Notes under the pieces: model-generated
What the model was told of the DNA's origin: nothing
Database searches by the model: none
Seen by the model: the letters and a program-made list of their open reading frames with translations, nothing else
Position numbers and translations under genes: made by a program
Part shown: piece by piece, positions 1-64,000 of the stretch
How the letters are laid out: the number at the start of each line of letters is the position of its first letter
How positions within the stretch are numbered: the stretch's first letter is position 1
From: Mucilaginibacter geliditolerans
GTDB lineage: Bacteria; Bacteroidota; Bacteroidia; Sphingobacteriales; Sphingobacteriaceae
DNA length: 64,000 nt
Assembly: GCF_014200495.1 (NCBI RefSeq)
Contig: NZ_JACHBY010000005.1
Location: forward strand, 124,001 to 188,000
Direction of reading: 5' to 3'

Positions 1-372
1 AAGTTGGCCATACAAAGGGGCAAAAGCAAAAAGGTAAAGAATTTTGGAACGATGATGGTGAAAGACCACAGCAAAGCCAATGATAAGCTGATGGCTCTGA
101 TCAAGGCGAAAAAAATAGATTTACCCATGACCCCCGATCCAGCGCAGCAGAGAATGATTCAGGATCTGTCGCAAAAATCAGGGAGTGATTTTGATAAGGC
201 TTATATTAAAGCCATGATTGATGATCACAAGGAAGATGTGAAAATATTTACAGAGGAAAGCAAAAAACTGCAGGACCCCGACCTGAAAGCATTTGCCATT
301 AAAACATTGCCCGTTTTACAAAAACATCTGGATGACATAAACGCCATACATGACAGTATGGGCGATAATTAA
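1..372 (+). CDS. DUF4142 domain protein, 5'-truncated
   Basis: The open frame runs in from the window edge: codons 1 and 2 read Lys-Leu and continue AIQRGKSKKVKNFG, so the TTG at position 4 is more likely an internal Leu than a start. The visible 123 codons match the helical, ferritin-like DUF4142 family (family knowledge: often exported, about 170-200 aa), with the family-typical segments FGTMMVKDHSKAN near the front and PVLQKHLDDINAIHDS near the stop. The missing part should hold the signal peptide and first helix. The biochemical role of the family is unknown. It ends with TAA and is followed by an 80-bp gap before an unrelated oxidoreductase gene. Confidence 0.8.
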   Translation, partial: KLAIQRGKSKKVKNFGTMMVKDHSKANDKLMALIKAKKIDLPMTPDPAQQRMIQDLSQKSGSDFDKAYIKAMIDDHKEDVKIFTEESKKLQDPDLKAFAIKTLPVLQKHLDDINAIHDSMGDN

Positions 373-408
373 TAAGTACATTAGTGGTTATTTAAGCTAA
401 AAGGTGCC

Positions 409-416
409 TATTTTTG
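409..416 (+). promoter_or_regulatory. Possible Bacteroidota -7 box
   Basis: TATTTTTG fits the Bacteroidota -7 consensus TAnnTTTG and lies 37 bp upstream of the oxidoreductase ATG. No convincing TTTG -33 box is seen at 19-21 bp upstream, so this is a weak call. Confidence 0.35.
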
Positions 417-452
417 CAGCTTTATTAAGCATCCATCTAAAAAGAAAACATA

Positions 453-1469
453 ATGTCAAAACCTATAGTAACGGGTATACTGGCCTACGGCATGTCGGGC
501 CGTGTGTTTCATGCGCCGTTTGTGGCTACTAATCCCGCTTTTAAGTTTAAAGCTGTAGTTGAGCGGCATGAAAAGAAAGCTGTGCAGCGCTACCCGGATG
601 TTATCAGTTACAATTCTATTGATGACCTGATAAACGATGATGAAATTGAACTGGTAATAGTAAATACACCCAACTATATGCACTTTGATAATGCTAAACA
701 GGCACTATTGGTCGGCAAGCATGTACTGATAGAAAAGCCCGCTGCTGCAACAAGTGCCGAGGTGAAAGAGGTATTTGATTTGGGCCGGAAAGTTGACCGC
801 CACGTAATGATCTATCATAACCGCAGGTGGGACAGCGGCTTTGTATCAGTAAGGGAAGTAATTGAAAGTGGCAGACTGGGTGAGCTAATTGAAGTGCAAT
901 TCAGGATGGACAGGTATAAAGCAGCTATTGGCCCTAAGCAATTTAAGGAGAAGAAAGATATGCCGGCTAATGGTATTGTATATGATCTTGGTTCGCATTT
1001 GGTTGATAATGTGATCAGTTTGTTTGGTAAGCCGTTATCGTTTGATAAAGTAACGGCTACGCACCGCGAAGGATCAGAGGTTGCGGATTATTGCAGTTTC
1101 AGGATCTCGTACCCCAATCAGCTGAATGTATATTTATCAGCAAGTTTATTGAGTTTGGAACCGCTTGCCGGTTTTGTGGTGGTAGGTGCTTTGGGCACTT
1201 ATATTAAAAACCGGAGCGATGTGCAGGAAGATCAACTGGTTGCAGGTATGCTGCCAACCGACCCCGGTTATGGCGTTGAGCCGGAGGGCAGTGAAGGTAA
1301 GCTGGTAACCATTGGGGTAGATAATGAGAAGATTGTAGAGTGGATGCCATCGCACAAAGGTGATTATACCCTTTTATTTAACGATGTGTGTCATACAATC
1401 CGCAATAATGCGTTATTCCCGGTAACGGAGGAGCAGGTTGCCTGGCAATTGGAGTTGCTTGAAAAATAA
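453..1469 (+). CDS. Gfo/Idh/MocA family NAD(P)-dependent oxidoreductase
   Basis: A 338-aa cytosolic protein with an N-terminal Rossmann fold (GILAYGMSGRVFHAPF, residues 8-23; the glycine pattern is AYGMSG) and the family hallmark EKP at residues 94-96, whose Lys is catalytic in relatives. The segment YDLGSHLVDNVISLFG carries the D-x-G-x-H motif of the C-terminal alpha/beta domain. Length is usual for the family, which oxidises or reduces sugars, inositols and related polyols with NAD(P). The exact substrate cannot be read from sequence. The variant AYGMSGRVFHAP is typical of the YvaA/YdgJ-like branch. It stands alone: the next gene starts 57 bp later and is unrelated. Confidence 0.88.
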   Translation: MSKPIVTGILAYGMSGRVFHAPFVATNPAFKFKAVVERHEKKAVQRYPDVISYNSIDDLINDDEIELVIVNTPNYMHFDNAKQALLVGKHVLIEKPAAATSAEVKEVFDLGRKVDRHVMIYHNRRWDSGFVSVREVIESGRLGELIEVQFRMDRYKAAIGPKQFKEKKDMPANGIVYDLGSHLVDNVISLFGKPLSFDKVTATHREGSEVADYCSFRISYPNQLNVYLSASLLSLEPLAGFVVVGALGTYIKNRSDVQEDQLVAGMLPTDPGYGVEPEGSEGKLVTIGVDNEKIVEWMPSHKGDYTLLFNDVCHTIRNNALFPVTEEQVAWQLELLEK

Positions 1470-1526
1470 AAATATCGTAACTATGCTTGTTATATCATTA
1501 AACAGATAATGCATTACCTCAACACA

Positions 1527-2036
1527 ATGAAAAAAATACTCCTTTTTTTAAGTTTAATTATAGCTGTTGGCTGCACCCAGGCACAAACAACACAAGCCCC
1601 TGCCAAGCCCAGTATTGATAATATACCAAACTTCAAGCTTTTAAGCCAGGATAGTGTTTACATCACGAATGCCAACCTGAAAAAAGGTAAAGGCGTAGTG
1701 ATTATCTATTTTTCGCCGGATTGCAGCCACTGCCAGCACATGATGACGGAGTTGAAACCCGACATGAAGAAATTCTCGAACGTAAATGTAGTAATGGCTA
1801 CATTCATCCAAACCAATATGCTTAAAATGCTGCGCGATTTCCGCAAGGATTATAAGCTGGATGAATATCCAAATTTCCTAACAGGTACGGAGTTTCCTAA
1901 CTATATCCTGCAACGCTATTACCAGGTAGCAACCACGCCATATATCGCGATATATGACCGCAAAGGCAAACTGGTAAAAGCCTATGACAAGGCTCCTAAA
2001 GTTGATGAACTGTTAGCTACGGTTAAGAAAATCTGA
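1527..2036 (+). CDS. Thioredoxin-like lipoprotein
   Basis: Predicted 169-aa periplasm-facing thioredoxin-fold protein. I prefer the ATG at 1527 over the one at 1509 because it gives a clean lipoprotein signal peptide (MKKILLFLSLIIAVGC, lipid-modified Cys at residue 16). The redox motif C66-S-H-C69 sits in YFSPDCSHCQHMM, the usual strand-then-CxxC arrangement of the TlpA/ResA/AhpC-TSA superfamily, and TTPYIAIYDRKGKLV supplies the cis-Pro loop. It probably reduces or exchanges disulfides in the envelope. Partners are not apparent: the neighbours are an oxidoreductase upstream and a convergent transglutaminase downstream. Confidence 0.85.
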   Translation: MKKILLFLSLIIAVGCTQAQTTQAPAKPSIDNIPNFKLLSQDSVYITNANLKKGKGVVIIYFSPDCSHCQHMMTELKPDMKKFSNVNVVMATFIQTNMLKMLRDFRKDYKLDEYPNFLTGTEFPNYILQRYYQVATTPYIAIYDRKGKLVKAYDKAPKVDELLATVKKI

Positions 2037-2058
2037 TTAGTATCAAGTGCTTTTTTTC

Positions 2059-2205
2059 AGTATCAAGTAGCTAGTATCAAGACAAAATAAAACAAGGCTT
2101 CAAATCCTGATGCCCTACCCTTTATATTAAGTAACTAGTATCAAGTATCAAGACAAAAAAAGCGAAGCTCTAAATCTTGATACCTGATACTAGCTACTTG
2201 ATACT
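2059..2205. repeat. Inverted/direct TATCAAG repeat element between convergent genes
   Basis: A 21-bp perfect inverted repeat occupies 2059-2079 and 2185-2205. Further direct copies of TATCAAG lie at about 2041, 2074, 2139 and 2146, and the opposite orientation CTTGATA at about 2176. The gap lies between two convergent genes, so the folded transcript could act as a bidirectional terminator, but the extra copies look like an amplified intergenic repeat. Confidence 0.75.
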
Positions 2206-2210
2206 AAAAT

Positions 2211-3179
2211 CTATTGTTGCTGCTGTTGTTGCTGAATCATTTCCATATAGCGCTGGTAGCTGTTTTTTGATACCTCGGTTACATGGCTGGCAGTGGTTAC
2301 TTCAATAACTTGTTTCTCATTGCCATAATAAGTGTCTTCTTCATCAACGGTTACGGCAACTTCCAGTTTATGGTGCGCCGAACCTTTGTAAACACCTTTT
2401 ACAGGTGAGCAATCAGAGAAATTACGGCCAACAGCTAACCTTACATGTGTTTCATTGGCTATACAGTTATTAGTTGGGTCGAGGCCGAGCCAGCCATAAT
2501 CGGGGATATAAGCTTCGGCCCAGGCATGGGTGGCGCCTTCACCGCGCATGCCGTTTTGCCCGGTACAAATGTACCCGCTCACATAACGCGACGGGATATT
2601 GATGATCCGTAGCATCTCCATTAAAATATGGGCAAAATCCTGGCAAACGCCGGCTTTTATCTTCCATATCTCGTCGAGCGTGGTATCAACAGTGGTTACA
2701 CCTTTTATATATTCAAAATTATCGTACACATACTGGCAAAAACGTAGCGCCACCTGGTAGGGGGTATCGTCTTTTGCTTTTTCTGACTCAACAATAGCTT
2801 TTAATTCTTCCAGGCCTTCAAAATATTCCTGTTTCAAAAAGTCGATATAAGGCACTATGTTTTGCAGGCGTTTAAGGTCCTCCCATTGGTGCGATGGAAA
2901 AATATCATTAACAGGCAGTAATTTATGGCGGGTATTAACCAGTATTTTTGAACTGATCATCATCACCATATGTGGCTCTATATAAGTAAAGCTACCCACC
3001 TCATTACCATAGTAATCAATATGTTTATCAATAGCTGGATTGCCGGTTATGGTTACTTCCTGCTTTAACACATCCTGGTACTCATCCTGTATCGGGAATA
3101 ATATGATCTGGTTGGCACTGTCGCGAACCGGACTATCATAAATATATTTGGTGATGTGTTTTATCTCTATCTCTGGCAT
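2211..3179 (-). CDS. Transglutaminase-like cysteine protease family protein
   Basis: A 322-aa protein with an N-terminal beta domain (MPEIEIKHITKYIYDSPVRDSANQIILFP, typical of the bacterial transglutaminase N-terminal domain) and a papain-like transglutaminase core. The triad is visible: Cys179 in AGVCQDFAH, His218 in ATHAWAEA and Asp234 in LGLDPTNN. It ends in a run of seven glutamines. No signal peptide is seen, so it is probably cytosolic. In many bacteria this gene sits with alpha-E and circularly permuted ATP-grasp genes, as here, a cluster proposed to build or trim a peptide. It is the last gene of the cluster; a repeat-filled 149-bp gap separates it from alpha-E. Confidence 0.9.
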   Translation of the reverse strand: MPEIEIKHITKYIYDSPVRDSANQIILFPIQDEYQDVLKQEVTITGNPAIDKHIDYYGNEVGSFTYIEPHMVMMISSKILVNTRHKLLPVNDIFPSHQWEDLKRLQNIVPYIDFLKQEYFEGLEELKAIVESEKAKDDTPYQVALRFCQYVYDNFEYIKGVTTVDTTLDEIWKIKAGVCQDFAHILMEMLRIINIPSRYVSGYICTGQNGMRGEGATHAWAEAYIPDYGWLGLDPTNNCIANETHVRLAVGRNFSDCSPVKGVYKGSAHHKLEVAVTVDEEDTYYGNEKQVIEVTTASHVTEVSKNSYQRYMEMIQQQQQQQ

Positions 3180-3205
3180 AACAGTTCAATTTATTGATTT
3201 TAAAA

Positions 3206-3330
3206 TTTGAAGATTTGAAAATTTATTTAGCTGGTGGTTAAAGGATTGAATGTATGAGATGTTTCATATTATTATTTATATTTTCAAATCCTCAAATCAC
3301 CAAATTTTCAAATCACTATATTTTCAAATC
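3206..3330. repeat. TTTTCAAATC repeat cluster
   Basis: The decamer TTTTCAAATC occurs at 3281-3290, 3305-3314 and 3321-3330, and in inverse orientation (GATTTGAAAA) at 3212-3221. The last copy overlaps the stop codon of the alpha-E gene. The arms can pair across the gap between the alpha-E and transglutaminase genes. It looks like a low-complexity intergenic repeat rather than a coding feature. Confidence 0.65.
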
Positions 3331-4264
3331 AGGAATGAGCAAAATAATATTCATTTAATTTGTTGGCTATACCATAAAGCTCGCTGCGTATTTGTGTAAG
3401 AAAAGTGTGTAACCCTTCTTCACGAATGCTCTTTACGGAACTATATTTAATACGGCTCTGCAGCCGGCCTATCTGGAACGACATTTCGCGGAAATCATCT
3501 ACATTGCTGTCGTTCTTCAATCTTTCAAAATAGCGGTGGATGTTATTCACCGAATAAATAACCGAACGTGGGAAATCATTGTTTAAAACAACCTGCTCCA
3601 GGATGTTTTCAGCCTCAAAACCTTCGCGATATGTTTTAAGATATAGCTCATAACCACCTAATGATAGCAATAAATGTTTCCAGTAAGTGGTGTCGGTTAG
3701 CAGGTCGGGGTTATCATCTATCGAACCAAATTTGGTATCCAATATATCTACCGACTGTATAGCGCGCTCCAAATATTTACCGATATTCATAAAGCTGCGG
3801 CCTTCGCCACGCTCCATGGTAATTTCAACAGTACCATAGTATAGCATTGCCTGCTTTATCAGGATATCCAATATACCTATAGGGTCTTCACGCTGCAATG
3901 CTTTTTCAAGTCTTGGATCTTTTACGGTATGATAATACTCATTCAGGCATTGCCACAGATCTTTGGTGATATGTTCTTGTACTCCGCGGGCATTTTCACG
4001 TGCAAGGGTAATAATGTTTAAAACAGAGTTACTGTTGGTTTTACCCGTAACCATATATTTTAATACCGCGCGACTATCATTATCCAGTCTCGTACTTGCA
4101 TCATCTTCCAAACCTGCAAATATCCGGATCACCGGTTCCCAGGTAAATTCCTGTACCGTATCCTGTGATGAAGCATAGTTTATTTTGAGCATCCGCAGCA
4201 TACCATCACTGCGCTCAATATAACGGCTTAACCAATAAAAACTTGCTGCTACCCTGCTTAACAT
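3329..4264 (-). CDS. Alpha-E domain protein (DUF403)
   Basis: A 311-aa, almost wholly helical protein beginning MLSRVAASFYWLSRYIERSDGMLRML, the signature opening of the alpha-E (DUF403) family. Length matches the family (about 300-330 aa). No catalytic motif or signal peptide is seen. The family is nearly always encoded beside a circularly permuted ATP-grasp enzyme and a transglutaminase, and is thought to be a partner of that amide-ligase system; its own chemistry is not established. Here it lies between those two genes on the same strand, supporting one functional unit. Confidence 0.92.
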   Translation of the reverse strand: MLSRVAASFYWLSRYIERSDGMLRMLKINYASSQDTVQEFTWEPVIRIFAGLEDDASTRLDNDSRAVLKYMVTGKTNSNSVLNIITLARENARGVQEHITKDLWQCLNEYYHTVKDPRLEKALQREDPIGILDILIKQAMLYYGTVEITMERGEGRSFMNIGKYLERAIQSVDILDTKFGSIDDNPDLLTDTTYWKHLLLSLGGYELYLKTYREGFEAENILEQVVLNNDFPRSVIYSVNNIHRYFERLKNDSNVDDFREMSFQIGRLQSRIKYSSVKSIREEGLHTFLTQIRSELYGIANKLNEYYFAHS

Positions 4265-4267
4265 ATG

Positions 4268-4373
4268 CCCCCTAACCCCCTGAAGGGGGAATTATTTTGG
4301 TTTATTTTTTTTGTTAATTCTCTCATGTGCTATAATTATTGCATACTCACTCTCCCTTCAGGGGGTTGGGGGG
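4268..4373. repeat. 23-bp GC-rich inverted repeat with 60-nt spacer
   Basis: Arms at 4268-4290 and 4351-4373 are reverse complements at 21 of 23 positions, each holding a CCCCCTGAAGGGGG-like core that can also fold on itself. The GC-rich arms stand out against an AT-rich spacer and stop two bases before the end of the ATP-grasp gene. This arrangement resembles a small non-autonomous inverted-repeat element; similar CCCCTGAAGGGG-type intergenic repeats are, as I recall, common in Bacteroidota genomes. Confidence 0.7.
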
Positions 4374-4375
4374 CT

Positions 4376-5824
4376 CTACGCCAGCACCCACGTATCCTTA
4401 CTGCCACCGCCTTGTGAACTGTTCACCACCAGCGATCCTTCTTTAAGAGCTACACGTGTTAAACCGCCCGGTACTATTTCAATACCATCCGGTCCGTATA
4501 AGGCGTATGGCCTCAGATCAATCCTTCGTGGTTGCAATGCACCCTGCATATAACATGGTGCTGCCGACAAACTGATAGTTGGCTGTGCGATGAAATTGCG
4601 GGGATCCTTTAATACCTCAATTTTGTAATCCTCAATTTCCTGTTCCGTTGCCGCATGGCCCATCAGCATGCCGTAGCCGCCGCTGCCATTGGTTTTTTTA
4701 ATCACCATTTTGTTCATGTTTTTGAAGACATACTCACGCTCATCACGGTTGCCCAGTTGCAATGTTGGCACGTTTTTAAGGATAGGTTCTTCGTTCAGAT
4801 AATACCTGATCATATCCGGTACATAAGTGTAAACCGCCTTATCATCGGCAACGCCATTGCCAATCGCGTTTACAATAGCCACGTTGCCTTTACGGTATGC
4901 ACCCATTATACCCGCCACGCCCAGCATACTGCCAGGGTTAAATACCAATGGGTCGAGGTAATCATCATCAACTCTACGGTATATCACATCAACCTGCTGT
5001 AAGCCGGTAGTGGTTTTCATGTACACTTTGTGGTTGTGTACCACTAAGTCGCGCCCTTCAACCAGTTCAACACCCATTAAACGGGCCAGCGTGGTATGCT
5101 CAAAATAAGCCGAGTTATATATCCCCGGACTAAGCAATACAATTGTCGGGTTGTTTATTTGCCTTGGCGATAACGCCAGCAGGTTTTTATACAATATGGT
5201 TGGATATTCTGTAACGCTGCGTACCCCGCATTGCGGCAGCAGATCGGGGAATAAACGTTTGGTGATCTCACGGTTCTCCAGCATATAGCTCACGCCAGAT
5301 GGTGTGCGCAAATTATCTTCCAGTACATAAAAAGTGCCGTCATGATCACGGATCAGGTCGATGCCTGATATATGGATATATATATCATAAGGTACCTGTA
5401 ATTGGTGCATCTCCCGCAAAAAGTGTGGGCATGAGTAAATAATATCAATAGGTACTATACCATCCTTAATTATGAATTGGTTGTTGTAAATATCTTTAAG
5501 AAATAGGTTGAGCGCCGTTAAACGTTGTTTGATGCCTTTCTCCACAAAAGCCCATTCGCTTGCGGTGATGATGCGGGGGATAATATCAAAGGGGAATATC
5601 TTTTCAATTCCCTCGCCGCTATTGTAAACCGTAAAAGTAATACCCTGGCTCATAAAAAGCCTTTTGGCCAGTTCTTCTTTTTTGTTCAGATCATCGGCAG
5701 ATTCTCTTGAAATATATTCAATAACCTTGCGATAATGATCCCTTATTTGAGAATCTTCACCGTACATTTCATCCCAAACGCCATTAATTGGGGAGTATTT
5801 ATCAAAATAAGCTGATTCCTGCAT
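4376..5824 (-). CDS. Circularly permuted type 2 ATP-grasp protein
   Basis: A 482-aa protein of the DUF404/DUF407 circularly permuted ATP-grasp family, the first gene of the minus-strand cluster with alpha-E and transglutaminase. Recognisable segments are AYFDKYSPINGVWDEMYG near the N terminus, FYVLEDNLRTPSGVSYMLENR (E-D-N-x-R-x-P-S-G, a family hallmark), GVADDKAVYTYVPDMIRYYL, and VIKKTNGSGGYGMLMG, a nucleotide-binding glycine loop. Family knowledge: ATP-grasp enzymes form amide or peptide bonds through acyl-phosphates; the natural product of this cluster is not established. Cytosolic; normal length. Confidence 0.92.
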   Translation of the reverse strand: MQESAYFDKYSPINGVWDEMYGEDSQIRDHYRKVIEYISRESADDLNKKEELAKRLFMSQGITFTVYNSGEGIEKIFPFDIIPRIITASEWAFVEKGIKQRLTALNLFLKDIYNNQFIIKDGIVPIDIIYSCPHFLREMHQLQVPYDIYIHISGIDLIRDHDGTFYVLEDNLRTPSGVSYMLENREITKRLFPDLLPQCGVRSVTEYPTILYKNLLALSPRQINNPTIVLLSPGIYNSAYFEHTTLARLMGVELVEGRDLVVHNHKVYMKTTTGLQQVDVIYRRVDDDYLDPLVFNPGSMLGVAGIMGAYRKGNVAIVNAIGNGVADDKAVYTYVPDMIRYYLNEEPILKNVPTLQLGNRDEREYVFKNMNKMVIKKTNGSGGYGMLMGHAATEQEIEDYKIEVLKDPRNFIAQPTISLSAAPCYMQGALQPRRIDLRPYALYGPDGIEIVPGGLTRVALKEGSLVVNSSQGGGSKDTWVLA

Positions 5825-5990
5825 GTAAAATTGCCCTCTAAACTAAAAATGTGTTAACCAGTTATTTTCAGAAAGGTAATTTATGAAGTGTTTTTGATAA
5901 AAAGGCTAATTATTTTATTTTTATTTGAAATAAAGGGATGTTATTATGAAAATACTTTATAAAATAAGGTTTTTTAATCAATAATTTATA

Positions 5991-6045
5991 AAAATGCCTC
6001 AAATTTTCAAAATCACACCTGTCGAAATTGAAAATTTAAGGCATT
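5991..6045 (-). terminator. Rho-independent terminator of the DUF2723 gene
   Basis: On the minus strand, just past the DUF2723 stop, the arms ATGCCTTAAATTTTCAA and TTGAAAATTTGAGGCAT (plus-strand 6028-6044 and 5994-6010) form a 17-bp stem with one mismatch, followed by a short U run. The remainder of the 246-bp gap down to 5825 is AT-rich with nothing else seen; it must also carry the promoter of the ATP-grasp operon. Confidence 0.8.
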
Positions 6046-6070
6046 AAGATTGTGAATCAACCTATAACAG

Positions 6071-9000
6071 CTACCGCTTTAAAATACTGCTGAATTTACT
6101 CTCATAATCATTTAGCTGTGCCAGTAGTTGGGTGTTTAATTCAGGTCGATTGTTGTCTTTAGCAACATTGGCCATCTTGTTTAAAAAATACAAGCTGTTT
6201 TGCACATCGTTATAACTTACCTGGGCAGTGTTGTTTTGCAGCAGGTAATAATTATAATTAAGCTGATCGGTAACGTAACCATCAACACTATTAATTAAGC
6301 GGTTGCCTAAGGCAATGTCATTTAGTTTAAAAGAGGTATCGGCAATGGATACTTTTCCTTGTGCGGCCGAGTAATTAGGATTGATATCTGGTGCTACGCT
6401 GTCAAACTTATGGATGGTTTGCAGGGCCAGGTCGTTACGGCCATCTTTCATTAAGCCAACGGCTAAGTCGGCAAATGAATTAACCAGCTGAGGGAAAAAT
6501 ACCTGTGTTGATTGCTGGTCGAGATATTTAGCCGTTTTATAATTACCCCATTTAAACTTATTCATCATGTTGGCATACATCACAAGGCTGTTAGTTTTTG
6601 ATTGCTGATCGCGAACAGATGGTTCGGGTTTTAAAGGCATCAGGTGATAAACAAAACCCTCCTTATATAAGTACTGATCTAAGCCGAAGAGGTTTTCCTC
6701 GCCAATTGAAGTGGTAAAGCAAATAGGCCTTTGCCAATGGTTATGGGCTATGATATCCAGTATGGCCAGTTTTTCCTTGGTAACATAATTACCACGGAAC
6801 TGCCATTTAATAGTATCGGCAATCATATTTTGCTGTGCTGCGGGAACTACGTTGTTTTTGATAACCTCACCGGCGTTTACGGTAAGCTTCAGGTTTTTTG
6901 TGGGCAGATAATTACTGCTGCTGCCATCCTGGTACTCTACCTGTGTGCGTTTATCGTCCGATGTTAAAAAATCAAACACATCCTTAACCTCCACAAAACC
7001 CGGAATTTTAGCATCATTATAAGGCAGCATATCGCGCACGCCTGCTTTATATTTATCATAAGGCATGGTAATGGGTAATGCATCGGCCTCATTAATTTTG
7101 CGCTGCATTTGTTTTATCGACCAGTCGCCACTCAGCAGGCTCAGATTAACAATGCGCACATCCGGCCTTACGTTCATTACTTCCTGGTCGGCCCATAACG
7201 AGTAGGTATCATTATCGCCAAAGTCAAATAAAATAGCATTCTTGGGGCAGCTCATCAGGTAATCGTAAGCCATATCATGCGCGGTAAGTTTGGTTGAGCG
7301 GTCATGGTTTTTCCATTCCTTGCTTACCAGCAATACCGGGCCAACCAATAAGCATATGGCAGTCGCGCCGATGGTGGCATATCTTGCATTTAATCTTTTT
7401 TGGGCGATGTTAGCTAACGCGATAACCCCCAAACCTATCCAGATGGCAAAGGCATAAAATGATCCTACATAGGAGTAATCACGCTCGCGGGGTTGTACGC
7501 CTGCCTGGTTCACATATAATACAATAGCCAAACCGGTGAAGAAGAATAGCAATGCTATGATCAAGGCGTCCCTTTTACTGCGTTTAATATGGTAGGCCAT
7601 GCCCAGTAAGCCCAATATTAATGGCAAAGCATATAGTGGGGTATAAGTAGTGCCGTGCAATATATATTGTGGCAGGTTTTTAGCATTATCAAACCAGCCG
7701 GTGGTCCAGTTGCCGCCAACACCATTCATGTTGGTTTGGCCCTCTATGTCGTCATCGCTGTAACGGCCGGCGAAGTTCCACATAAAGTAGCGCCAGTACA
7801 TCTGGTACATTTGCCAGCTGAACATAAATTTCATGTTATCAGCAAACGTAGGCGATTGTCCATCGCCCAATTGCAGCCATTGCTTATAAAATTGAGAGTC
7901 CTGTTCAAAACCTTCGCTGCCCTGCGTGGTCCACATACGTGGCAGGAGGGTATTATGGTCGTATATATAATCCTGCTGCTTGCCGATAACTTCGTAATTG
8001 GTTTTGCCTTTGCGATAAAGGTTACCGCTTTCTTTCTCATCAATTATTTTGGCATCAAATAGTGGTCCATATAATAAAGGTGTTTCGCCGTATTGTATGC
8101 GGTTTAAATAGCCATAAAGTGTAAAGGCATCGCTTGGGTGTGCGTTGTTAAGGTTGGTACCTGCTGTGGCCCTTATAGGAATATATACAAAGGAGCTGTA
8201 GCCGAAATAAATAAACACCACACATAAAAATGCCAGGTTAAGCATAGGCTTTTTGTAGCGGATACTGTACCAGATGCCAAATGCCAGCAGGCCTATAAGT
8301 AATACCAGGAAAAATATAGCGCCGCTGCCGAAACCTAAACCCAGGGTATTCACAAAAAACAGATCTAAATTTGCAGCAGCTGCAACGGTATAGCCCCTGA
8401 GGCCATATTGCACCAGCGCCAGTATGCCTATGCTGATTAAGAACGCTGTGATGCCTGTTTTCAGGTTGATGTTTTTATACCTGCGGAAATAATACACCAG
8501 AACTAATGCCGGTATAGTTAATAAGTTAAGTAGGTGTATACCGATGGATAAACCCATTACATAGGCAATAAATATGATCCACTTATCCGCGCCAAGTTCA
8601 TCGGCATGGGCCTCCCATTTTAATATCGCCCAAAAAACTAAAGCGGTACATAATGACGACCATGCGAATACAATATATTCAACAGCCGAAAACCAAAAGG
8701 TATCGGTATAGGTAAATGCCAGCGCGCCAACCAGGCCCGCGCTCATGATCAGCCCGGTACGAGTTTCATCCAAAGCTTTATTGCCGGCTGTCAGCATTTT
8801 TTTAGCCATGGCGGTAATGGTCCAAAACAGGAACATAATAGTTGCCCCGCTGGCCAGCGCCGAACCCATATTAGCAAAATACGGCACCTTATTCCTGTCG
8901 CCTAATGATAGTAAGGAGAACGCTTTACCCAGCATGGCAAACAGCGGATAACCCGGCTGGTGCGAAACCTGCAGGCGGTAAGCGCAGGCAATAAATTCGC

Positions 9001-9106
9001 CGCAATCCCAGAAGCTAACGGAGCGTTCTAAAGTTAAAATGTAAGTTGCTGAGGCTATTATAAAGCAGAGCCAGCCTAAAAGGTTGTTTATCTTATTGTA
9101 TTTCAT
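6071..9106 (-). CDS. DUF2723 membrane protein (glycosyltransferase 117 / TMEM260-like)
   Basis: A 1011-aa polytopic protein. The first half carries about ten or more hydrophobic segments and the family's opening motif [28 protein letters not shown] (residues about 30-56), where the acidic D-x-x-E resembles the catalytic loop of GT-C glycosyltransferases. The latter half (from about residue 600) is soluble, and ends in a helical repeat-like region. Family knowledge: DUF2723 proteins are named glycosyltransferase 117 family and relate to TMEM260 protein O-mannosyltransferases, so an envelope protein-glycosylation role is plausible but not shown. It is a single-gene unit with its own terminator; the length is usual for Bacteroidota members. 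Confidence 0.88.
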   Translation of the reverse strand: [1011 protein letters not shown]

Positions 9107-9333
9107 AACGGAAGGAGTAAGGTTTTTATCATATTTCGTTGGTTAAATTTCAGGCTAATATTTTGTAAATGACTGATGCTTAACATCTTTTAACAAACAT
9201 TAACATTTGCATTTAATACGTAAATTTTGGCGTAATTGGCTGATAATCTTTATATAAACCATTGTTAAAGTTCAAATCAAGGCGTTTTTAACGATTTAGC
9301 GTTGTAATTTATTTGTTAATAAACGTTAAACAT

Positions 9334-9364
9334 GTTGCATACCTAAAAAGTTAGTTATACTTTA
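9334..9364 (+). promoter_or_regulatory. Possible promoter for the beta-barrel/GLPGLI operon
   Basis: TTG at 9334-9336 and TATACTTTA at 9356-9364, separated by 19 bp, approximate the Bacteroidota -33/-7 pair and sit 19 bp before the ATG at 9384. The -7 box is not a perfect TAnnTTTG match. Confidence 0.35.
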
Positions 9365-9383
9365 GGATCACTAAAACCTAACA

Positions 9384-12173
9384 ATGAAACTTACCATTAT
9401 CCTAACCTTGTTTTGCTTAAGTTCATTATCATTATTTGCACAAAGCCCCTATTCAATTAAAGGAGCAATTACTGATACTACTGAAAAAGTTAAGCTTACT
9501 AACACAACTGTGGCGGTATTAAACGCCAAAGACTCCATCCTTCGTAAATTTGTTTGGACGGCTAAAGACGGCAGTTTTGCCATGAGTAACCTGCCTAAAG
9601 GTAAATTTATTTTATTGGTAACCTATCCTGGTTATGCCGATTATGTGGACAATTTTTCGTTGGATTCTCTGCACAAATCGGTTGATTTCGGTAACCTGAA
9701 TATGATCCTTAAATCGCGCCTTTTAGAGGGTGTGATCATTAAAGGCCAGGTAACCGCCATAAAAATAAAAGGCGATACCACCGAATACAATGCCAAAGCC
9801 TATAAAATAAACCCTAACGACAAGGTGGAGGACCTATTGCGACAGCTGCCCGGTATTGAGGTGGATAAGGATGGGAAAATTACCGCCCAGGGCCAAACAG
9901 TAAGTAAGGTTTTGGTTGATGGGGAAGAATTTTTTGGCGATGACCCCACACTTGTAACCAAAAATATCCGTGCCGACATGGTTGATAAGGTGCAGCTTTA
10001 TGATAAAAAAAGCGATCAGGCTGCCTTTACCGGTATTGATGATGGCGTAAAAACCAAAACCATAAACATCAAGCTAAAAGAAGATAAGAAGAACGGCTAC
10101 TTTGGGAAAGTTGATGCAGGCGGCGGCACCGACGGTTATTATGAAGAGCAGGCTTTGTTTAATAAGTTCACGCCTAAAACCAAAGTATCCATATATGGTA
10201 CGTTAAGCAATACCGGCAAAACAGGTCTTGGTTGGCAGGATGCCGGTAAGGCAGGTACAACTAACCTGCAATCTGACGATAACGGAGGCATATATTTTAG
10301 TAATGGCGGTAGTGATGAACTAGATTCATTTAATGGCCAGTATAACGGGCAAGGCATACCAATTGCACGCTCAGGCGGTGTACACTACGATGGTAAATGG
10401 GATGCCGATAAGCAATCCATCAATGCCAATTATAAAATTGGTTCCATCGGTATTGACGAAAAGGATAGCACCTTAACCCAAAATAACCTGCCCGGTAGCA
10501 TCATCAATACAAACACTGATGCAAATTCGCATAAATACCTGTTCAGGCAAAAGGCAGATCTGACCTATAGTGTTAAATTAGATACCTCGCAAACGCTAAA
10601 AATTGCTGTTGACGGTACTGATAAACACTCAAATGTTCTGGAAGATTACTCATCAGTAAGTAAAAGAAATATGGATACGTTATTAAACCGTAACAACCGT
10701 ACGGTAACTAATGATGTTTATACCAAAATATTTAATGCGAGTGCTTTCTATACCAAAAAGTTTAAAAAGGTTGGCCGTACATTGTCATGGAATGTTAGCG
10801 AGTCTATCAACAATAGTAATTCAAAAGGTTACCTGAAATCAAATACCGATTTCTTCAATGGCACCACCGGAAGTTTAGATAGTTCACAACGGATCGATCA
10901 ATATAAAACTACCAATATTAAAAGCTCGGTACTCAATTCAAATATAACCTATACCGAGCCGCTTTCAAAAAGAGTTGCCGTGGTATTAAACTATGGTTTG
11001 AGTGTAAGTAACGGCGAATCAGACAGAGTATCGTATGATTCAACAGCTGTAGGCAGGTATGATCATATTGATACCGCATTAAGTAACGATTATAAGTTAA
11101 CCCAACTCTCCAATCAGGTAGGCGCGGTATTTAATTATAAGAAAGATAAAACCATCATTAATTTCGGTACCAAGGTTGCCGATGTAACCTATCGCCAAAG
11201 TGAGGCCTTTAGCGGTGATATATTTAAGCGGCACTTTATCAACTGGGCGCCTCAGGCAAATTACCAATATAAATTCTCGCAGCAACAATCCATAAGCATC
11301 AATTATAATGGTACTACCACGCAGCCTACCATTGATCAGATACAACCGGTAGTAAACAATAGTGATCCATTAAATATTACTATTGGTAACCCTAATCTTA
11401 AACCATCTTTCAGTAATAACATCAATTTTAATTATAACTCCTATAAAGTTATATCGGGCCAAAACTTATATGCCTACGGCGGTTTGCAATTTACAGATGA
11501 CCCTATAGTAAGTAACACAGCAACAGACAATACGGGTAAATCAGTGTTTCAATCAGTCAATCTGTCTGGGAAAACGCCATACAACTTTTATTTCGGTGCT
11601 TACTTTGGTCAAAAGATAAAAGGTGATTATAACATAGGTTTTGAGCCTAATATAAATGGCAATACATCATACAATTATACCAATAGCGAGCTAAATACTA
11701 CCGACTCCTATACCTATGCCGGTCGTTTAACTTTATCAAAGTATATAGCTAAAAAATATAATTTCTATGTCGGTTTTGGTCCAACCTATACTGTTCAGAA
11801 ATCATCATTACAGCCGTTGGTAAATAATAACGGCTTAGGTTACACAGGCAACGTTTATTTAAATGTTTATCTGCCGGGCAAATTTCAATTGTCTTCGAGC
11901 TCTGACTATCAGTATAACCCAAAAACAGCATCGTTTAATGAATCACTTTCTAAATACATCCTTAACGCGTCGCTCATAAAATCCTTCTTTAAGGAGGATA
12001 ACCTTAAATTATCTGTCAGCGGTAATGATCTGCTTAACCAGAATGTAGGTTTTACCCGTAATGCTTACGGTAATTCGATCACCCAGAATAGTTATACTAC
12101 TATTAAAAGATATTTTATGTTCTCAGTTATATGGGATTTCAACAAATTTGGCACCACTAAATCAGCAAAATAA
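9384..12173 (+). CDS. Outer-membrane beta-barrel protein with carboxypeptidase-regulatory N-domain
   Basis: A 929-aa exported protein: signal peptide MKLTIILTLFCLSSLSLFAQ, a beta-sandwich carboxypeptidase-regulatory-like domain (about residues 22-105, YSIKGAITDTTEKVKLTNTTVAVL...), a plug-like region (about 115-215; LLRQLPGIEVDKDGKI...VLVDGEEFFGDDPTLVTKNIRADMVDKVQLYDKKSDQ) and a long C-terminal barrel of the OMP_b-brl_3 type. This is a TonB-dependent-receptor-like architecture, but no clear TonB box is evident and no SusD partner follows. Instead a GLPGLI gene starts 5 bp downstream, a common Bacteroidota pairing that marks an operon. Substrate unknown. Confidence 0.88.
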   Translation: MKLTIILTLFCLSSLSLFAQSPYSIKGAITDTTEKVKLTNTTVAVLNAKDSILRKFVWTAKDGSFAMSNLPKGKFILLVTYPGYADYVDNFSLDSLHKSVDFGNLNMILKSRLLEGVIIKGQVTAIKIKGDTTEYNAKAYKINPNDKVEDLLRQLPGIEVDKDGKITAQGQTVSKVLVDGEEFFGDDPTLVTKNIRADMVDKVQLYDKKSDQAAFTGIDDGVKTKTINIKLKEDKKNGYFGKVDAGGGTDGYYEEQALFNKFTPKTKVSIYGTLSNTGKTGLGWQDAGKAGTTNLQSDDNGGIYFSNGGSDELDSFNGQYNGQGIPIARSGGVHYDGKWDADKQSINANYKIGSIGIDEKDSTLTQNNLPGSIINTNTDANSHKYLFRQKADLTYSVKLDTSQTLKIAVDGTDKHSNVLEDYSSVSKRNMDTLLNRNNRTVTNDVYTKIFNASAFYTKKFKKVGRTLSWNVSESINNSNSKGYLKSNTDFFNGTTGSLDSSQRIDQYKTTNIKSSVLNSNITYTEPLSKRVAVVLNYGLSVSNGESDRVSYDSTAVGRYDHIDTALSNDYKLTQLSNQVGAVFNYKKDKTIINFGTKVADVTYRQSEAFSGDIFKRHFINWAPQANYQYKFSQQQSISINYNGTTTQPTIDQIQPVVNNSDPLNITIGNPNLKPSFSNNINFNYNSYKVISGQNLYAYGGLQFTDDPIVSNTATDNTGKSVFQSVNLSGKTPYNFYFGAYFGQKIKGDYNIGFEPNINGNTSYNYTNSELNTTDSYTYAGRLTLSKYIAKKYNFYVGFGPTYTVQKSSLQPLVNNNGLGYTGNVYLNVYLPGKFQLSSSSDYQYNPKTASFNESLSKYILNASLIKSFFKEDNLKLSVSGNDLLNQNVGFTRNAYGNSITQNSYTTIKRYFMFSVIWDFNKFGTTKSAK

Positions 12174-12178
12174 TAGCC

Positions 12179-12949
12179 ATGAAAAAGATACTGTTTACAC
12201 TTACCTGTTTATTATTTAGCGCAGGTTTATTGTTTGCGCAAAACGTGCGTTTTCCTTCATCAGGTACTATTGAGTTTAATAAAACCGTAAATATTTACGG
12301 CCTTATTAATAAGCAAATGAATAAGAATAACGAGGATTTTTGGATGCAAATAATGGATGCTTACAAAAAGAACCATCCGCAATTCAAGGTGCTGAAAAGC
12401 GTTCTCACATTCTCGGGCAATAAAACATTGTATACACCGCTTGAAGATACAGAGCCTACAACTGATTTTTTCGATTTTCCCATGGCCGATCAAAACAATA
12501 CTATTTATACTGATCTGGCTACCAGCCAAAGCATCATACAGAAAAAAGTATTTGAGGATGTGTTTTTGCTAAAAGACAGTACCCGCAAAATAAACTGGAA
12601 AATAACCGATGAAACCCGCGAAATTGCAGGCTACCCATGTCGCCGCGCCAATGCCATAGTGATGGATTCCATTTATGTAGTAGCATTTTATACCGATAAG
12701 ATTCACGTTTCCGGTGGCCCCGAAACTTTTACAGGCCTGCCCGGCATGATCCTCGGCGTGGCCCTGCCCCATGAAAACGTTACCTGGTTTGCTACCAAAG
12801 TTAACGATATGAGTATTGAAGATAAGGCCTTAACACCGCCTAAAAAAGGGAAGCCGGTAACTAACCAAACTTTCCAAACCACGCTACAGCCTGTAATGAA
12901 AAATTGGGGAGATTATAAACAGATCTATTTAAAGGCGTTTTTGCTGTAG
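12179..12949 (+). CDS. GLPGLI family protein
   Basis: A 256-aa exported protein with signal peptide MKKILFTLTCLLFSAGLLFAQ. The family-naming motif appears as ETFTGLPGMILGVALP (about residues 183-198), with Met in place of the usual second Leu, preceded by the typical KINWKITDETREIAGYPCRRA segment. GLPGLI proteins (TIGR01200-type) are found only in Bacteroidota, usually beside outer-membrane beta-barrel proteins, and have no established function. The 5-bp gap to the upstream barrel gene argues for co-transcription and joint action in the envelope. Confidence 0.9.
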   Translation: MKKILFTLTCLLFSAGLLFAQNVRFPSSGTIEFNKTVNIYGLINKQMNKNNEDFWMQIMDAYKKNHPQFKVLKSVLTFSGNKTLYTPLEDTEPTTDFFDFPMADQNNTIYTDLATSQSIIQKKVFEDVFLLKDSTRKINWKITDETREIAGYPCRRANAIVMDSIYVVAFYTDKIHVSGGPETFTGLPGMILGVALPHENVTWFATKVNDMSIEDKALTPPKKGKPVTNQTFQTTLQPVMKNWGDYKQIYLKAFLL

Positions 12950-12998
12950 CTAGAGAATTCCAATTATTCCATTTAACTAAATCTGAAAACACATGAAT

Positions 12999-13030
12999 TT
13001 TGTGATTTCAGATTTAGTTTTCTAAATTTG
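12999..13030 (+). promoter_or_regulatory. Canonical Bacteroidota promoter of the MarR-GNAT gene
   Basis: TTTG at 12999-13002, a 20-bp spacer, then TAAATTTG at 13023-13030 match the primary sigma factor consensus of Bacteroidota (TTTG then TAnnTTTG) exactly. The predicted start of transcription is a few bases downstream, inside the palindrome at 13036-13051. Confidence 0.7.
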
Positions 13031-13035
13031 CGTAA

Positions 13036-13051
13036 TTGATTACGTAATTAA
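13036..13051. promoter_or_regulatory. Palindromic candidate MarR operator
   Basis: TTGATTACGTAATTAA is a 16-bp palindrome with a single mismatched pair, centred on TTACGTAA. It covers the expected transcription start and lies 9 bp before the ATG of the MarR-family gene. Size and position fit a self-repressing MarR site; binding is inferred. Confidence 0.55.
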
Positions 13052-13060
13052 TATTGTATT

Positions 13061-14005
13061 ATGGAATTTTATAATAAAACAGGCAAAATGGCTTTAGGTA
13101 GCAGGCTCAGGAGGTTGAGTGAATTAATCACAGAACAGGCGGGCAAGGTATATGGGTATTATGATATTGATATGCAGCCCAAATGGTTCCCCGTGTTTTA
13201 TGTGCTGTCGGCAGGCGAAGAAAAATCAATTACACAGATAGCGCAGGAAATAGGCCATTCGCACCCATCAGTAAGCACCATTGTAAAGGAGATGATGAAA
13301 AGAGGTTTGGTACAGGAAAGCCCGGGCAAAACTGATGGCAGAAAGAATTATATCAAATTATCGGCACAAGGCCTGGCCATAAATGATCGTATACGGGATC
13401 AGTATACCGATGTAAATGCCGCTATTGAAAATGCGCTGAATGAAACCCAATATAACATATGGAAAGCGATTGAAGAATGGGAGTTTTTACTGGAACAAAA
13501 AGACTTGCTTAAACGCGTGCAGGATGAAAGAAAGTTGCGTGAGCGCAAAGAGGTAGAAGTAGTTGCTTATCACCCCAAATATCAAACTGCATTTAAACAG
13601 CTTAATGAGGATTGGATCAGCCAGTATTTTAAAATGGAGGCAGCCGACTATAAATCACTGGATCATCCAAAGGAATATATTTTAGATAAAGGCGGTCATA
13701 TTCTAATAGCCTTATACAAAGGTGAACCTGTGGGTACATGCGCGCTCATAAAAATGGATGACGATACTTTTGAACTGGCTAAAATGGCAGTTGGCGCTGG
13801 CGCGAAAGGTAAGGGCATTGGTTGGATATTGGGCACAGCGGCTATTGAAATGGCAAAGCAGCACGACGCTAAAAAATTGTACCTGGAAAGCAATACCATT
13901 TTAAAGCCCGCCATTAACCTGTATCACAAATTAGGATTTAAGAAAGTTACCGGAGAACCTTCGCCATATGAGCGTTGTAACATACAAATGGAGCTAAACC
14001 TATAA
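13061..14005 (+). CDS. MarR-family regulator fused to a GNAT acetyltransferase
   Basis: A 314-aa two-domain cytosolic protein. Residues 1-150 form a MarR-type winged helix (EKSITQIAQEIGHSHPSVSTIVKEMMKRGLVQESPGKTDGRKNYIKLSAQG gives the recognition helix and wing). Residues about 165-314 are a GNAT acyl-CoA N-acyltransferase domain with the acetyl-CoA loop region GAGAKGKGIGWILGTAAIEMA and the C-terminal NLYHKLGFKKV motif. The fusion is a known architecture in Bacteroidota and other phyla; the acetyl acceptor is unknown. The GNAT half closely resembles the stand-alone acetyltransferase at 37895-38356. It is transcribed alone and is probably autoregulated through the palindrome in front of it. 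Confidence 0.88.
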   Translation: MEFYNKTGKMALGSRLRRLSELITEQAGKVYGYYDIDMQPKWFPVFYVLSAGEEKSITQIAQEIGHSHPSVSTIVKEMMKRGLVQESPGKTDGRKNYIKLSAQGLAINDRIRDQYTDVNAAIENALNETQYNIWKAIEEWEFLLEQKDLLKRVQDERKLRERKEVEVVAYHPKYQTAFKQLNEDWISQYFKMEAADYKSLDHPKEYILDKGGHILIALYKGEPVGTCALIKMDDDTFELAKMAVGAGAKGKGIGWILGTAAIEMAKQHDAKKLYLESNTILKPAINLYHKLGFKKVTGEPSPYERCNIQMELNL

Positions 14006-14082
14006 TTTGGGTTGATATTGATAATTAATAAAACATAAATTAAGTATTGTTGGTACAGGTGAATATGTATTTGTTATATATT

Positions 14083-14090
14083 TAACTTTG
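14083..14090 (+). promoter_or_regulatory. Possible -7 box of the PUL regulator
   Basis: TAACTTTG fits TAnnTTTG and lies 33 bp before the regulator ATG. A correctly spaced -33 element is not evident. Confidence 0.35.
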
Positions 14091-14123
14091 GCAAAATATT
14101 AACCAACCAATTATACAGGCTGC

Positions 14124-17024
14124 ATGTATCGCAACAACGGGAAACAGATATACTTTATATTATTTTTTTTGCTGCTGTCATGCATAGCCCGGGCTACTGA
14201 GATAAAAAACATTGGTGTGCCTTATGTGCAGAATTATTCAAAGGCGCTGTACCAGTCGGGCAATCAAAACTGGTCGATAACCAAGGATGAGCACGGTATC
14301 ATGTATTTTGGCAATGCCGATGGCCTGCTATCATTTGATGGTAAATACTGGCAAATGCATGCTATGCCAAATGGGCTAATTGTTAGGTCGGTAGCTGCTG
14401 ATGGCAGGGGTAAGATATATGTTGGCGGTTTTGGCGAATTTGGTTATTGGGAAAACACCAGCAAGGGCTTTTTAACTTATCACACGCTCATTCCACGCGT
14501 TCCCAAAAAATATGTTCCGACCGAGGAGATCTGGAAAATATATATTGATGGCAACCGCGTTATATTTCAGTCGTTTGGTTCCATATTCATTTATGCCGAT
14601 GGTAAAATAACGGTTATTAAATCGCCCAACCCGTATCTGTTTTTATACCAGTCGGGCAAGCGCTTTTTTGTGGAACAAATTGGTTACGGCTTGTTCGAAC
14701 TTAAAAGTAATCACCTGGAGTATGTGGCAGGCAGCAATATATTGGGTAACACTGGAGTCTTATCTATACTGCCATTTCAAAAGGATAAATATTTAATCGG
14801 TACCGCAAAAAATGGACTGTTTATTTATGACGGCAAACAGGTACGGCCATGGGCTAATCAGGCTAATGATTTCCTGAAAACCTATCAACTGAATAACGGC
14901 GTTGCCATACGCGGCAAATATTTCGCTTACGGAACCATATTAAATGGTGTAGTAATTATTGATACTGCCGGCAATGTGGTACAGCACATCAATAAATCGA
15001 GCGGCTTGCAGAACAATACGGTACTAAGCTTATATATTGATAATGAGGAAAACCTTTGGGCCGGTTTAGATAATGGGATAGATCGTATCGAGCTGAACTC
15101 TCCGCTGTATTTCTATTTTGATAAGACAGGGAATTTCGGAACCGTTTATTCAAGCATCATCTACAATAACAAAATATACCTGGGCACTAACCAGGGCTTA
15201 TTTTATAGCGATTGGATACCGAATAACGGCAATCACCTTTTCCAGATATTTGAATTTAAGTTGATACCCGGTTCGCAGGGCCAGGTTTGGGACCTGTCTA
15301 TTCATGATGGTAAATTGCTTTGTGGACATAATGATGGTACTTACCAGGTTGATAATGGTGCTATTAATAAAATATCGACCGCTAATGGTGGCTGGATACT
15401 GAAACCTTTAAATAACAACCTTTTAATACAAGGCACCTATAATGGTTTGGTTATTTACCATAAGGATGCCAGCGGTAATTGGGTGTTTGATCATAAGATT
15501 GATGGTTTTAGCGAGCCCTCTCGCTATGTGGAACAAGATAATAAGGGCGAAGTATGGATCAGCCATGCCTATAAAGGGATTTACAAGGTTACCCTAAGCA
15601 ATGACCTGAAAAAAGCAGTATCCGAAAAATACTATGATGAACGCTCGGGGCTGCCGGGGAGTTACAATATCAATGTATTTAGCCTTGATAACAGAATAGT
15701 TTTTTCATCCGATTCAGGGTTTTATGTGTATGACGATATAACCGACAGGTTTTATAAATACCAGCAACTAAACAAAAAGCTGGGTTCGTTTGCATCATCC
15801 AACAAAATAATACCTGCTGATGGTAAAAAATACTGGTTCATAAATCATGGCCGGGTTGCTTTGGCTGATCTTTCATCGCCGGGCAATCTGCGTATTGATT
15901 CAAACAGTTTTACAATGCTTAACGGGCAAATGGTGCAGTATTATGAAAACATAAGCCGCATAAACAACCGCATTTACCTGATAAGTATTGACGATGGTTT
16001 TGTAATATTTAATGATGAAAATGCAAATCCGCATAACAAGGTAAACCTGCCTGCAGTGCTGATAGGTAAGGTTGAGAATGTGACGGATAAGATCACATCC
16101 ATAAGCGAGAATGGAGGAAATATAGACGAGGTTAATATTCCATTTGCCCAAAATAACATACGTATAGCTTATTCACTCCCATATTACAGGCAGGCTAAAA
16201 TTAAATATCAATATTATTTAAAAGGCTACTCAACCCAATGGTCCGACTGGACAGCTCAAAGCCAAAAGGAATTTACCAATCTTGGGCAGGGTACTTATAA
16301 TTTTAGCGTAAGAGCTAAAATTAATGATGATAATATAACCCCTGCAACTGTTTTTACCTTCACCATTTTGCCACCATGGTATAGCAGCAAACCGGCAATG
16401 GTCTTTTACCTGTTGCTGGTTATTTTAGCCTATTATGTGTTCAGGCATTTTTACCGTTTAAAACTTAAACGCCACCAGGAACACATCCAGCAAAAGTTGC
16501 AAACGGAGAAAGAAGAGTTCCTGAAACAGGAGGCCATTGCCAATGAGCAGCAGATAGTGAAAATTAAGAACGAGCAATTGCAGGCCGATCTGGCTGGTAA
16601 AAGCCGTGAGCTGGCAAACTCGGCCATGAACATTGTTTATAAGAACGAGCTGCTGCAAAAAATAAGTGACGAGATAGCCCATTTAAAAGATAGTACCGGT
16701 AAAAAATTACCTGATGAACAATTAAGAAGGATACAGAAGGTAATTAACGAAGGCATGACCGATGAGCGCGACTGGAACTTATTTGAAACCAGCTTTAACG
16801 AAGCGCACGAAAGCTTTTTCATCAAACTAAAATCCCACCATCCTGATCTTGTTCCTAACGATTTAAAGCTTTGCGCCTATTTAAGGATGAATATGAATAG
16901 TAAGGAAATGGCCTCCCTTTTAAACATTTCATTGCGCGGAGTAGAGATAAGACGCTACAGGCTGCGGAAAAAGCTAAATCTGGAGCATGATAAGAACCTC
17001 GTTGAGTTTCTCATGGAGCTATAA
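14124..17024 (+). CDS. Periplasmic-propeller sensor with triple-tyrosine domain and cytoplasmic LuxR-like HTH
   Basis: A 966-aa inner-membrane sensor. After a signal segment (YFILFFLLLSCIARA) comes a long beta-propeller-like periplasmic region with repeated W-I/A-G-N/D-G turns (residues about 30-670), a triple-tyrosine (Y_Y_Y) domain at about 695-735 (KYQYYLKGYSTQWSDWT...GTYNFSVRA), one membrane helix at about 756-776, a coiled coil (about 785-850) and a C-terminal helix-turn-helix (LCAYLRMNMNSKEMASLLNISLRGVEIRRYRLRKKL, about 905-950). There is no histidine-kinase or receiver domain, unlike hybrid two-component PUL sensors. Placement directly before susC suggests it senses the glycan and drives the locus; this is inferred. 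Confidence 0.85.
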   Translation: MYRNNGKQIYFILFFLLLSCIARATEIKNIGVPYVQNYSKALYQSGNQNWSITKDEHGIMYFGNADGLLSFDGKYWQMHAMPNGLIVRSVAADGRGKIYVGGFGEFGYWENTSKGFLTYHTLIPRVPKKYVPTEEIWKIYIDGNRVIFQSFGSIFIYADGKITVIKSPNPYLFLYQSGKRFFVEQIGYGLFELKSNHLEYVAGSNILGNTGVLSILPFQKDKYLIGTAKNGLFIYDGKQVRPWANQANDFLKTYQLNNGVAIRGKYFAYGTILNGVVIIDTAGNVVQHINKSSGLQNNTVLSLYIDNEENLWAGLDNGIDRIELNSPLYFYFDKTGNFGTVYSSIIYNNKIYLGTNQGLFYSDWIPNNGNHLFQIFEFKLIPGSQGQVWDLSIHDGKLLCGHNDGTYQVDNGAINKISTANGGWILKPLNNNLLIQGTYNGLVIYHKDASGNWVFDHKIDGFSEPSRYVEQDNKGEVWISHAYKGIYKVTLSNDLKKAVSEKYYDERSGLPGSYNINVFSLDNRIVFSSDSGFYVYDDITDRFYKYQQLNKKLGSFASSNKIIPADGKKYWFINHGRVALADLSSPGNLRIDSNSFTMLNGQMVQYYENISRINNRIYLISIDDGFVIFNDENANPHNKVNLPAVLIGKVENVTDKITSISENGGNIDEVNIPFAQNNIRIAYSLPYYRQAKIKYQYYLKGYSTQWSDWTAQSQKEFTNLGQGTYNFSVRAKINDDNITPATVFTFTILPPWYSSKPAMVFYLLLVILAYYVFRHFYRLKLKRHQEHIQQKLQTEKEEFLKQEAIANEQQIVKIKNEQLQADLAGKSRELANSAMNIVYKNELLQKISDEIAHLKDSTGKKLPDEQLRRIQKVINEGMTDERDWNLFETSFNEAHESFFIKLKSHHPDLVPNDLKLCAYLRMNMNSKEMASLLNISLRGVEIRRYRLRKKLNLEHDKNLVEFLMEL

Positions 17025-17282
17025 TACTACATCATTACCTCTCATAGCCTCGTTTATTCCTGCTTGTAAAAAATACACCATTGTAGTAATATTTTTACAA
17101 TTAAATTACTATAAGTAATTTATTATCAGTTGATTAATATTTTGTTTTCTTCCCGGTGAGAAAGTGTTTTTGTATTGGTGTAATAATGTATAGGTGCATT
17201 ATTTGTTAAAATTATATTATCTCCTCAATTTCGATCCAAGCAAAACCAATTATTTTTTATTCACCTATTTTAAATTACCCAC

Positions 17283-20200
17283 ATGAAGAGAATTTTTACA
17301 ATCTCAGGGTTTATCTTATTGTGTTTCTTTTTTGTAAACAGTGCATTTGCGCAGAATATTACTGTAAAAGGTAAGATAACTGACGCTACAACCAACGAGA
17401 CATTGGTTGGTGTTACTGTAGCCATACAAGGAACCGATAACGGAACTCAAACCGACGCAAATGGTGCATTCACACTAAGCGTACCCCCAAAAGCAACACT
17501 AGTCATTTCCTATGTAGGTTATGTATCACAACAAGTTGCTGTAAGTAATGCAGGCCCTATTTCGATTAAACTGGCAGCTTCTGCCAATGAATTACAGCAG
17601 GTTGTTGTAATTGGTTACGGTACACAACGCAAAGTTGATAATACCGGTTCGGTAGCTACTGTAAAAGGTGCCGATCTGGCTAAACAATCATCAACAGATC
17701 CCTTAAGCGCGCTGGAAGGAAAGGTTGCAGGTGTTGAAATTATTAACAGCGGCCAGCCTGGTGCCTCACCAACCATTAACATACGCGGTGTAGGTACAAT
17801 CTACGGTAACGTTAAGCCATTATTTGTTGTTGATGGCGTTTGGTATGATGATATCAGCTTTTTAAATAATAACGATATTGAAAGCTTAACCATTTTGAAA
17901 GATGCATCAAGCACCGCTATTTATGGTATAAGGGCAGCTAGTGGTGTAGTACTGATCACCACCAAACGCGGCAAAACAGGAAAACCAGTTATTAGCCTTA
18001 ATTCATACTTTGGATGGCAGTCGGTTACCAACCAGGTAAAAATGGCAAACGCTACCGAATATGCTACTGCTATTAACGAGTTAACAGCACTTAGCAACAC
18101 ACCTGCTGATTATAATCCGCCGGTATTTGCCAATCCTTCAAGTTATGGTACTGGTACTAACTGGTACAATCAGATATTACGTAATGCCCCGGTAACCAAT
18201 AACGAAATTTCATTAAGAGGCGGTACCGACAAGTACACTTATGATTACTCATTCGGCTACATTAATCAGGATGGTATTGTTAAAACCAATGATTACGAAA
18301 AATATACTTTTCACCTGGCTAATGATTTTAAAGTTACCAAAAATTTAAAATTAGGCATTAGCGCTAATATACTATCAAGTAACTCACGTGATGTAAACGG
18401 TCAGATCTTCCACCAGTTGTACACCGCTGCACCGGTAGTGCCTGTTTATTACGCCAATGGTAAATATGGCGATCCTGCCGATTACAATGTTGGTAGCGGC
18501 GCCAATTACAACCCCCAGGCCACCATTGATTTTTTCAATCAACATTCAAAAAACAAACGTTTTACGGGTTCAGTTTATGGCGAGTATAATATCCTGCCGG
18601 ATCTGAAGTTCAGAACAAGTTTTGGTGGCGATTTGGCCCAGGCTGAAGTGAGAAACTATCAGCCGGTTTATTTTGCTACAGGTGGCCAGCAAAGCAACAT
18701 ATCTTCACTTTCTTTAAACCATACTGAAACCCGTAACTGGATCTGGGAAAATACTTTAACGTATGATAAAACCATCGGTAAACATAAAATAACCGGTTTA
18801 TTAGGTTATAGTTCACAGCGTAATGAAGGTTCGTACGGTGAAGCTTTTGCTGATAGCGTAGCTTATGCAAAAAGCGGAAATTTACGCACCTCTTACCCTA
18901 CAGGTACTAATGTAACTTATACATATCCAACAGCCAACCAATTGCTTACAACAGAAGTATCGCAATTTGCCCGTGTAAATTATTCTTATGATGATCGTTA
19001 CTTGTTAAATGCTTCTATTCGTCATGATGGTGCATCTGAGTTTTACCCTCACCCATACGGCTGGTTTCCATCAGTAGGTGCAGGCTGGGTGGTGACTAAC
19101 GAAAGCTTCATGAAAGGTCAGCATATTTTTGATAACTTAAAACTGCGTGCCAGTTATGGTATAGTTGGTAATGCGGTAGTTCCTATCAATCCTACTACAT
19201 TAACTGTAACTAACGATCCTTCGTCATACACAGCTATTTTTGGTAACCCCCAAACAACCAATGCTGGCGCGAGTATCAATACAGTTGTGCCACCTACCAT
19301 TACCTGGGAGAAAGCAGAAGCAACAGATTTTGGTATAGAGGGATCTATCTTAAATAATAAGCTGTCATTTGAGGCTGATTATTATAATCGTTTAACCAAG
19401 AATGCAATCTTCAACATCCCAATACCGGGCTCAACCGGTGAAAACGGGCCTAACGGCGGTATATTAGGTAACCAGGCTGATATCAGGAACAGGGGTTTTG
19501 AATTTAGCTTAACCTGGAAACAACAGGTTAATAGTGACGTATCTTATTCAATCAGCCCTAACATCGGCATAAACAATAATGAGGTTACAAAAGTGCTTTC
19601 GGGCAATAACCCTATATACAGTGGTGGTGCAGGCATTGCGAATGGCGCGTTGGCTACACGTACTGTACAGGGACAACCAATTGGAGAGTTTTATGGTTAT
19701 AAAGTTCTTGGTATTTTCCAAACGGCCGAACAAGTGGCAAAATCGCCGCAGGCAGCATCGGCCAAACCGGGTGATTTTATTTACCAGGATACCAATGGCG
19801 ATGGGCAGATCTCAACAACAGACAGGGTTAATCTAGGTAATCCTAATGCTAAGTATGGCTATGGTGTAAACATGTTTTTAAAAGTTAAAAACTTCGATTT
19901 TACCGTTGATCTTCAGGGCCGCGCAGATGTGAGCGTGTTTAACTCGAACCTTGGCTACCGCTTCGGTAATGAAAACATCACGCAGGATTTTTATGATAAC
20001 CGCTGGCATGGGGCAGGTACTTCAAATACCTATCCTTCTATGAACATCGGCTCAACACTTAACAGTGCGCCAAACTCATTCTATGTTTCAAGCGGTGCTT
20101 ATTTCAGGGTAAGAAATGCGCAATTAGGTTATACGCTTCCAAGTGCAATAACAAGAAGATGGAATATTCAGAGCATCAGGTTCTTTGCAAATGCGCAGAA

Positions 20201-20330
20201 TGCCATTAACGTATTTGGGTACAAAGGCTTTAGCCCTGAAATTGGCGGAAGCGTGCTGAATCAAGGTATCGACTCTAACGTATATCCCTTATATGCAACT
20301 TATAACTTTGGCGTAAACGTTACATTTTAA
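17283..20330 (+). CDS. SusC/RagA family TonB-dependent outer-membrane transporter
   Basis: A 1015-aa outer-membrane transporter: signal peptide MKRIFTISGFILLCFFFVNSAFAQ, carboxypeptidase-regulatory domain (residues 26-105; ITVKGKITDATTNETLVGVTVAI), a TonB-box-like VVVIGYGTQRK (about 106-116), a plug with the SusC signature (LFVVDGVWYDDISFLNNNDIESLTILKDASSTAIYGIRAASGVVLITTKRGK, about 178-230) and a 22-strand-type barrel ending in NFGVNVTF with terminal Phe. It imports oligosaccharides together with the SusD-like lipoprotein encoded 11 bp downstream. The 258-bp gap upstream must contain the PUL promoter; no canonical -33/-7 pair was found there. Confidence 0.95.
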   Translation: MKRIFTISGFILLCFFFVNSAFAQNITVKGKITDATTNETLVGVTVAIQGTDNGTQTDANGAFTLSVPPKATLVISYVGYVSQQVAVSNAGPISIKLAASANELQQVVVIGYGTQRKVDNTGSVATVKGADLAKQSSTDPLSALEGKVAGVEIINSGQPGASPTINIRGVGTIYGNVKPLFVVDGVWYDDISFLNNNDIESLTILKDASSTAIYGIRAASGVVLITTKRGKTGKPVISLNSYFGWQSVTNQVKMANATEYATAINELTALSNTPADYNPPVFANPSSYGTGTNWYNQILRNAPVTNNEISLRGGTDKYTYDYSFGYINQDGIVKTNDYEKYTFHLANDFKVTKNLKLGISANILSSNSRDVNGQIFHQLYTAAPVVPVYYANGKYGDPADYNVGSGANYNPQATIDFFNQHSKNKRFTGSVYGEYNILPDLKFRTSFGGDLAQAEVRNYQPVYFATGGQQSNISSLSLNHTETRNWIWENTLTYDKTIGKHKITGLLGYSSQRNEGSYGEAFADSVAYAKSGNLRTSYPTGTNVTYTYPTANQLLTTEVSQFARVNYSYDDRYLLNASIRHDGASEFYPHPYGWFPSVGAGWVVTNESFMKGQHIFDNLKLRASYGIVGNAVVPINPTTLTVTNDPSSYTAIFGNPQTTNAGASINTVVPPTITWEKAEATDFGIEGSILNNKLSFEADYYNRLTKNAIFNIPIPGSTGENGPNGGILGNQADIRNRGFEFSLTWKQQVNSDVSYSISPNIGINNNEVTKVLSGNNPIYSGGAGIANGALATRTVQGQPIGEFYGYKVLGIFQTAEQVAKSPQAASAKPGDFIYQDTNGDGQISTTDRVNLGNPNAKYGYGVNMFLKVKNFDFTVDLQGRADVSVFNSNLGYRFGNENITQDFYDNRWHGAGTSNTYPSMNIGSTLNSAPNSFYVSSGAYFRVRNAQLGYTLPSAITRRWNIQSIRFFANAQNAINVFGYKGFSPEIGGSVLNQGIDSNVYPLYATYNFGVNVTF

Positions 20331-20341
20331 TTCAACTTACA

Positions 20342-21829
20342 ATGAAAAATAGAAAATATTATATACAAAACGCGATCGGGTTAAGTATGATCGCTGCCCT
20401 TTTTGTATCGCAGGGATGTAAAAAGAGCTTCTTAAATGCAACGCCTGGCAAAACTACTACAGTTACGCAATTCTGGAAAACTTCTGCCGACGCTACATCA
20501 GCCATCAACGCTATGTACGCTGATATGCATGGCTATAATGATACAGCTTTCCCGTCGATAGCGCTTGAGAGTATGGGATCAGACGATGTTACCAAAGGAT
20601 CGGTACCAACGGATGCAAGCTATATGAATGAATACCATACTTTCTCGGTTACCGCCGGCGAAGGGCAGCTTGAAGGTTTCTGGCTGGGAATGTACAACAA
20701 CATCAACTTTGCTAACCAGATATTAGATAACGTTCCTAATATCAGCATGGATGCTTCATTAAAGGCAAGGTATCTGGCCGAAGCACAGTTTATACGTGCC
20801 TATGATTATTTCAGGCTGGTTAACGCGTTTGGCGATGTTCCTTTACGGATCCACGTTCCAAAATCAGCAACGGATTATAATTTAGCCCGTACACCTAAAA
20901 CACAGGTTTACGCGCAAATAGAAACCGATTTAACGGCTGCTGCTTCAGTATTGCCAGCTACTTACAGCTCGGCTGATATTGGCCATGTTACTAAAGGCGC
21001 TGCATTAGCTTTACATGCTAAAGTCGCTCTATACCAAAAGAAATGGAGCGATGTGGTAACCTATACCAATGAAGTGACTGCTTTAGGCATCTACTCTTTG
21101 TTTCCTGATTATGAAAAAATGTTCAGGACTACCAACAAAAACAATGTTGAATCCATATTTGAAATTCAATGTATGTTAATACCAAATAACCCTGCCGCAT
21201 CAAACTCACAATACTCACAGGTGCAAATGCCAAGAGGTACTGAGCCTGCAACCGGCTGGGGCTTTAATGATCCAAGCCCAAGCCTGATCGCCGAATTTGA
21301 ATCAGGTGATCCGCGTTTAGCCGGAACGGTTATCTACACCGGCCAAACTACACCCGAAGGGGATTTGATAGATGCATCGGCACCTAACCCATATTATAAC
21401 CTAAAATCATATGTGCCTTTTAGCTTATATGTTTCGGGCTTTAACCAGGGTTGCCAGCAGGATAAAATTGTTATACGTTATGCAGAAGTATTATTAATGA
21501 ATGCTGAAGCAAATAACGAATCGGGCAATTCTGCTGCTGCATTAGCCGATATTGAACTGATAAGAGCAAGGGCAAGAGAAGGTAGCACTACTATTTTACC
21601 AAAGGTTACCACTACAGATCAAGGCGCTTTACGTACCGCTATTTATCATGAGAGACGCGTAGAGTTAGGGATGGAGTTTGATCGCCATGCTGATGTTATA
21701 CGCACAGGCAGAGGAACTGCTGTATTTGGTTCATTGGGTTTTGTTGCAGGCAAAAGTGAAGTTTGGCCTATACCGCAAACTGAAATTGATTTGAGCGCAG
21801 GTACGCTGGTACAAAACCCAGGTTATTAA
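20342..21829 (+). CDS. SusD/RagB family nutrient-binding outer-membrane lipoprotein
   Basis: A 495-aa surface lipoprotein with lipobox Cys26 (MIAALFVSQGC). SusD family features are visible: DATSAINAMYADM near the N terminus, the TPR-like helices around RYLAEAQFIRAYDYFRLVNAFGDVPL (about 140-165), and the C-terminal VIRYAEVLLMNAEANNESGNSAAALADIELIRARA and YHERRVELGMEFDRHADVIRTG segments. Family knowledge: SusD caps the SusC barrel and captures the glycan. The 11-bp spacing to susC is typical of co-transcription. Glycan specificity is inferred from the enzymes downstream, not from this protein. Confidence 0.95.
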   Translation: MKNRKYYIQNAIGLSMIAALFVSQGCKKSFLNATPGKTTTVTQFWKTSADATSAINAMYADMHGYNDTAFPSIALESMGSDDVTKGSVPTDASYMNEYHTFSVTAGEGQLEGFWLGMYNNINFANQILDNVPNISMDASLKARYLAEAQFIRAYDYFRLVNAFGDVPLRIHVPKSATDYNLARTPKTQVYAQIETDLTAAASVLPATYSSADIGHVTKGAALALHAKVALYQKKWSDVVTYTNEVTALGIYSLFPDYEKMFRTTNKNNVESIFEIQCMLIPNNPAASNSQYSQVQMPRGTEPATGWGFNDPSPSLIAEFESGDPRLAGTVIYTGQTTPEGDLIDASAPNPYYNLKSYVPFSLYVSGFNQGCQQDKIVIRYAEVLLMNAEANNESGNSAAALADIELIRARAREGSTTILPKVTTTDQGALRTAIYHERRVELGMEFDRHADVIRTGRGTAVFGSLGFVAGKSEVWPIPQTEIDLSAGTLVQNPGY

Positions 21830-21849
21830 TTTATCAAATAAATAAAGAG

Positions 21850-22695
21850 ATGAAAAGAAATCATAATATACTTATAGCTGTGCTTACGGGCCTGGCAATA
21901 GTATTTACAATATCAGCATGCCAAAAAAGCTTCGACCCTAAGTCGTATGCCCCGAAAAAACCTGCACCAACGTTTGGCGGTTACAGCGCATCAAGTCAAA
22001 TTGAAGCCGATAGCCTGGTAGCTTACTGGAACTTTAGCAGTACGCTTACCGATAGTATTTCAAAATTGCCGGGGACAGCATCAGGCAGTAGTTTTGCTGC
22101 AGGCATTTTTGGGCAGGCCTATCAGGGCTCGCTTACTGCTTATGCGGTTTGTAAGTCATCGCCTGCACTGGCAGCCCTGCAAAAGTTCACAGCTAGTGTT
22201 TGGGTAAATACTACACCTCCAACAACTGGGTTGTTAGATTATTTTACACTTTCAAATACTGTTAATTTTTGGGGTAATGTCGAAATGTTTTTTGATAACG
22301 GCAGTACCAATACCGATGCGCATGTGCGTATACACTTATCGCAAAGTGGCACTGATAACACTTTTGCAGCAGAGGTGCCGGGATGTTTTGGTGGCTGGGT
22401 GAATTTAATTTTCAGCTATGATGTAACTGGTGCATGTACGTTATACATGAATGGTAAGTCAGTAGCTACAGGTACTGCAGGTACATTAAAAGGCCCATTG
22501 GTTTTTCAAAATGTGGGTAATATAGTGTTTGGCTGTACACAGTTCACGACTGTTCCAAGCCAAACTGCAGGTTCGGGATCACAACCCTGGGCAGCTAACC
22601 TGCCGGGTAAAATAGATCAGGTTAGGGTTTATAATAAAGTGCTTTCAGCTAATGAAGCATCAGCTTTATATAACCTTGAAAATTTAGGAAGATAG
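21850..22695 (+). CDS. LamG-type lipoprotein, likely surface glycan-binding protein
   Basis: A 281-aa lipoprotein (AIVFTISAC, lipid Cys24) with a single concanavalin A-like LamG_3 sandwich at about residues 50-275: SLVAYWNFSSTLTDSISKLPGTASG at the front, FTASVWVNT, GWVNLIFSYDVTGACTLYMNGKSVATG and the closing GKIDQVRVYNKVLSANEASALYN. No catalytic residues are recognised. It lies 20 bp after susD, the usual slot for a SusE/F-type or SGBP accessory binding protein, so a role in holding glycan at the surface is likely. The terminator-like hairpin that follows may end the susCD transcript. Confidence 0.85.
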   Translation: MKRNHNILIAVLTGLAIVFTISACQKSFDPKSYAPKKPAPTFGGYSASSQIEADSLVAYWNFSSTLTDSISKLPGTASGSSFAAGIFGQAYQGSLTAYAVCKSSPALAALQKFTASVWVNTTPPTTGLLDYFTLSNTVNFWGNVEMFFDNGSTNTDAHVRIHLSQSGTDNTFAAEVPGCFGGWVNLIFSYDVTGACTLYMNGKSVATGTAGTLKGPLVFQNVGNIVFGCTQFTTVPSQTAGSGSQPWAANLPGKIDQVRVYNKVLSANEASALYNLENLGR

Positions 22696-22709
22696 TAAGT
22701 TGGTTAAAT

Positions 22710-22744
22710 AAGGGTTGCCGGGTGTAAACCAGGCAGCCTTTTTT
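22710..22744 (+). terminator. Terminator-like hairpin after the LamG gene
   Basis: AGGGTTGCC and GGCAGCCTT pair around a short loop (one bulge and a G-U pair) and are followed by a run of T. It separates susC-susD-lamG from the two glycoamylase genes and may make expression of the enzymes lower or independent. Confidence 0.6.
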
Positions 22745-22797
22745 ACAAACATGTTTAATTTGATAGGTTGGCCATTCTGATGATTAATAAACCAGGC

Positions 22798-24474
22798 ATG
22801 AGATATATAAAAATTTGTTTAGGGTTGATGGGTTTCGCAGGGATGTATTCATGCTCAAAAAGCGGCGATAACTCAAATACTACTCATACGGCACCTGCGC
22901 CGGCCTCTTTTAGTTTTAAAGCAGCAAACGTTAATGGTGTTAGCAATGGCCTTAATTATATAAATGTTAGTGCCACACCGGTTATAAAATTATCATTTGC
23001 CGCCGCTATCAGTACCACTTCTGTAAACAGCAGTATAGCTTTTACAAGTTCAGCGGGTACTACTGTAGCGTACACAGCTATCTATCAAAATAGTGATAGT
23101 ATAGTGGTTATAACGCCATCAAAATTATCGTATCTAACAAAATATACCATTGCTGTTTCCACTGCGCTTAAGTCATCAAAAGGGGGCAACCTGGAATCGG
23201 CCTATAATATCAATTTAACTACCTCTATTGATTCAACAAACAAATTCCCAACTATAACTGATGATGCCCTGCTTACTTTAGTACAGCAGCAAACCTTCAA
23301 ATATTTCTGGGATTTTGGCCACCCCACCAGCGGCCTGTCGCGCGAGCGTAATACATCGGGCGATGTGGTGACTACCGGTGGTTCAGGCTTTGGTATTATG
23401 GCTATAGTTGTTGGCATAAACCGGGGCTTTATTTCAAGGGCACAGGGCTTAACGCGGATGCAAACGATAGTTGGCTTTTTAAAAAATAATGCGCAGACAT
23501 TTCACGGTGCTTTCCCGCATTGGTTAAATGGAGTAACGGGGGCTGTTGTTCCTTTCAGCACGCAGGATGATGGTGCCGACCTGGTGGAAACCTCCTACCT
23601 GATGGAGGGCTTGCTCACCGCCCGCCAGTATTTTAATGGCACAAGCAGCGATGAAACCACTCTGCGGACTGACATCAATACCCTATGGAATAATGTGGAG
23701 TGGGACTGGTTCAGGCAGAACGGGCAGAATAGTCTGTACTGGCATTGGAGCCCTGATTATGCGTGGTCAACCAATCAAACTATATCAGGCTGGAACGAGG
23801 CATTGATCACTTATGTTTTGGCGGCATCGTCAACAACACATTCCGTGCCTAAAATTGTTTACTCAAATGGCTGGGCAAATAATGGAGGCATGAAGAATGG
23901 AAGCAGTTACTTTGGTGTAACATTGCCATTGGGCCCCGTGGAAGGCGGTCCGCTGTTCTTTGCGCATTATTCATTCCTGGGCATTAACCCTAATAGTTTA
24001 ACTGATGCTTATGCCAGTTACGATGTGCAAAACAAAGCGCACGCCATGATCAATTATGATTATTGCGTAGCAAACCCTAACAACAACCAGGGCTATAGCG
24101 CTGATTGCTGGGGATTAACTGCGAGCGATATTGAGAACGGCGGTTATAACGCCAGTTCGCCAACCAGCGATGTGGGTGTAATTGCGCCGACAGCAGCCAT
24201 AGCTTCATTACCTTATACGCCAACACAATCAATGGCGGCTTTAAGGTTCTTTTACTATAAGCTGGGCGATAAAATGTGGGGGCCATATGGTTTTTATGAT
24301 TCCTTTAATTTAAATGATGCATGGTTTGCAACATCCAACCTGGCAATTGACGAAGGACCAATAATTGATAATATTGAAAATTACCGTAGCGGTTTACTCT
24401 GGAACTTATTTATGAGTTGCCCGGAAGTAAAAACCGGTATGAAGAGTCTGGGTTTTACAAGTCCTAATCTCTAG
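22798..24474 (+). CDS. Glycoamylase-family (GH144-type) lipoprotein with Ig-like N-terminal domain
   Basis: A 558-aa protein when started at the ATG at 22798, which gives a lipoprotein signal (MRYIKICLGLMGFAGMYSC); the frame is open further up to a TTG at 22768. Residues about 35-150 form an Ig-like domain (bacterial Big_5 type: VIKLSFAAAISTTSVNSSIAFTSSAG). The rest is the PF10091 glycoamylase domain, from LLTLVQQQTFKYFWDFGHPTSGLSRERN through DDGADLVETSYLMEGLLTARQYF and YWHWSPDYAW to AIDEGPIIDNIENYRSGLLWNLFMSCPEV. CAZy family GH144 with this fold comprises endo-beta-1,2-glucanases and related sophorose-releasing enzymes. It is paralogous to the next gene. Confidence 0.87.
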   Translation: MRYIKICLGLMGFAGMYSCSKSGDNSNTTHTAPAPASFSFKAANVNGVSNGLNYINVSATPVIKLSFAAAISTTSVNSSIAFTSSAGTTVAYTAIYQNSDSIVVITPSKLSYLTKYTIAVSTALKSSKGGNLESAYNINLTTSIDSTNKFPTITDDALLTLVQQQTFKYFWDFGHPTSGLSRERNTSGDVVTTGGSGFGIMAIVVGINRGFISRAQGLTRMQTIVGFLKNNAQTFHGAFPHWLNGVTGAVVPFSTQDDGADLVETSYLMEGLLTARQYFNGTSSDETTLRTDINTLWNNVEWDWFRQNGQNSLYWHWSPDYAWSTNQTISGWNEALITYVLAASSTTHSVPKIVYSNGWANNGGMKNGSSYFGVTLPLGPVEGGPLFFAHYSFLGINPNSLTDAYASYDVQNKAHAMINYDYCVANPNNNQGYSADCWGLTASDIENGGYNASSPTSDVGVIAPTAAIASLPYTPTQSMAALRFFYYKLGDKMWGPYGFYDSFNLNDAWFATSNLAIDEGPIIDNIENYRSGLLWNLFMSCPEVKTGMKSLGFTSPNL

Positions 24475-24489
24475 CTATATAATACGTAA

Positions 24490-25836
24490 ATGAAAAAAAT
24501 ACTTATATCCTCTTTTCTAATTTTAACGGCAGCTTTTTGCCGTGCACAATCATCGGCAACAAGTGCTGCTGAAAGTATTAAGCCTGTCGGTATCATAAAA
24601 AATCTGACTGATAGTGCTTTGCTTGATGTGGTACAGCGTCAAACGTTCCGCTATTTTTGGGATTTTGGTCACCCGGTAAGCGGCCTGGCCCGCGAGCGCA
24701 GCAATGTATCCTATAATTACGGCAACGAAGTGGTAACTATTGGCGGGTCAGGTTTTGGAGTGATGGCGATGATAGTAGCCACCGAAAGAAAGTGGATAAC
24801 CCGTGATCAGGCTGATGACCGTATGTTGAAGATCGTTGATTTTTTATACAAGGCAGATTCTTATCATGGCGTGTTCCCGCATTGGCTGAACGGGCAAACC
24901 GGCAAAGTGATCCCTTTCGGCCGTAAGGATGATGGTGCCGACCTGGTTGAAACCTCTTACCTGTTTCAGGGCTTGCTATGTGCAAGGCAGTACTATAATC
25001 AGGATAATCCCAAAGAACAGCATATCCGTGATGTGATCAACTGGATGTGGAACGATATCGAGTGGAGTTGGTTCACACGTGATGGCAGGGATAACCTGTA
25101 CTGGCACTGGTCGCCGAATAATGGCTGGGCCATGAATTTCGCCATCCGCGGCTATAATGAATGTTTAATAACTTATGTGCTTGCTGCCTGTGGTACCCGT
25201 TACCCTATAACGGCCAATGTTTATCATAACGGCTGGGCGCAAAGCGATTTCTTTAAAAATGGCAAGACTTTCTACAATATAAAACTGCCATTGGGCTTTG
25301 ATTATGGCGGCCCATTGTTTTATACCCATTATTCATTTTTGGGTTTAAACCCTAAAGGTTTGAAGGATGAGTATGCCAATTACTGGGAACAAAATTTAAA
25401 TCATACCCTTATTAACAGGGCGTATTGTATTGATAACCTTAAAAAATACAAAGGCTATGGTGAAAACTGCTGGGGGCTTACCGCCAGCGATAATTACGAG
25501 GGCTATAACGCTCACTCGCCAACTAATGACCTGGGGGTGATAACACCAACTGCCGCGCTATCCGCATTCCCATATACGCCGCAATATAGTATGCAGGCGC
25601 TGCGCCATTTTTATTATGATATGGGTGATAAGATATGGGGTGAATACGGTTTTACCGATGCCTTTAGCGAATCGCATAACTGGTATTCAAAGTCGTACCT
25701 GGCTATTGATGAAGGCCCGATTGTGGTAATGATTGAGAACTATCGTACCGGCTTATTATGGAAGCTATTTATGAGTTGCCCTGAAGTAAAAGGCGGTCTG
25801 CAAAAACTGGGTTTTGAGAGCCCCGCAATAAATTAA
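24490..25836 (+). CDS. Glycoamylase-family (GH144-type) periplasmic glucanase
   Basis: A 448-aa protein with a cleavable signal peptide (MKKILISSFLILTAAFCRAQ), no lipobox and no Ig domain, consisting of one (alpha/alpha)6 glycoamylase domain: LLDVVQRQTFRYFWDFGHPVSGLARERS, GGSGFGVMAMIV, HGVFPHWLNGQTGKVIPFGRKDDGADLVETSYLFQGLL, LYWHWSPNNGWAMN, AIDEGPIVVMIENYRTGLLWKLFMSCPEV. It is strongly similar over its whole length to the preceding lipoprotein. A reasonable reading is that the lipidated copy cuts polymer at the surface while this soluble copy trims oligosaccharides in the periplasm; that division is inferred. It begins 15 bp after the upstream stop. Confidence 0.88.
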   Translation: MKKILISSFLILTAAFCRAQSSATSAAESIKPVGIIKNLTDSALLDVVQRQTFRYFWDFGHPVSGLARERSNVSYNYGNEVVTIGGSGFGVMAMIVATERKWITRDQADDRMLKIVDFLYKADSYHGVFPHWLNGQTGKVIPFGRKDDGADLVETSYLFQGLLCARQYYNQDNPKEQHIRDVINWMWNDIEWSWFTRDGRDNLYWHWSPNNGWAMNFAIRGYNECLITYVLAACGTRYPITANVYHNGWAQSDFFKNGKTFYNIKLPLGFDYGGPLFYTHYSFLGLNPKGLKDEYANYWEQNLNHTLINRAYCIDNLKKYKGYGENCWGLTASDNYEGYNAHSPTNDLGVITPTAALSAFPYTPQYSMQALRHFYYDMGDKIWGEYGFTDAFSESHNWYSKSYLAIDEGPIVVMIENYRTGLLWKLFMSCPEVKGGLQKLGFESPAIN

Positions 25837-25877
25837 ATACATATTCGACTCAAATAAAAACTAAAAAATCAATACTA

Positions 25878-28166
25878 ATGATACGTAAGCTTATCTATTG
25901 TTTTCTGCTTATAGCACCTTTTACATATTCCTTTGCCCAATCCGTCTCACCGGCACAACAAAAAAAGATGGATGCTTTCATCACTAATCTAATGTCGAAG
26001 ATGACATTGGATGAAAAGATAGGGCAGCTAAACCTGGAAGCCGTAGGCTTTGATGTAACTGGCCCGATAGTGAGTAAAAACGTAAACGAGAATATACAAA
26101 AGGGAAATGTTGGTGGTGTATTTAATACCTACACGCCCGATGCTGTACGCAAACTGCAGGAGATAGCGGTTAACCACAGCCGTTTAAAAATACCATTGTT
26201 TTTTGGTTATGATGTTATCCATGGTCATAAAACAATTTTCCCGATCCCGTTAGGTCTGGCATCAAGCTGGGATTTGGATATGATCCAGCGTTCGGCACAG
26301 ATCGCAGCTTCGGAAGCAAGTGCCGATGGCCTGAACTGGGTATTCTCACCAATGGTTGATATTGCCCGCGACCCACGTTGGGGCCGTATTGCCGAAGGTA
26401 ATGGTGAAGATACCTGGCTGGGTTCACAAATTGCTGCAAGAATGGTTAAAGGCTACCAGGGCGATAATTTATATGATACCGACCATGTAATGGCTTGCGT
26501 AAAGCACTTCGCCTTATATGGAGCGGCTGAATCGGGTCGTGATTATAACACGGTTGATATGAGCGAGCGCCGCATGTACCAGGATTACCTGCCGCCATAC
26601 AAAGCGGCAATTGATGCAGGTGCGGGTAGCATCATGTCGTCATTTAACGAGATAAACGGTGTGCCGGCAACTGCCAACAAATGGCTGATGACCGATCTGC
26701 TGAGAAAACAATGGGGCTTTAAGGGCTTTGTAGCTACCGATTACACCGCTATGATGGAACTGATACCACATGGTATGGGTAAGGACGGTTATGCCGTTGG
26801 CAAAAAGGCCATTGATGCCGGCATTGATATGGATATGGTGAGCGATATTTTCCTGGATAACCTGAAAAAACTAGTGCAGGATGGAAAAGTGCCTGTCTCC
26901 GAAATTGACGTAGCTTGTCGCCGTATATTGGAGGCTAAATACAAAATGGGTTTGTTTACCGATCCTTACCGTTATTGCAATGTACAGCGTGCAGCAACAA
27001 CAATTATGAAACAGGATTATATTGATGCCGCACGCGATGCAGCAAAAAAGAGCATCGTGTTATTGAAGAACAGCAACAATGTATTGCCTTTAAAACAAGA
27101 TGGTTCAATAGCATTGGTTGGCCCGCTGGCTGATGACCACAGGGATATGATAGGCCCATGGAGCGGTGCAGGCGATTGGCATAAATCAGTATCTGTATTG
27201 GATGGTATAAAGCAATTAGCAGGCTCAAACGTGCAGATCAATTATGCTAAGGGTGCTAATATTACCGATAGCGAATGGCTCTTGAAGCGCTTAGGCGCTG
27301 ATGAGTTGAGCTTTGATAAACGCTCGCCAAAGGAAATGATTGATGAGGCTGTAGCGGCAGCTGAAAAATCAGATGTGATAGTAGCGGTAGTTGGCGAAGC
27401 AGCTACCATGTCGGGCGAGGCAGCAAGCCGCTCGGATATCGGTATTTTTCCTAACCAGGAAGATTTGCTAAAAGCCCTGAAAGCAACCGGCAAGCCATTG
27501 GTCATCGTATTAATGAACGGCCGCCCGCTTACGCTTAACTGGGAGAATGACAACGCCGATGCGATGCTCGAAACCTGGTTTGGCGGTACTGAGGCCGGCA
27601 GCGCTATAGCCGATGTGTTGTTTGGCGCGTATAACCCGTCGGCAAAAATTACAGCTACTTTCCCGCAAAATGTAGGGCAGATACCTTTGTACTATAGTCA
27701 TAAAAATACCGGTCGTCCTTATGCCGGTGATTTTGTTGAGCGCTACAAATCACGTTACCTTGATGTGTCAAACGATCCGTTGTATCCGTTCGGTTTCGGT
27801 TTAAGCTATACTACGTTTACTTATAGCCCTATCAAACTAAATACAACCAGCATTAAACCTGGCCAACCATTACAGGTGAGCGTGACCGTTAGCAATACCG
27901 GCAAATACGATGGAACGGAAATAGTGCAGCTTTACACCCGCCAGCTATATGGTTCAGTAACCCGTCCGGTTGAGGAGCTGAAGAACTTTAAAAAGGTGTT
28001 CCTGAAAGCAGGAGAGAGCCAGGTAGTGAACTTCACAATCACTTCGAATGACCTGAAGTTCTATAACATAGATATGAAATATACCTACGAGCCGGGAGAT
28101 TTCAAGGTATTTGTAGGCACCAACTCAAGAGATGTTAATAGTGCTGATTTTAAATTAACGAATTAA
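25878..28166 (+). CDS. GH3 family beta-glucosidase (BglX-like)
   Basis: A 762-aa periplasmic enzyme with signal peptide MIRKLIYCFLLIAPFTYSFAQ. GH3 N-terminal (beta/alpha)8 domain: KMTLDEKIGQLN, FGYDVIHGHKTIFPIPLGLASSWD, RDPRWGRIAEGNGEDTWLGS, KHFALYG, and the nucleophile Asp288 in GFVATDYTAM. The alpha/beta sandwich follows (KSIVLLKNSNNVLPL; GEAATMSGEAASRSD bears the acid/base region), then a C-terminal fibronectin-III-like domain (VSVTVSNTGKYDGTEIVQLY). Family knowledge: retaining exo-beta-glucosidases. Next to two GH144-type enzymes, it probably hydrolyses sophorose and short beta-1,2-gluco-oligosaccharides to glucose. It is the last gene of the PUL, ended by a terminator. Confidence 0.93.
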   Translation: MIRKLIYCFLLIAPFTYSFAQSVSPAQQKKMDAFITNLMSKMTLDEKIGQLNLEAVGFDVTGPIVSKNVNENIQKGNVGGVFNTYTPDAVRKLQEIAVNHSRLKIPLFFGYDVIHGHKTIFPIPLGLASSWDLDMIQRSAQIAASEASADGLNWVFSPMVDIARDPRWGRIAEGNGEDTWLGSQIAARMVKGYQGDNLYDTDHVMACVKHFALYGAAESGRDYNTVDMSERRMYQDYLPPYKAAIDAGAGSIMSSFNEINGVPATANKWLMTDLLRKQWGFKGFVATDYTAMMELIPHGMGKDGYAVGKKAIDAGIDMDMVSDIFLDNLKKLVQDGKVPVSEIDVACRRILEAKYKMGLFTDPYRYCNVQRAATTIMKQDYIDAARDAAKKSIVLLKNSNNVLPLKQDGSIALVGPLADDHRDMIGPWSGAGDWHKSVSVLDGIKQLAGSNVQINYAKGANITDSEWLLKRLGADELSFDKRSPKEMIDEAVAAAEKSDVIVAVVGEAATMSGEAASRSDIGIFPNQEDLLKALKATGKPLVIVLMNGRPLTLNWENDNADAMLETWFGGTEAGSAIADVLFGAYNPSAKITATFPQNVGQIPLYYSHKNTGRPYAGDFVERYKSRYLDVSNDPLYPFGFGLSYTTFTYSPIKLNTTSIKPGQPLQVSVTVSNTGKYDGTEIVQLYTRQLYGSVTRPVEELKNFKKVFLKAGESQVVNFTITSNDLKFYNIDMKYTYEPGDFKVFVGTNSRDVNSADFKLTN

Positions 28167-28195
28167 ATAGTTAACTGATCTTATATTGATATCCA

Positions 28196-28228
28196 GGGTC
28201 CTCTAGCTATAGTTAAGGACCCTTTTTT
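28196..28228 (+). terminator. Rho-independent terminator of the PUL
   Basis: GGGTCCT at 28196-28202 pairs with AGGACCC at 28216-28222, followed by six Ts. It lies 30 bp after the GH3 stop codon and marks the end of the glycan locus. Confidence 0.88.
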
Positions 28229-28315
28229 GTGCGATACTGATTTTAAAATTTAAGTCAAATTTAGTGCGATATAGTAATTTCTGATTGAAAAGTCTGAACT
28301 TGCATTGCATAGCAA

Positions 28316-29185
28316 ATGAAAAGGATAGAAAAACCATATACCAATGTACTTGCCGATAAGGATATAAAAGATTCCTTTTCGATAAATTATTGGGATGCAA
28401 GGTCATTTGGAGCAGAGCCGCATTACAGGAGTACCTATAATCGTGTCTTTTTAATTAAGGCAGGTGAGGGAGAGTTGCAAATAGACGGAACTACCTATCT
28501 AATTTCTGCCAACGACTTATTTTTAATATCCAAGGGCCAGGTTTATAACTTTAACAAAGTTGCCGTTATCAGCGGTTATGAAATAAGCTTTGGTGATTGT
28601 TTTTGGGAAAAAGCTCCTGCAAGTGCTAATAACTGTAAAGCTGTGCTATTTAATAACAGCACTACCGATCAACAGGTAGCTGTTAGTGATGATGATTTGG
28701 CAGACCTGACCGTTAACTTTGATCACCTGCATGCTGAGTATGCTAAAGATGATTATATCAACAAGCCCGATGTGTTGGCTGCCTACCTCAAAATCATCAT
28801 GATAAAGATAGCTAACCTAAATGCGCTGTTAACAAAGGGTAGCGATAGTTATGAAAACAAGCTTTATCGTGAGTTCTTGTACCTGGTAAATAACAAATAC
28901 CAAAGCACGCGCGAGGTTGCCGATTTTGCCCGGGATCTCGGCATCACTACAAGAAAGCTTACCGACCTGTGCAACCGTTGCAGTGGCAAAGGCGCAAAGG
29001 ATATTATAAACGGGCAGCTCATTGCCGAGGCCAAGCGGTCATTGCAGTTCTCAGCCAAAACAATTAAGGAGGTGGCGTACCAGCTTAACTTTTCTACGCC
29101 GGATCAGTTCAGTCACTTTTTCAAGAAGAATACGCAGCTGTCGCCCCATCAATACCGTGGCAACTTTGCACAAATTGGCATGTGA
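28316..29185 (+). CDS. AraC family transcriptional regulator
   Basis: A 289-aa protein with an N-terminal cupin-like sensor half (RVFLIKAGEGELQIDGTTYLISANDLFLISKGQVYNFN, about residues 42-80) and two C-terminal helix-turn-helix motifs (STREVADFARDLGITTRKLTDLCNRCSGKGAKDIINGQLIAEAKRSL and TIKEVAYQLNFSTPDQFSHFFKKNTQLSPHQYR). The second is the family signature. The effector is unknown. It follows the PUL terminator, so it is not part of that operon; the HD-hydrolase gene 69 bp downstream, same strand, is the most likely target or partner. Confidence 0.9.
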   Translation: MKRIEKPYTNVLADKDIKDSFSINYWDARSFGAEPHYRSTYNRVFLIKAGEGELQIDGTTYLISANDLFLISKGQVYNFNKVAVISGYEISFGDCFWEKAPASANNCKAVLFNNSTTDQQVAVSDDDLADLTVNFDHLHAEYAKDDYINKPDVLAAYLKIIMIKIANLNALLTKGSDSYENKLYREFLYLVNNKYQSTREVADFARDLGITTRKLTDLCNRCSGKGAKDIINGQLIAEAKRSLQFSAKTIKEVAYQLNFSTPDQFSHFFKKNTQLSPHQYRGNFAQIGM

Positions 29186-29254
29186 TTAGCGCTTTTTAAC
29201 ATTCCCTGAAAGGCCATATAACCCGAATTTTGAAGAAATAAAATATTCAAAATT

Positions 29255-29905
29255 ATGGCTGTTAATAAATTAAAATCAGTTGCGGGAATTGTGATCCCGG
29301 ATAGTACAATCGCTACCCAGGCAACCGAACTGCTGCTTGAGCATGGCACCGAATTCATTTACAATCACTCATTAAGGGTTTTCCTGTTCTCATCCTTAAA
29401 TGGTAAACGGAATGATTTAAAATATGATGAAGAATTGCTGTATGTAAGCTCCGTATTCCATGACCTGGGCTTAACATCGCATTATAGCAGCCCTGATAAA
29501 AGATTTGAAGTTGATGGTGCAGATGCCGCGCGTGATTTTTTAAAGAGCCATGGCTTGCCTAAGGAATCGTTACAACTGGTTTGGGATACGATAGCTTTAC
29601 ACACCACTATAGGCATTGCCGAGCATAAGGAAAATGAAGTTGCATTGATGTATTCGGGTGTTGGTTTGGATGTTATGGGCGAGGGCTATGAAAACCTGAG
29701 CGAGCAAAACAGGGAAGAAATTATAAGTGCATTTCCGCGTAATGATTTTAAGAAGAAGATCATCCCTACTTTCTTTAGTGGGTTTGAGCATAAAACAGAA
29801 ACAACATTTGGAAACATTAAGGCCGATGTTTGCGCTTACATGATCCCTAACTTTCACCGTAAGAATTTTTGCGATTGCATTTTACATTCGCCTTGGAGTG
29901 AATAA
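29255..29905 (+). CDS. HD-domain hydrolase
   Basis: A 216-aa cytosolic protein with the HD-superfamily metal ligands: His in NHSLRVFLFSSL (about residue 38), the His-Asp pair in SSVFHDLGLT (about 70-71), His in IALHTTIG (about 113) and a later Asp in GVGLDVMGEGY. The order and the tail DFKKKIIPTFFSGFEHKTETTFGNIKADVCAYM resemble the small HD hydrolases grouped with cyanamide hydratase (DDI2-like) and predicted nucleotide or small-molecule hydrolases. Substrate is not determined. A likely single gene: a terminator follows and an AraC gene precedes. Confidence 0.82.
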   Translation: MAVNKLKSVAGIVIPDSTIATQATELLLEHGTEFIYNHSLRVFLFSSLNGKRNDLKYDEELLYVSSVFHDLGLTSHYSSPDKRFEVDGADAARDFLKSHGLPKESLQLVWDTIALHTTIGIAEHKENEVALMYSGVGLDVMGEGYENLSEQNREEIISAFPRNDFKKKIIPTFFSGFEHKTETTFGNIKADVCAYMIPNFHRKNFCDCILHSPWSE

Positions 29906-29925
29906 TTTGCATAAAATTTGACCGT

Positions 29926-29955
29926 AAGCCTTTAGCAATTGTTAAGGGCTTTTTT
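29926..29955 (+). terminator. Terminator of the HD-hydrolase gene
   Basis: AAGCCTTTA and TTAAGGGCTT form an imperfect stem around a short AT loop, with a T run immediately after, 20 bp beyond the stop codon. Confidence 0.75.
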
Positions 29956-30050
29956 ATTGCAGGAAAATCAAGATCGTAAACATTATATCTAAGTAATTAT
30001 CCTCAACTTTATTGCAAAGTATTTGTTCTCAATTCATTCTCTGCTAAATA

Positions 30051-30791
30051 ATGTACGGCACAATTTTCAAATACATGCTTACGGCTATAATACTGTTTTG
30101 CCTCATAACGCAAGCAGGGCTTGCCGGTGCACAATCTCCAAATATTGCCGGAATGGTTACCGGCACTAATGAAAGATTAAGCGGAGCGATTATAAAAGAT
30201 ATTACAAGGCATCGCCAGATTGCGAGTGATTACAGAGGAATGTTTTCTATTGCTGCGGAGAAAGGCGATACACTTGTAGCTATAATGCTTAATTATAAAA
30301 TCGATACACTGGTTTGTAATCAACAGGATTATTTGATCATTCAGTTAAAACAAATTTCAAAAATGCTTAAGGAAGTGGTTGTGAATGATACGCTGTCAAA
30401 TCCCTTAAAAGTGTATGATCAAAATAAAAAAGAATATAGCGATATATATTGGAAAGGTGATAAAAGTAAAATGGTTAGTGTATCGGTTGGTATGATGCCG
30501 GGTGTTGGCCTAAATATAGATAAGCTATATAGTGCGCTAAGCAAACAAGGACATGATGCAAGGCGCTTGCAGCGGGATTTTGTACAGGATTACAGAACCA
30601 GTATTGTAGACCAGCGTTTTAATAAAACAATGGTAAGCAAGGTAACGGGTTATAAAGGGCAAAAACTGGATGATTTTATAGTAAAGTACAAACCTTCATA
30701 TGACTATGTAATTAAGGCTACCGATTACGATCTTGTGCAATACATCAAAAGAAAAATGGCGACAGGTTCAAATACTACGGCTTCACTATGA
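30051..30791 (+). CDS. Exported protein with carboxypeptidase-regulatory-like domain
   Basis: A 246-aa protein with a signal peptide (MYGTIFKYMLTAIILFCLITQAGLAGAQ). Residues about 30-105 look like a CarboxypepD_reg-like beta sandwich (PNIAGMVTGTNERLSGAIIKDITRHRQIASDYRGMFSIAAEKGDTLVAIML...IIQLKQISKMLKEVVVND), the module found at the N terminus of TonB-dependent receptors, but no barrel follows. The C-terminal half (about 120-246) is charged and helical and is not recognised. It is probably periplasmic or outer-membrane associated; function unknown. A DUF302 gene follows 15 bp later, which suggests co-transcription. Confidence 0.65.
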   Translation: MYGTIFKYMLTAIILFCLITQAGLAGAQSPNIAGMVTGTNERLSGAIIKDITRHRQIASDYRGMFSIAAEKGDTLVAIMLNYKIDTLVCNQQDYLIIQLKQISKMLKEVVVNDTLSNPLKVYDQNKKEYSDIYWKGDKSKMVSVSVGMMPGVGLNIDKLYSALSKQGHDARRLQRDFVQDYRTSIVDQRFNKTMVSKVTGYKGQKLDDFIVKYKPSYDYVIKATDYDLVQYIKRKMATGSNTTASL

Positions 30792-30806
30792 TTATCAATA
30801 TAGCTT

Positions 30807-31190
30807 ATGGATGCTAAAGGAGTTATTACACGTTCAAGCCCATATACGGTAAAAGAAACTATCGAGCGCTTGCAGACTTTTTTACAACAAAAAGGTGTAA
30901 CTATATATGCCAGGATAGATCAGCAAGCGGAGGCTAATAATGCGGGATATAAACTGCTGCCATTAGAGTACTTGTTATTCGGCAACCCGAAGGCAGGAGG
31001 CGCTATTATGGCAGCAAACCCGGTAGCCGCTCTTGACCTGCCTTTGAAAGTTATTGCCTGGGAGGATGAGCAGCAGAAAGTTTGGATAGCTTTTAATGAT
31101 CCTGCATATATTCAAAAACGGTATGCTTTGCCTGATGGTGTTATTGCTCCGCTTAATCTTGCGCCAATTGTTACGCAAGTATTGCAATAG
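30807..31190 (+). CDS. DUF302 domain protein
   Basis: A 127-aa small cytosolic protein that is essentially one DUF302 domain: VKETIERLQTFLQQKGVTIYARIDQQAEANNAG, then LLPLEYLLFGNPKAGGAIMAANPVAALDLPLKVIAWEDEQQKVWIAFNDPAYIQKRY, the conserved F/Y-G-NP-x-x-G and D-LPLK-x-x-x-W segments of the family. The family's role is unknown; members are often linked to stress or redox loci. It is 15 bp downstream of an exported protein of unknown function and is followed by an AraC gene with its own likely promoter region. Confidence 0.88.
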   Translation: MDAKGVITRSSPYTVKETIERLQTFLQQKGVTIYARIDQQAEANNAGYKLLPLEYLLFGNPKAGGAIMAANPVAALDLPLKVIAWEDEQQKVWIAFNDPAYIQKRYALPDGVIAPLNLAPIVTQVLQ

Positions 31191-31246
31191 CCATTTTAAC
31201 TTGCCTATATTTGGTATATATTTGAATTTTACAACAAATTAAAAAT

Positions 31247-32149
31247 ATGGCCATTATTTCACTTGAAGAGTTTTACGATGAAACATCATCATTGATGCCT
31301 AAGGGTATTAACAAGGAAATAGGGCATTTTAATGTGTTTAAAATAGATGATCTTGTAAGCAGCAGCAAAAAAGGAATTATGCCTTATAACAGGCGTGCTT
31401 ATTATAAGATCAGTATCATCAGCGGGCGCAATAAGGCTGAGTACGCTGATAAGGTAATTGATATTGAGAAGAATGCGTTGTTATTCGCCACGCCAAAAGT
31501 GCCTTATCACTGGCTACCGCAGGATGATAACCAATTTGGCTATTTCTGCATTTTTACCGATGAGTTTTTGATCCACAGCAAAAGCGGCGTTGTGCTAGAT
31601 GACCTGCCGATCTTTAACCCTGGCGGCTACCCTATATTCCAGCTATCGGATGAAGAAACGGAAGAGATTACAGCCATCTTTAAGAAGATGTATAAAGAGT
31701 TGGCATCCGACTACGCTTATAAATACGACCTGTTGCGTAATTATTTATTAGAACTGATCCATTATGGGCAAAAGCTACAGCCTGCTACTGCATTGTACCC
31801 ATCGCATACAGCATCCGCCCGCGTGTCGTCCTTGTTTATTGAATTATTGGAGAGGCAATTCCCGATAGATTCGCCCCACCAGAAGCTAAGTCTGCGTACC
31901 GCTAAAGATTATGCCGACCGCCTGGCGGTGCATGTAAACCATCTGAACAAAGTACTGAAAGAAAACACCGGCCGAACCACAACTGATATTATCAGCAGTC
32001 GTATAGTACAGGAAGCAAAGATCCTGCTAAAGCAAACAGACTGGAATATATCGGAGATCTCCAACAGCCTGGGATTTGAGCAGGTGGCGCATTTCTCCAA
32101 CTTTTTTCGTAAACAGACGTCGTTTGCCCCGGTAGCTTTCCGTGCATAG
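31247..32149 (+). CDS. AraC family transcriptional regulator
   Basis: A 300-aa regulator. The N-terminal half is a cupin-like ligand domain (RRAYYKISIISGRNKAEYADKVIDIEKNALLFATPKVPYHW). The C-terminal AraC domain shows HLNKVLKENTGRTTTDIISSRIVQEAKILLKQTDWNISEISNSLGFEQVAHFSNFFRKQTSFAPVAFR. Two TATATTTG motifs, which match TAnnTTTG, lie at 31206-31213 and 31217-31224, just upstream. An MFS exporter starts 166 bp downstream on the same strand, a frequent AraC-target arrangement, so it likely controls that exporter. Confidence 0.9.
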   Translation: MAIISLEEFYDETSSLMPKGINKEIGHFNVFKIDDLVSSSKKGIMPYNRRAYYKISIISGRNKAEYADKVIDIEKNALLFATPKVPYHWLPQDDNQFGYFCIFTDEFLIHSKSGVVLDDLPIFNPGGYPIFQLSDEETEEITAIFKKMYKELASDYAYKYDLLRNYLLELIHYGQKLQPATALYPSHTASARVSSLFIELLERQFPIDSPHQKLSLRTAKDYADRLAVHVNHLNKVLKENTGRTTTDIISSRIVQEAKILLKQTDWNISEISNSLGFEQVAHFSNFFRKQTSFAPVAFRA

Positions 32150-32284
32150 CGATATTTGAATTTTGCAAATCAGAACTTCTGATCCTTCCCGGATATTATG
32201 TGTATGAATGACATTTTAAAGCCACATTTAACCCATAGCTTTAATTAGGGAGGATAAAAGAGTATGCTTTTTTATCAGATCTCG

Positions 32285-32292
32285 TAACTTTG
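32285..32292 (+). promoter_or_regulatory. Possible -7 box of the MFS gene
   Basis: TAACTTTG matches TAnnTTTG and lies 23 bp before the chosen ATG at 32316. No matching -33 element was found at the right distance, which would suit an activator-dependent promoter. Confidence 0.35.
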
Positions 32293-32315
32293 CATACTTA
32301 ATAAAATAAGTGATC

Positions 32316-33518
32316 ATGCAAGCAGAATTAGATGCGCCCGCATCCCTGGCAAAAATAAGATTAACCATTATTGGTTTTGTAAGCTTTACTTTCTTCGGAT
32401 ACTTTACTATAGGCCTGGCGTTGGCTATATTGCCGGTATTTATTCACCAGCAATTAGGGTACAGTGCTATGGTAGCGGGTGTTATCATCAGTCTGCAATA
32501 TGTAACCACTTTTCTTTTCCGGGGGTATGCCGGTAATATTGTTGATAAGCGGGGGCCAAAACCTGCGGTTATTTTGGGTATGATGGGGTTTGTTGCCAGC
32601 GGTGTTTTATTATTCATAGCCTATATGTTCCGCGAAATTCCAATGCTGAGTTTGGGTATACTGGTTATTACCCGTTTGGTTACCGGCTTTGGAGAGGGGC
32701 TCATCGGCGCAAGCCCAACAAACTGGGCCATATTTGCTGTTGGCGATCAGCATACAGGGAAAGCCATATCCATGAATGGCATTGCCAGCTATGGTGCATT
32801 AGCATTAGGCGCGCCTTTGGGAGTTATTATTAACCACAGTATTGGTATGGGCGCGATAGGTATCCTTATCGTAGCGGTTTCGCTAGGTGGCTTCTTTTAT
32901 GCTAAAAGTAAAAGGCCATACAGGGGTAAAAGGGATGCCCCACGCCAGTCTTTTCTACAGGTGTTTAAAACAATAGCGCCTTACGGTATTTGCCTGGCAT
33001 TGGGTGGCCTGGGTTTTGGTACTATTTCAACCTTTATAACACTGTATTATGCGTCTTTAAACTGGTCGGGTGCTGTATTATGCCTGTCGGTTTTTAGCTT
33101 ACTGTTTATACTGGGCCGTATTTTCTTCGAGAATTTTATCGAAACCTATGGTGGTACCAAAACTGCTATTATTTGCCTTGCCCTTGAAACTGCGGGTTTA
33201 CTTATTATTTGGCTGGCCAATCAGCCGCATGTAGCGTTAATCGGTGCGGGTATAACCGGCCTTGGCTTTTCACTGGTGTTCCCTGCCTTGGGTGTCGAGG
33301 CGGTTAAACTGGTGTCGGGCTCAAATAAAGGGGCCGCGCTTGGTGGTTATGGGTTATTTATCGATATGTCGCTGGGCGTTACCGGTCCGCTGGTTGGTGG
33401 TGTAGCCAGTCGTTTCGGTATGGAGTATATCTTTCCGTTTAGCATGGCAATGGTATTTATAGGGTTTGTATTTGCGGTGGTGCTTAATTACCGAAAGACA
33501 ATCATGCCCGAAGATTAG
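32316..33518 (+). CDS. MFS transporter (YhhS/arabinose-efflux-like)
   Basis: A 400-aa inner-membrane protein with about 12 hydrophobic helices and the MFS loop-2/3 motif (GYAGNIVDKRGPKPAVILGMMGF, about residues 66-88). The segment TRLVTGFGEGLIGASPTNWAIFAVG in helix 4-5 is typical of the YhhS/YfcJ efflux branch. I take the ATG at 32316 rather than the GTG at 32310. Substrate unknown; probably drug or metabolite efflux under the AraC regulator encoded just upstream. Confidence 0.88.
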   Translation: MQAELDAPASLAKIRLTIIGFVSFTFFGYFTIGLALAILPVFIHQQLGYSAMVAGVIISLQYVTTFLFRGYAGNIVDKRGPKPAVILGMMGFVASGVLLFIAYMFREIPMLSLGILVITRLVTGFGEGLIGASPTNWAIFAVGDQHTGKAISMNGIASYGALALGAPLGVIINHSIGMGAIGILIVAVSLGGFFYAKSKRPYRGKRDAPRQSFLQVFKTIAPYGICLALGGLGFGTISTFITLYYASLNWSGAVLCLSVFSLLFILGRIFFENFIETYGGTKTAIICLALETAGLLIIWLANQPHVALIGAGITGLGFSLVFPALGVEAVKLVSGSNKGAALGGYGLFIDMSLGVTGPLVGGVASRFGMEYIFPFSMAMVFIGFVFAVVLNYRKTIMPED

Positions 33519-33593
33519 CCTATCCTTGCTTCGTTAAAAATTTCATACTGAATTAATATCAGCATAGCTACTTTTATAAAAAATTTAAGGAGT

Positions 33594-34496
33594 ATGGAAA
33601 GAAGATCGGCTATTAAAACACTTGGCGGCGCATTATTGATTCCCTCGTTAGCTTTAGGTAATACCACAGCAGACAAAAAGAAAGTTTTACGCATAGCACA
33701 CCTTACCGATATTCATCTCAAAAATCAATTCAACGCTCCCGAAAGATTTACCAAATGCCTACATCATGTGCAACAGCAATCGCCTAAGGTTGATTTTATA
33801 TTGAATGGCGGCGATATTGTGTTTGATATCAACAAGGAGAATATCGGTACCATTAACGACCAGTGGCAGCTATCTCTCCATATCATGCAATCGGAGTGTA
33901 GTTTGCCAGTGCATTACTGTTTAGGTAACCATGATATCTGGTGGAACGAGGATGATAAAGGACAGGCACTGTACGGCAAGCAGTACTCCATGGATCAGCT
34001 TAAACTGGTAAAGCCTTATTACTGCTTTACTAACAGCGGCTGGAAGTTTATTTTATTGGATAGTGTTCACCTGGATATCGACGGTACATGGTACATCGGT
34101 AAGTTAGGCGATGAGCAGTTTGCCTGGCTGGAGAATGAACTGAAAACAACAGATCCGGCGATGCCTGTGCTGGTAATGTCGCACATTCCTATCCTTACGG
34201 CCACCAATTTAATTGAGGACGATATTGTAAATAAATGGGTAATGACGGGTGGCGATATGCATACTGATACCTCAAAAATAATTGAGTTGTTCTATAAATA
34301 TCCAAATGTTAAACTATGCCTTAGCGGTCACATCCATCTGCGCGAAAAACTGGTTTATAACAATGTAACCTACCTGTGCAACGGTGCCGTTAGCGGTGCC
34401 TGGTGGGAAGGTAACCGCCGCGAAACTGCTCCCGGCTATGGGTTGATCGATCTGTATGCTGATGGTAGCTTTGATGAGCAGTATGTGAATTATTGA
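33594..34496 (+). CDS. Tat-exported metallophosphoesterase
   Basis: A 300-aa calcineurin-like phosphoesterase with an apparent twin-arginine signal (MERRSAIKTLGGALLIPSLALG). The dinuclear-metal motifs are complete and in order: HLTDIHL (D-x-H), NGGDIVFD (GD), LGNHDIWW (GNHD), VMSHIPI and LSGHIHLRE (GHxH). It should act in the periplasm on phosphate esters or phosphodiesters; the substrate is not readable from sequence. It converges on the acyltransferase gene with only 12 bp between stop codons and no obvious terminator. Confidence 0.9.
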   Translation: MERRSAIKTLGGALLIPSLALGNTTADKKKVLRIAHLTDIHLKNQFNAPERFTKCLHHVQQQSPKVDFILNGGDIVFDINKENIGTINDQWQLSLHIMQSECSLPVHYCLGNHDIWWNEDDKGQALYGKQYSMDQLKLVKPYYCFTNSGWKFILLDSVHLDIDGTWYIGKLGDEQFAWLENELKTTDPAMPVLVMSHIPILTATNLIEDDIVNKWVMTGGDMHTDTSKIIELFYKYPNVKLCLSGHIHLREKLVYNNVTYLCNGAVSGAWWEGNRRETAPGYGLIDLYADGSFDEQYVNY

Positions 34497-34508
34497 ACAG
34501 GAAAAAAT

Positions 34509-35594
34509 CTATTGAATTATTTCAAAATGTTTTTCAAAAGCGATTGAATTTAACTTTTCCCTCATCCGTCTGCTAACGGGAACCTCTACAAAACGATTGA
34601 CCAAATATGCCAAAATAAGTACTATTGGTAATGCAACAAGGAGTGATGCGACCCAATAATTTACGTTATACGTTTTTGTTAAGATGGGAATTATAAACAT
34701 AACCGCTATATACTGGTGGATCAGATACAACGGAAATGAAATTTTTCCGAGGAAAAGTGTTACCCTGTTAATTATCCATTTTAATTTATCAGTTACAAAA
34801 AGTGTAAACAGCGAAAAATATAGTATAAGCATTGTCAAATATTCAACGTGCGTAACGTAAAACCTTGATCTGCCACCGTATCGTAATAGCAGCTCCTGGC
34901 AAATTAAACACAATAATAGCATGGTATATTGCTGGATCAAGTTCTCTTTATATTCATAAATATTATAAAATATGGTTCCGGCAAGAAACAGGGGAATGAA
35001 AGTTAATAATGGAACGGCTGCGAGTAATTGTTGCACTAGCGTATGGTTGTAAAAAAGGGAAGAGATGATTACAACCGCAATTGATAGGGTTATCCCAATA
35101 ATATTAACATATTTCAATTTCCTGAAATGGAAAAGAAGCAATATTCCTATATAGAAAAGCATTTCAACAATCATTGTCCAATAAGGGCCATCAATGTCAT
35201 TAATATTAAAATAATTCTGAAACATAGTCATATTTCCCACGTAATCTAAAAAACCGGGAGGCACAATTTTAGCGCTTTTATCAAAATGCGCTTGTAAGCA
35301 GATGAATACGAATGTAAAGGTTACACAAACCCAATAAGTAGGATATAACCTGCTAACTCTATTTATTATAAATTCCAGGCTGCCCTTTACTTTAGTTAAG
35401 GTCATGTAAATAACAAAGCCGCTTATAATAAAGAACAGATCAACGCCGGTAACACCGAGGTTAAATCCAAACTTATGTAATGGCCGCCCTAGTGTAAAAT
35501 GAAATAAAACAACCATTATAGCCGCTATTCCGCGTAATGCATCCAGCTCTTTAAATCGCTTATGTTTTGTGCTGTTTCCTAAACTATTTTGCAT
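34509..35594 (-). CDS. Acyltransferase family 3 membrane protein (OafA/YrhL-like)
   Basis: A 361-aa polytopic protein with about ten helices. The family start motif is clear: KHKRFKELDALRGIAAIMVVLFHFTLG (residues 11-37), including the R and H implicated in acyl transfer; GVDLFFIISGFVIYMTL and VSRLYPTYWVCV follow. Members transfer acetyl or other acyl groups from the cytosol onto cell-surface sugars. No polysaccharide or peptidoglycan genes adjoin it, so the target glycan is unknown. Single gene, terminating against the convergent phosphoesterase. Confidence 0.9.
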   Translation of the reverse strand: MQNSLGNSTKHKRFKELDALRGIAAIMVVLFHFTLGRPLHKFGFNLGVTGVDLFFIISGFVIYMTLTKVKGSLEFIINRVSRLYPTYWVCVTFTFVFICLQAHFDKSAKIVPPGFLDYVGNMTMFQNYFNINDIDGPYWTMIVEMLFYIGILLLFHFRKLKYVNIIGITLSIAVVIISSLFYNHTLVQQLLAAVPLLTFIPLFLAGTIFYNIYEYKENLIQQYTMLLLCLICQELLLRYGGRSRFYVTHVEYLTMLILYFSLFTLFVTDKLKWIINRVTLFLGKISFPLYLIHQYIAVMFIIPILTKTYNVNYWVASLLVALPIVLILAYLVNRFVEVPVSRRMREKLNSIAFEKHFEIIQ

Positions 35595-35690
35595 CGTACC
35601 AATAAGGCTGGGTTGTTTTGTCGTAAGCTAACAAATAAACATAAAAAAATCAATTAGGAATGGTTCGTTATGGTTTTATTTACAAACGGG

Positions 35691-35727
35691 TCATTGTCCC
35701 CTCAGGATCTCCCATAGGGGACAATGA
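35691..35727 (-). repeat. 12-bp perfect hairpin after the MFS gene
   Basis: TCATTGTCCCCT (35691-35702) and AGGGGACAATGA (35716-35727) form a perfect 12-bp stem with a 13-nt loop, 9 bp beyond the MFS stop on the minus strand. It is placed like a terminator but lacks a U tract, so it may be a transcript-stabilising 3' hairpin or a protein-binding palindrome. Confidence 0.6.
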
Positions 35728-35736
35728 GAAAACCTG

Positions 35737-36960
35737 CTATGCCTTTTTCTTTCCCTCAATATTCGGCAGTAAGCCTGTGAAAATACCTATCAGCGGTAAA
35801 AAGGCGCAGATCTTGAATACATAGGCAATGCTCGTCATATCCGCTACTTTGCCCAGTATTGCCGACCCTAAACCACCCATACCAAATGCCAAGCCGAAGA
35901 ACAGGCCCGCGATCAGGCCCACCTTGCCCGGTACCAGCTCGGTGGCATAAACCAATATGGCGGAGAAAGCCGAGGACAGGATAAGGCCGATAACTACTGA
36001 TAAAGCACCCGTCCAAAAAAGGGATGCATAAGGCAACATCAGCGTAAAAGGAGCTACACCTAATATAGAGATCCAGATAATATATTTGCGGCCAAAACGA
36101 TCACCGAGGGCGCCGCCCAGTAAAGTTCCGGCTGCTACCGCGCCTAAAAATGCGAACAGATAGATTTGTGATTGCTGCACCGACACATGGAATTTATCGA
36201 TCAGGAAGAAAGTATAGTAACTGGTAATGCTCGCCAGGTAAAAGTATTTGGAGAATACCAATACCAGTAAGATCCCCAGCGAGAAAATTACACGTTTTTT
36301 AGACAGGCCATGTGGTATATCATCGCTTACAATAACTTTCTTAGCCCTTAATTCTAATTGTTCGCGGTACCATTTTGATACTACCAGCAGTATAACTATG
36401 CCCAGTGCCGCTATCAAACAAAACCATATCACATTAAACTGGCCATACGGTACTACAATTAGCGCTGCCAGCAGCGGCCCGATGGCACTCCCCGCGTTTC
36501 CACCTAACTGAAAAATGGATTGTGCCAGTCCCTTTTTGCCTCCTGATGCCATATGCGCCACACGTGATGATTCGGGATGGAAAATGGACGAACCAATGCC
36601 AATTAAACTTACCGAGGCCAGTATGTAGCCAAAGCCCGGCGCTAATGATGCAGCAAACAGACCGATTAATGTAAAGCTCATACCCACTGCTAATGAATAG
36701 GGGCGTGGGTGTTTATCGGTATAAACCCCTACGAAAGGTTGTAATATAGAGGCCGTCATCTGATAAGTAAACGTAATGAGCCCTATTTGTGTAAATGTAA
36801 GATGAAATTTATCTTTAAGAACAGGGTAGATTGATGGGATGATAGATTGCAACATGTCATTTATTAAATGCGACAGGCTGATGGTGAAAAGGATGCTAAA
36901 TACAGTTTGCTGGGCAACCTGTTTAACATTGAGAGTACTGGTGGATGGTGTTGTGTTCAT
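35737..36960 (-). CDS. MFS transporter, fosmidomycin-resistance (Fsr) type
   Basis: A 407-aa inner-membrane transporter with about 12 helices. The opening SLSHLINDMLQSIIPSIYPVLKDKFHLTFTQIGLITFTYQMTASILQPFVGVYTDKHPRPYSLAVGM and the later GIGSSIFHPESSRVAHMASGGKKGLAQSIFQLGGNAGSAIGPLLAAL are distinctive of the fosmidomycin-resistance protein subfamily. Its true substrate here is unknown. It sits 48 bp downstream of a FadR-type regulator gene on the same strand, and the gap carries the same palindrome as the regulator's own upstream region, implying control by that regulator. Confidence 0.9.
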   Translation of the reverse strand: MNTTPSTSTLNVKQVAQQTVFSILFTISLSHLINDMLQSIIPSIYPVLKDKFHLTFTQIGLITFTYQMTASILQPFVGVYTDKHPRPYSLAVGMSFTLIGLFAASLAPGFGYILASVSLIGIGSSIFHPESSRVAHMASGGKKGLAQSIFQLGGNAGSAIGPLLAALIVVPYGQFNVIWFCLIAALGIVILLVVSKWYREQLELRAKKVIVSDDIPHGLSKKRVIFSLGILLVLVFSKYFYLASITSYYTFFLIDKFHVSVQQSQIYLFAFLGAVAAGTLLGGALGDRFGRKYIIWISILGVAPFTLMLPYASLFWTGALSVVIGLILSSAFSAILVYATELVPGKVGLIAGLFFGLAFGMGGLGSAILGKVADMTSIAYVFKICAFLPLIGIFTGLLPNIEGKKKA

Positions 36961-36983
36961 TGTGAGTATCGAATTAGATCAGA

Positions 36984-36994
36984 TCATCTGATGA
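36984..36994. promoter_or_regulatory. FadR-type operator candidate, MFS copy
   Basis: TCATCTGATGA (TCATC-N-GATGA, an 11-bp palindrome) lies 23 bp before the MFS ATG, in the 48-bp gap after the regulator gene. An identical copy precedes the regulator itself. Confidence 0.65.
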
Positions 36995-37008
36995 ATTAGG
37001 TTAAATTT

Positions 37009-37671
37009 TTAGTGATGTACGTTGCCTATAATTTTTGCGGCTGTATTCCAGGCTTGTTTTGGGTCGTTTGCTATAATGCTTTTCAGCAGTTGTTTGTGTA
37101 AGTGATGGGTATCGGTAAATATCTGCGTATCGGGATAAATATGCATGAACCAAGTTTTAAGGTGCAGGGAAACAGACCGGTACAGGTCGGCCAGTATTTC
37201 ATTTTTTGATGCCTCCGCGATAGCTACGTGAAACTGGATATCGGCATCAATGCATTCTTCAATCAAGCCTGCATGTGCAGTTTGTTTTCGGATAGCCAGG
37301 TAGTTTTTCATCGTAATAATATCTTTCTCCGACCTGTTGATGGCTGCTTTTTCAGCAATCTTCATTTCCAGTAGTTGTCGTACCTCATCCAGATCCTGAA
37401 CATTGGCGCGCTTCATGCGTTTGTCCATAGGTTCGTTACCGGAGGCCTGTATCACGAAAGTGCCCACTCCCTGCTGCACACTCAATAACCCGGAATTAAC
37501 CAGGCTCTTTATAGCTTCACGTATAGTAGAGCGGCCAACGCCAAATACTTTCATCAACTCCGGCTCAATGGGTAGTTTTTCATTGACCTTGTACTTGCCT
37601 AATGAAATCTGCTCCTGTAATTTGGAAGCTACCTCATCGGCTAATGATTTTCTAATTATTAAATCTTTCAT
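37009..37671 (-). CDS. FadR/GntR family transcriptional regulator
   Basis: A 220-aa regulator with an N-terminal GntR winged helix (SLADEVASKLQEQISLGKYKVNEKLPIEPELMKVFGVGRSTIREAIKSLVNSGLLSVQQGVGTFV, about residues 8-75) and a C-terminal helical FCD effector domain (VQDLDEVRQLLEMKIAEKAAINR..., with His/Asp metal-ligand positions in DADIQFHVAIAEASKNEILADLY and later histidines). The effector is likely a carboxylate or sugar acid by family, but is not shown. It is first in a two-gene minus-strand unit with the MFS transporter, and the palindrome TCATCTGATGA occurs ahead of both genes, consistent with autoregulation. Confidence 0.9.
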   Translation of the reverse strand: MKDLIIRKSLADEVASKLQEQISLGKYKVNEKLPIEPELMKVFGVGRSTIREAIKSLVNSGLLSVQQGVGTFVIQASGNEPMDKRMKRANVQDLDEVRQLLEMKIAEKAAINRSEKDIITMKNYLAIRKQTAHAGLIEECIDADIQFHVAIAEASKNEILADLYRSVSLHLKTWFMHIYPDTQIFTDTHHLHKQLLKSIIANDPKQAWNTAAKIIGNVHH

Positions 37672-37679
37672 AGATCATA

Positions 37680-37690
37680 TCATCTGATGA
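37680..37690. promoter_or_regulatory. FadR-type operator candidate, regulator copy
   Basis: TCATCTGATGA, 8 bp before the regulator's ATG (minus strand), identical to the copy at 36984-36994. The 1-bp-centred inverted pentamer is of the size expected for FadR-subfamily sites. The rest of the 223-bp gap to 37895 is AT-rich with no further recognised element. Confidence 0.65.
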
Positions 37691-37894
37691 ATACAAAGGT
37701 AAATGTTTATTTGAAAGATCAAAATTTAATTGCCTCCCCATATGTTTGGTGGCCTCACCAAATATTTTTAATTAGTTCTCTATGTCCTTGAAATAGCTTA
37801 TCTCAGAATCTGTTACATATAAATTTACTAAAACTGCATCTGTTTTATTGTTTGAATAAGCTTTTACTTTGTCTTATATAAATTATACAAGACA

Positions 37895-38356
37895 ATGGAG
37901 TTACAGTTGATTGATTACCAACCCCAATACCAACCCTACTTTGAAAAGCTAAATAAAGCATGGCTCGAAAAATACTTTACGGTTGAACCGCTTGATAAAT
38001 GGGTGCTGGAAAACCCTGAAGAGGCACTGTTGCAACATGGAGGTAAAATATATTTTGCAACGCTGAACGGCGTAATAGTAGGTGCAGTAGCGCTCCGCTT
38101 TATCGAGGATGGGGTTTATGAAATGACAAAAATGGCTGTGGATTTCAATTGCCATGGTGCGGGAGCAGGGCAGTTTTTATGCCAATCAGCAATTGATAAA
38201 GCCCGTGAGATGGGGATGGACAAATTGATGCTATGGTCGAACCGGGTGCTGGAGAATGCGATACACATCTACCGAAAATTAGGTTTTATTGAGGTGCCTG
38301 TAGTAAAAGGTGCTTATGGCAGGGCAGATATACAAATGGAAATCAACTTTAAATAA
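37895..38356 (+). CDS. GNAT family N-acetyltransferase
   Basis: A 153-aa stand-alone GNAT domain. Acetyl-CoA-binding motif region: MTKMAVDFNCHGAGAGQFLCQSAIDKAREMG, in which the usual Q/R-x-x-G-x-G/A loop reads CHGAGAG; the C-terminal AIHIYRKLGFIEVPV is the family's motif B region. The closest sequence in this window is the GNAT half of the MarR fusion at 13061-14005, including the front segment YFEKLNKAWLEKYFTVEPLD and the end RADIQMEINF. It is followed 8 bp later by an aminotransferase, probably one operon. Acceptor unknown. Confidence 0.9.
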   Translation: MELQLIDYQPQYQPYFEKLNKAWLEKYFTVEPLDKWVLENPEEALLQHGGKIYFATLNGVIVGAVALRFIEDGVYEMTKMAVDFNCHGAGAGQFLCQSAIDKAREMGMDKLMLWSNRVLENAIHIYRKLGFIEVPVVKGAYGRADIQMEINFK

Positions 38357-38364
38357 TCACCGAT

Positions 38365-39561
38365 ATGGGAATTATACCTTTTAGCGAACAGGAAATACAA
38401 CAATTCAGGGCCGAAACCAAAGGCACAGCGGAAAGATTGCATTTTAACAATGCCGGCTCATCATTGCCGCCTGATGTGGTGCTTGGTACAGTTGTTAATT
38501 ATTTAACTGAAGAAGCAACATACGGTGGTTACGAAATTGAGTACAAATACAACGCAGAATTAAACAATACATATGCGTTGATTGCCAGGTTGATTAATGC
38601 GGATACAAACGAGATCGCCATTGTTGAAAATGCCAGTACGGCATGGTGGCTGGCTTTTAATGGAATCGAATTTAAGGCAGGAGATGAGATCGTCACATCT
38701 GAAATGGAGTATGTAACCAATTTAATAAGTTTTATCCATGCACAAAAAACTTATGGGATTGAAATTAAGGTGATACCAAATGATGAGCAAGGTAACTTTT
38801 CGATTGTTGCATTAGAGGAAGCCATATCGCGGCAAACCAAACTGATCGCTATAACACACATAGCTTCAAGCACCGGTGGGATGATGCCCATTATTGAAAT
38901 TGGTAAAATAGCCCGCAAGCATGGTATTTTATATTTGGTTGATGCCTGCCAGTCGGCAGGGCAGGTGCCGGTTGATGTGCAGGAGATTGATTGTGATATG
39001 CTATCGGTAACCGGCCGAAAGTATCTGCGCGCGCCACGTGGTACGGGTTTTTTATATGTGCGGAAAGCAGTTCAGGATAAGTTGAAACTTCAGTTTATGG
39101 ATGGCTTTACCACGCAATGGGTAAGTGAAACAGATTATAAAATAAGGGATGATGCCCGGCGCTTTGAGCTATATGAAAAGAACCGGGCCCTTACCCTCGG
39201 CCTGGGAAAAGCCGTGGAATATGCTCTAAACATTGGCATCGACAGGATATGGCAGCGCGTACAGCATTTAGCCAATATATTGCGCGGGCAATTGAGAAGC
39301 ATCGAGGGAATAACTGTTCATGATTTTGGCGATGAGCAATGCGGTATAGTAACCTTTACTGTAAACGGGATGGATGGTGCAGAGGTAAAAGCTAAACTGG
39401 CCGAAAAGCAGATCAATGTATCTGTGGGTTTGGCTAAATCAACCTTGTTTTTTATGAATAAGAATCAACTGAGCAGCGTGGTAAGGGCATCGGTACATTA
39501 TTATAATACGGAAGGCGAGATAGGAGCAATGTGTGATGCCCTGCAGTATCTTATAAGTTAA
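38365..39561 (+). CDS. Class V aminotransferase (NifS/isopenicillin-epimerase-like)
   Basis: A 398-aa PLP-dependent fold-type I enzyme. Landmarks: RLHFNNAGSSLPPDVVLGT at the front, IAIVENASTAWWLAFNGI, ITHIASSTGGMMPIIEIGKIARKHGILYLVDACQSAGQVPVDVQEIDCDMLSVTGRKYLRAPRGTGFLYV, where VDACQSAGQ holds the PLP-contacting Asp and GRKYL the Schiff-base Lys. The loop lacks an obvious cysteine-desulfurase Cys, so it more likely belongs to the isopenicillin N epimerase-like or Egt-like lyase/aminotransferase branch. The exact reaction is unknown. The 8-bp gap links it to the GNAT gene upstream; together they may modify one small amine. Confidence 0.87.
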   Translation: MGIIPFSEQEIQQFRAETKGTAERLHFNNAGSSLPPDVVLGTVVNYLTEEATYGGYEIEYKYNAELNNTYALIARLINADTNEIAIVENASTAWWLAFNGIEFKAGDEIVTSEMEYVTNLISFIHAQKTYGIEIKVIPNDEQGNFSIVALEEAISRQTKLIAITHIASSTGGMMPIIEIGKIARKHGILYLVDACQSAGQVPVDVQEIDCDMLSVTGRKYLRAPRGTGFLYVRKAVQDKLKLQFMDGFTTQWVSETDYKIRDDARRFELYEKNRALTLGLGKAVEYALNIGIDRIWQRVQHLANILRGQLRSIEGITVHDFGDEQCGIVTFTVNGMDGAEVKAKLAEKQINVSVGLAKSTLFFMNKNQLSSVVRASVHYYNTEGEIGAMCDALQYLIS

Positions 39562-39679
39562 TTTTCGGCATGGCGCCAGGTAAATTATTGTAAAACTGAG
39601 TTAAAGTTGTAGTTGAAAATAAGGCACTTAAGAAACTTTGTATACATTTAGCCCGTTGTATTTCAAACCAACCTTAATC

Positions 39680-40420
39680 ATGAAAAAAATACTTTGGACT
39701 AATTTTATAGCTGCTATTCTATTACTTTCTTTTTCCGTTTGCAAAGCAGAGGATACTTACCAGCCCGGCTATATCATTCTTAACGATGGCACCCGTGTGG
39801 GAGCTTTCATCGCTTTAAATGACGATGCCCCGTGGTATAATCAGCGCTATATCCGTTATAAGGATTCTGCAGCTTTTGCAGCTGACCCTAATGTGAAATC
39901 CAAAAAGATAAAAGTGGATGATATGAAATCTTTCCAGGCTGGCACACGTATTTTTGATAAAATACACTATGTGAACCTGGAAAACCTACAGCTTAAAAGC
40001 ATGGGTACAAATGATCATATGCTGGAAAGACTGGCAATAGGCCGCATTAACGCGCATAGGTTTTATCAATATCCACAAGATTTTGTAGTATATGTGGCTT
40101 CTGATGAAGAAGTTGAGCAAAAGGAAGCAGAGAAAAAGAATGACCTGATAAAAGGGTATAAAATACTGGTACAAAAGGATGATGAAACCAAGCTGCATGA
40201 TGCCTTTGATTTCGACCTGCAAAAATATTTTAAGGATACGCCTGATGTGTTAGAGAAATTCCAAAGCGGCGGTTATGGTAACCAGCCAATTGCTGCCCAC
40301 ATGAGCCTTACGCAACGGATGGTTTCCCTGGCAAAAAAATCAGCCTTTAAGCCCGAAGAAGCAGATGGCATTATAGCTGCATTAAATGATTATAACGACA
40401 AAAACGCAGGTAAGAAATAA
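39680..40420 (+). CDS. Exported protein of unknown function
   Basis: I chose the ATG at 39680, which gives a signal peptide (MKKILWTNFIAAILLLSFSVCKAE) and a 246-aa product; the frame stays open upstream to 39638. The mature part starts with a small beta-rich segment (PGYIILNDGTRVGAFIALNDDAPWYNQRYIRYKDSAA) and then a charged, mixed region with DLQKYFKDTPDVLEKFQSG and a helical tail. No family is recognised with confidence; GYIILNDGT-x-x-x-G openings recur in Bacteroidota envelope proteins of unknown role. Single gene, ended by a strong terminator. Confidence 0.7.
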   Translation: MKKILWTNFIAAILLLSFSVCKAEDTYQPGYIILNDGTRVGAFIALNDDAPWYNQRYIRYKDSAAFAADPNVKSKKIKVDDMKSFQAGTRIFDKIHYVNLENLQLKSMGTNDHMLERLAIGRINAHRFYQYPQDFVVYVASDEEVEQKEAEKKNDLIKGYKILVQKDDETKLHDAFDFDLQKYFKDTPDVLEKFQSGGYGNQPIAAHMSLTQRMVSLAKKSAFKPEEADGIIAALNDYNDKNAGKK

Positions 40421-40440
40421 GTATAAATACCCGTTTTATA

Positions 40441-40471
40441 AAAGCGCCTTCAACAACCGGAGGCGCTTTTT
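40441..40471 (+). terminator. Rho-independent terminator
   Basis: AAAGCGCCT (40441-40449) pairs with AGGCGCTTT (40461-40469) and runs into a T tract, 20 bp after the stop codon of the exported unknown protein. Confidence 0.9.
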
Positions 40472-40576
40472 ATATTTAGTGGCTGATTATTTAACGGTAT
40501 GCTAATGCTTAAATAAATTAAACTTTACTTACTTTGCCCTGAACAATACATCAACATAAATTTAAACGATACTACT

Positions 40577-41350
40577 ATGAAACAAGGCCTTTTGATTGAT
40601 ATGGATGGCGTAATTTACAGTGGCGAAGAACTGATATTTGGTGCTGATAAATTTATCAAACAATTAATTGATAAGGATATCCCCTTTACGTTTATGACCA
40701 ATAACAGCCAGCGCACCAGCTTGGAGGTGATGCGCAAGCTTAAAGGATTGGGTATTACAGTTGAAGATAAACATATTTACACCAGTGCCATGGCAACGGC
40801 AAAGTTCCTGGCCGACCAGGGGCCAAATGGTACCGCCTATGTTTTGGGTGAAGGCGGCTTATTAACCAGTTTGCACGACCATGGCATAACCCTGGTAAAC
40901 ACCGACCCTGAATTTGTGATATTGGGTGAAGGCCGCAATTTTACCCTGGAAATGGTTCAGCGCGCGGTAGATATGATTTTGGCTGGCGCTAAGTTCATCA
41001 CCACAAATCGCGATCCATCACCAAAAAAACCAGGATGGAACAATTTGGGCATTGCGGCAACTACCGCCATGATTGAGGAAGCCACAGGCATAAAAGCATT
41101 TGTTACAGGCAAACCAAGCCCGGTAATGATGCGCTCGGCACGTAAGTTTTTAGGATTGGAAACCGCTGAAACCACCGTAATAGGCGACACCATGGAAACT
41201 GATATACAAGGCGGTGTACAAATGGGTTATAAAACAATACTGGTACTATCGGGCATTGCTACTAAAGATACTCTGGGCCATTACGCCTTTAAACCTGATA
41301 TGATAGTTAGCTCTGTTGATGAAATTGAGCTGCCATTAAAGTGGTGGTAA
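40577..41350 (+). CDS. HAD-IIA family phosphatase (NagD-like)
   Basis: A 257-aa cytosolic hydrolase. HAD motif I: LLIDMDGVIYSG (nucleophile D8 and D10); motif II: TFMTNNSQRT; the C2 cap domain lies in the middle, as in NagD; the motif III lysine is in VTGKPSPVMM and motif IV is TTVIGDTMETDIQGGVQMGYKTILVLSG. Length is standard. Family knowledge: NagD/p-nitrophenyl-phosphatase-type enzymes dephosphorylate nucleotides and sugar phosphates, often as metabolite repair. Single gene, closed by a bidirectional terminator. Confidence 0.93.
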   Translation: MKQGLLIDMDGVIYSGEELIFGADKFIKQLIDKDIPFTFMTNNSQRTSLEVMRKLKGLGITVEDKHIYTSAMATAKFLADQGPNGTAYVLGEGGLLTSLHDHGITLVNTDPEFVILGEGRNFTLEMVQRAVDMILAGAKFITTNRDPSPKKPGWNNLGIAATTAMIEEATGIKAFVTGKPSPVMMRSARKFLGLETAETTVIGDTMETDIQGGVQMGYKTILVLSGIATKDTLGHYAFKPDMIVSSVDEIELPLKWW

Positions 41351-41354
41351 AATA

Positions 41355-41430
41355 AGTATAAGCAGGCAGCGGATTTGCTATTTGGCATAAGATGCTTTTA
41401 ATTTACGCTGCCTGCTTATACTGTATTTTT
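41355..41430. terminator. Long-stem bidirectional terminator
   Basis: A 17-bp perfect inverted repeat (41355-41371 with 41406-41422; core GTATAAGCAGGCAGCG) with a 34-nt loop, then a T run on the plus strand. It lies between the HAD gene and the convergent, interrupted beta-barrel gene and should serve both. Confidence 0.85.
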
Positions 41431-41432
41431 TA

Positions 41433-42053
41433 TTAGCGGGCTACAAAAATAAGGCCTATAGTTATAGGAAATTGCGACAGGTGATTAATGTGGAATGCAT
41501 CATTGCTATTTGTTGCATAGTTATAGGCCGCGCTTAAAAAGCCACCAATATTTGGGTTGAATTTGGCAAGCAATCCTGCCTCGGGCCGTGCTACAAATCC
41601 TCAGTTTCTGGATGATACCTCGTAGATATTGAAATAGGCGTTTTGCTCGCTGTATTCCGTGCCTAAACCTATTCCTACATAGGGTTTAATCATATCGCCC
41701 TGAAAATAATAATGTACGCTGGCGGTTATAGGCGAAGTATATACCTGCCTGATCATATCACTGGTTACTGCGCCGGTTCCATCTGCACGCTGGTAAGTTT
41801 GTTCGTGAAAATACTGGTTAAATGAATTATAACTAACACCAATACCAACAGACACATTTGAAGTGATCATGCGTTGGTAATCAAACCGGGCACCCTGCCA
41901 GCTGGTTTTAGTTAAATAGTTGTTATCGGTTGGTATGGCTACCTCATAGCCTACGGAAAACAGATCCTGGCCTGCGAAAATGTTTTTTGTTTGGCCTTGC
42001 GAATATTTGCAAAGGCATAAAAGCGCGACAAATATATAGGTTATTTTTTTCAT
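41433..42053 (-). pseudogene. Outer-membrane beta-barrel protein, interrupted by in-frame TGA
   Basis: A signal peptide (MKKITYIFVALLCLCKYSQGQ) and a porin-like barrel run for 150 codons, then a TGA at 41601-41603 (minus strand). The same frame continues 55 more codons without another stop (GFVARPEAGLLAKFNPNIGGFLSAAYNY...PITIGLIFVAR) to TAA at 41433-41435. The context SSRN-stop-GFVARPEAG is natural if the codon was TGG (Trp). Full length would be 206 residues, a normal small OmpW/OmpA-barrel size. Either a true nonsense mutation or a base error. The missing C-terminal strands would prevent barrel closure. Preceded 36 bp upstream by the equally interrupted DUF4136 gene. Confidence 0.8.
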
Positions 42054-42089
42054 GATATATCAATTTAATAATGTTAACAGGTAGTGTGA

Positions 42090-42713
42090 TTAGTTTGCCT
42101 TTACATAAGGTGATTGTGTAAAGCTTTGGTTAAGGGCATTAACGCCACGGCTTACATTTCCGCTGAAATCTGATCCTAAAGCACCGAAAGAAGTTGAGTT
42201 CCAGATCACTTTATACTGCCCGTTTGTTTTGGCATTTTCCAGGTCATACATGTCAAGAATAACTGTGCCGGTATTATAGGTATATACGGTTGTCCATGGG
42301 TAGTAATAAGGGTAATAACCATCCCACCAGTAAGGGAACCATCCCGGATAGCCATCCTACCATCCCGGGTAGTAAACATTAACATTTACAGTTTTTACCA
42401 CACCCACTCTTAAACCCAGATCGGGTTTAAGCAGCCTGCTTACTAAGGTGTAGCCCCTGGCTGCCATATTTGTTTTTACAGCATTAATTAATTGCAGCGC
42501 ACTATTATCAGTTAAAACGGTGTCGTTACCGGTACCCCCTAAGTTGATAACCGTATCAGCTATGTAATACGTTTTATAACTGCTGAACGTGGCTGTTTTA
42601 TCCAGGTTAGTTGATACAACAAATGCCGACGACAGCTGATTGTAGTCGGGCTGTTTTTGGCATGACGCAAATCCTATTGCGACGGCTGCTAATACATAAA
42701 TAATTTTTTTCAT
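42090..42713 (-). pseudogene. DUF4136 lipoprotein, interrupted by in-frame TAG
   Basis: Begins MKKIIYVLAAVAIGFASC (lipobox, Cys18) and matches DUF4136 (DKTATFSSYKTYYIAD...LINAVKTNMAARGYTLV...PDLGLRVGVV). After 118 codons a TAG (42357-42359, minus strand) interrupts a Trp/Tyr/Pro-rich stretch: NVYYPGW-stop-DGYPGWFPYWWDGYYPYYYPW. The same frame then stays open 88 codons through the family's conserved end (TGTVILDMYDLENAKTNGQYKVIWNSTSFGALG...) to TAA at 42090-42092. The original codon was probably TGG. Full length 207 residues matches the family. It is the upstream gene of a two-gene unit with the interrupted barrel. Confidence 0.82.
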
Positions 42714-43069
42714 GGGTTTAAATAGGCATTGTGTTAATAAATTTAATTAATGGTTGTTTTCCTGTCTTAGATAGAGAATGGAGTATCCCGTATGGATAAG
42801 ATTTCAGGTATAAACAACTAGGGCAAAAATAGCTGGGCAGCTATAACGCTAAAAAATATTGCCTTGTAATTAAGTTTCACTTTTTAATCTGAAACAGAAA
42901 TGGAGTAATAATAAATTGTGAAACAAGAAGAACATAACTCTTCTTGCATTTTAAAGGAAAGTGTATTTGGAAAGGTTGCTTTTTAACCCCAAAACATCAA
43001 ATACAGGGTAAAATGTTAACGAAATAGGAGTGTGATTAGGGTGATGATAAGGTAAAATGGGATTTTCCT
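42714..43069. other. 356-bp intergenic region without a gene
   Basis: Between the DUF4136 start and the end of the AraC gene, both minus strand. On the minus strand TATTTTTG (42824-42831) fits the -7 consensus for the DUF4136 gene, about 110 bp from its ATG. No ORF with coding character, no tRNA and no strong terminator for the AraC gene was seen; the sequence is AT-rich. Confidence 0.4.
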
Positions 43070-43933
43070 TTACAGGGAACGGTCATTTACATCTACCAAT
43101 TTTCGCAAAAAATGCCAGTGCTTACCATCAATTCCCGATTTCCAGTGTATGGATGATGGTGTGAGTAACGATAGCTTTTTAAACTCTCGTACAAGATGCA
43201 TTTGATCGGTATAGCCGGCTTCAAAAGCAATGTTCGTCCAATTTTTTTGTGGGATTCTTTCTTTTAGTTTAAGACAGGTTTCAAAGCGGTTTATAGATTG
43301 CAGTTTCATGGCCGATATGCCCACAAATTCCTTAAATATCCGCTCAAACTGCCGCGGACTCAAATTGCAGTCGCAGGCCAGTTTCTTTAAATTTAGTGTT
43401 TTGGCCGAGCTTAAAATACTTTGGGAAGCAAAAGCGATCGAAGATCTTTTGACTTGTATTTGCTCAAGCTTTTTTATAAAATAATTATTTAATAGAGTAG
43501 CCTGATCACATAGGTTCATTTTGCTCAACTTGTCGGCAAGTTCCGTTAATTCTTTACCGGCCTTACCTTCAAATGAAAAATAATGGTCGGTTATACTGGC
43601 CGGTGAAATGTTGAAGATATCATAAAAACCATGTGGCTTAAAAAAAACCACCAGGCTATTATATAAGGTGTTCTTTTTCAGGATCAGGTCAAAATTCCTT
43701 TTCGTTTGCAGCCCCAGTATAACATGCGCAGCTGTTTTTACCGGTGCAAGGCTCTTCTCCCTAATATCTTTTATAAATGCACAGTCCGCAAAATTGAAGC
43801 TGAGTTTTATATCGGTTGATGGCATCATATAAATGCATTCGTCTTCTGGAATAAAGGATTTAAAGTGGGTGTAAAAATAAATATGATCCTCTAATAAACT
43901 CTCCGGTTTAATGAGTTGATAAATTGGTCCCAT
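43070..43933 (-). CDS. AraC family transcriptional regulator, divergent from the eCIS operon
   Basis: A 287-aa protein. The N-terminal half (IYQLIKPESLLEDHIYFYTHFKSFIPEDECIYMMPSTDIKLSFNF) resembles the DUF6597-type sensor domain of Bacteroidota AraC proteins. The C-terminal half has the two helix-turn-helices (NLKKLACDCNLSPRQFERIFKEFVGISAMKLQSINRFETCLKL and NWTNIAFEAGYTDQMHLVREFKKLSLLTPSSI). It is transcribed away from the injection-system operon across a 236-bp gap, so it is a candidate local regulator; this is positional inference only. No effector can be named. Confidence 0.88.
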   Translation of the reverse strand: MGPIYQLIKPESLLEDHIYFYTHFKSFIPEDECIYMMPSTDIKLSFNFADCAFIKDIREKSLAPVKTAAHVILGLQTKRNFDLILKKNTLYNSLVVFFKPHGFYDIFNISPASITDHYFSFEGKAGKELTELADKLSKMNLCDQATLLNNYFIKKLEQIQVKRSSIAFASQSILSSAKTLNLKKLACDCNLSPRQFERIFKEFVGISAMKLQSINRFETCLKLKERIPQKNWTNIAFEAGYTDQMHLVREFKKLSLLTPSSIHWKSGIDGKHWHFLRKLVDVNDRSL

Positions 43934-44169
43934 GATGTTTTAGTTAATATTATATACGTATTAAAATAACATAACTTAAAATCAATTAGGCTAGGGAGAG
44001 CTTGATTTTATGTTTTAATAAGCTTGTTATCAAGAAGATGGTTGGTTTTGTAAAAGTAGCATTTATTTAAATATTCCAAATAGGGATAAAAAAAATAAAT
44101 TATGTCGCTTTTGTACTATTTTCCATAAGGTTAATATCCATAGTTTTAAAAAACCTAAAATGAAAACAC
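43934..44169. promoter_or_regulatory. Divergent AraC / eCIS intergenic region
   Basis: This 236-bp AT-rich gap must hold the promoters of both the AraC gene and the more than 19.8-kb injection-system operon. An ATACGTAT palindrome is at 43954-43961 and an inverted CTTGAT/ATCAAG pair at about 44000-44036. No canonical -33/-7 pair was found for the eCIS side, which suggests activator-dependent or alternative-sigma transcription. Confidence 0.45.
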
Positions 44170-44754
44170 ATGATCGATACAGCACTCGATTTTATAAGCA
44201 AGCGACTGAATGCTTTTTTGCGTGTAAAATATCAGGATCAATCAAACTCCATTGACTATATTCAGCTTAATAATATAGCCTGGAATGACCAATCTATAAG
44301 TCAGCCGACCACCAATAATGCTTTTATAACACTGGTTAACATTGAAGAGGACAGGGTCAGTAAATCACCTGATAATTATATACGCACAAACACTGGTATA
44401 GTATACCAAAACCCCACCATATTTCTTAATCTATACGTGCTTTTTGCCGCCAATTTAAATTCTTACGAAGAATCATTAACGAGACTGTCTTACATCATCC
44501 AGTTTTTTCAGTTTCAAAATGTTTTTACAACGCTTGATTCCCCGGGGCTTCCGCAAGGGATCGATAAATTAATATTCGACCTGAAAACGCTCTCTTTCCA
44601 GGACTTGAATAACCTGTGGGGGATACTGGGCTCTAAATATTTGCCATCAGTGGTATATATACTCCGGCTGGTTACTATTACCAGCGACTTTGAAATGGGT
44701 AATGTGCCATTGCTGCATGAAATAGTTGTTAACGATAAAACCTTGCAGCAATGA
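44170..44754 (+). CDS. eCIS cap/terminator protein (DUF4255, Pvc16-like)
   Basis: A 194-aa protein of the DUF4255 family, which in PVC/Afp particles corresponds to Pvc16/Afp16, the tail-completion cap that ends tube and sheath growth. Visible family features: MIDTALDFISKRLNAFLRVKY at the front, then AFITLVNIEEDR, NPTIFLNLYVLFAANLNSYEESLTRLSYIIQFFQFQNVFT and the closing VVYILRLVTITSDF. It is the first gene of the operon here, whereas in classical PVC loci the cap gene lies at the 3' end. Its stop overlaps the next start (ATGA). Confidence 0.9.
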   Translation: MIDTALDFISKRLNAFLRVKYQDQSNSIDYIQLNNIAWNDQSISQPTTNNAFITLVNIEEDRVSKSPDNYIRTNTGIVYQNPTIFLNLYVLFAANLNSYEESLTRLSYIIQFFQFQNVFTTLDSPGLPQGIDKLIFDLKTLSFQDLNNLWGILGSKYLPSVVYILRLVTITSDFEMGNVPLLHEIVVNDKTLQQ

Positions 44755-45935
44755 TAGATGTAAATTTTAAGTTATTATTCACACTTCAAATATTACATAA
44801 GTATTATTTTGCTGATCAGGTATGCAATGATTTTAGCATTACATCATCATCCCCAACAAATACTGTTGCCAGCGGCCACCGGCTTGTAATAAGGCAATAC
44901 AATAATCAATTATATGTTGGAACACAGTTTATTAACATACAGCCACCACCGCCGCCCAACCAGGATGCTCCTTTAGTACCGATAGAACAAGGGATGCAAA
45001 TGACCTTTTATATGTGGCTCAATAATCCCTTGTTTTTTAATTATACCAACCTGCCTTCATCATATGATACCAGTAAAATATATTATTTCACCAATCGGAA
45101 TAATAACAATATCCCGGGGATGAACTTTTTATCGGCCCCGAAAGGCAGCTTACTGTACAATAGCGCCAATACCTATTTACCAGGCGATATTGCTGCAAAT
45201 AGTGCCGGAATGGTCTTCAGTGCTATTGCCCCCAGCGATCAGGCCAATCAGCATGGGTTGAGTGATACTGCTTTTTGGGTACAGGTTGATAACAATAGCT
45301 ATGCATCGGCCGCTGATGTTTTGCAATGGAGGTTTTCAGTATCAACCTATAGTTTTCAGGCGGCACAGCCAGGCGCTGCTATAGCTGTTTCGGGCTATAA
45401 TGCGGCTACTAATGATTATACACTTTCGGTACTGGCAAGCACCATAACATTTAGCAGCCCGGCATTATCGTTCCCGCTTGATCTTACATCATTAAAACCC
45501 GGTAAGTACCTGCTTACGGTAAATGCTGATCCACCACAATGGATTTATATAAATGATGAGCTAAACACCTCCCGGCCATTTGCGGTAATAGATATTTTTA
45601 ATGAGGCGAGTCCGGCATCATGCAACCTGGTTGATACCAACGGGTACATTTTGTCGCCCGCGTACGCCATCTATTTTATGAACCGGGCAACCAAATGGAA
45701 ATACATTATCAACAGCGGCAACAGCTATAGCATAACCGATGGCGCTAATGTATACCAGTTTACGGCGGCGGCAAGTACAGTAACCTCATTAACTCCTATA
45801 CCCTTAAGCGATCAGCCGTTGGATATGAAGGTAAATATTAACAGCCATGCTATATGCGTAGCAAGTGCTGACCCGCAGCGGTTAGCCTCTGCGGGCGACA
45901 GCTATTTGTACTCAGAAATATATTTAAATTATTAA
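44751..45935 (+). CDS. eCIS-associated protein of unknown function (394 aa)
   Basis: A 394-aa protein with no signal peptide and no family I recognise. It overlaps the cap gene by 4 bp and lies 12 bp before the sheath gene, so it is surely part of the particle operon. It is beta-rich, with a Pro-rich linker (NIQPPPPPNQD, about residue 63) and a segment YLPGDIAANSAGMVFSAIAPSD...DTAFWVQVDNNSYASAADV (about 143-190) that resembles the short Y-x-x-GD...G-x-V-Y-x-A...F-W modules of carbohydrate-binding and tail-fibre proteins. A structural adaptor, fibre or cap-associated role is plausible; none is demonstrated. Confidence 0.75.
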   Translation: MIDVNFKLLFTLQILHKYYFADQVCNDFSITSSSPTNTVASGHRLVIRQYNNQLYVGTQFINIQPPPPPNQDAPLVPIEQGMQMTFYMWLNNPLFFNYTNLPSSYDTSKIYYFTNRNNNNIPGMNFLSAPKGSLLYNSANTYLPGDIAANSAGMVFSAIAPSDQANQHGLSDTAFWVQVDNNSYASAADVLQWRFSVSTYSFQAAQPGAAIAVSGYNAATNDYTLSVLASTITFSSPALSFPLDLTSLKPGKYLLTVNADPPQWIYINDELNTSRPFAVIDIFNEASPASCNLVDTNGYILSPAYAIYFMNRATKWKYIINSGNSYSITDGANVYQFTAAASTVTSLTPIPLSDQPLDMKVNINSHAICVASADPQRLASAGDSYLYSEIYLNY

Positions 45936-45947
45936 AATCAAAAACAT

Positions 45948-47933
45948 ATGTCACAAATAAACGAAAGCGCTATTCAAACCCCCGGGGTTTATGTAAATGA
46001 GATTCCATCATTTCCGCCATCAATCGCGCAGGTGGCTACAGCAATACCGGCATTTATAGGGTACACGGCTTTTGCAATTGATTCAAATGGCAATAACGTA
46101 ACTAACGTGGCTGTAAGGATATCCTCGCTGGTTGAATTTGTAACCTATTTTGGTACAGGAGCACCCAATTTAACGGCCACCGTTGATCTAAATGCGGACA
46201 ATAGCGTTGGATCGGTCGTAATTTCACCGTCGTTCCAGTTATTCAATGCCATGTGCATGTTTTTTAACAATGGCGGGGCCGATTGCTACATTATTTCAGT
46301 AGCTCCTTACCCGGCGGCGGGTGCCAATATATTGGATTTTGTTAATGGCGCCAGTTTAACACCCATGTGCCTTGATGTATTGAAAAAGGAAGATGAACCT
46401 ACGCTGATAGTTATACCCGACGCGGTGTTGCTGGGTAATGATTATTATACCCTGGCGCAATTGGTATTGCTGCAATGTGCAAATCTTCAGGATCGCTTTG
46501 CAATTTTTGACATTCCGAATGGTATCCTGCCACGCACATATGATAATAATGATGTTGTAACTGTATTCAGAAATGGAATAGGCAGTATAAACCTAAATTA
46601 TGGAGCCGTTTATTACCCCTACCTTAAAACAAGTTTACCGGTTACTATAGGTTTCAATAATATATCATTAACCCAGGTACATATTCCTACTACATTAAAC
46701 GCAGTTGTAGGCGGCAATAATTTTGTTACTCAAATAATGAATACAGCTGCTGATTTTAACGCAGTTGTTACTACAATGGCACTGGCGCCCAGCTTAACCA
46801 ATAATACCTTACCACCCAATATTGTGTTAAAAGCCGATCTGATAAAGGCGGTAACAGCAATTGACAATGTTATTAAGGCATTTATTACACCTGCTGTTGC
46901 AATTACTGATACTACAGCGGCACCAACTACTCCTCCAACGCCTCCGGGTAAAACTATTAGCGGTATTTACCTGGGTTATACACAAGCCAGTACTACGCCA
47001 CCACCATTTACAGCCCTTGAAATCTTAATGGGACAACTGGCTCTTATTGATACGCAATATCCCGGTGGCAAATTAAATGTGGTAAAAACGGCTACAGATT
47101 TTCCATCATATAACATTCCGGGCGCTGCAGTTATTTTACCTGCGGGTATAACAAGCATTTATGGCAACACAGCACCTACAGATCCGGTTGGATTTATAAG
47201 GGCTACAGTTATCGCGTTGTATGGTAAAGTAGTAGGCATGATCACCAGCTTTTATAACGATTCATTAAACCTGATGAATGGTTTGGAGCAGCAGATAATT
47301 TCATCAAGCGGTATTTATGCCAATATAAAAACAGCTATAACCAATACGGGCATAATTGTTCCGCCAAGTGGTGCTATGGCGGGTGTTTACGCGGCTGTTG
47401 ACAGCTCGCGCGGGGTATGGAAAGCCCCTGCCAACGTAAGCCTCAATACGGTTATAGCCCCTGTAGTTAATATCGATGATGATACCCAGGGCGATCTGAA
47501 TATTGATACCAACGCAGGTAAATCAGTGAATGCCATACGAGCATTTACAGGCAAGGGTACCCTGGTTTGGGGAGCACGCACACTTGATGGTAACAGTAAC
47601 GATTTCAGGTACATATCCGTACGCCGTTTTTATATAATGGTTGAGGAATCGGTAAAACTGGCTGCCATGCAGTTTGTGTTCGAACCGAACGATGGCACTA
47701 CCTGGGTAAGGATCCGCGCCATGATAGAGAACTACCTCACTAACCTTTGGCGTTTGGGCGCTTTAGCAGGCTCAAAACCCGAGCAATCGTTTTATGTGAA
47801 AGTAGGCTTAGGGCAAACCATGGTGTTTGATGATATACTAAATGGCCGCCTGATAGTTGAAATTGGTATGGCGCCCGTTCGCCCTGCTGAGTTCATCATT
47901 CTGCGCTTCTCACAAATACAGCAAACTTCTTAA
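45948..47933 (+). CDS. eCIS contractile tail sheath protein (Pvc2-4-like)
   Basis: A 661-aa sheath protein. N terminus IQTPGVYVNEIPSFPPSIAQVATAIPAFIGYT is the conserved linker arm and beta-strand entry of phage and eCIS sheaths. The C-terminal sheath domain is clear: DFRYISVRRFYIMVEESVKLAAMQFVFEPNDGTTWVRIRAMIENYLTNLWRLGALAGSKPEQSFYVKVG...NGRLIVEIGMAPVRPAEFIILRFSQI. Residues about 270-480 form a variable insertion with Pro/Thr-rich loops (APTTPPTPPGKTISG), likely surface exposed. Only one sheath gene is present in the window, against three in Afp/PVC. Confidence 0.95.
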   Translation: MSQINESAIQTPGVYVNEIPSFPPSIAQVATAIPAFIGYTAFAIDSNGNNVTNVAVRISSLVEFVTYFGTGAPNLTATVDLNADNSVGSVVISPSFQLFNAMCMFFNNGGADCYIISVAPYPAAGANILDFVNGASLTPMCLDVLKKEDEPTLIVIPDAVLLGNDYYTLAQLVLLQCANLQDRFAIFDIPNGILPRTYDNNDVVTVFRNGIGSINLNYGAVYYPYLKTSLPVTIGFNNISLTQVHIPTTLNAVVGGNNFVTQIMNTAADFNAVVTTMALAPSLTNNTLPPNIVLKADLIKAVTAIDNVIKAFITPAVAITDTTAAPTTPPTPPGKTISGIYLGYTQASTTPPPFTALEILMGQLALIDTQYPGGKLNVVKTATDFPSYNIPGAAVILPAGITSIYGNTAPTDPVGFIRATVIALYGKVVGMITSFYNDSLNLMNGLEQQIISSSGIYANIKTAITNTGIIVPPSGAMAGVYAAVDSSRGVWKAPANVSLNTVIAPVVNIDDDTQGDLNIDTNAGKSVNAIRAFTGKGTLVWGARTLDGNSNDFRYISVRRFYIMVEESVKLAAMQFVFEPNDGTTWVRIRAMIENYLTNLWRLGALAGSKPEQSFYVKVGLGQTMVFDDILNGRLIVEIGMAPVRPAEFIILRFSQIQQTS

Positions 47934-47973
47934 TTCCTTATCTAATCAATTCACATACTTAAATTAAAATATT

Positions 47974-48408
47974 ATGGCAGCTAATTATCCACTACCCAAG
48001 TTTCACTTTAGTGTTGATTGGGGAGGTACACGCATAGGTTTTACCGATGTAAGCGGACTTGACATAACAAACGACATTATAGAATACCGCGATGGCGCGA
48101 GCCCTGAGTATCACAAAATAAAAATGCCCGGGCAACGTAAGTTCAGCAACATATCGCTTAAACGCGGTGTATTTAAATCAGACAATGATTATTATAACTG
48201 GTTCAACACCATTAATATGAATACGGTTGAGCGCCGCGATATAACCATCAGTCTGCTTGATGAAACGCTTGCGCCGGTTATAGTATGGAAGATCAAAAAT
48301 GCATGGCCAACAAAAGTTACCTCAACCGATCTGAAAGCTGATGGTAATGAGGTTGCCATTGAAACGCTTGAACTTGCACACGAGGGCCTCACCATACAAA
48401 ATGATTAA
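47974..48408 (+). CDS. eCIS inner tube protein 1 (T4 gp19-like)
   Basis: A 144-aa Hcp/gp19-fold tube protein: PLPKFHFSVDWGGTRIGFTDVSGLDITNDIIEYRDGASPEYHKIKMPGQRKFSNISLKRGVFKSDNDYYNWFNTI..., then RRDITISLLDETLAPVIVWKIKNAWPTKVTSTDLKADGNEVAIETLELAHEGLTI. This is the standard length and motif set of the Pvc1/Pvc5 tube family (phage tail protein, conserved KMPGQRK loop). It should form hexameric rings inside the sheath and be the main tube subunit. It is 40 bp after the sheath gene and 2 bp before the second tube gene. Confidence 0.95.
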   Translation: MAANYPLPKFHFSVDWGGTRIGFTDVSGLDITNDIIEYRDGASPEYHKIKMPGQRKFSNISLKRGVFKSDNDYYNWFNTINMNTVERRDITISLLDETLAPVIVWKIKNAWPTKVTSTDLKADGNEVAIETLELAHEGLTIQND

Positions 48409-48410
48409 CC

Positions 48411-48941
48411 ATGTTTGATTATCCATTTACCGGGTTTCACTTTGTGGTGATGTTCGAGATATTTCCGCAGTTGCCTAACGATTTCCGTTTTCAGGATGTC
48501 ACGGGGCTAAGTGTGGATGTAAACCTCGATACTTATCCCGAAGGTGGGGAAAATCGCTTTGTTCATCGTTTGCCCGGCCGTAATAAATACGCCGACCTGG
48601 TTTTAAAGCGGGGGATGACACTGGTATCGGGCGTTACCGCGTGGTGTTTGGATTGTATTGAAAACTTCAATTATCAGCCAACCAACATGATCGTATCGCT
48701 TTTAAATGAGGATCATTTGCCGGTATCATCATGGTATATAACCAATGCCATCCCCATAAGGTATGAGGTCTCGGGCCTTGATGCTATGCAAAACCAGATA
48801 GTTATTGAATCCATGACGCTGCGGTACGAGTACTACCGGACACTCAACCTTTCAGCCGCTGTAGATGCTGCTGTTGGGGCGGTTGCCGGCTTGCTTGGTG
48901 GTGGCAGCGCTGCGGCAACAGTAACCATATCGGTGCCTTAA
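48411..48941 (+). CDS. eCIS inner tube protein 2 (T4 gp19-like)
   Basis: A 176-aa second gp19-family protein: PFTGFHFVVMFEIFPQLPNDFRFQDVTGLSVDVNLDTYPEGGENRFVHRLPGRNKYADLVLKRGMTLVSGVTAWC...NMIVSLLNEDHLPVSSWYITNAIPIRYEVSGLDAMQNQIVIESMTLRYEYYRTL. It has a longer Ala/Gly-rich C-terminal tail (AAVDAAVGAVAGLLGGGSAAATVTISVP) than tube 1. In PVC/Afp particles the second tube paralogue (Pvc5/Afp5) sits at the baseplate end as an adaptor layer; by analogy this is its role here. Confidence 0.93.
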   Translation: MFDYPFTGFHFVVMFEIFPQLPNDFRFQDVTGLSVDVNLDTYPEGGENRFVHRLPGRNKYADLVLKRGMTLVSGVTAWCLDCIENFNYQPTNMIVSLLNEDHLPVSSWYITNAIPIRYEVSGLDAMQNQIVIESMTLRYEYYRTLNLSAAVDAAVGAVAGLLGGGSAAATVTISVP

Positions 48942-48971
48942 AATGCACCATAACCAATTAATATAAATACC

Positions 48972-49142
48972 ATGCCAGTTGAAATACGCGAATTGCAAAT
49001 TACAGCCAATGTACAGGATGGTGGTAGTAAACCATCCTCCGGCTCCTCGTCAAAAGGGGCTTCAGGCGGTGGATCTGATGATATGATCGCTAAATGTGTT
49101 GAACAGGTGCTCGATATTTTAAGAGAAAAAAATGAACGCTGA
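48972..49142 (+). CDS. DUF5908 mini-protein of the eCIS operon
   Basis: A 56-aa protein read directly from the sequence: it starts MPVEIRELQITANVQ and ends AKCVEQVLDILREKNER, joined by a Ser/Gly-rich linker (GGSKPSSGSSSKGASGGGSDD). The M-P-x-E-I-R-E-L start and the amphipathic C-terminal helix are characteristic of DUF5908, a tiny family seen almost only in Bacteroidota contractile-injection loci between tube and LysM genes. The stop codon overlaps the following start by one base (TGATG), so translation is coupled. Two short ordered ends joined by a flexible linker suggest a tether or chaperone-like peptide; function unknown. Confidence 0.88.
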   Translation: MPVEIRELQITANVQDGGSKPSSGSSSKGASGGGSDDMIAKCVEQVLDILREKNER

Positions 49143-49870
49143 TGAGTAGTACAGGTGAATTACTGAAAATGCAGATCGTAGCTTACGACGATGATAGTTT
49201 CTCATCGGCTACAGGGCCCGATTATGTTTATGAGGTATTGATCAACCCTGATTCATACGCGCTTACTTATGCCTCAATAATTAATGATAAAAGTACGCAG
49301 GGTTCAAGCGAAAGTACGGTCACCCAAAATAAAAGGGCTCCGCAAACGGTAACTTTTAAGTTTTTGTTTGATGGTACAGGCGTAATACAAAGGGGCGGAG
49401 GCGGGTTACTGTCGGGCCTGGCGGTGCCGGGTTTACCCACCAACAAGCCTGATGTAATGCAGGATTATGAAAAGTTTAAAAGTGTAGTTTATCAATATGG
49501 CAGCGATACGCACCAGCCACGCTATGTGCAGTTGCAATGGGGATCATTGATGTACAATTGTCAGATGATTAACATGACCATCACTTTTAAGCTGTTTAAC
49601 CCTGATGGAACACCCTTACGCGCTGAAGCCAACTGTACCTTTCAGAGTGTAATTAATGAAACTACACTGGCTGCCATTGAAAACCGGCAGTCGCCTGATT
49701 TAACACATGTAAGAACTGTAGGCGCGGGCGATACACTGCCTTTGCTTTGCTATAAGCAGTATGGGGATAGCCGGTATTATTACCAGATAGCACAATTTAA
49801 CAGGCTTACAGATTTTAAAAAATTGATACCGGGGGCGAAAATTATTTTTCCTCCTATTACTACAAGCTAA
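49142..49870 (+). CDS. eCIS LysM-containing tube-baseplate protein (Pvc7-like)
   Basis: A 242-aa protein with the CIS tube/LysM N-terminal domain (YEVLINPDSYALTYASIINDKSTQGSSESTVTQNKRAPQTVTFKFLFDGTGVI, about residues 26-80) and a C-terminal LysM fold (RTVGAGDTLPLLCYKQYGDSRYYYQIAQFNRLTDFKKLIPGAKIIFPPI, about 190-238). It corresponds to Pvc7/Afp7 and phage T4 gp53-type proteins, which glue spike, tube adaptor and wedge together rather than bind peptidoglycan. Its start overlaps the DUF5908 stop, and it ends 2 bp before the spike gene. Confidence 0.92.
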   Translation: MSSTGELLKMQIVAYDDDSFSSATGPDYVYEVLINPDSYALTYASIINDKSTQGSSESTVTQNKRAPQTVTFKFLFDGTGVIQRGGGGLLSGLAVPGLPTNKPDVMQDYEKFKSVVYQYGSDTHQPRYVQLQWGSLMYNCQMINMTITFKLFNPDGTPLRAEANCTFQSVINETTLAAIENRQSPDLTHVRTVGAGDTLPLLCYKQYGDSRYYYQIAQFNRLTDFKKLIPGAKIIFPPITTS

Positions 49871-49872
49871 TT

Positions 49873-51669
49873 ATGCCGTTAAGCCAAACACTACCCGGAA
49901 CACAAAAAACCGACCTGGTTACCTACACCATTAAGGTAAATGGTACTGCTCTTGGTACAACGTATAAGGTTGCCTCAATGAGTTTTACCAACGAGATAAA
50001 CCGTATACCTATGGCTAAGATCATAATTAATGATGGTGACCCGGCTAAACAGGATTTTCCGGTGAGCAACGAGGCTACTTTTATACCGGGTTCTACCATT
50101 GATGTTACAGTTGGCTACCACTCTGATGAGTCGCCCATATTTAGCGGGATAATTTTAAGGCATAGCATCAAAATAAGGAACAGTGGTTCACCAATTCTGG
50201 TATTGGATTGCCGGGATAAAGCTGTACAAATGACCGTCGCCCGCAAAAATAAATACTTCTACAATCAAAAGGATAGTGATGCCGCCAGCGAGATCATTGG
50301 TAATTATGGCTTAACAGCAGCTATTGAAGATACCAGCGCACAACTGGAATCAATTGTACAATATGATAGTACCGACTGGGATTTCATTGTATCGCGCATG
50401 GAGGCGAATGGAAAACTCTGCACGGTAAACAATGGAACTGTCACCGCAAAAAAGCCTGATTTTACTACCGCAACGGTTTTAGATGCTGTATTTGGCGCTA
50501 CTATGGTTGAGTTTGATGCCGATCTGGATGCCCGTAACCAATACCAAAGCATCGTAGCCAAAACCTGGGATTATACCACCCAGGCAGTAGCCACGGCCAG
50601 CGCCGCAGAACCGGGTTTCACTGAAAATGGTAACCTATCAAGCAGCGATTTGGGCAGCGTGCTCAACATTGCCGAATATGATCTCTATTCGGGTGAAGAT
50701 GTAACTTCAGATGAACTGCAAAGCCTGGCTGATTCGCGTTTACTGAAAGCGCGCCTATCGCGTTGCAGGGGAAGGGTTCGTTTTCGGGGTTATGGTGGCG
50801 AGTTAAGTCCCGGTGATTTGATAAACATCGGTGGTGTTGGCGACAGGTTCAATGGCCCGGTATTTATATCGGCCGTAAGGCATGATATCACCGAAGGTAA
50901 ATGGAATACCGATGTGCAGTTTGGTATGTCGAATGATTTGTTTATGGCGCAGCCGGATATAAATTCAGCACCGGCAGGCAATATGCTGCCTGCTATACAA
51001 GGCTTGCAAATAGGTGTAGTTACCGATCTGGAAAGTGACCCCGACAGCCAGGACCGCATCCGTGTGCGATTGCCAATCATCGATGCAAACGAGGATGGCG
51101 TTTGGAGCCGCATAGCCAGCTTGGATGCCGGTAATAACCGGGGTATGTTTTTTCGCCCGGAGATTGGTGATGAGGTAATAGTTGGGTTTTTAAATAACGA
51201 TCCCCGGCACCCGGTAGTACTGGGCATGCTGAACAGCAGCGTTAAACCTGCGCCCTTAAAAGGTTCAAACCAAAATGATGAAAAGGGTTATACATCGCGC
51301 AGCGGAATGACCATGATGTTCAATGATTCTGAAAAATCAGTAAAGATCCAAACTCCCGCAGGCAAAAAATTAACCCTTAGCGAGCAGGATGGCGTGATAG
51401 ATATTGAGGATGAGAACGGTAATAAGTTTTCAATGGACTCATCATCCATAACCATGCAAAGTGCAGCGGATATAAACATAACAGCAAGCGGTGATTTGAA
51501 TGTTACCGCTACCAATATAAATCTCACTCCTTCATCCAGCTTAGCGGTAAGCGCAGGCGGGGCCACAATAAATGCGGGGAGTGGCAGTGCAAGCATATCG
51601 GCACCATCAGTAAGTGTTGAGGGTTCGGGCACGGCAACAATAAAAGGCGGGATTGTAATGATCAATTAA
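49873..51669 (+). CDS. eCIS spike protein (VgrG-like, Pvc8-like)
   Basis: A 598-aa spike. The N-terminal gp27-like part (residues about 10-370) includes SFTNEINRIPMAKIIINDGDPAKQDFPVSNEATFIPGSTIDVTVGYHSDESPIFSGIILRHS. The gp5-type OB fold begins about residue 375 (LQIGVVTDLESDPDSQDRIRVRLPIIDANEDGVWSRIASLDAGNNRGMFFRPEIGDEVIVGFLNNDPRHPVVLGML). The triple-stranded beta-helix tail has repeated short strands (KSVKIQTPAGKKLTLSEQDGVIDIEDENGNKFSMDSSSITMQSAADINITASGDLNVTATNINL...). Family-normal length with no C-terminal toxin extension, so the effector should be separate. The PAAR tip protein follows 13 bp later. Confidence 0.95.
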   Translation: MPLSQTLPGTQKTDLVTYTIKVNGTALGTTYKVASMSFTNEINRIPMAKIIINDGDPAKQDFPVSNEATFIPGSTIDVTVGYHSDESPIFSGIILRHSIKIRNSGSPILVLDCRDKAVQMTVARKNKYFYNQKDSDAASEIIGNYGLTAAIEDTSAQLESIVQYDSTDWDFIVSRMEANGKLCTVNNGTVTAKKPDFTTATVLDAVFGATMVEFDADLDARNQYQSIVAKTWDYTTQAVATASAAEPGFTENGNLSSSDLGSVLNIAEYDLYSGEDVTSDELQSLADSRLLKARLSRCRGRVRFRGYGGELSPGDLINIGGVGDRFNGPVFISAVRHDITEGKWNTDVQFGMSNDLFMAQPDINSAPAGNMLPAIQGLQIGVVTDLESDPDSQDRIRVRLPIIDANEDGVWSRIASLDAGNNRGMFFRPEIGDEVIVGFLNNDPRHPVVLGMLNSSVKPAPLKGSNQNDEKGYTSRSGMTMMFNDSEKSVKIQTPAGKKLTLSEQDGVIDIEDENGNKFSMDSSSITMQSAADINITASGDLNVTATNINLTPSSSLAVSAGGATINAGSGSASISAPSVSVEGSGTATIKGGIVMIN

Positions 51670-51682
51670 ACAAAGAAAAATT

Positions 51683-51973
51683 ATGCCATTTGCAGCACGG
51701 GTTTCAGATATGCACGTTTGCCCAATGTTCACCGGGCCAGTACCTCATGTAGGCGGGCCTGTGTTGCCGCCATGCAGCCCAACAGTATTAATTGGCGGTC
51801 TGCCGGCAGCCTGTGTTGGCGACATGTGTGTTTGCGCTGGTCCGCCGGACGTGATTGCCATGGGCTCATCAACGGTATTAATTGGGGGTAAACCTGCGGC
51901 CCGCATGGGCGATATAACCGCGCATGGCGGTACAATAGTTTTAGGATGTCCAACTGTAATTATAGGAGGCTAA
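51683..51973 (+). CDS. PAAR-domain spike tip protein (Pvc10-like)
   Basis: A 96-aa protein consisting solely of a PAAR fold: repeated P-x-V-x-I-G-G-x-P-A-A turns (SPTVLIGGLPAACVGDMCVCAGPPDVIAMGSSTVLIGGKPAARMGDITAHGGTIVLGCPTVIIGG), which build the cone that caps the spike. Several Cys/His residues (His and Cys in DMHVCPM, DMCVC, AHGG, LGC) are suited to the Zn site of PAAR tips. There is no effector extension. It sits between spike and gp25 genes with 13-bp and 1-bp gaps. Confidence 0.95.
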   Translation: MPFAARVSDMHVCPMFTGPVPHVGGPVLPPCSPTVLIGGLPAACVGDMCVCAGPPDVIAMGSSTVLIGGKPAARMGDITAHGGTIVLGCPTVIIGG

Positions 51974-51974
51974 A

Positions 51975-52382
51975 ATGAACACGGATTTTTTAGGAACAGG
52001 CTGGGGTTTCCCGCCAACGTTTGATAATACGACCAATAAGGTAGCCATGAGTAGCGATGAAGCTGATATACAGCTTAGTCTGCAAATACTGCTTTCAACC
52101 CGAAAAGGCGAGCGCGTGATGTTGCCCGACTATGGCTGCAACCTGAACGAGATGCTTTTTGAGCCGATGAACACCACCTTTAAAAGCTATATAAGCGAAA
52201 TGATACGTACATCCATACTTTATTATGAGGCGAGGATCGATCTAAATAGCTTGCTGATAGATGATAGTCAGGATGCGGATGGGATCATCATAATTAACAT
52301 CAGTTATACAGTGCGTACTACCAATTCAAGGTTCAATTTTGTATATCCTTTTTATAAAAGAGAAGGAACAGAACTAAATTAA
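51975..52382 (+). CDS. GPW/gp25 baseplate wedge protein (Pvc9-like)
   Basis: A 135-aa lysozyme-like gp25-family protein: GTGWGFPPTFDNTTNKVAMSSDEADIQLSLQILLSTRKGERVMLPDYGCNLNEMLFEPMNTTFKSYISEMIRTSILYYEARIDLNSLLIDD. The STRKGERVMLPDYGC motif includes the E-x-R/P-D-Y-G core of the family, which starts sheath assembly at the baseplate. Its TAA overlaps the next ATG by one base. Confidence 0.95.
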   Translation: MNTDFLGTGWGFPPTFDNTTNKVAMSSDEADIQLSLQILLSTRKGERVMLPDYGCNLNEMLFEPMNTTFKSYISEMIRTSILYYEARIDLNSLLIDDSQDADGIIIINISYTVRTTNSRFNFVYPFYKREGTELN

Positions 52383-55300
52383 TGGCAAAAACTTGTACAG
52401 ATACCACGTTACTAACCAATAGCGGTACCAGCCAGGTACAGCGGCCTCTGGACGCGCTGATAACTGACTGCCCGCTGGTGGATGAGCGTACCGATGCTGA
52501 TCTGATTTTACTCACCAAACGATACGCCGCCTACTTAAATTACTACGACCTCACCAATGCTATTGTTGGCGACTGGCAGGCATTAATGAGTAATGATGTT
52601 GCCGTAGTAATTGCCACCATTGCCGATTGGCGCACACAGGATTATGCCAGCTACATACAAAGTACTATCGATAACGCCCTGAACGCGACCACCGACCTGG
52701 AAGCGCAGGAATACTTCAAGGTGCTTTTTGATTTTGTTTTTTCGCTCGCCGTTGGGCTTGATAATGCCTACCGCCAGCTGCCTGAAAAACTGGATTATAC
52801 TACTTTCCTGTCAGTTTCTATCGCCTCAAACCTGGCGGCTGCTTTAAGCACTTTGGTGTATTATTACGATCAGTTTAAAGGTAACCCGCTTGTACTTATT
52901 AATGAGACTTTAACATTTACCGATGGACTTACCCCGGTTGATCCGCTGATACTTTCGCAGAATTTTAACATAGCCTCGTTAAGCGATCCGCCGTTTACCA
53001 GCGCTGCCCCTGCTACAGTATATCCAATAACCCTTACCGGCACAACTGCGCTGGCCGATATTAAACATATCCTAACCCATAATCTATTTATAGGGGCATA
53101 CCAGGCATTTATTGATGGGGTTACCACCATTGTAAGCCGTACCCCGGCTTACCTGGAGGATGTATTAAAGGACTATCCAAAACACTCGCCGCATTATGCC
53201 TTGTACTTGGCTTTTTTAAGGTTGTTCACGCATGCGCAGAAGCACCTAAATAAGTATACTAAAAGGCACCTTGATTTTTATTATAAGGATGTGCTGCAGC
53301 TCACCAACAGTCCTGCAGAGGCCGATTATGTGCACCTGCTCTTCACCCTGCAAAAAAATATAGACCAACACCTGCTAACTGAGGGCACGCAATTTAAGGC
53401 CGGTAAAGATGCCAATGGCAACAACCTGTTTTATGCACTTACGGATGATATTGTATTACAAACCGCCAGCGTAACCGCGTTAAAATCAATTTATTTGGAT
53501 GAATATGCAGGCTCGCCGGTGACCTTGTATGCTTCGCCCATAGCTAATTCACAAGATGGACAGGGCGGCAAACTTTTAAGCGCCGATGGCTCATGGTCCA
53601 CATTCGGTAATCCTGAAAACAACATTCTGCCTGCAAATATTGGTTTCGCGCTGGCATCAAACGCACTTTATTTGAATGAAGGCACCCGCGAGATCGACAT
53701 CACTTTTCAATACACAGCCAATAGCGCACTTACTGCAGCAATGTTAACAGGCACATCGGCTTTGCCAGCCTTTACCATACAGCTAACAGGCAAAAAAGCG
53801 TGGTATACGGTGCCATTATATACCATCGCCGTAAATAGTACCAGTTCATTTACAATAACAATGACGTTAGAGGGCGATGCACCTGCTATCATCCCGTATT
53901 CAGCCAAAATACACGGCGGCACTTTCCCGCAGGAACTGCCCATGGCGCAAATCATACTTACCGGCGGCTTTGCATCATATACCACTATAGCACAACTTGG
54001 TATTACTGCAATAACCATTGCCGTAACCGTACAGGACGTTAAAAACCTCTCTTTGCAGAATGATGATGGTAAAATAAACACCTCGAAACCATTTAAACCA
54101 TTCGGCGATTTTCCCGAAGCCGGCACCGCATTTATTATGGGCAGTAAGGAAATCTTTCAAAAGCAATTATCCGCACTATCGCTGGAGATTGAATGGTCGC
54201 AGGCGCCGCTTGCAAGTACCAATGTGGATAGCTATACCCTTGTAAAAGGCGACTGGCAGGAGCTGGGTGTTATAGGCTTGGGTACTGATATGGCAATCGA
54301 TACCAGTGAAATGGTACAATCTTCGCCCGATTTTACCGCTAATGATGATTATTCGGTTACCGAAATAGATGGCTTTATCAAGGTAGAGCTACAGGGCTCA
54401 GATTATAGTTTGAGTACTTATCTCGGCAATATTACCCCGCCATCGGTTACGGTAAATTATGTTACCGGCAGCACCACCCAGGTATCAGGCTATACTGTAA
54501 GCAAGCCAGATGTAACTACCCCGCCGCATCCCATCGCAAAAGCATTAACAGTAAATTATACCGCTGCCGATACCATCAACTTAAATACAAATACCGTGGC
54601 TCAGTACAACGCCCGTACCAATTATTTTTATCATGTGGAGCCTTTTGGTTTCCGTGAAATGCACCCAAATATCATAGCGAAAGATCTGCTTACTTTACTG
54701 CCAACGTTTAACCTTACCCCTGTTGTAAGTGGCAACGATGGCGGTGAGTTATGGATAGGCTTGAGCAATGCTTTGCCTGATGAAACGTTCTCGGTACTAT
54801 TCCAGGTATCAGATGGCAGCGCCAACCCGCTGCAACCCATGACCACCGTAACCTGGTACTACCTGAGCGCCAATAACTGGCTGCAATTTGATGATACATC
54901 GGTGGTGGATTATACTAGTAATCTGACAACCTCAGGCCTGGTAGTATTGTTAGTACCCGATACAGCCACACTTGATAACACCCGTGCTGATGCAGGTCTG
55001 CTTTGGATAAAAGCGGTTGTGGTACATGAAACAGATGCGATCTGTAATTTAATTGCCGTAGATGTTAATGCCGCCAAAGCGCAATTTGTGCAGGATATAC
55101 CCGATGGTATCGAGTTTACACAAGCCCTGCCGCCAAACACCATCAGTAAACCTGCTGTTGCCGATGCTGCTCTAAAGCAAACACAGCAGCCCTATAATTC
55201 CTTTGATGGCCGGGTAGCTGAAACGGATGACCAGTTTTATGTGCGGGTAAGCGAACGGCTGCGCCACAAACAACGCGCCATCACTACCTGGGATTATGAA

Positions 55301-55948
55301 CGGATAGTACTGCAGCAATATCCCGAAATTTTTAAGGTAAAATGCCTTAACCATACCGGGATGATCACCGATACCATCACCAATCAGCCTAAATATTCAG
55401 AAACATTGGCCGGGCATGTGATGGTGATCACTATACCCGATCTCACTAATATAAATACGGTTAACCCGCTCAGGCCATATACCAGTATCGGCTTGCTTAC
55501 AAAAATACAGGCCTACCTGGCCACCTTAACGTCGCCATTTGTGCAGTTGGATGTAACCAACCCGCAGTTTGAGGAGGTACAGTTTAAATTCCATGTGGTG
55601 TTCAGTGGTTTGGCTGATCCGAGTTTTTATGTTACCCAGCTGAACAATGATATAGAACAGTTTTTAACGCCCTGGGCCTTTGGCAACCCACAGGCCATTG
55701 AGTTTGGCAACACGGTTGAAAAATCGGTAGTGCTGAATTTTGTTGAGGAACGGACTTATGTGGATCATGTTACCTGCTTTAAAATGAGCCACATTATACG
55801 CGATGGCGATACGCTGATATCCATACAAAAGGATATTGAAGAGGCGGTGCCGAGTACGGCGCGATCCATCATCGTATCGTACTATAATGAAAAAACTAAG
55901 GTAAAACACAAGATAACACCTGGCGATAAATGCGATTGCAATGGATAA
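52382..55948 (+). CDS. eCIS baseplate protein J/gp47-like (Pvc11-like)
   Basis: A 1188-aa wedge protein. The C-terminal third has the gp47/J signature: FDGRVAETDDQFYVRVSERLRHKQRAITTWDYERIVLQQYPEIFKVKCLNHTG (about residues 940-992) and the C-terminal domain VMVITIPDLTNINTVNPLRPYTSIGLLTKIQAYLATLTSPFVQLDVTNPQFEEVQFKFHVVF. The N-terminal two-thirds is long and beta-rich, as in Pvc11. The last residues are a charged tail with CDC (KCDCNG). It forms a heterodimeric wedge with the next protein; the two genes overlap by 8 bp, consistent with fixed stoichiometry. Confidence 0.9.
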   Translation: MAKTCTDTTLLTNSGTSQVQRPLDALITDCPLVDERTDADLILLTKRYAAYLNYYDLTNAIVGDWQALMSNDVAVVIATIADWRTQDYASYIQSTIDNALNATTDLEAQEYFKVLFDFVFSLAVGLDNAYRQLPEKLDYTTFLSVSIASNLAAALSTLVYYYDQFKGNPLVLINETLTFTDGLTPVDPLILSQNFNIASLSDPPFTSAAPATVYPITLTGTTALADIKHILTHNLFIGAYQAFIDGVTTIVSRTPAYLEDVLKDYPKHSPHYALYLAFLRLFTHAQKHLNKYTKRHLDFYYKDVLQLTNSPAEADYVHLLFTLQKNIDQHLLTEGTQFKAGKDANGNNLFYALTDDIVLQTASVTALKSIYLDEYAGSPVTLYASPIANSQDGQGGKLLSADGSWSTFGNPENNILPANIGFALASNALYLNEGTREIDITFQYTANSALTAAMLTGTSALPAFTIQLTGKKAWYTVPLYTIAVNSTSSFTITMTLEGDAPAIIPYSAKIHGGTFPQELPMAQIILTGGFASYTTIAQLGITAITIAVTVQDVKNLSLQNDDGKINTSKPFKPFGDFPEAGTAFIMGSKEIFQKQLSALSLEIEWSQAPLASTNVDSYTLVKGDWQELGVIGLGTDMAIDTSEMVQSSPDFTANDDYSVTEIDGFIKVELQGSDYSLSTYLGNITPPSVTVNYVTGSTTQVSGYTVSKPDVTTPPHPIAKALTVNYTAADTINLNTNTVAQYNARTNYFYHVEPFGFREMHPNIIAKDLLTLLPTFNLTPVVSGNDGGELWIGLSNALPDETFSVLFQVSDGSANPLQPMTTVTWYYLSANNWLQFDDTSVVDYTSNLTTSGLVVLLVPDTATLDNTRADAGLLWIKAVVVHETDAICNLIAVDVNAAKAQFVQDIPDGIEFTQALPPNTISKPAVADAALKQTQQPYNSFDGRVAETDDQFYVRVSERLRHKQRAITTWDYERIVLQQYPEIFKVKCLNHTGMITDTITNQPKYSETLAGHVMVITIPDLTNINTVNPLRPYTSIGLLTKIQAYLATLTSPFVQLDVTNPQFEEVQFKFHVVFSGLADPSFYVTQLNNDIEQFLTPWAFGNPQAIEFGNTVEKSVVLNFVEERTYVDHVTCFKMSHIIRDGDTLISIQKDIEEAVPSTARSIIVSYYNEKTKVKHKITPGDKCDCNG

Positions 55949-58900
55949 AGACTTTATAGATAAAAACCCGGTATTAACCACCGATCAGGACTATGCTGCC
56001 CTCCGTGCAAAAGGTTTGCATTATATTGAGGAGCTGAGCCATAAGTACTGGACGGACTACAATGAGCATGACCCCGGCATTACCATTATGGAGGCCCTGT
56101 GCTATGCCATTACCGAGCTGGGCTATCGCATTGACTTGCCTATGCAGGATCTGCTGACCAATCCTGATGGCACCATCCCCGACACGCAAACATTATTTAC
56201 CGCGAAAAATATCCTCACCCAATCGCCATTAACTATTGATGATTACCGTAAGTTGCTAATTGATATTGTTGGGATTGAGAACGCCTGGCTCACCGCTGTA
56301 GATTACAATACGGTTAATGGCGTAAACATTGCGGTAAATGAGGTACCCATTTATGCCGATTGCAGCGCGGATGCCTTATCCTATAATGTAACACCTCACC
56401 CGGTTTACCTGTCGGGTTTGTACCAGGTATTGCTTGATCTGGATGATGACGACCAACTCGGCGATTTGAACAATGGCGAAGTAGAAATATTAAACCCGGC
56501 ATTTGGTGCATTTACTGAGGGCGAGGTGAGTCTGACGATAGTTTTCCCGATATGGAATGATCCATCTGTTGAAAAATTATTACTGGCCAGTCCGGTAAAG
56601 GCAGCTAATGTGAGTGCCACTTTTAGTGCTGCCGGTAGCATTATCACTGCCACTATAAACGTTAAATATTCAATTGGCAGCGCGCACTATACCATAACAC
56701 TTACACCCATTGTAAACATTGATCTGCAGCCAGCGGATCAGACAATTGGCCCTGCCGAACTTGCGAACTTTTTTACGCCGGAGTTTACGGCCCAGGTGGT
56801 GAACCTGTACATTTTAAAGATCCAAAAGGCAAAGCATATCGTTCAAAAGGCAATCCGTAAACTGAACAAGAACCGCAACCTGTGCGAGGATTTTGTAAGT
56901 GTTACTACCATAAAAGATGAGGAAATAGCCTTTTGCTGTGACATTGATATAACGCCATCAACTGATATGTCGGAGGTGCAGGCCGAAGTGTTTTTTGCCA
57001 TTGAGGAATACCTGAATCCACCGGTAAACTTTTACCTGCTGAGCGAAATGCAGGCCATGGGCTACACTACTGATGAGATCTTCTCGGGCCCGGTTTTAAA
57101 GCATGGCTTTATTGATACGGTGCAGTTGGAGCAAACCCAGTTAAAAACGGAGATCTATGCCTCAGAGATCATCAGCCTGATTATGAATATTGAAGGCGTA
57201 CTGGCTGTGCGCAGTTTCAGGATGACGAAGTATGGCGCCGATGATCAGCCTGTAACAGGTGAAACCAATAAAAGCTGGTGTATGCCGATCACATTGGGGT
57301 GTAAACCTGTTTTTTCGGAAACCAAATCAAAAATGGTATTCTATAAAAACCAGTTCCCGTACCTGCCAAATATGGATGAGGTGAATGATATTTTGCGCTG
57401 GCTGCGAGCCACACGGGCACACAACAAGCTTTCGGGCCATGAGGATGATATCGCTATCCCGTCAGGCACTTATTTTCCGCTGGATGGCTATACTTCTGTC
57501 GAGGAACTTTTCCCGGTAACTTATGGAATTGGGCAACCGGGTCTGCCGCCAACAGCTACCGTCCAGCAAAGGGCGCAGGCGAAACAATTACAGGCTTACC
57601 TATTGCTGTATGACCAGTTACTGGCTGATTTCCTGTCCCAACTGGCAAATGCCAAAGAACTGTTCTCGACCGATGCAACGGTGCAAACCTATTACGCCCA
57701 GTTTATTGACAGCGTAAAAAATATCATGCTCATTTACAAACAGGATAGCAGCTCAAAAACCATTAATGAACTGGTAATGCAAAACCAGGATTCTGCAAGC
57801 ACAACGGTAAACGACTGGCAAACTTTATACGAAACAAATGAGCTTTTTCTTAACCGCCGGAACAGCTTCCTTGATCACCTGATGAGCCGCTTTGCCGAAT
57901 CGTTCAATGAATATGTTTTGCTCATGTATAGCCTGGATTATACCACGCAGCAGGAAACCGGCATCACCCTCGCCAGTATGATCGAGGATAAGATCGAGTT
58001 TTTACAGGATTACCCGGTGATGAGTTATGAGCGGGGCCGTGCCTATAACTATTTCCCGCAAAAGCATGATTTTAAAATTGATACTGCCAAATTATGGAAT
58101 ACCGATAATGTAGCAGGAGTTGAAAGAAAGTTGAGTCACCTTGGCGGTTTTAAGAGTAATGTTCCGGGTGTTGAAGCATATTTTCGCAGGTTTTTATATT
58201 GTATTGGCAATGCGACCATCACATCCAGCGGCACGCCTGCCAAATACAACTTTGTATTTACCGAGGGCGCAAACGCGCTTACATCTGTAACAAGTTACAA
58301 TAGCAATGCGAAAGCACAAAAGGCATTGCCCGCGTTTATGGACCTGCTGTTGGCAACAGACAACTACGCCATCAGCCAAACCGGCACCAACTGGAATGTT
58401 TACGTAGTTGATAATAATGGCGTTAACCAGGCTATCAGCAATAATTTTTCATTGGAGGCAGATGCCGAAACAGCCATGGCACAGTTCATCGTCACATTCA
58501 GCACCATGTGCGATAGTGAGGGGCTGCACCTTATTGAGCATGTTTTACTGAGGCCACGCGATAATACTTTCGACCTTGCGCCGGTATGCCTTGATCCCAA
58601 CTGCGATTTTTGTGGCGATGAAGATCCATACTCGTTCCGCATTTCGGTGGTGATGCCTTACTGGCCGGCTCATTTCCGGAGCATGGCTTTCAGGGAGTAT
58701 TTTGAGGATATCGTTCGCCAGGAAGTACCTGCTCATACCATTGTTAAAGTTTGCTGGATAAATGATGAATCCATGTATGAATTTGAGCGGGAATACAAGG
58801 TATGGATAACGGCGCTGGCCAATTATTCATTAGATAAGGTAACCAGCCTGCACAAATTCGAGGTCGCCAATAATAAACTGCTGAAGCTGCTCTTTAGTCT

Positions 58901-59003
58901 GCATAGCGAATACCCGGTGGCTACCCTGCATGATTGTGAGGATAGCCAGGGCACCAACCCGGTACAATTAGGAAAAACTGTTTTAGGATCTTATAAAACT
59001 TGA
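55941..59003 (+). CDS. eCIS second large baseplate wedge protein (Pvc12-like)
   Basis: A 1020-aa protein opening with the wedge motif ELSHKYWTDYNEHDPGITIMEALCYAITELGYRIDLPM (about residues 32-69), whose Y-N-x-H-D-P-G-I-T core is typical of gp6/J-family baseplate proteins. Residues about 750-850 contain two short repeats (PAKYNFVFTEGANALTSVTSYNSNAKAQKAL and GTNWNVYVVDNNGVNQAISNNFSLEADAETAMAQFI) that look like tandem DUF1508/YegP-type modules. Then HLIEHVLLRPR and a Cys cluster (CLDPNCDFCGDED). It overlaps the Pvc11-like gene by 8 bp and is 3 bp from the next gene. Confidence 0.85.
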   Translation: MDKDFIDKNPVLTTDQDYAALRAKGLHYIEELSHKYWTDYNEHDPGITIMEALCYAITELGYRIDLPMQDLLTNPDGTIPDTQTLFTAKNILTQSPLTIDDYRKLLIDIVGIENAWLTAVDYNTVNGVNIAVNEVPIYADCSADALSYNVTPHPVYLSGLYQVLLDLDDDDQLGDLNNGEVEILNPAFGAFTEGEVSLTIVFPIWNDPSVEKLLLASPVKAANVSATFSAAGSIITATINVKYSIGSAHYTITLTPIVNIDLQPADQTIGPAELANFFTPEFTAQVVNLYILKIQKAKHIVQKAIRKLNKNRNLCEDFVSVTTIKDEEIAFCCDIDITPSTDMSEVQAEVFFAIEEYLNPPVNFYLLSEMQAMGYTTDEIFSGPVLKHGFIDTVQLEQTQLKTEIYASEIISLIMNIEGVLAVRSFRMTKYGADDQPVTGETNKSWCMPITLGCKPVFSETKSKMVFYKNQFPYLPNMDEVNDILRWLRATRAHNKLSGHEDDIAIPSGTYFPLDGYTSVEELFPVTYGIGQPGLPPTATVQQRAQAKQLQAYLLLYDQLLADFLSQLANAKELFSTDATVQTYYAQFIDSVKNIMLIYKQDSSSKTINELVMQNQDSASTTVNDWQTLYETNELFLNRRNSFLDHLMSRFAESFNEYVLLMYSLDYTTQQETGITLASMIEDKIEFLQDYPVMSYERGRAYNYFPQKHDFKIDTAKLWNTDNVAGVERKLSHLGGFKSNVPGVEAYFRRFLYCIGNATITSSGTPAKYNFVFTEGANALTSVTSYNSNAKAQKALPAFMDLLLATDNYAISQTGTNWNVYVVDNNGVNQAISNNFSLEADAETAMAQFIVTFSTMCDSEGLHLIEHVLLRPRDNTFDLAPVCLDPNCDFCGDEDPYSFRISVVMPYWPAHFRSMAFREYFEDIVRQEVPAHTIVKVCWINDESMYEFEREYKVWITALANYSLDKVTSLHKFEVANNKLLKLLFSLHSEYPVATLHDCEDSQGTNPVQLGKTVLGSYKT

Positions 59004-59006
59004 GAT

Positions 59007-62000
59007 ATGATAAATTCAAATGAATACATCTTCTTTGAAGCGGATCAGGTGCTCACTAACGACCACCTGAATGAGTCATTCAATTACCTGGATCACCAGG
59101 CCCGCTGGACACGCAACAAGCTGATTGGGATAGGTATTGCTTGTGGCCTGGAGATAGTTATTCACAGCAATGGTATTGAAATAACCAAGGGCTGTGGGGT
59201 TACATCTCAGGGTTACCTTATTGTGCAGCCAAAGGAAAAGTATACCTGGTACATGAACTATTCGCAGATAGCGATCCCTGCTGACCTGCCCTTTAAGCAT
59301 GGCACCGACCTGCCTTTTTATGAAGGTTATGGTACCAGTGGTACGCAGATCTATTTGTTGCTTACGGATGATCAGCAAAAGGCGCTTGAACCAGCCAAAA
59401 AAGCCAGCGCAGTAGTCATAAATACTACCAATGGATTTTTGGATGATTACGCGGTAGCCTTGTTTCTGGAAGCAAAGGAAACCGACCTCAAGAATTGCGA
59501 TATGCTGGATTGCAATAATATGGGCGAAAAAATGGTGTTTACTGTAAGGCCGCTGCTGGTGCCTACAGCCGATCTGCTCACATTAAGAAACGGATTGCCC
59601 GATAAGATCACATTAACCAAGAATGATTATCAGATCAACCTGAAACGTTACAATGTGCCTTACAAACCATTAAAAACAAGCATAGAGGTTTTAGAGGCAT
59701 TTTATGCAATTGTTGACAATGCTGTTTTAACTGAGTTAAGCGATGCCTTAAATTATCTGTATGATGAATACGGCGCCCTGTTAAAGCTCAACACAAATCC
59801 TTTTGTGTTTTTGCTGGCGGAGCTGAAATTAATGCGGGAACGCATATTTAAGGAAGTGCCGTATTTTATAGAATATTTCTATGATTTTATAGATGACCTG
59901 ATCAAAGGCTATTATGAGCTTTCGGAAAAAGTAGCCGGCCTGTCGGAATGTTGCCCGGATGTTAACCTGTTCCCGCTGCATCTCATATTGGGCAGCGCTT
60001 CGCAATCAACCGACGCATTTTTAAAAGACCCTTACCGTGATTACTTTATATACTCCGGTCTATTCTCAAAAATGGATGGCGATGCCGCTGAAGCAACGCT
60101 GTTGTTTAAGCGCATAATTGTAATGCTTCGGGAGTTTGCCATACAAACAGAAAAGACCATCATCATAACACCGAGCCAATATGAATGGCCACCGCTTTCG
60201 GCACGGGCCATACCTTATTACTATTTTAAAACAGGTGTCTACGCTAAACCCTTTAATACAGAAGAGATTAATAAAGTACTTAAATTAACAGGCAAAGGAG
60301 GTACCGAATTATACAAGTATTGGAACTACGAGAAAACCCTTAAAAAGGAAGAAACCTTAAACCTGAGCTACCATGCCAATAGCTATACCAGCAAAAAACC
60401 TGTAGTAGACCCGCTTTTGTATGATATAGAAAAGTATAACTTTTTTAGGATAGAGGGCCATATCGGCCAAAATTACAGGATCGCCTTAGAGCGCATACTA
60501 TTGCAACGTGCTGAATATAACCTGCCCTTTGATGTAGTAGCTGTATCGGCAGATCAGTTGCGCTTAAGCGCTCCGCTACCAGAATGCAGCATGCAGGACC
60601 TGGATACGGCTTATAAGCTGATAATAGGCGATGCTGCCTGTAAAATCCACACCCTATTTTGCTATATCTCAAGTCAGCCTTTCAGGTCTGGTTATGATGA
60701 GGCCGGTAATGATGGAACTGTAATAGTTGATAAGGCTCAGGAAACTACAGCGCATCCGGAAATCGACCAGGGGGTATACACTTTAAACAATGGAAGTTTT
60801 TCAAGCTATAAGGTTAGGGGCGCATTGGAGTTTGAAACGCCGATAACTATCAGCGCGACCTATAAACGAGGTGATTTTTTAAGGAAAAATTGCCCCCCTG
60901 CTGAAAGTACATTAGGCTGGACTTACTTACGGTCGTTAGACAGTAAAGGAGAGTTTAGAAACCCCTTACAATCAAGCCTGGTGCGCGCAAAGGACAATCA
61001 ATTGCTTGTTGCTGAATATCACTTCTTTCAGTTTATAGAATTTGTTGAGGACCTGATGTTCGTTTTATACACTCATACCCTGGCCGAAATTAATATTGAA
61101 TTGCTGGTGAGGATATACCGTGAGTATCTGGAAATGGCCGTAATAGTGATCAGGCTGCTGTTAGAGGCTGCCGACGAGGATGCTGATAATAGCACTACCG
61201 ATGCCGCCGGCAATACTACTGATTATGTTTCATTTGATGAATCGGGCGAACTGATACTGCTTAACGATGAGCTGAGTTTGCTGCTTTCCATGTGTGTTGA
61301 TGAACGTATAGATGTATTAAAAAGGGAATATATGCTGCGGCTCCGCAACTATCAGCAGCAGCTTACATTTTTTAACTACTATAAAAAGCACCCGGGCCTG
61401 GAGCATAAGGCAGGCGTACCCAAAGGCGGCACATTTGTACTGGTTTATGACGGCGAATCACGTGAGTTGCGTGAACCGGTTAACGCGGTAGGCATTACTG
61501 TAGAGCGGGGAAGCGCAGAGGTATTAGGTACTACAACTGGTGAGCCTGTAGCCACACCATCGCCGTACAGCACGGAGCTTACTAAAATGATCATGAAGTT
61601 TGTTGAAGATTGTAAAGATGCGCCGCCAAAAACAAAAACGCCAATTATCACCGCGTTAAACCCGCCGGTAATTGGAACGAGGCGCGGATTAACCGAAGGC
61701 GCGGTAATAGCTGATTTTTATATTCCTTACCTCTGCTGTTCGGATTGCCCGCCGGTGGCCTATATTATGCCCGAGCCAAGGCCGTTAAAAACTGTTAAAC
61801 CAATTAAGCCTGTAGAACAGCCTACCATAAATGCGGCAGGCCCTTTTTGCAGTAATGATAGTAGTACAGCGCAACTCAGCGGCACGCCAACCGGCGGCAC
61901 ATTTGGCGATAGTACGGGGGCGGCAATAACAGGCATAAATTCCGATGGGTCATTTGTGCCTGCTAATTTAGCGGCGGGCTCCTATGATATTTATTATACT

Positions 62001-62369
62001 GTGGCGCGTGTAACATCTGCTAAAACTACTATAGTTATAACTGATGCCGGGAGTGATTTTACATTCCCGGCCGAGGTTAATGGTGTGCAGCCATCAGAAA
62101 TTGAGTTCGATGCAAGTAATGTTGAAAGCGGGGTTACTTACCAATGGCAGATCACCCCTGAGAATAAACAATTAAAGGCTAAAGATTCAACTACAGATTC
62201 AAAATTCCTGGCGATACTAAGTCCGCAGGTGCAAAATGAGAACCCCGACGGCGTTTCAGTAACACTTACAATAGCAAATGGTGCTTGTAAAAGTGCTACC
62301 ACTAAAACCTTTAAATTCACTATTAATGATAGCCAAAGTGGCGTTACTGTAACCCAACTAGGTAGCTAA
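59007..62369 (+). CDS. Large eCIS-operon protein with Ig/PKD-like C-terminal domains (1120 aa)
   Basis: A 1120-aa protein between the second wedge gene and the tape-measure gene (3-bp gaps on both sides). The N terminus NEYIFFEADQVLTNDHLNESFNYLDHQARWTRNKLIGIGIACGLEIVIHSNGIEITKGCGVTSQGYLIV looks like a conserved tail/baseplate attachment domain. The middle (about 220-870) is mostly helical. After a Cys/Pro linker (CCSDCPPVAYIMPEPRPLKTVKPIKPVEQP) come two beta-sandwich-like modules, about 940-1010 (Ig-like; AGPFCSNDSSTAQLSGTPTGGTFGD) and 1010-1115 (PKD-like; VESGVTYQWQITPENK). Such modules usually mediate adhesion, so it may be the fibre or target-binding part. I do not recognise an established family name. 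Confidence 0.75.
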   Translation: MINSNEYIFFEADQVLTNDHLNESFNYLDHQARWTRNKLIGIGIACGLEIVIHSNGIEITKGCGVTSQGYLIVQPKEKYTWYMNYSQIAIPADLPFKHGTDLPFYEGYGTSGTQIYLLLTDDQQKALEPAKKASAVVINTTNGFLDDYAVALFLEAKETDLKNCDMLDCNNMGEKMVFTVRPLLVPTADLLTLRNGLPDKITLTKNDYQINLKRYNVPYKPLKTSIEVLEAFYAIVDNAVLTELSDALNYLYDEYGALLKLNTNPFVFLLAELKLMRERIFKEVPYFIEYFYDFIDDLIKGYYELSEKVAGLSECCPDVNLFPLHLILGSASQSTDAFLKDPYRDYFIYSGLFSKMDGDAAEATLLFKRIIVMLREFAIQTEKTIIITPSQYEWPPLSARAIPYYYFKTGVYAKPFNTEEINKVLKLTGKGGTELYKYWNYEKTLKKEETLNLSYHANSYTSKKPVVDPLLYDIEKYNFFRIEGHIGQNYRIALERILLQRAEYNLPFDVVAVSADQLRLSAPLPECSMQDLDTAYKLIIGDAACKIHTLFCYISSQPFRSGYDEAGNDGTVIVDKAQETTAHPEIDQGVYTLNNGSFSSYKVRGALEFETPITISATYKRGDFLRKNCPPAESTLGWTYLRSLDSKGEFRNPLQSSLVRAKDNQLLVAEYHFFQFIEFVEDLMFVLYTHTLAEINIELLVRIYREYLEMAVIVIRLLLEAADEDADNSTTDAAGNTTDYVSFDESGELILLNDELSLLLSMCVDERIDVLKREYMLRLRNYQQQLTFFNYYKKHPGLEHKAGVPKGGTFVLVYDGESRELREPVNAVGITVERGSAEVLGTTTGEPVATPSPYSTELTKMIMKFVEDCKDAPPKTKTPIITALNPPVIGTRRGLTEGAVIADFYIPYLCCSDCPPVAYIMPEPRPLKTVKPIKPVEQPTINAAGPFCSNDSSTAQLSGTPTGGTFGDSTGAAITGINSDGSFVPANLAAGSYDIYYTVARVTSAKTTIVITDAGSDFTFPAEVNGVQPSEIEFDASNVESGVTYQWQITPENKQLKAKDSTTDSKFLAILSPQVQNENPDGVSVTLTIANGACKSATTKTFKFTINDSQSGVTVTQLGS

Positions 62370-62372
62370 AAA

Positions 62373-64000
62373 ATGTTAAGGCACATCATCCACCGGCAAA
62401 AAATTATACTTAATCTCTCAAATAGGGAGTATGCAGGTGCTTTGCAGGCAAGTGTAAGCAACCTGATGCAGCATGATTTAAAGGTTGGTATTGATGCCGT
62501 TTTTAATAATGCTTTTCCCGAAGATAAAATTATACGCATTGATAAGTTGCAGCTTAACCTTGGCACCATAAACCAGCAGAACTTTGAGAACGAGTTTAAA
62601 GCGCAATTGCTGAGCGAACTGGCCAAAGGCTTATCGGAGCAAAAAGATAATTTAAGCTATGCCGATAGTGCCGAGGAGTTAAGTAAGGAGCAATCGTTGA
62701 TAAATGCCCTCATTTATTTTTTAGAGAAAGGTTATTTACCCTGGTACCAGGCAGCAACAACTACTATGGATGATTGGGAAACGGAGATCCTGAACAATTT
62801 CACAGCCCGCGAATACCAGCAGTTTTTTGATAGAATATTGCTAAAACACCATGCGAATGAGGCGATCATGCAGCGCCTGATTTTACAGTTCTCCGATAAG
62901 TTTTTAGGGGCATTGTTATCCGGCGCGATGCCAGAATTCGGCGTTTCATGGGAGCTGATCTATAACGATCTGGCGCTGATTGTACATAGCTTCAGTAGGC
63001 AAACAACAACTGTAGTACGCCACAAAATATGGCAGTATATTTTACAGGCTTTGCCCGATAAAAAGGGGAATGAGCTTAGTTACTATATTTTAGAACAGAG
63101 CGCAGTTTACTTTGGCATTAATAGCACTGTTATCAGCAATAAAAAACAGGATGAAATATTGGAAGGTCTGAAAACCGATATTATATACGCTGATTTTAAA
63201 AAACTGATCGTTTGTTTAAAACAAGAGATTAAGAAAGATCGGGGTGAAAAAAATGGAAAACCCGGTAAAAACACCAAGGCTTTTAGTGAAGAGCAAGGTA
63301 TAACAGATGAGGATAAAATTGCTGCTGATGGAAACATCGCCCTGGTTGATGAAGATATCGCTTTAGGAAATGACGGTACTATCCCGGATAATGAAACCGC
63401 TGCAATAAATGACCCGGGTATTGAAAATGAGGAACAAGCATCTGCAAAAAAGGAGAAGCCAAAAACAACGAAACGTAAAAGGGATGCACAGGTAATCGCC
63501 GGGGATGTAATATTTGTAAATAGCAGCGGGATAGTAATATTACACCCATTTTTAAAACCATATTTTGAGGGCCTGGAACTTTTTGCTGAAAAGAAATTTG
63601 TAAGCGACGAAGCCCGTCAGCGCGCAGTATTGCTGCTGCATTACCTGGCTACGGGCGAAACAAAGGTTGCCGAATTTAACCTCACGCTTCAAAAGGTAAT
63701 GTGCGGTTATCCGCTGGACGATACGCTGCCGGATGAGTTGTTGTTAACAGAAAAAGAGATCACCGAATCGGATAATTTATTATCCGCTGTAACTAATTAT
63801 TGGGTACCTTTAAATAACACATCTATACAAGGCTTACGCAACTCTTTTTTGCAGCGTGAAGGTAAGCTGGAACTAAGGGAGAACGGTTGGCTGCTCACCA
63901 TTGAGCAAAAGACACTGGATATATTACTGGGCAAACTGCCCTGGGGAATTTCAACCATCCGCCTGCCATGGATGGAACAGTTATTAAACGTGGATTGGTA
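62373..64000 (+). CDS. eCIS tape-measure protein (Pvc14-like), cut by window end
   Basis: The frame is open from ATG at 62373 to the last base (542 codons). MLRHIIHRQKIILNLSNREYAGALQASVSNLMQHDLKVGIDAVFNNAFPEDKIIRIDKLQLNLGTINQQNFENEFKAQLLSELAKGLSE is the conserved N terminus of CIS tape-measure proteins (CIS_TMP), and the internal SSGIVILHPFLKPYFEGLELF...RQRAVLLLHYLATGE repeat is diagnostic. A Glu/Asp/Lys-rich linker (about residues 290-370) separates the two parts. It sets tube length and fills the lumen; the C terminus and next genes (expected AAA+ ATPase, effectors) lie outside the window. Confidence 0.93.
   Translation, partial: MLRHIIHRQKIILNLSNREYAGALQASVSNLMQHDLKVGIDAVFNNAFPEDKIIRIDKLQLNLGTINQQNFENEFKAQLLSELAKGLSEQKDNLSYADSAEELSKEQSLINALIYFLEKGYLPWYQAATTTMDDWETEILNNFTAREYQQFFDRILLKHHANEAIMQRLILQFSDKFLGALLSGAMPEFGVSWELIYNDLALIVHSFSRQTTTVVRHKIWQYILQALPDKKGNELSYYILEQSAVYFGINSTVISNKKQDEILEGLKTDIIYADFKKLIVCLKQEIKKDRGEKNGKPGKNTKAFSEEQGITDEDKIAADGNIALVDEDIALGNDGTIPDNETAAINDPGIENEEQASAKKEKPKTTKRKRDAQVIAGDVIFVNSSGIVILHPFLKPYFEGLELFAEKKFVSDEARQRAVLLLHYLATGETKVAEFNLTLQKVMCGYPLDDTLPDELLLTEKEITESDNLLSAVTNYWVPLNNTSIQGLRNSFLQREGKLELRENGWLLTIEQKTLDILLGKLPWGISTIRLPWMEQLLNVDW

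What the first reader, a model, noticed from the sequence alone, without database searches (positions are those of the whole stretch)
44170..64000. A Bacteroidota extracellular contractile injection system operon
Fourteen same-strand genes with gaps of 40 bp or less, or short overlaps, encode cap, sheath, two tubes, LysM glue, spike, PAAR, gp25, two wedges and tape measure. There is no T6SS membrane complex (TssJLM), no TssK and no phage head, portal, terminase or integrase gene, which fits a PVC/Afp/AlgoCIS-type particle. The tape-measure gene is truncated by the window, so ATPase and effectors should follow.
Basis: partly seen in the sequence, partly recalled or inferred. Interest (0 to 1): 0.8.

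Follow-up and report, generated by a model that had tools for sequence, protein, structure and literature searches.

The report
Phage-tail-like protein injector with four cargoes
A bacterium of the genus Mucilaginibacter carries a complete set of genes for a syringe-like particle descended from a virus tail, with four proteins that it probably injects; the machine is of a known type, but its cargoes point to a delivery tag and a rearranged enzyme that can now be tested.

Summary
Fourteen intact same-strand genes from 44170 to the window end (gaps of 40 bp or less) encode a contractile injection system. Sheath, long wedge, cap adaptor and fibre match AlgoCIS and Anabaena tCIS, so it is an AlgoCIS-type (clade Ib) eCIS rather than PVC/Afp. 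TssK is absent from the genome. As a machine it is a new member of a known kind.

The cargoes are more interesting. All four share a conserved leader; one has it without the DUF4157 'eCIS core'. Comparison splits the leader: an ExxAD helix that mostly goes with the core (probable third zinc ligand) and an FF.P/QR element that also stays on coreless cargo (candidate loading tag). The genome holds a second CIS whose cargoes carry ExxAD after, not before, HExxH. None of 64 ATPase-bearing loci mixes the two cargo orders in the pieces fetched. Zinc geometry and loading were not tested.

The parts
44170..44754 (+). cap protein (Pvc16_N; Alg16A-like), 194 aa
   Evidence: Pfam PF14065 3e-30
44751..45935 (+). 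cap adaptor (Alg16B/Cis16B-like), 394 aa
   Evidence: PDB 7b5i All3326 1.1e-15; 7adz cap adaptor 0.002
45948..47933 (+). contractile sheath, 661 aa
   Evidence: Pfam PF17482 1.9e-17; PDB 7adz 4.9e-120
47974..48408 (+). inner tube, 144 aa
   Evidence: Pfam PF06841 4.9e-49
48411..48941 (+). second tube protein (tube initiator, Cis5-like by place), 176 aa
   Evidence: Pfam PF06841 1.1e-35
48972..49142 (+). spike plug (Alg6/Cis6-like by place and family), 56 aa
   Evidence: ORF; Pfam DUF5908 2.7e-18
49142..49870 (+). CIS tube protein with LysM-like tail (Alg7-like), 242 aa
   Evidence: Pfam PF19266 4.1e-45; LysM-like tail weak
49873..51669 (+). VgrG-like spike, 598 aa
   Evidence: Pfam PF04717 1.5e-22; TIGR01646 4.9e-72
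51683..51973 (+). PAAR tip, 96 aa
   Evidence: Pfam PF05488 4.2e-28
51975..52382 (+). gp25-like baseplate protein, 135 aa
   Evidence: Pfam PF04965 7.4e-25
52382..55948 (+). baseplate wedge with cage-length insert (Alg11/Cis11-like), 1188 aa
   Evidence: PDB All3317 2.7e-137 and AlgoCIS entry 7aeb 1.4e-126
55941..59003 (+). second baseplate wedge (Alg12-like by place), 1020 aa
   Evidence: weak TIGR02243 8.6e-6; place
59007..62369 (+). fibre/crown protein (Alg19/Cis19-like), 1120 aa
   Evidence: PDB 9wt0 8.8e-58; All3314 4.7e-44
62373..64000 (+). tape measure, 543 aa; its stop codon ends 4 bp beyond the window. The operon goes on outside the window (L003; add 60000 for window numbering): cargo E1 L003:4015-5190, 86-aa gene 5203-5463, cargo E2 5511-6464, cargo E3 6499-7893, cargo E4 7962-8765, AAA ATPase 8772-10073
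   Evidence: Pfam PF19268 1.5e-126 on L003:2373-4001; PF13699 in E1-E3, AAA 3.5e-28; ORFs; leader; E4 without PF13699

Best explanation
A complete AlgoCIS-type (clade Ib) extracellular contractile injection system with four cargoes. Shown by sequence: the structural parts, four leader-bearing cargo genes and an AAA ATPase in one intact operon. Inferred from AlgoCIS and PVC: the ATPase feeds cargo into the tube during assembly; free particles form in the cytoplasm, leave on lysis, bind through the Alg19-type fibre, open the cage, contract and release the cargo. Inferred, about 0.5: the shared leader has two parts. Its ExxAD helix supplies the third zinc ligand to the HExxH of the eCIS core, making a gluzincin whose order is permuted relative to the cargoes of the cell's second CIS. 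Its FF.P/QR element is the loading tag, which is why it is also found on cargo such as E4 that has no core. Prey are probably bacteria (about 0.6).
For: Parts and order. Closest solved sheath AlgoCIS 4.9e-120. No TssK in the genome. Leader and machine go together: 47 of 49 leader-positive relatives carry the CIS tape measure against 23 of the other 149. In 13 of 13 loci with both ends visible the leader genes lie between tape measure and ATPase (loci chosen for strong leader hits). Two-part leader: ExxAD kept in 55 of 56 core-bearing and 5 of 8 coreless leader proteins, FF.P and QR in 8 of 8 by definition of that set. Third ligand: ExxAD profile found beside the core in 231 of 253 cargoes, 0 of 253 after shuffling, before it in type A (209 of 235) and after it in type B (18 of 18); a solved DUF4157-annotated gluzincin uses Glu983 after His939 (PMC6899460, passages). 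Bacterial prey: OmpA-like peptidoglycan-binding fold in E3; cargo of Mucilaginibacter sp. OK098 (EAT4) and Parafilimonas (EAT6) killed E. coli and not yeast (PMC8213781, passages).
Against: No particle, loading or release was observed. No lysis gene was recognised among the products scanned. Four of the operon's 20 proteins slightly exceed the classical hydropathy line of 1.6 over 19 residues (PAAR 1.73, tape measure 1.69, sheath 1.62, fibre 1.61), so the absence of an anchor is not proved. 22 of 235 type-A cargoes have no ExxAD hit on either side, one of them in close relative G026 (L047:5155-6360). Type B does not resemble M48 peptidases in hhalign (probability 5) although type A does (79). 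The effect of AlgoCIS Cgo1 in E. coli did not depend on its HExxH motifs (PMC8894135, passages). Many type-A loci were fetched by the leader, which inflates 'before' counts. FF.P/QR is conserved only in this clade and some other Bacteroidota cargo; distant type-A cargo keeps mainly the ExxAD half.
Confidence: 0.85

Rival explanations
1. The same machine is not released but works in the producer: anchored to a membrane (as tCIS or T6SSiv) or firing in the cytoplasm to kill its own cell (as in Streptomyces).
For: Cap adaptor, long wedge and fibre match Anabaena tCIS about as well as AlgoCIS. No lysis gene was recognised.
Against: tCIS is anchored by a Cis13 with a transmembrane helix and extended Cis12 (PMC8894136, parts 1 and 2); no separate Cis13-like gene lies in the operon and no protein shows a clear transmembrane stretch, though four lie just over 1.6. 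TssK is absent. Aasi_0556 homologues were not searched.
Confidence: 0.12
2. The whole leader, ExxAD helix included, is one loading signal; it has nothing to do with zinc.
For: Five of eight coreless leader proteins keep the ExxAD helix. The full leader has a single origin on the ATPase tree (91/76). Leaders within a genome are a little more alike than between genomes (0.640 against 0.601; 0 of 2000 label shuffles as high).
Against: Three coreless cargoes lack only that part or that part and what precedes it, and keep FF.P/QR. Distant cargoes keep it next to the core without FF.P/QR. It lies on the other side of the core in type B, odd for an N-terminal signal. The E3 model gives the helix pLDDT about 92 between disordered stretches.
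Confidence: 0.35
3. A domesticated phage tail of the R-tailocin kind that kills by membrane depolarisation and needs no cargo.
For: Shared sheath, tube, gp25 and wedge ancestry.
Against: Pyocin sheath matches only at 4.8e-4 against 4.9e-120 for AlgoCIS; a loader-type ATPase and four leader-bearing genes are in the operon.
Confidence: 0.02

Closest known systems
AlgoCIS of Algoriphagus machipongonensis (clade Ib eCIS; PMC8894135, parts 1-3 and passages; PMC13314943, part 1)
   Same: One sheath, short cap protein plus cap adaptor, plug, cage-length wedge, Alg19-type fibre, DUF4157 cargo, no T6SS membrane genes seen.
   Different: Four leader-bearing cargo genes instead of two, one of them without DUF4157; release not shown here.
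Anabaena tCIS (PMC8894136, parts 1 and 2)
   Same: Closest solved matches of cap adaptor and long wedge; Cis19-type crown protein.
   Different: No Cis13-like anchor gene recognised in the operon; the host genus has no thylakoids (recalled).
PVC and Afp (clade Ia)
   Same: Gene content in outline, AAA ATPase, cargo at the 3' end.
   Different: Here one sheath, cap adaptor, long wedge; a conserved leader instead of a signal without a detected conserved sequence.
VgrG2b C-terminal metallopeptidase (DUF4157-annotated gluzincin; PMC6899460, passages)
   Same: HExxH of the DUF4157 kind; a third glutamate zinc ligand is proposed here.
   Different: There the ligand follows HExxH (solved); in this operon's cargoes the candidate precedes it.

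Membership tests
AlgoCIS-type (clade Ib) eCIS | contractile core: sheath, tubes, LysM tube protein, spike, PAAR, gp25, two wedges, tape measure, cap | tested here: met
   second wedge only weakly
AlgoCIS-type (clade Ib) eCIS | cap adaptor and plug | tested here: met
   cap adaptor; plug family DUF5908 (identity with Alg6 by place)
AlgoCIS-type (clade Ib) eCIS | Alg11-type wedge with cage insert | tested here: met
   residues 266-1166 aligned to 109-1024 of the AlgoCIS chain, which spans the published cage region; cage not modelled
AlgoCIS-type (clade Ib) eCIS | Alg19/Cis19-type fibre | tested here: met
   that 9wt0 is the AlgoCIS fibre is inferred from sister entries
AlgoCIS-type (clade Ib) eCIS | DUF4157 cargo and AAA ATPase in the operon | tested here: met
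AlgoCIS-type (clade Ib) eCIS | free particles released into the medium | not testable with these tools
   needs EM and proteomics
T6SS (i-iii) | TssK adaptor | tested here: not met
   PF05936: no match in the genome; the control E. coli rings
T6SS (i-iii) | TssJLM membrane complex | not tested
   no genome-wide search; none among the proteins scanned
tCIS | Cis13 with transmembrane anchor | tested here: inconclusive
   no separate such gene recognised in the operon; hydropathy maxima 1.73 or lower; no profile of Cis13 was run
gluzincin metallopeptidase (cargo core) | HExxH | tested here: met
   HELTH in E1-E3
gluzincin metallopeptidase (cargo core) | third glutamate zinc ligand | tested here: inconclusive
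   ExxAD conserved beside the core in 231 of 253 cargoes; geometry not seen

The most novel reading that the evidence does not exclude
One cell holds two injection machines, each with its own cargo class: for this one a circularly permuted gluzincin (ExxAD before HExxH) behind a separable FF.P/QR loading tag, for the other the unpermuted order. Cargo is sorted by tag and cognate ATPase, and new toxins join the arsenal by fusing to the tag right after its QR, with or without the peptidase core.
Probability: 0.3. Interest if true: 0.75.

Novelty: new member of a known kind. Interest (0 to 1): 0.5.

Why it matters
How eCISs choose cargo is open. A 2024 study leaves undecided whether each PVC locus loads only its own cargo and where the key lies (PMC11495950, passages); [quoted passage not shown] Here a conserved leader, natural losses of its parts, cargo without DUF4157, and two CISs in one genome make both questions testable with deletions and reporter fusions.

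Tried and rejected
Rejected: E4 as a cargo whose core has merely diverged. The same C-terminal domain with its own HExxH is fused to a separate intact core in P0062, P0064 and P0067. Rejected: filing under PVC/Afp or tailocins.

Led nowhere: Pfam for the C-terminal pieces of E1-E4; PDB profile of the E1 domain and of type B; the type-B structure (mean pLDDT 45). The structure searches of E3 were filled by its OmpA-like domain, so its core and Cys-rich domain were barely tested. A phospholipase-A2 reading of the Cys-rich domain of E3 (conserved C..HD.CY) is recalled; no tool confirmed it. PADLOC IetA hits of the ATPase reflect the AAA domain. A first ExxAD count with a strict regular expression gave 26 of 196 type-A proteins with none; the profile count replaced it. 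Weak matches of the core to the M48 peptidase BepA (E 0.05-0.08) are suggestive only.

Dropped before counts: near-duplicates; cargoes without HExxH or with flanks under 60 or 50 residues (253 of 288 kept); ATPases outside 330-560 aa. Of 24 coreless ORFs only the 8 with an FF.P-type and a QR motif are called leader proteins; the other 16 are small genes, pieces cut by contig ends, or proteins with at most degenerate motifs (such as L052:6159-7139, L060:6449-7405, L054:3350-4126). One core-bearing ORF cut by a contig end (L053:5420-6349) is left out of '55 of 56'.
Full report
1. Where it is. The window is C5:124001-188000 of a 6.5-Mb genome in 26 contigs, rated 100% complete.

2. The observation. 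Fourteen genes on the + strand run from 44170 to the window end, spaced from an 8-bp overlap to 40 bp. Ten match a Pfam family above cut-off. Cap adaptor, first wedge and fibre match solved chains. The second wedge has a weak family hit and its place.

3. Downstream. 36 kb beyond the window were fetched and their ORFs listed. The tape measure stops 4 bp past the window. Then come E1 (391 aa), an 86-aa gene, E2 (317), E3 (464 from the ATG used here), E4 (267 from the ATG used here) and the AAA ATPase (433); a short-chain dehydrogenase follows. Their frames are open.

4. Type of machine. The sheath's best solved match is AlgoCIS (4.9e-120), then tCIS (1.1e-114) and the chain of 9r9h (3.6e-109); chains named Pvc or Afp follow at 6.6e-60 or weaker, pyocin at 4.8e-4. 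The first wedge aligns along the AlgoCIS chain over the published cage region (PMC8894135, part 3). The set equals that described for AlgoCIS: cap, cap adaptor, single sheath, plug, cage, Alg19 fibre, DUF4157 cargo. TssK is absent genome-wide. Hydropathy maxima are 1.73 or lower; four of 20 lie just over 1.6, in proteins that are soluble parts in other CISs (the last clause is recalled). A released particle is therefore likelier than an anchored one.

5. Cargo. E1, E2 and E3 carry PF13699 (3.8e-29, 9.9e-32, 5.4e-32); E4 does not. All four share a leader of about 55 residues with 20 invariant columns. As a profile it matches 49 of 198 relatives at E 0.001 or better, often only over its ExxAD half in the weaker ones; 47 of the 49 have the CIS tape measure, against 23 of the other 149. 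The two exceptions are G078, a fragmented assembly that does hold the ATPase, and G067.

6. Cargo arrays. In 15 genomes, this one included and the rest chosen for strong leader hits, 13 loci show both tape measure and ATPase, and in these 13 the leader genes lie between them. In many of the further loci the cargo lies beyond the ATPase instead. Of 81 ORFs in the arrays, 57 have the core and 24 do not; 8 of the 24 bear both an FF.P-type and a QR motif. In these eight, likeness to the leader stops at the QR, whereas most core-bearing cargoes go on with KC..C. Three of the eight (L047:4441-5136, L049:8390-9142, L059:7001-7921) lack the ExxAD helix. E4 and its G026 counterpart differ in just this region: E4 keeps the helix, the other has only FFKP..IQR. 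ExxAD is kept in 55 of 56 core-bearing and 5 of 8 coreless leader proteins (Fisher 0.005; the sequences are related, so this p is optimistic).

7. Second CIS. The genome holds another CIS on C2 with its own ATPase, a tape measure (open frame 694 aa) and four cargoes, and one cargo-like orphan on C4. Its cargo core is homologous to the first (hhalign probability 98.4; PF13699 in 11 of 11 type-B pieces), but the motif with ExEADxM follows HEAWHVVQQ instead of preceding HELTHVVQQ. A type-B profile splits hits in 199 genomes into full ones at 8.4e-35 or better and others at 4.1e-8 or worse; among the latter are three partial hits of another kind (G050, G061, G009).

8. Position test. A profile of the ExxAD segment was run on both sides of the core in 253 distinct cargoes. 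Type A: 209 before, 2 after, 2 both, 22 neither, of 235. Type B: 18 of 18 after. Shuffled flanks: 0 of 253. Most type-A loci were fetched through the leader or the tape measure. The least biased subset, 28 proteins found through their C-terminal domains, gives 20 before, 2 after, 1 both, 5 neither; of these five, P0006 shows an unscored EREAD after its core. By the regular expression, L124:8058-10442 and L166:4701-6131 have an imperfect motif before and a good one after the core; the profile still scores their first copy. M48 peptidases of relatives, picked by a pattern that demands both motifs, mostly read like ESEADRLG at the second; that this glutamate binds zinc in M48 is recalled. In VgrG2b, annotated DUF4157, the solved third ligand is Glu983, after His939 (PMC6899460, passages). 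I infer that ExxAD is the third ligand and that type A is a circular permutation. The type-A core resembles M48 with probability 79, type B with 5; the latter does not help.

10. Cargo class and ATPase. In a tree of 64 ATPases, 15 loci have the full leader, 28 other type-A cores, 17 type B and 4 no cargo in the fetched piece; none is mixed. The full leader needs one origin (support 91/76; 88% of bootstrap trees); all labels together need 7 changes against 30.6 in shuffles. Long branches are present, and physical linkage alone would give clustering, so this agrees with recognition of cargo by the ATPase without proving it.

11. Print. Search listings. Parts read: PMC13314943 (part 1), PMC8894135 (parts 1-3), PMC8894136 (parts 1-2). 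Passages only: PMC11297309, PMC8213781, PMC12923769, PMC11495950, PMC12210884, PMC6899460. In that library no paper holds both 'DUF4157' and 'circular permut', and 'DUF4157' with 'gluzincin' gave only PMC6899460; most subscription papers and all bioRxiv preprints are missing from it.

12. Verdict. The finding is right and its prediction came true. The machine is a new member of a known kind. The interest lies in the cargo, where two testable proposals follow: a permuted gluzincin core and a separable loading tag that may sort cargo between two machines.

Noticed in passing
G000 C2:72,000-104,500 (L043-L045): A second CIS operon with four type-B cargoes, its own ATPase and tape measure, and other baseplate-region genes (L044:6612-8108, L044:10498-12798) without a counterpart recognised in the first.
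   Followed up: partly
L046:9721-11523 (G000 C4): An orphan type-B cargo-like gene with no CIS gene recognised in the surrounding 20 kb.
   Followed up: no
relatives G002, G007, G009, G024, G040, G050, G076, G088 and others: Many type-B systems have long tape measures (about 980-1665 aa) with several partial, overlapping matches to the first half of CIS_TMP, as if that half were repeated; the short full-length ones are about 460-740 aa. May set particle length.
   Followed up: no
L003:4747-5187 (E1 C-terminal domain): A 147-aa domain without Pfam family is about 55-59% identical in proteins named as Solirubrobacteraceae, Nitrosomonas, Nitrospira and Frankia, with and without PF13699.
   Followed up: partly
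L003:5203-5463; L048:5026-5298; L050:5568-5885; L053:569-844; L061:8461-8835: Small genes of 86-124 aa sit between cargo genes in several arrays; they could be immunity proteins or chaperones.
   Followed up: no
window 43070-43933, minus strand: By eye an AraC-type regulator gene, divergent from the operon and 236 bp before its first gene.
   Followed up: no
L003:7426-7890 (E3 C-terminal domain): Cys-rich domain with many conserved cysteines and a C..HD.CY motif; resembles secreted phospholipase A2 by recall only.
   Followed up: partly
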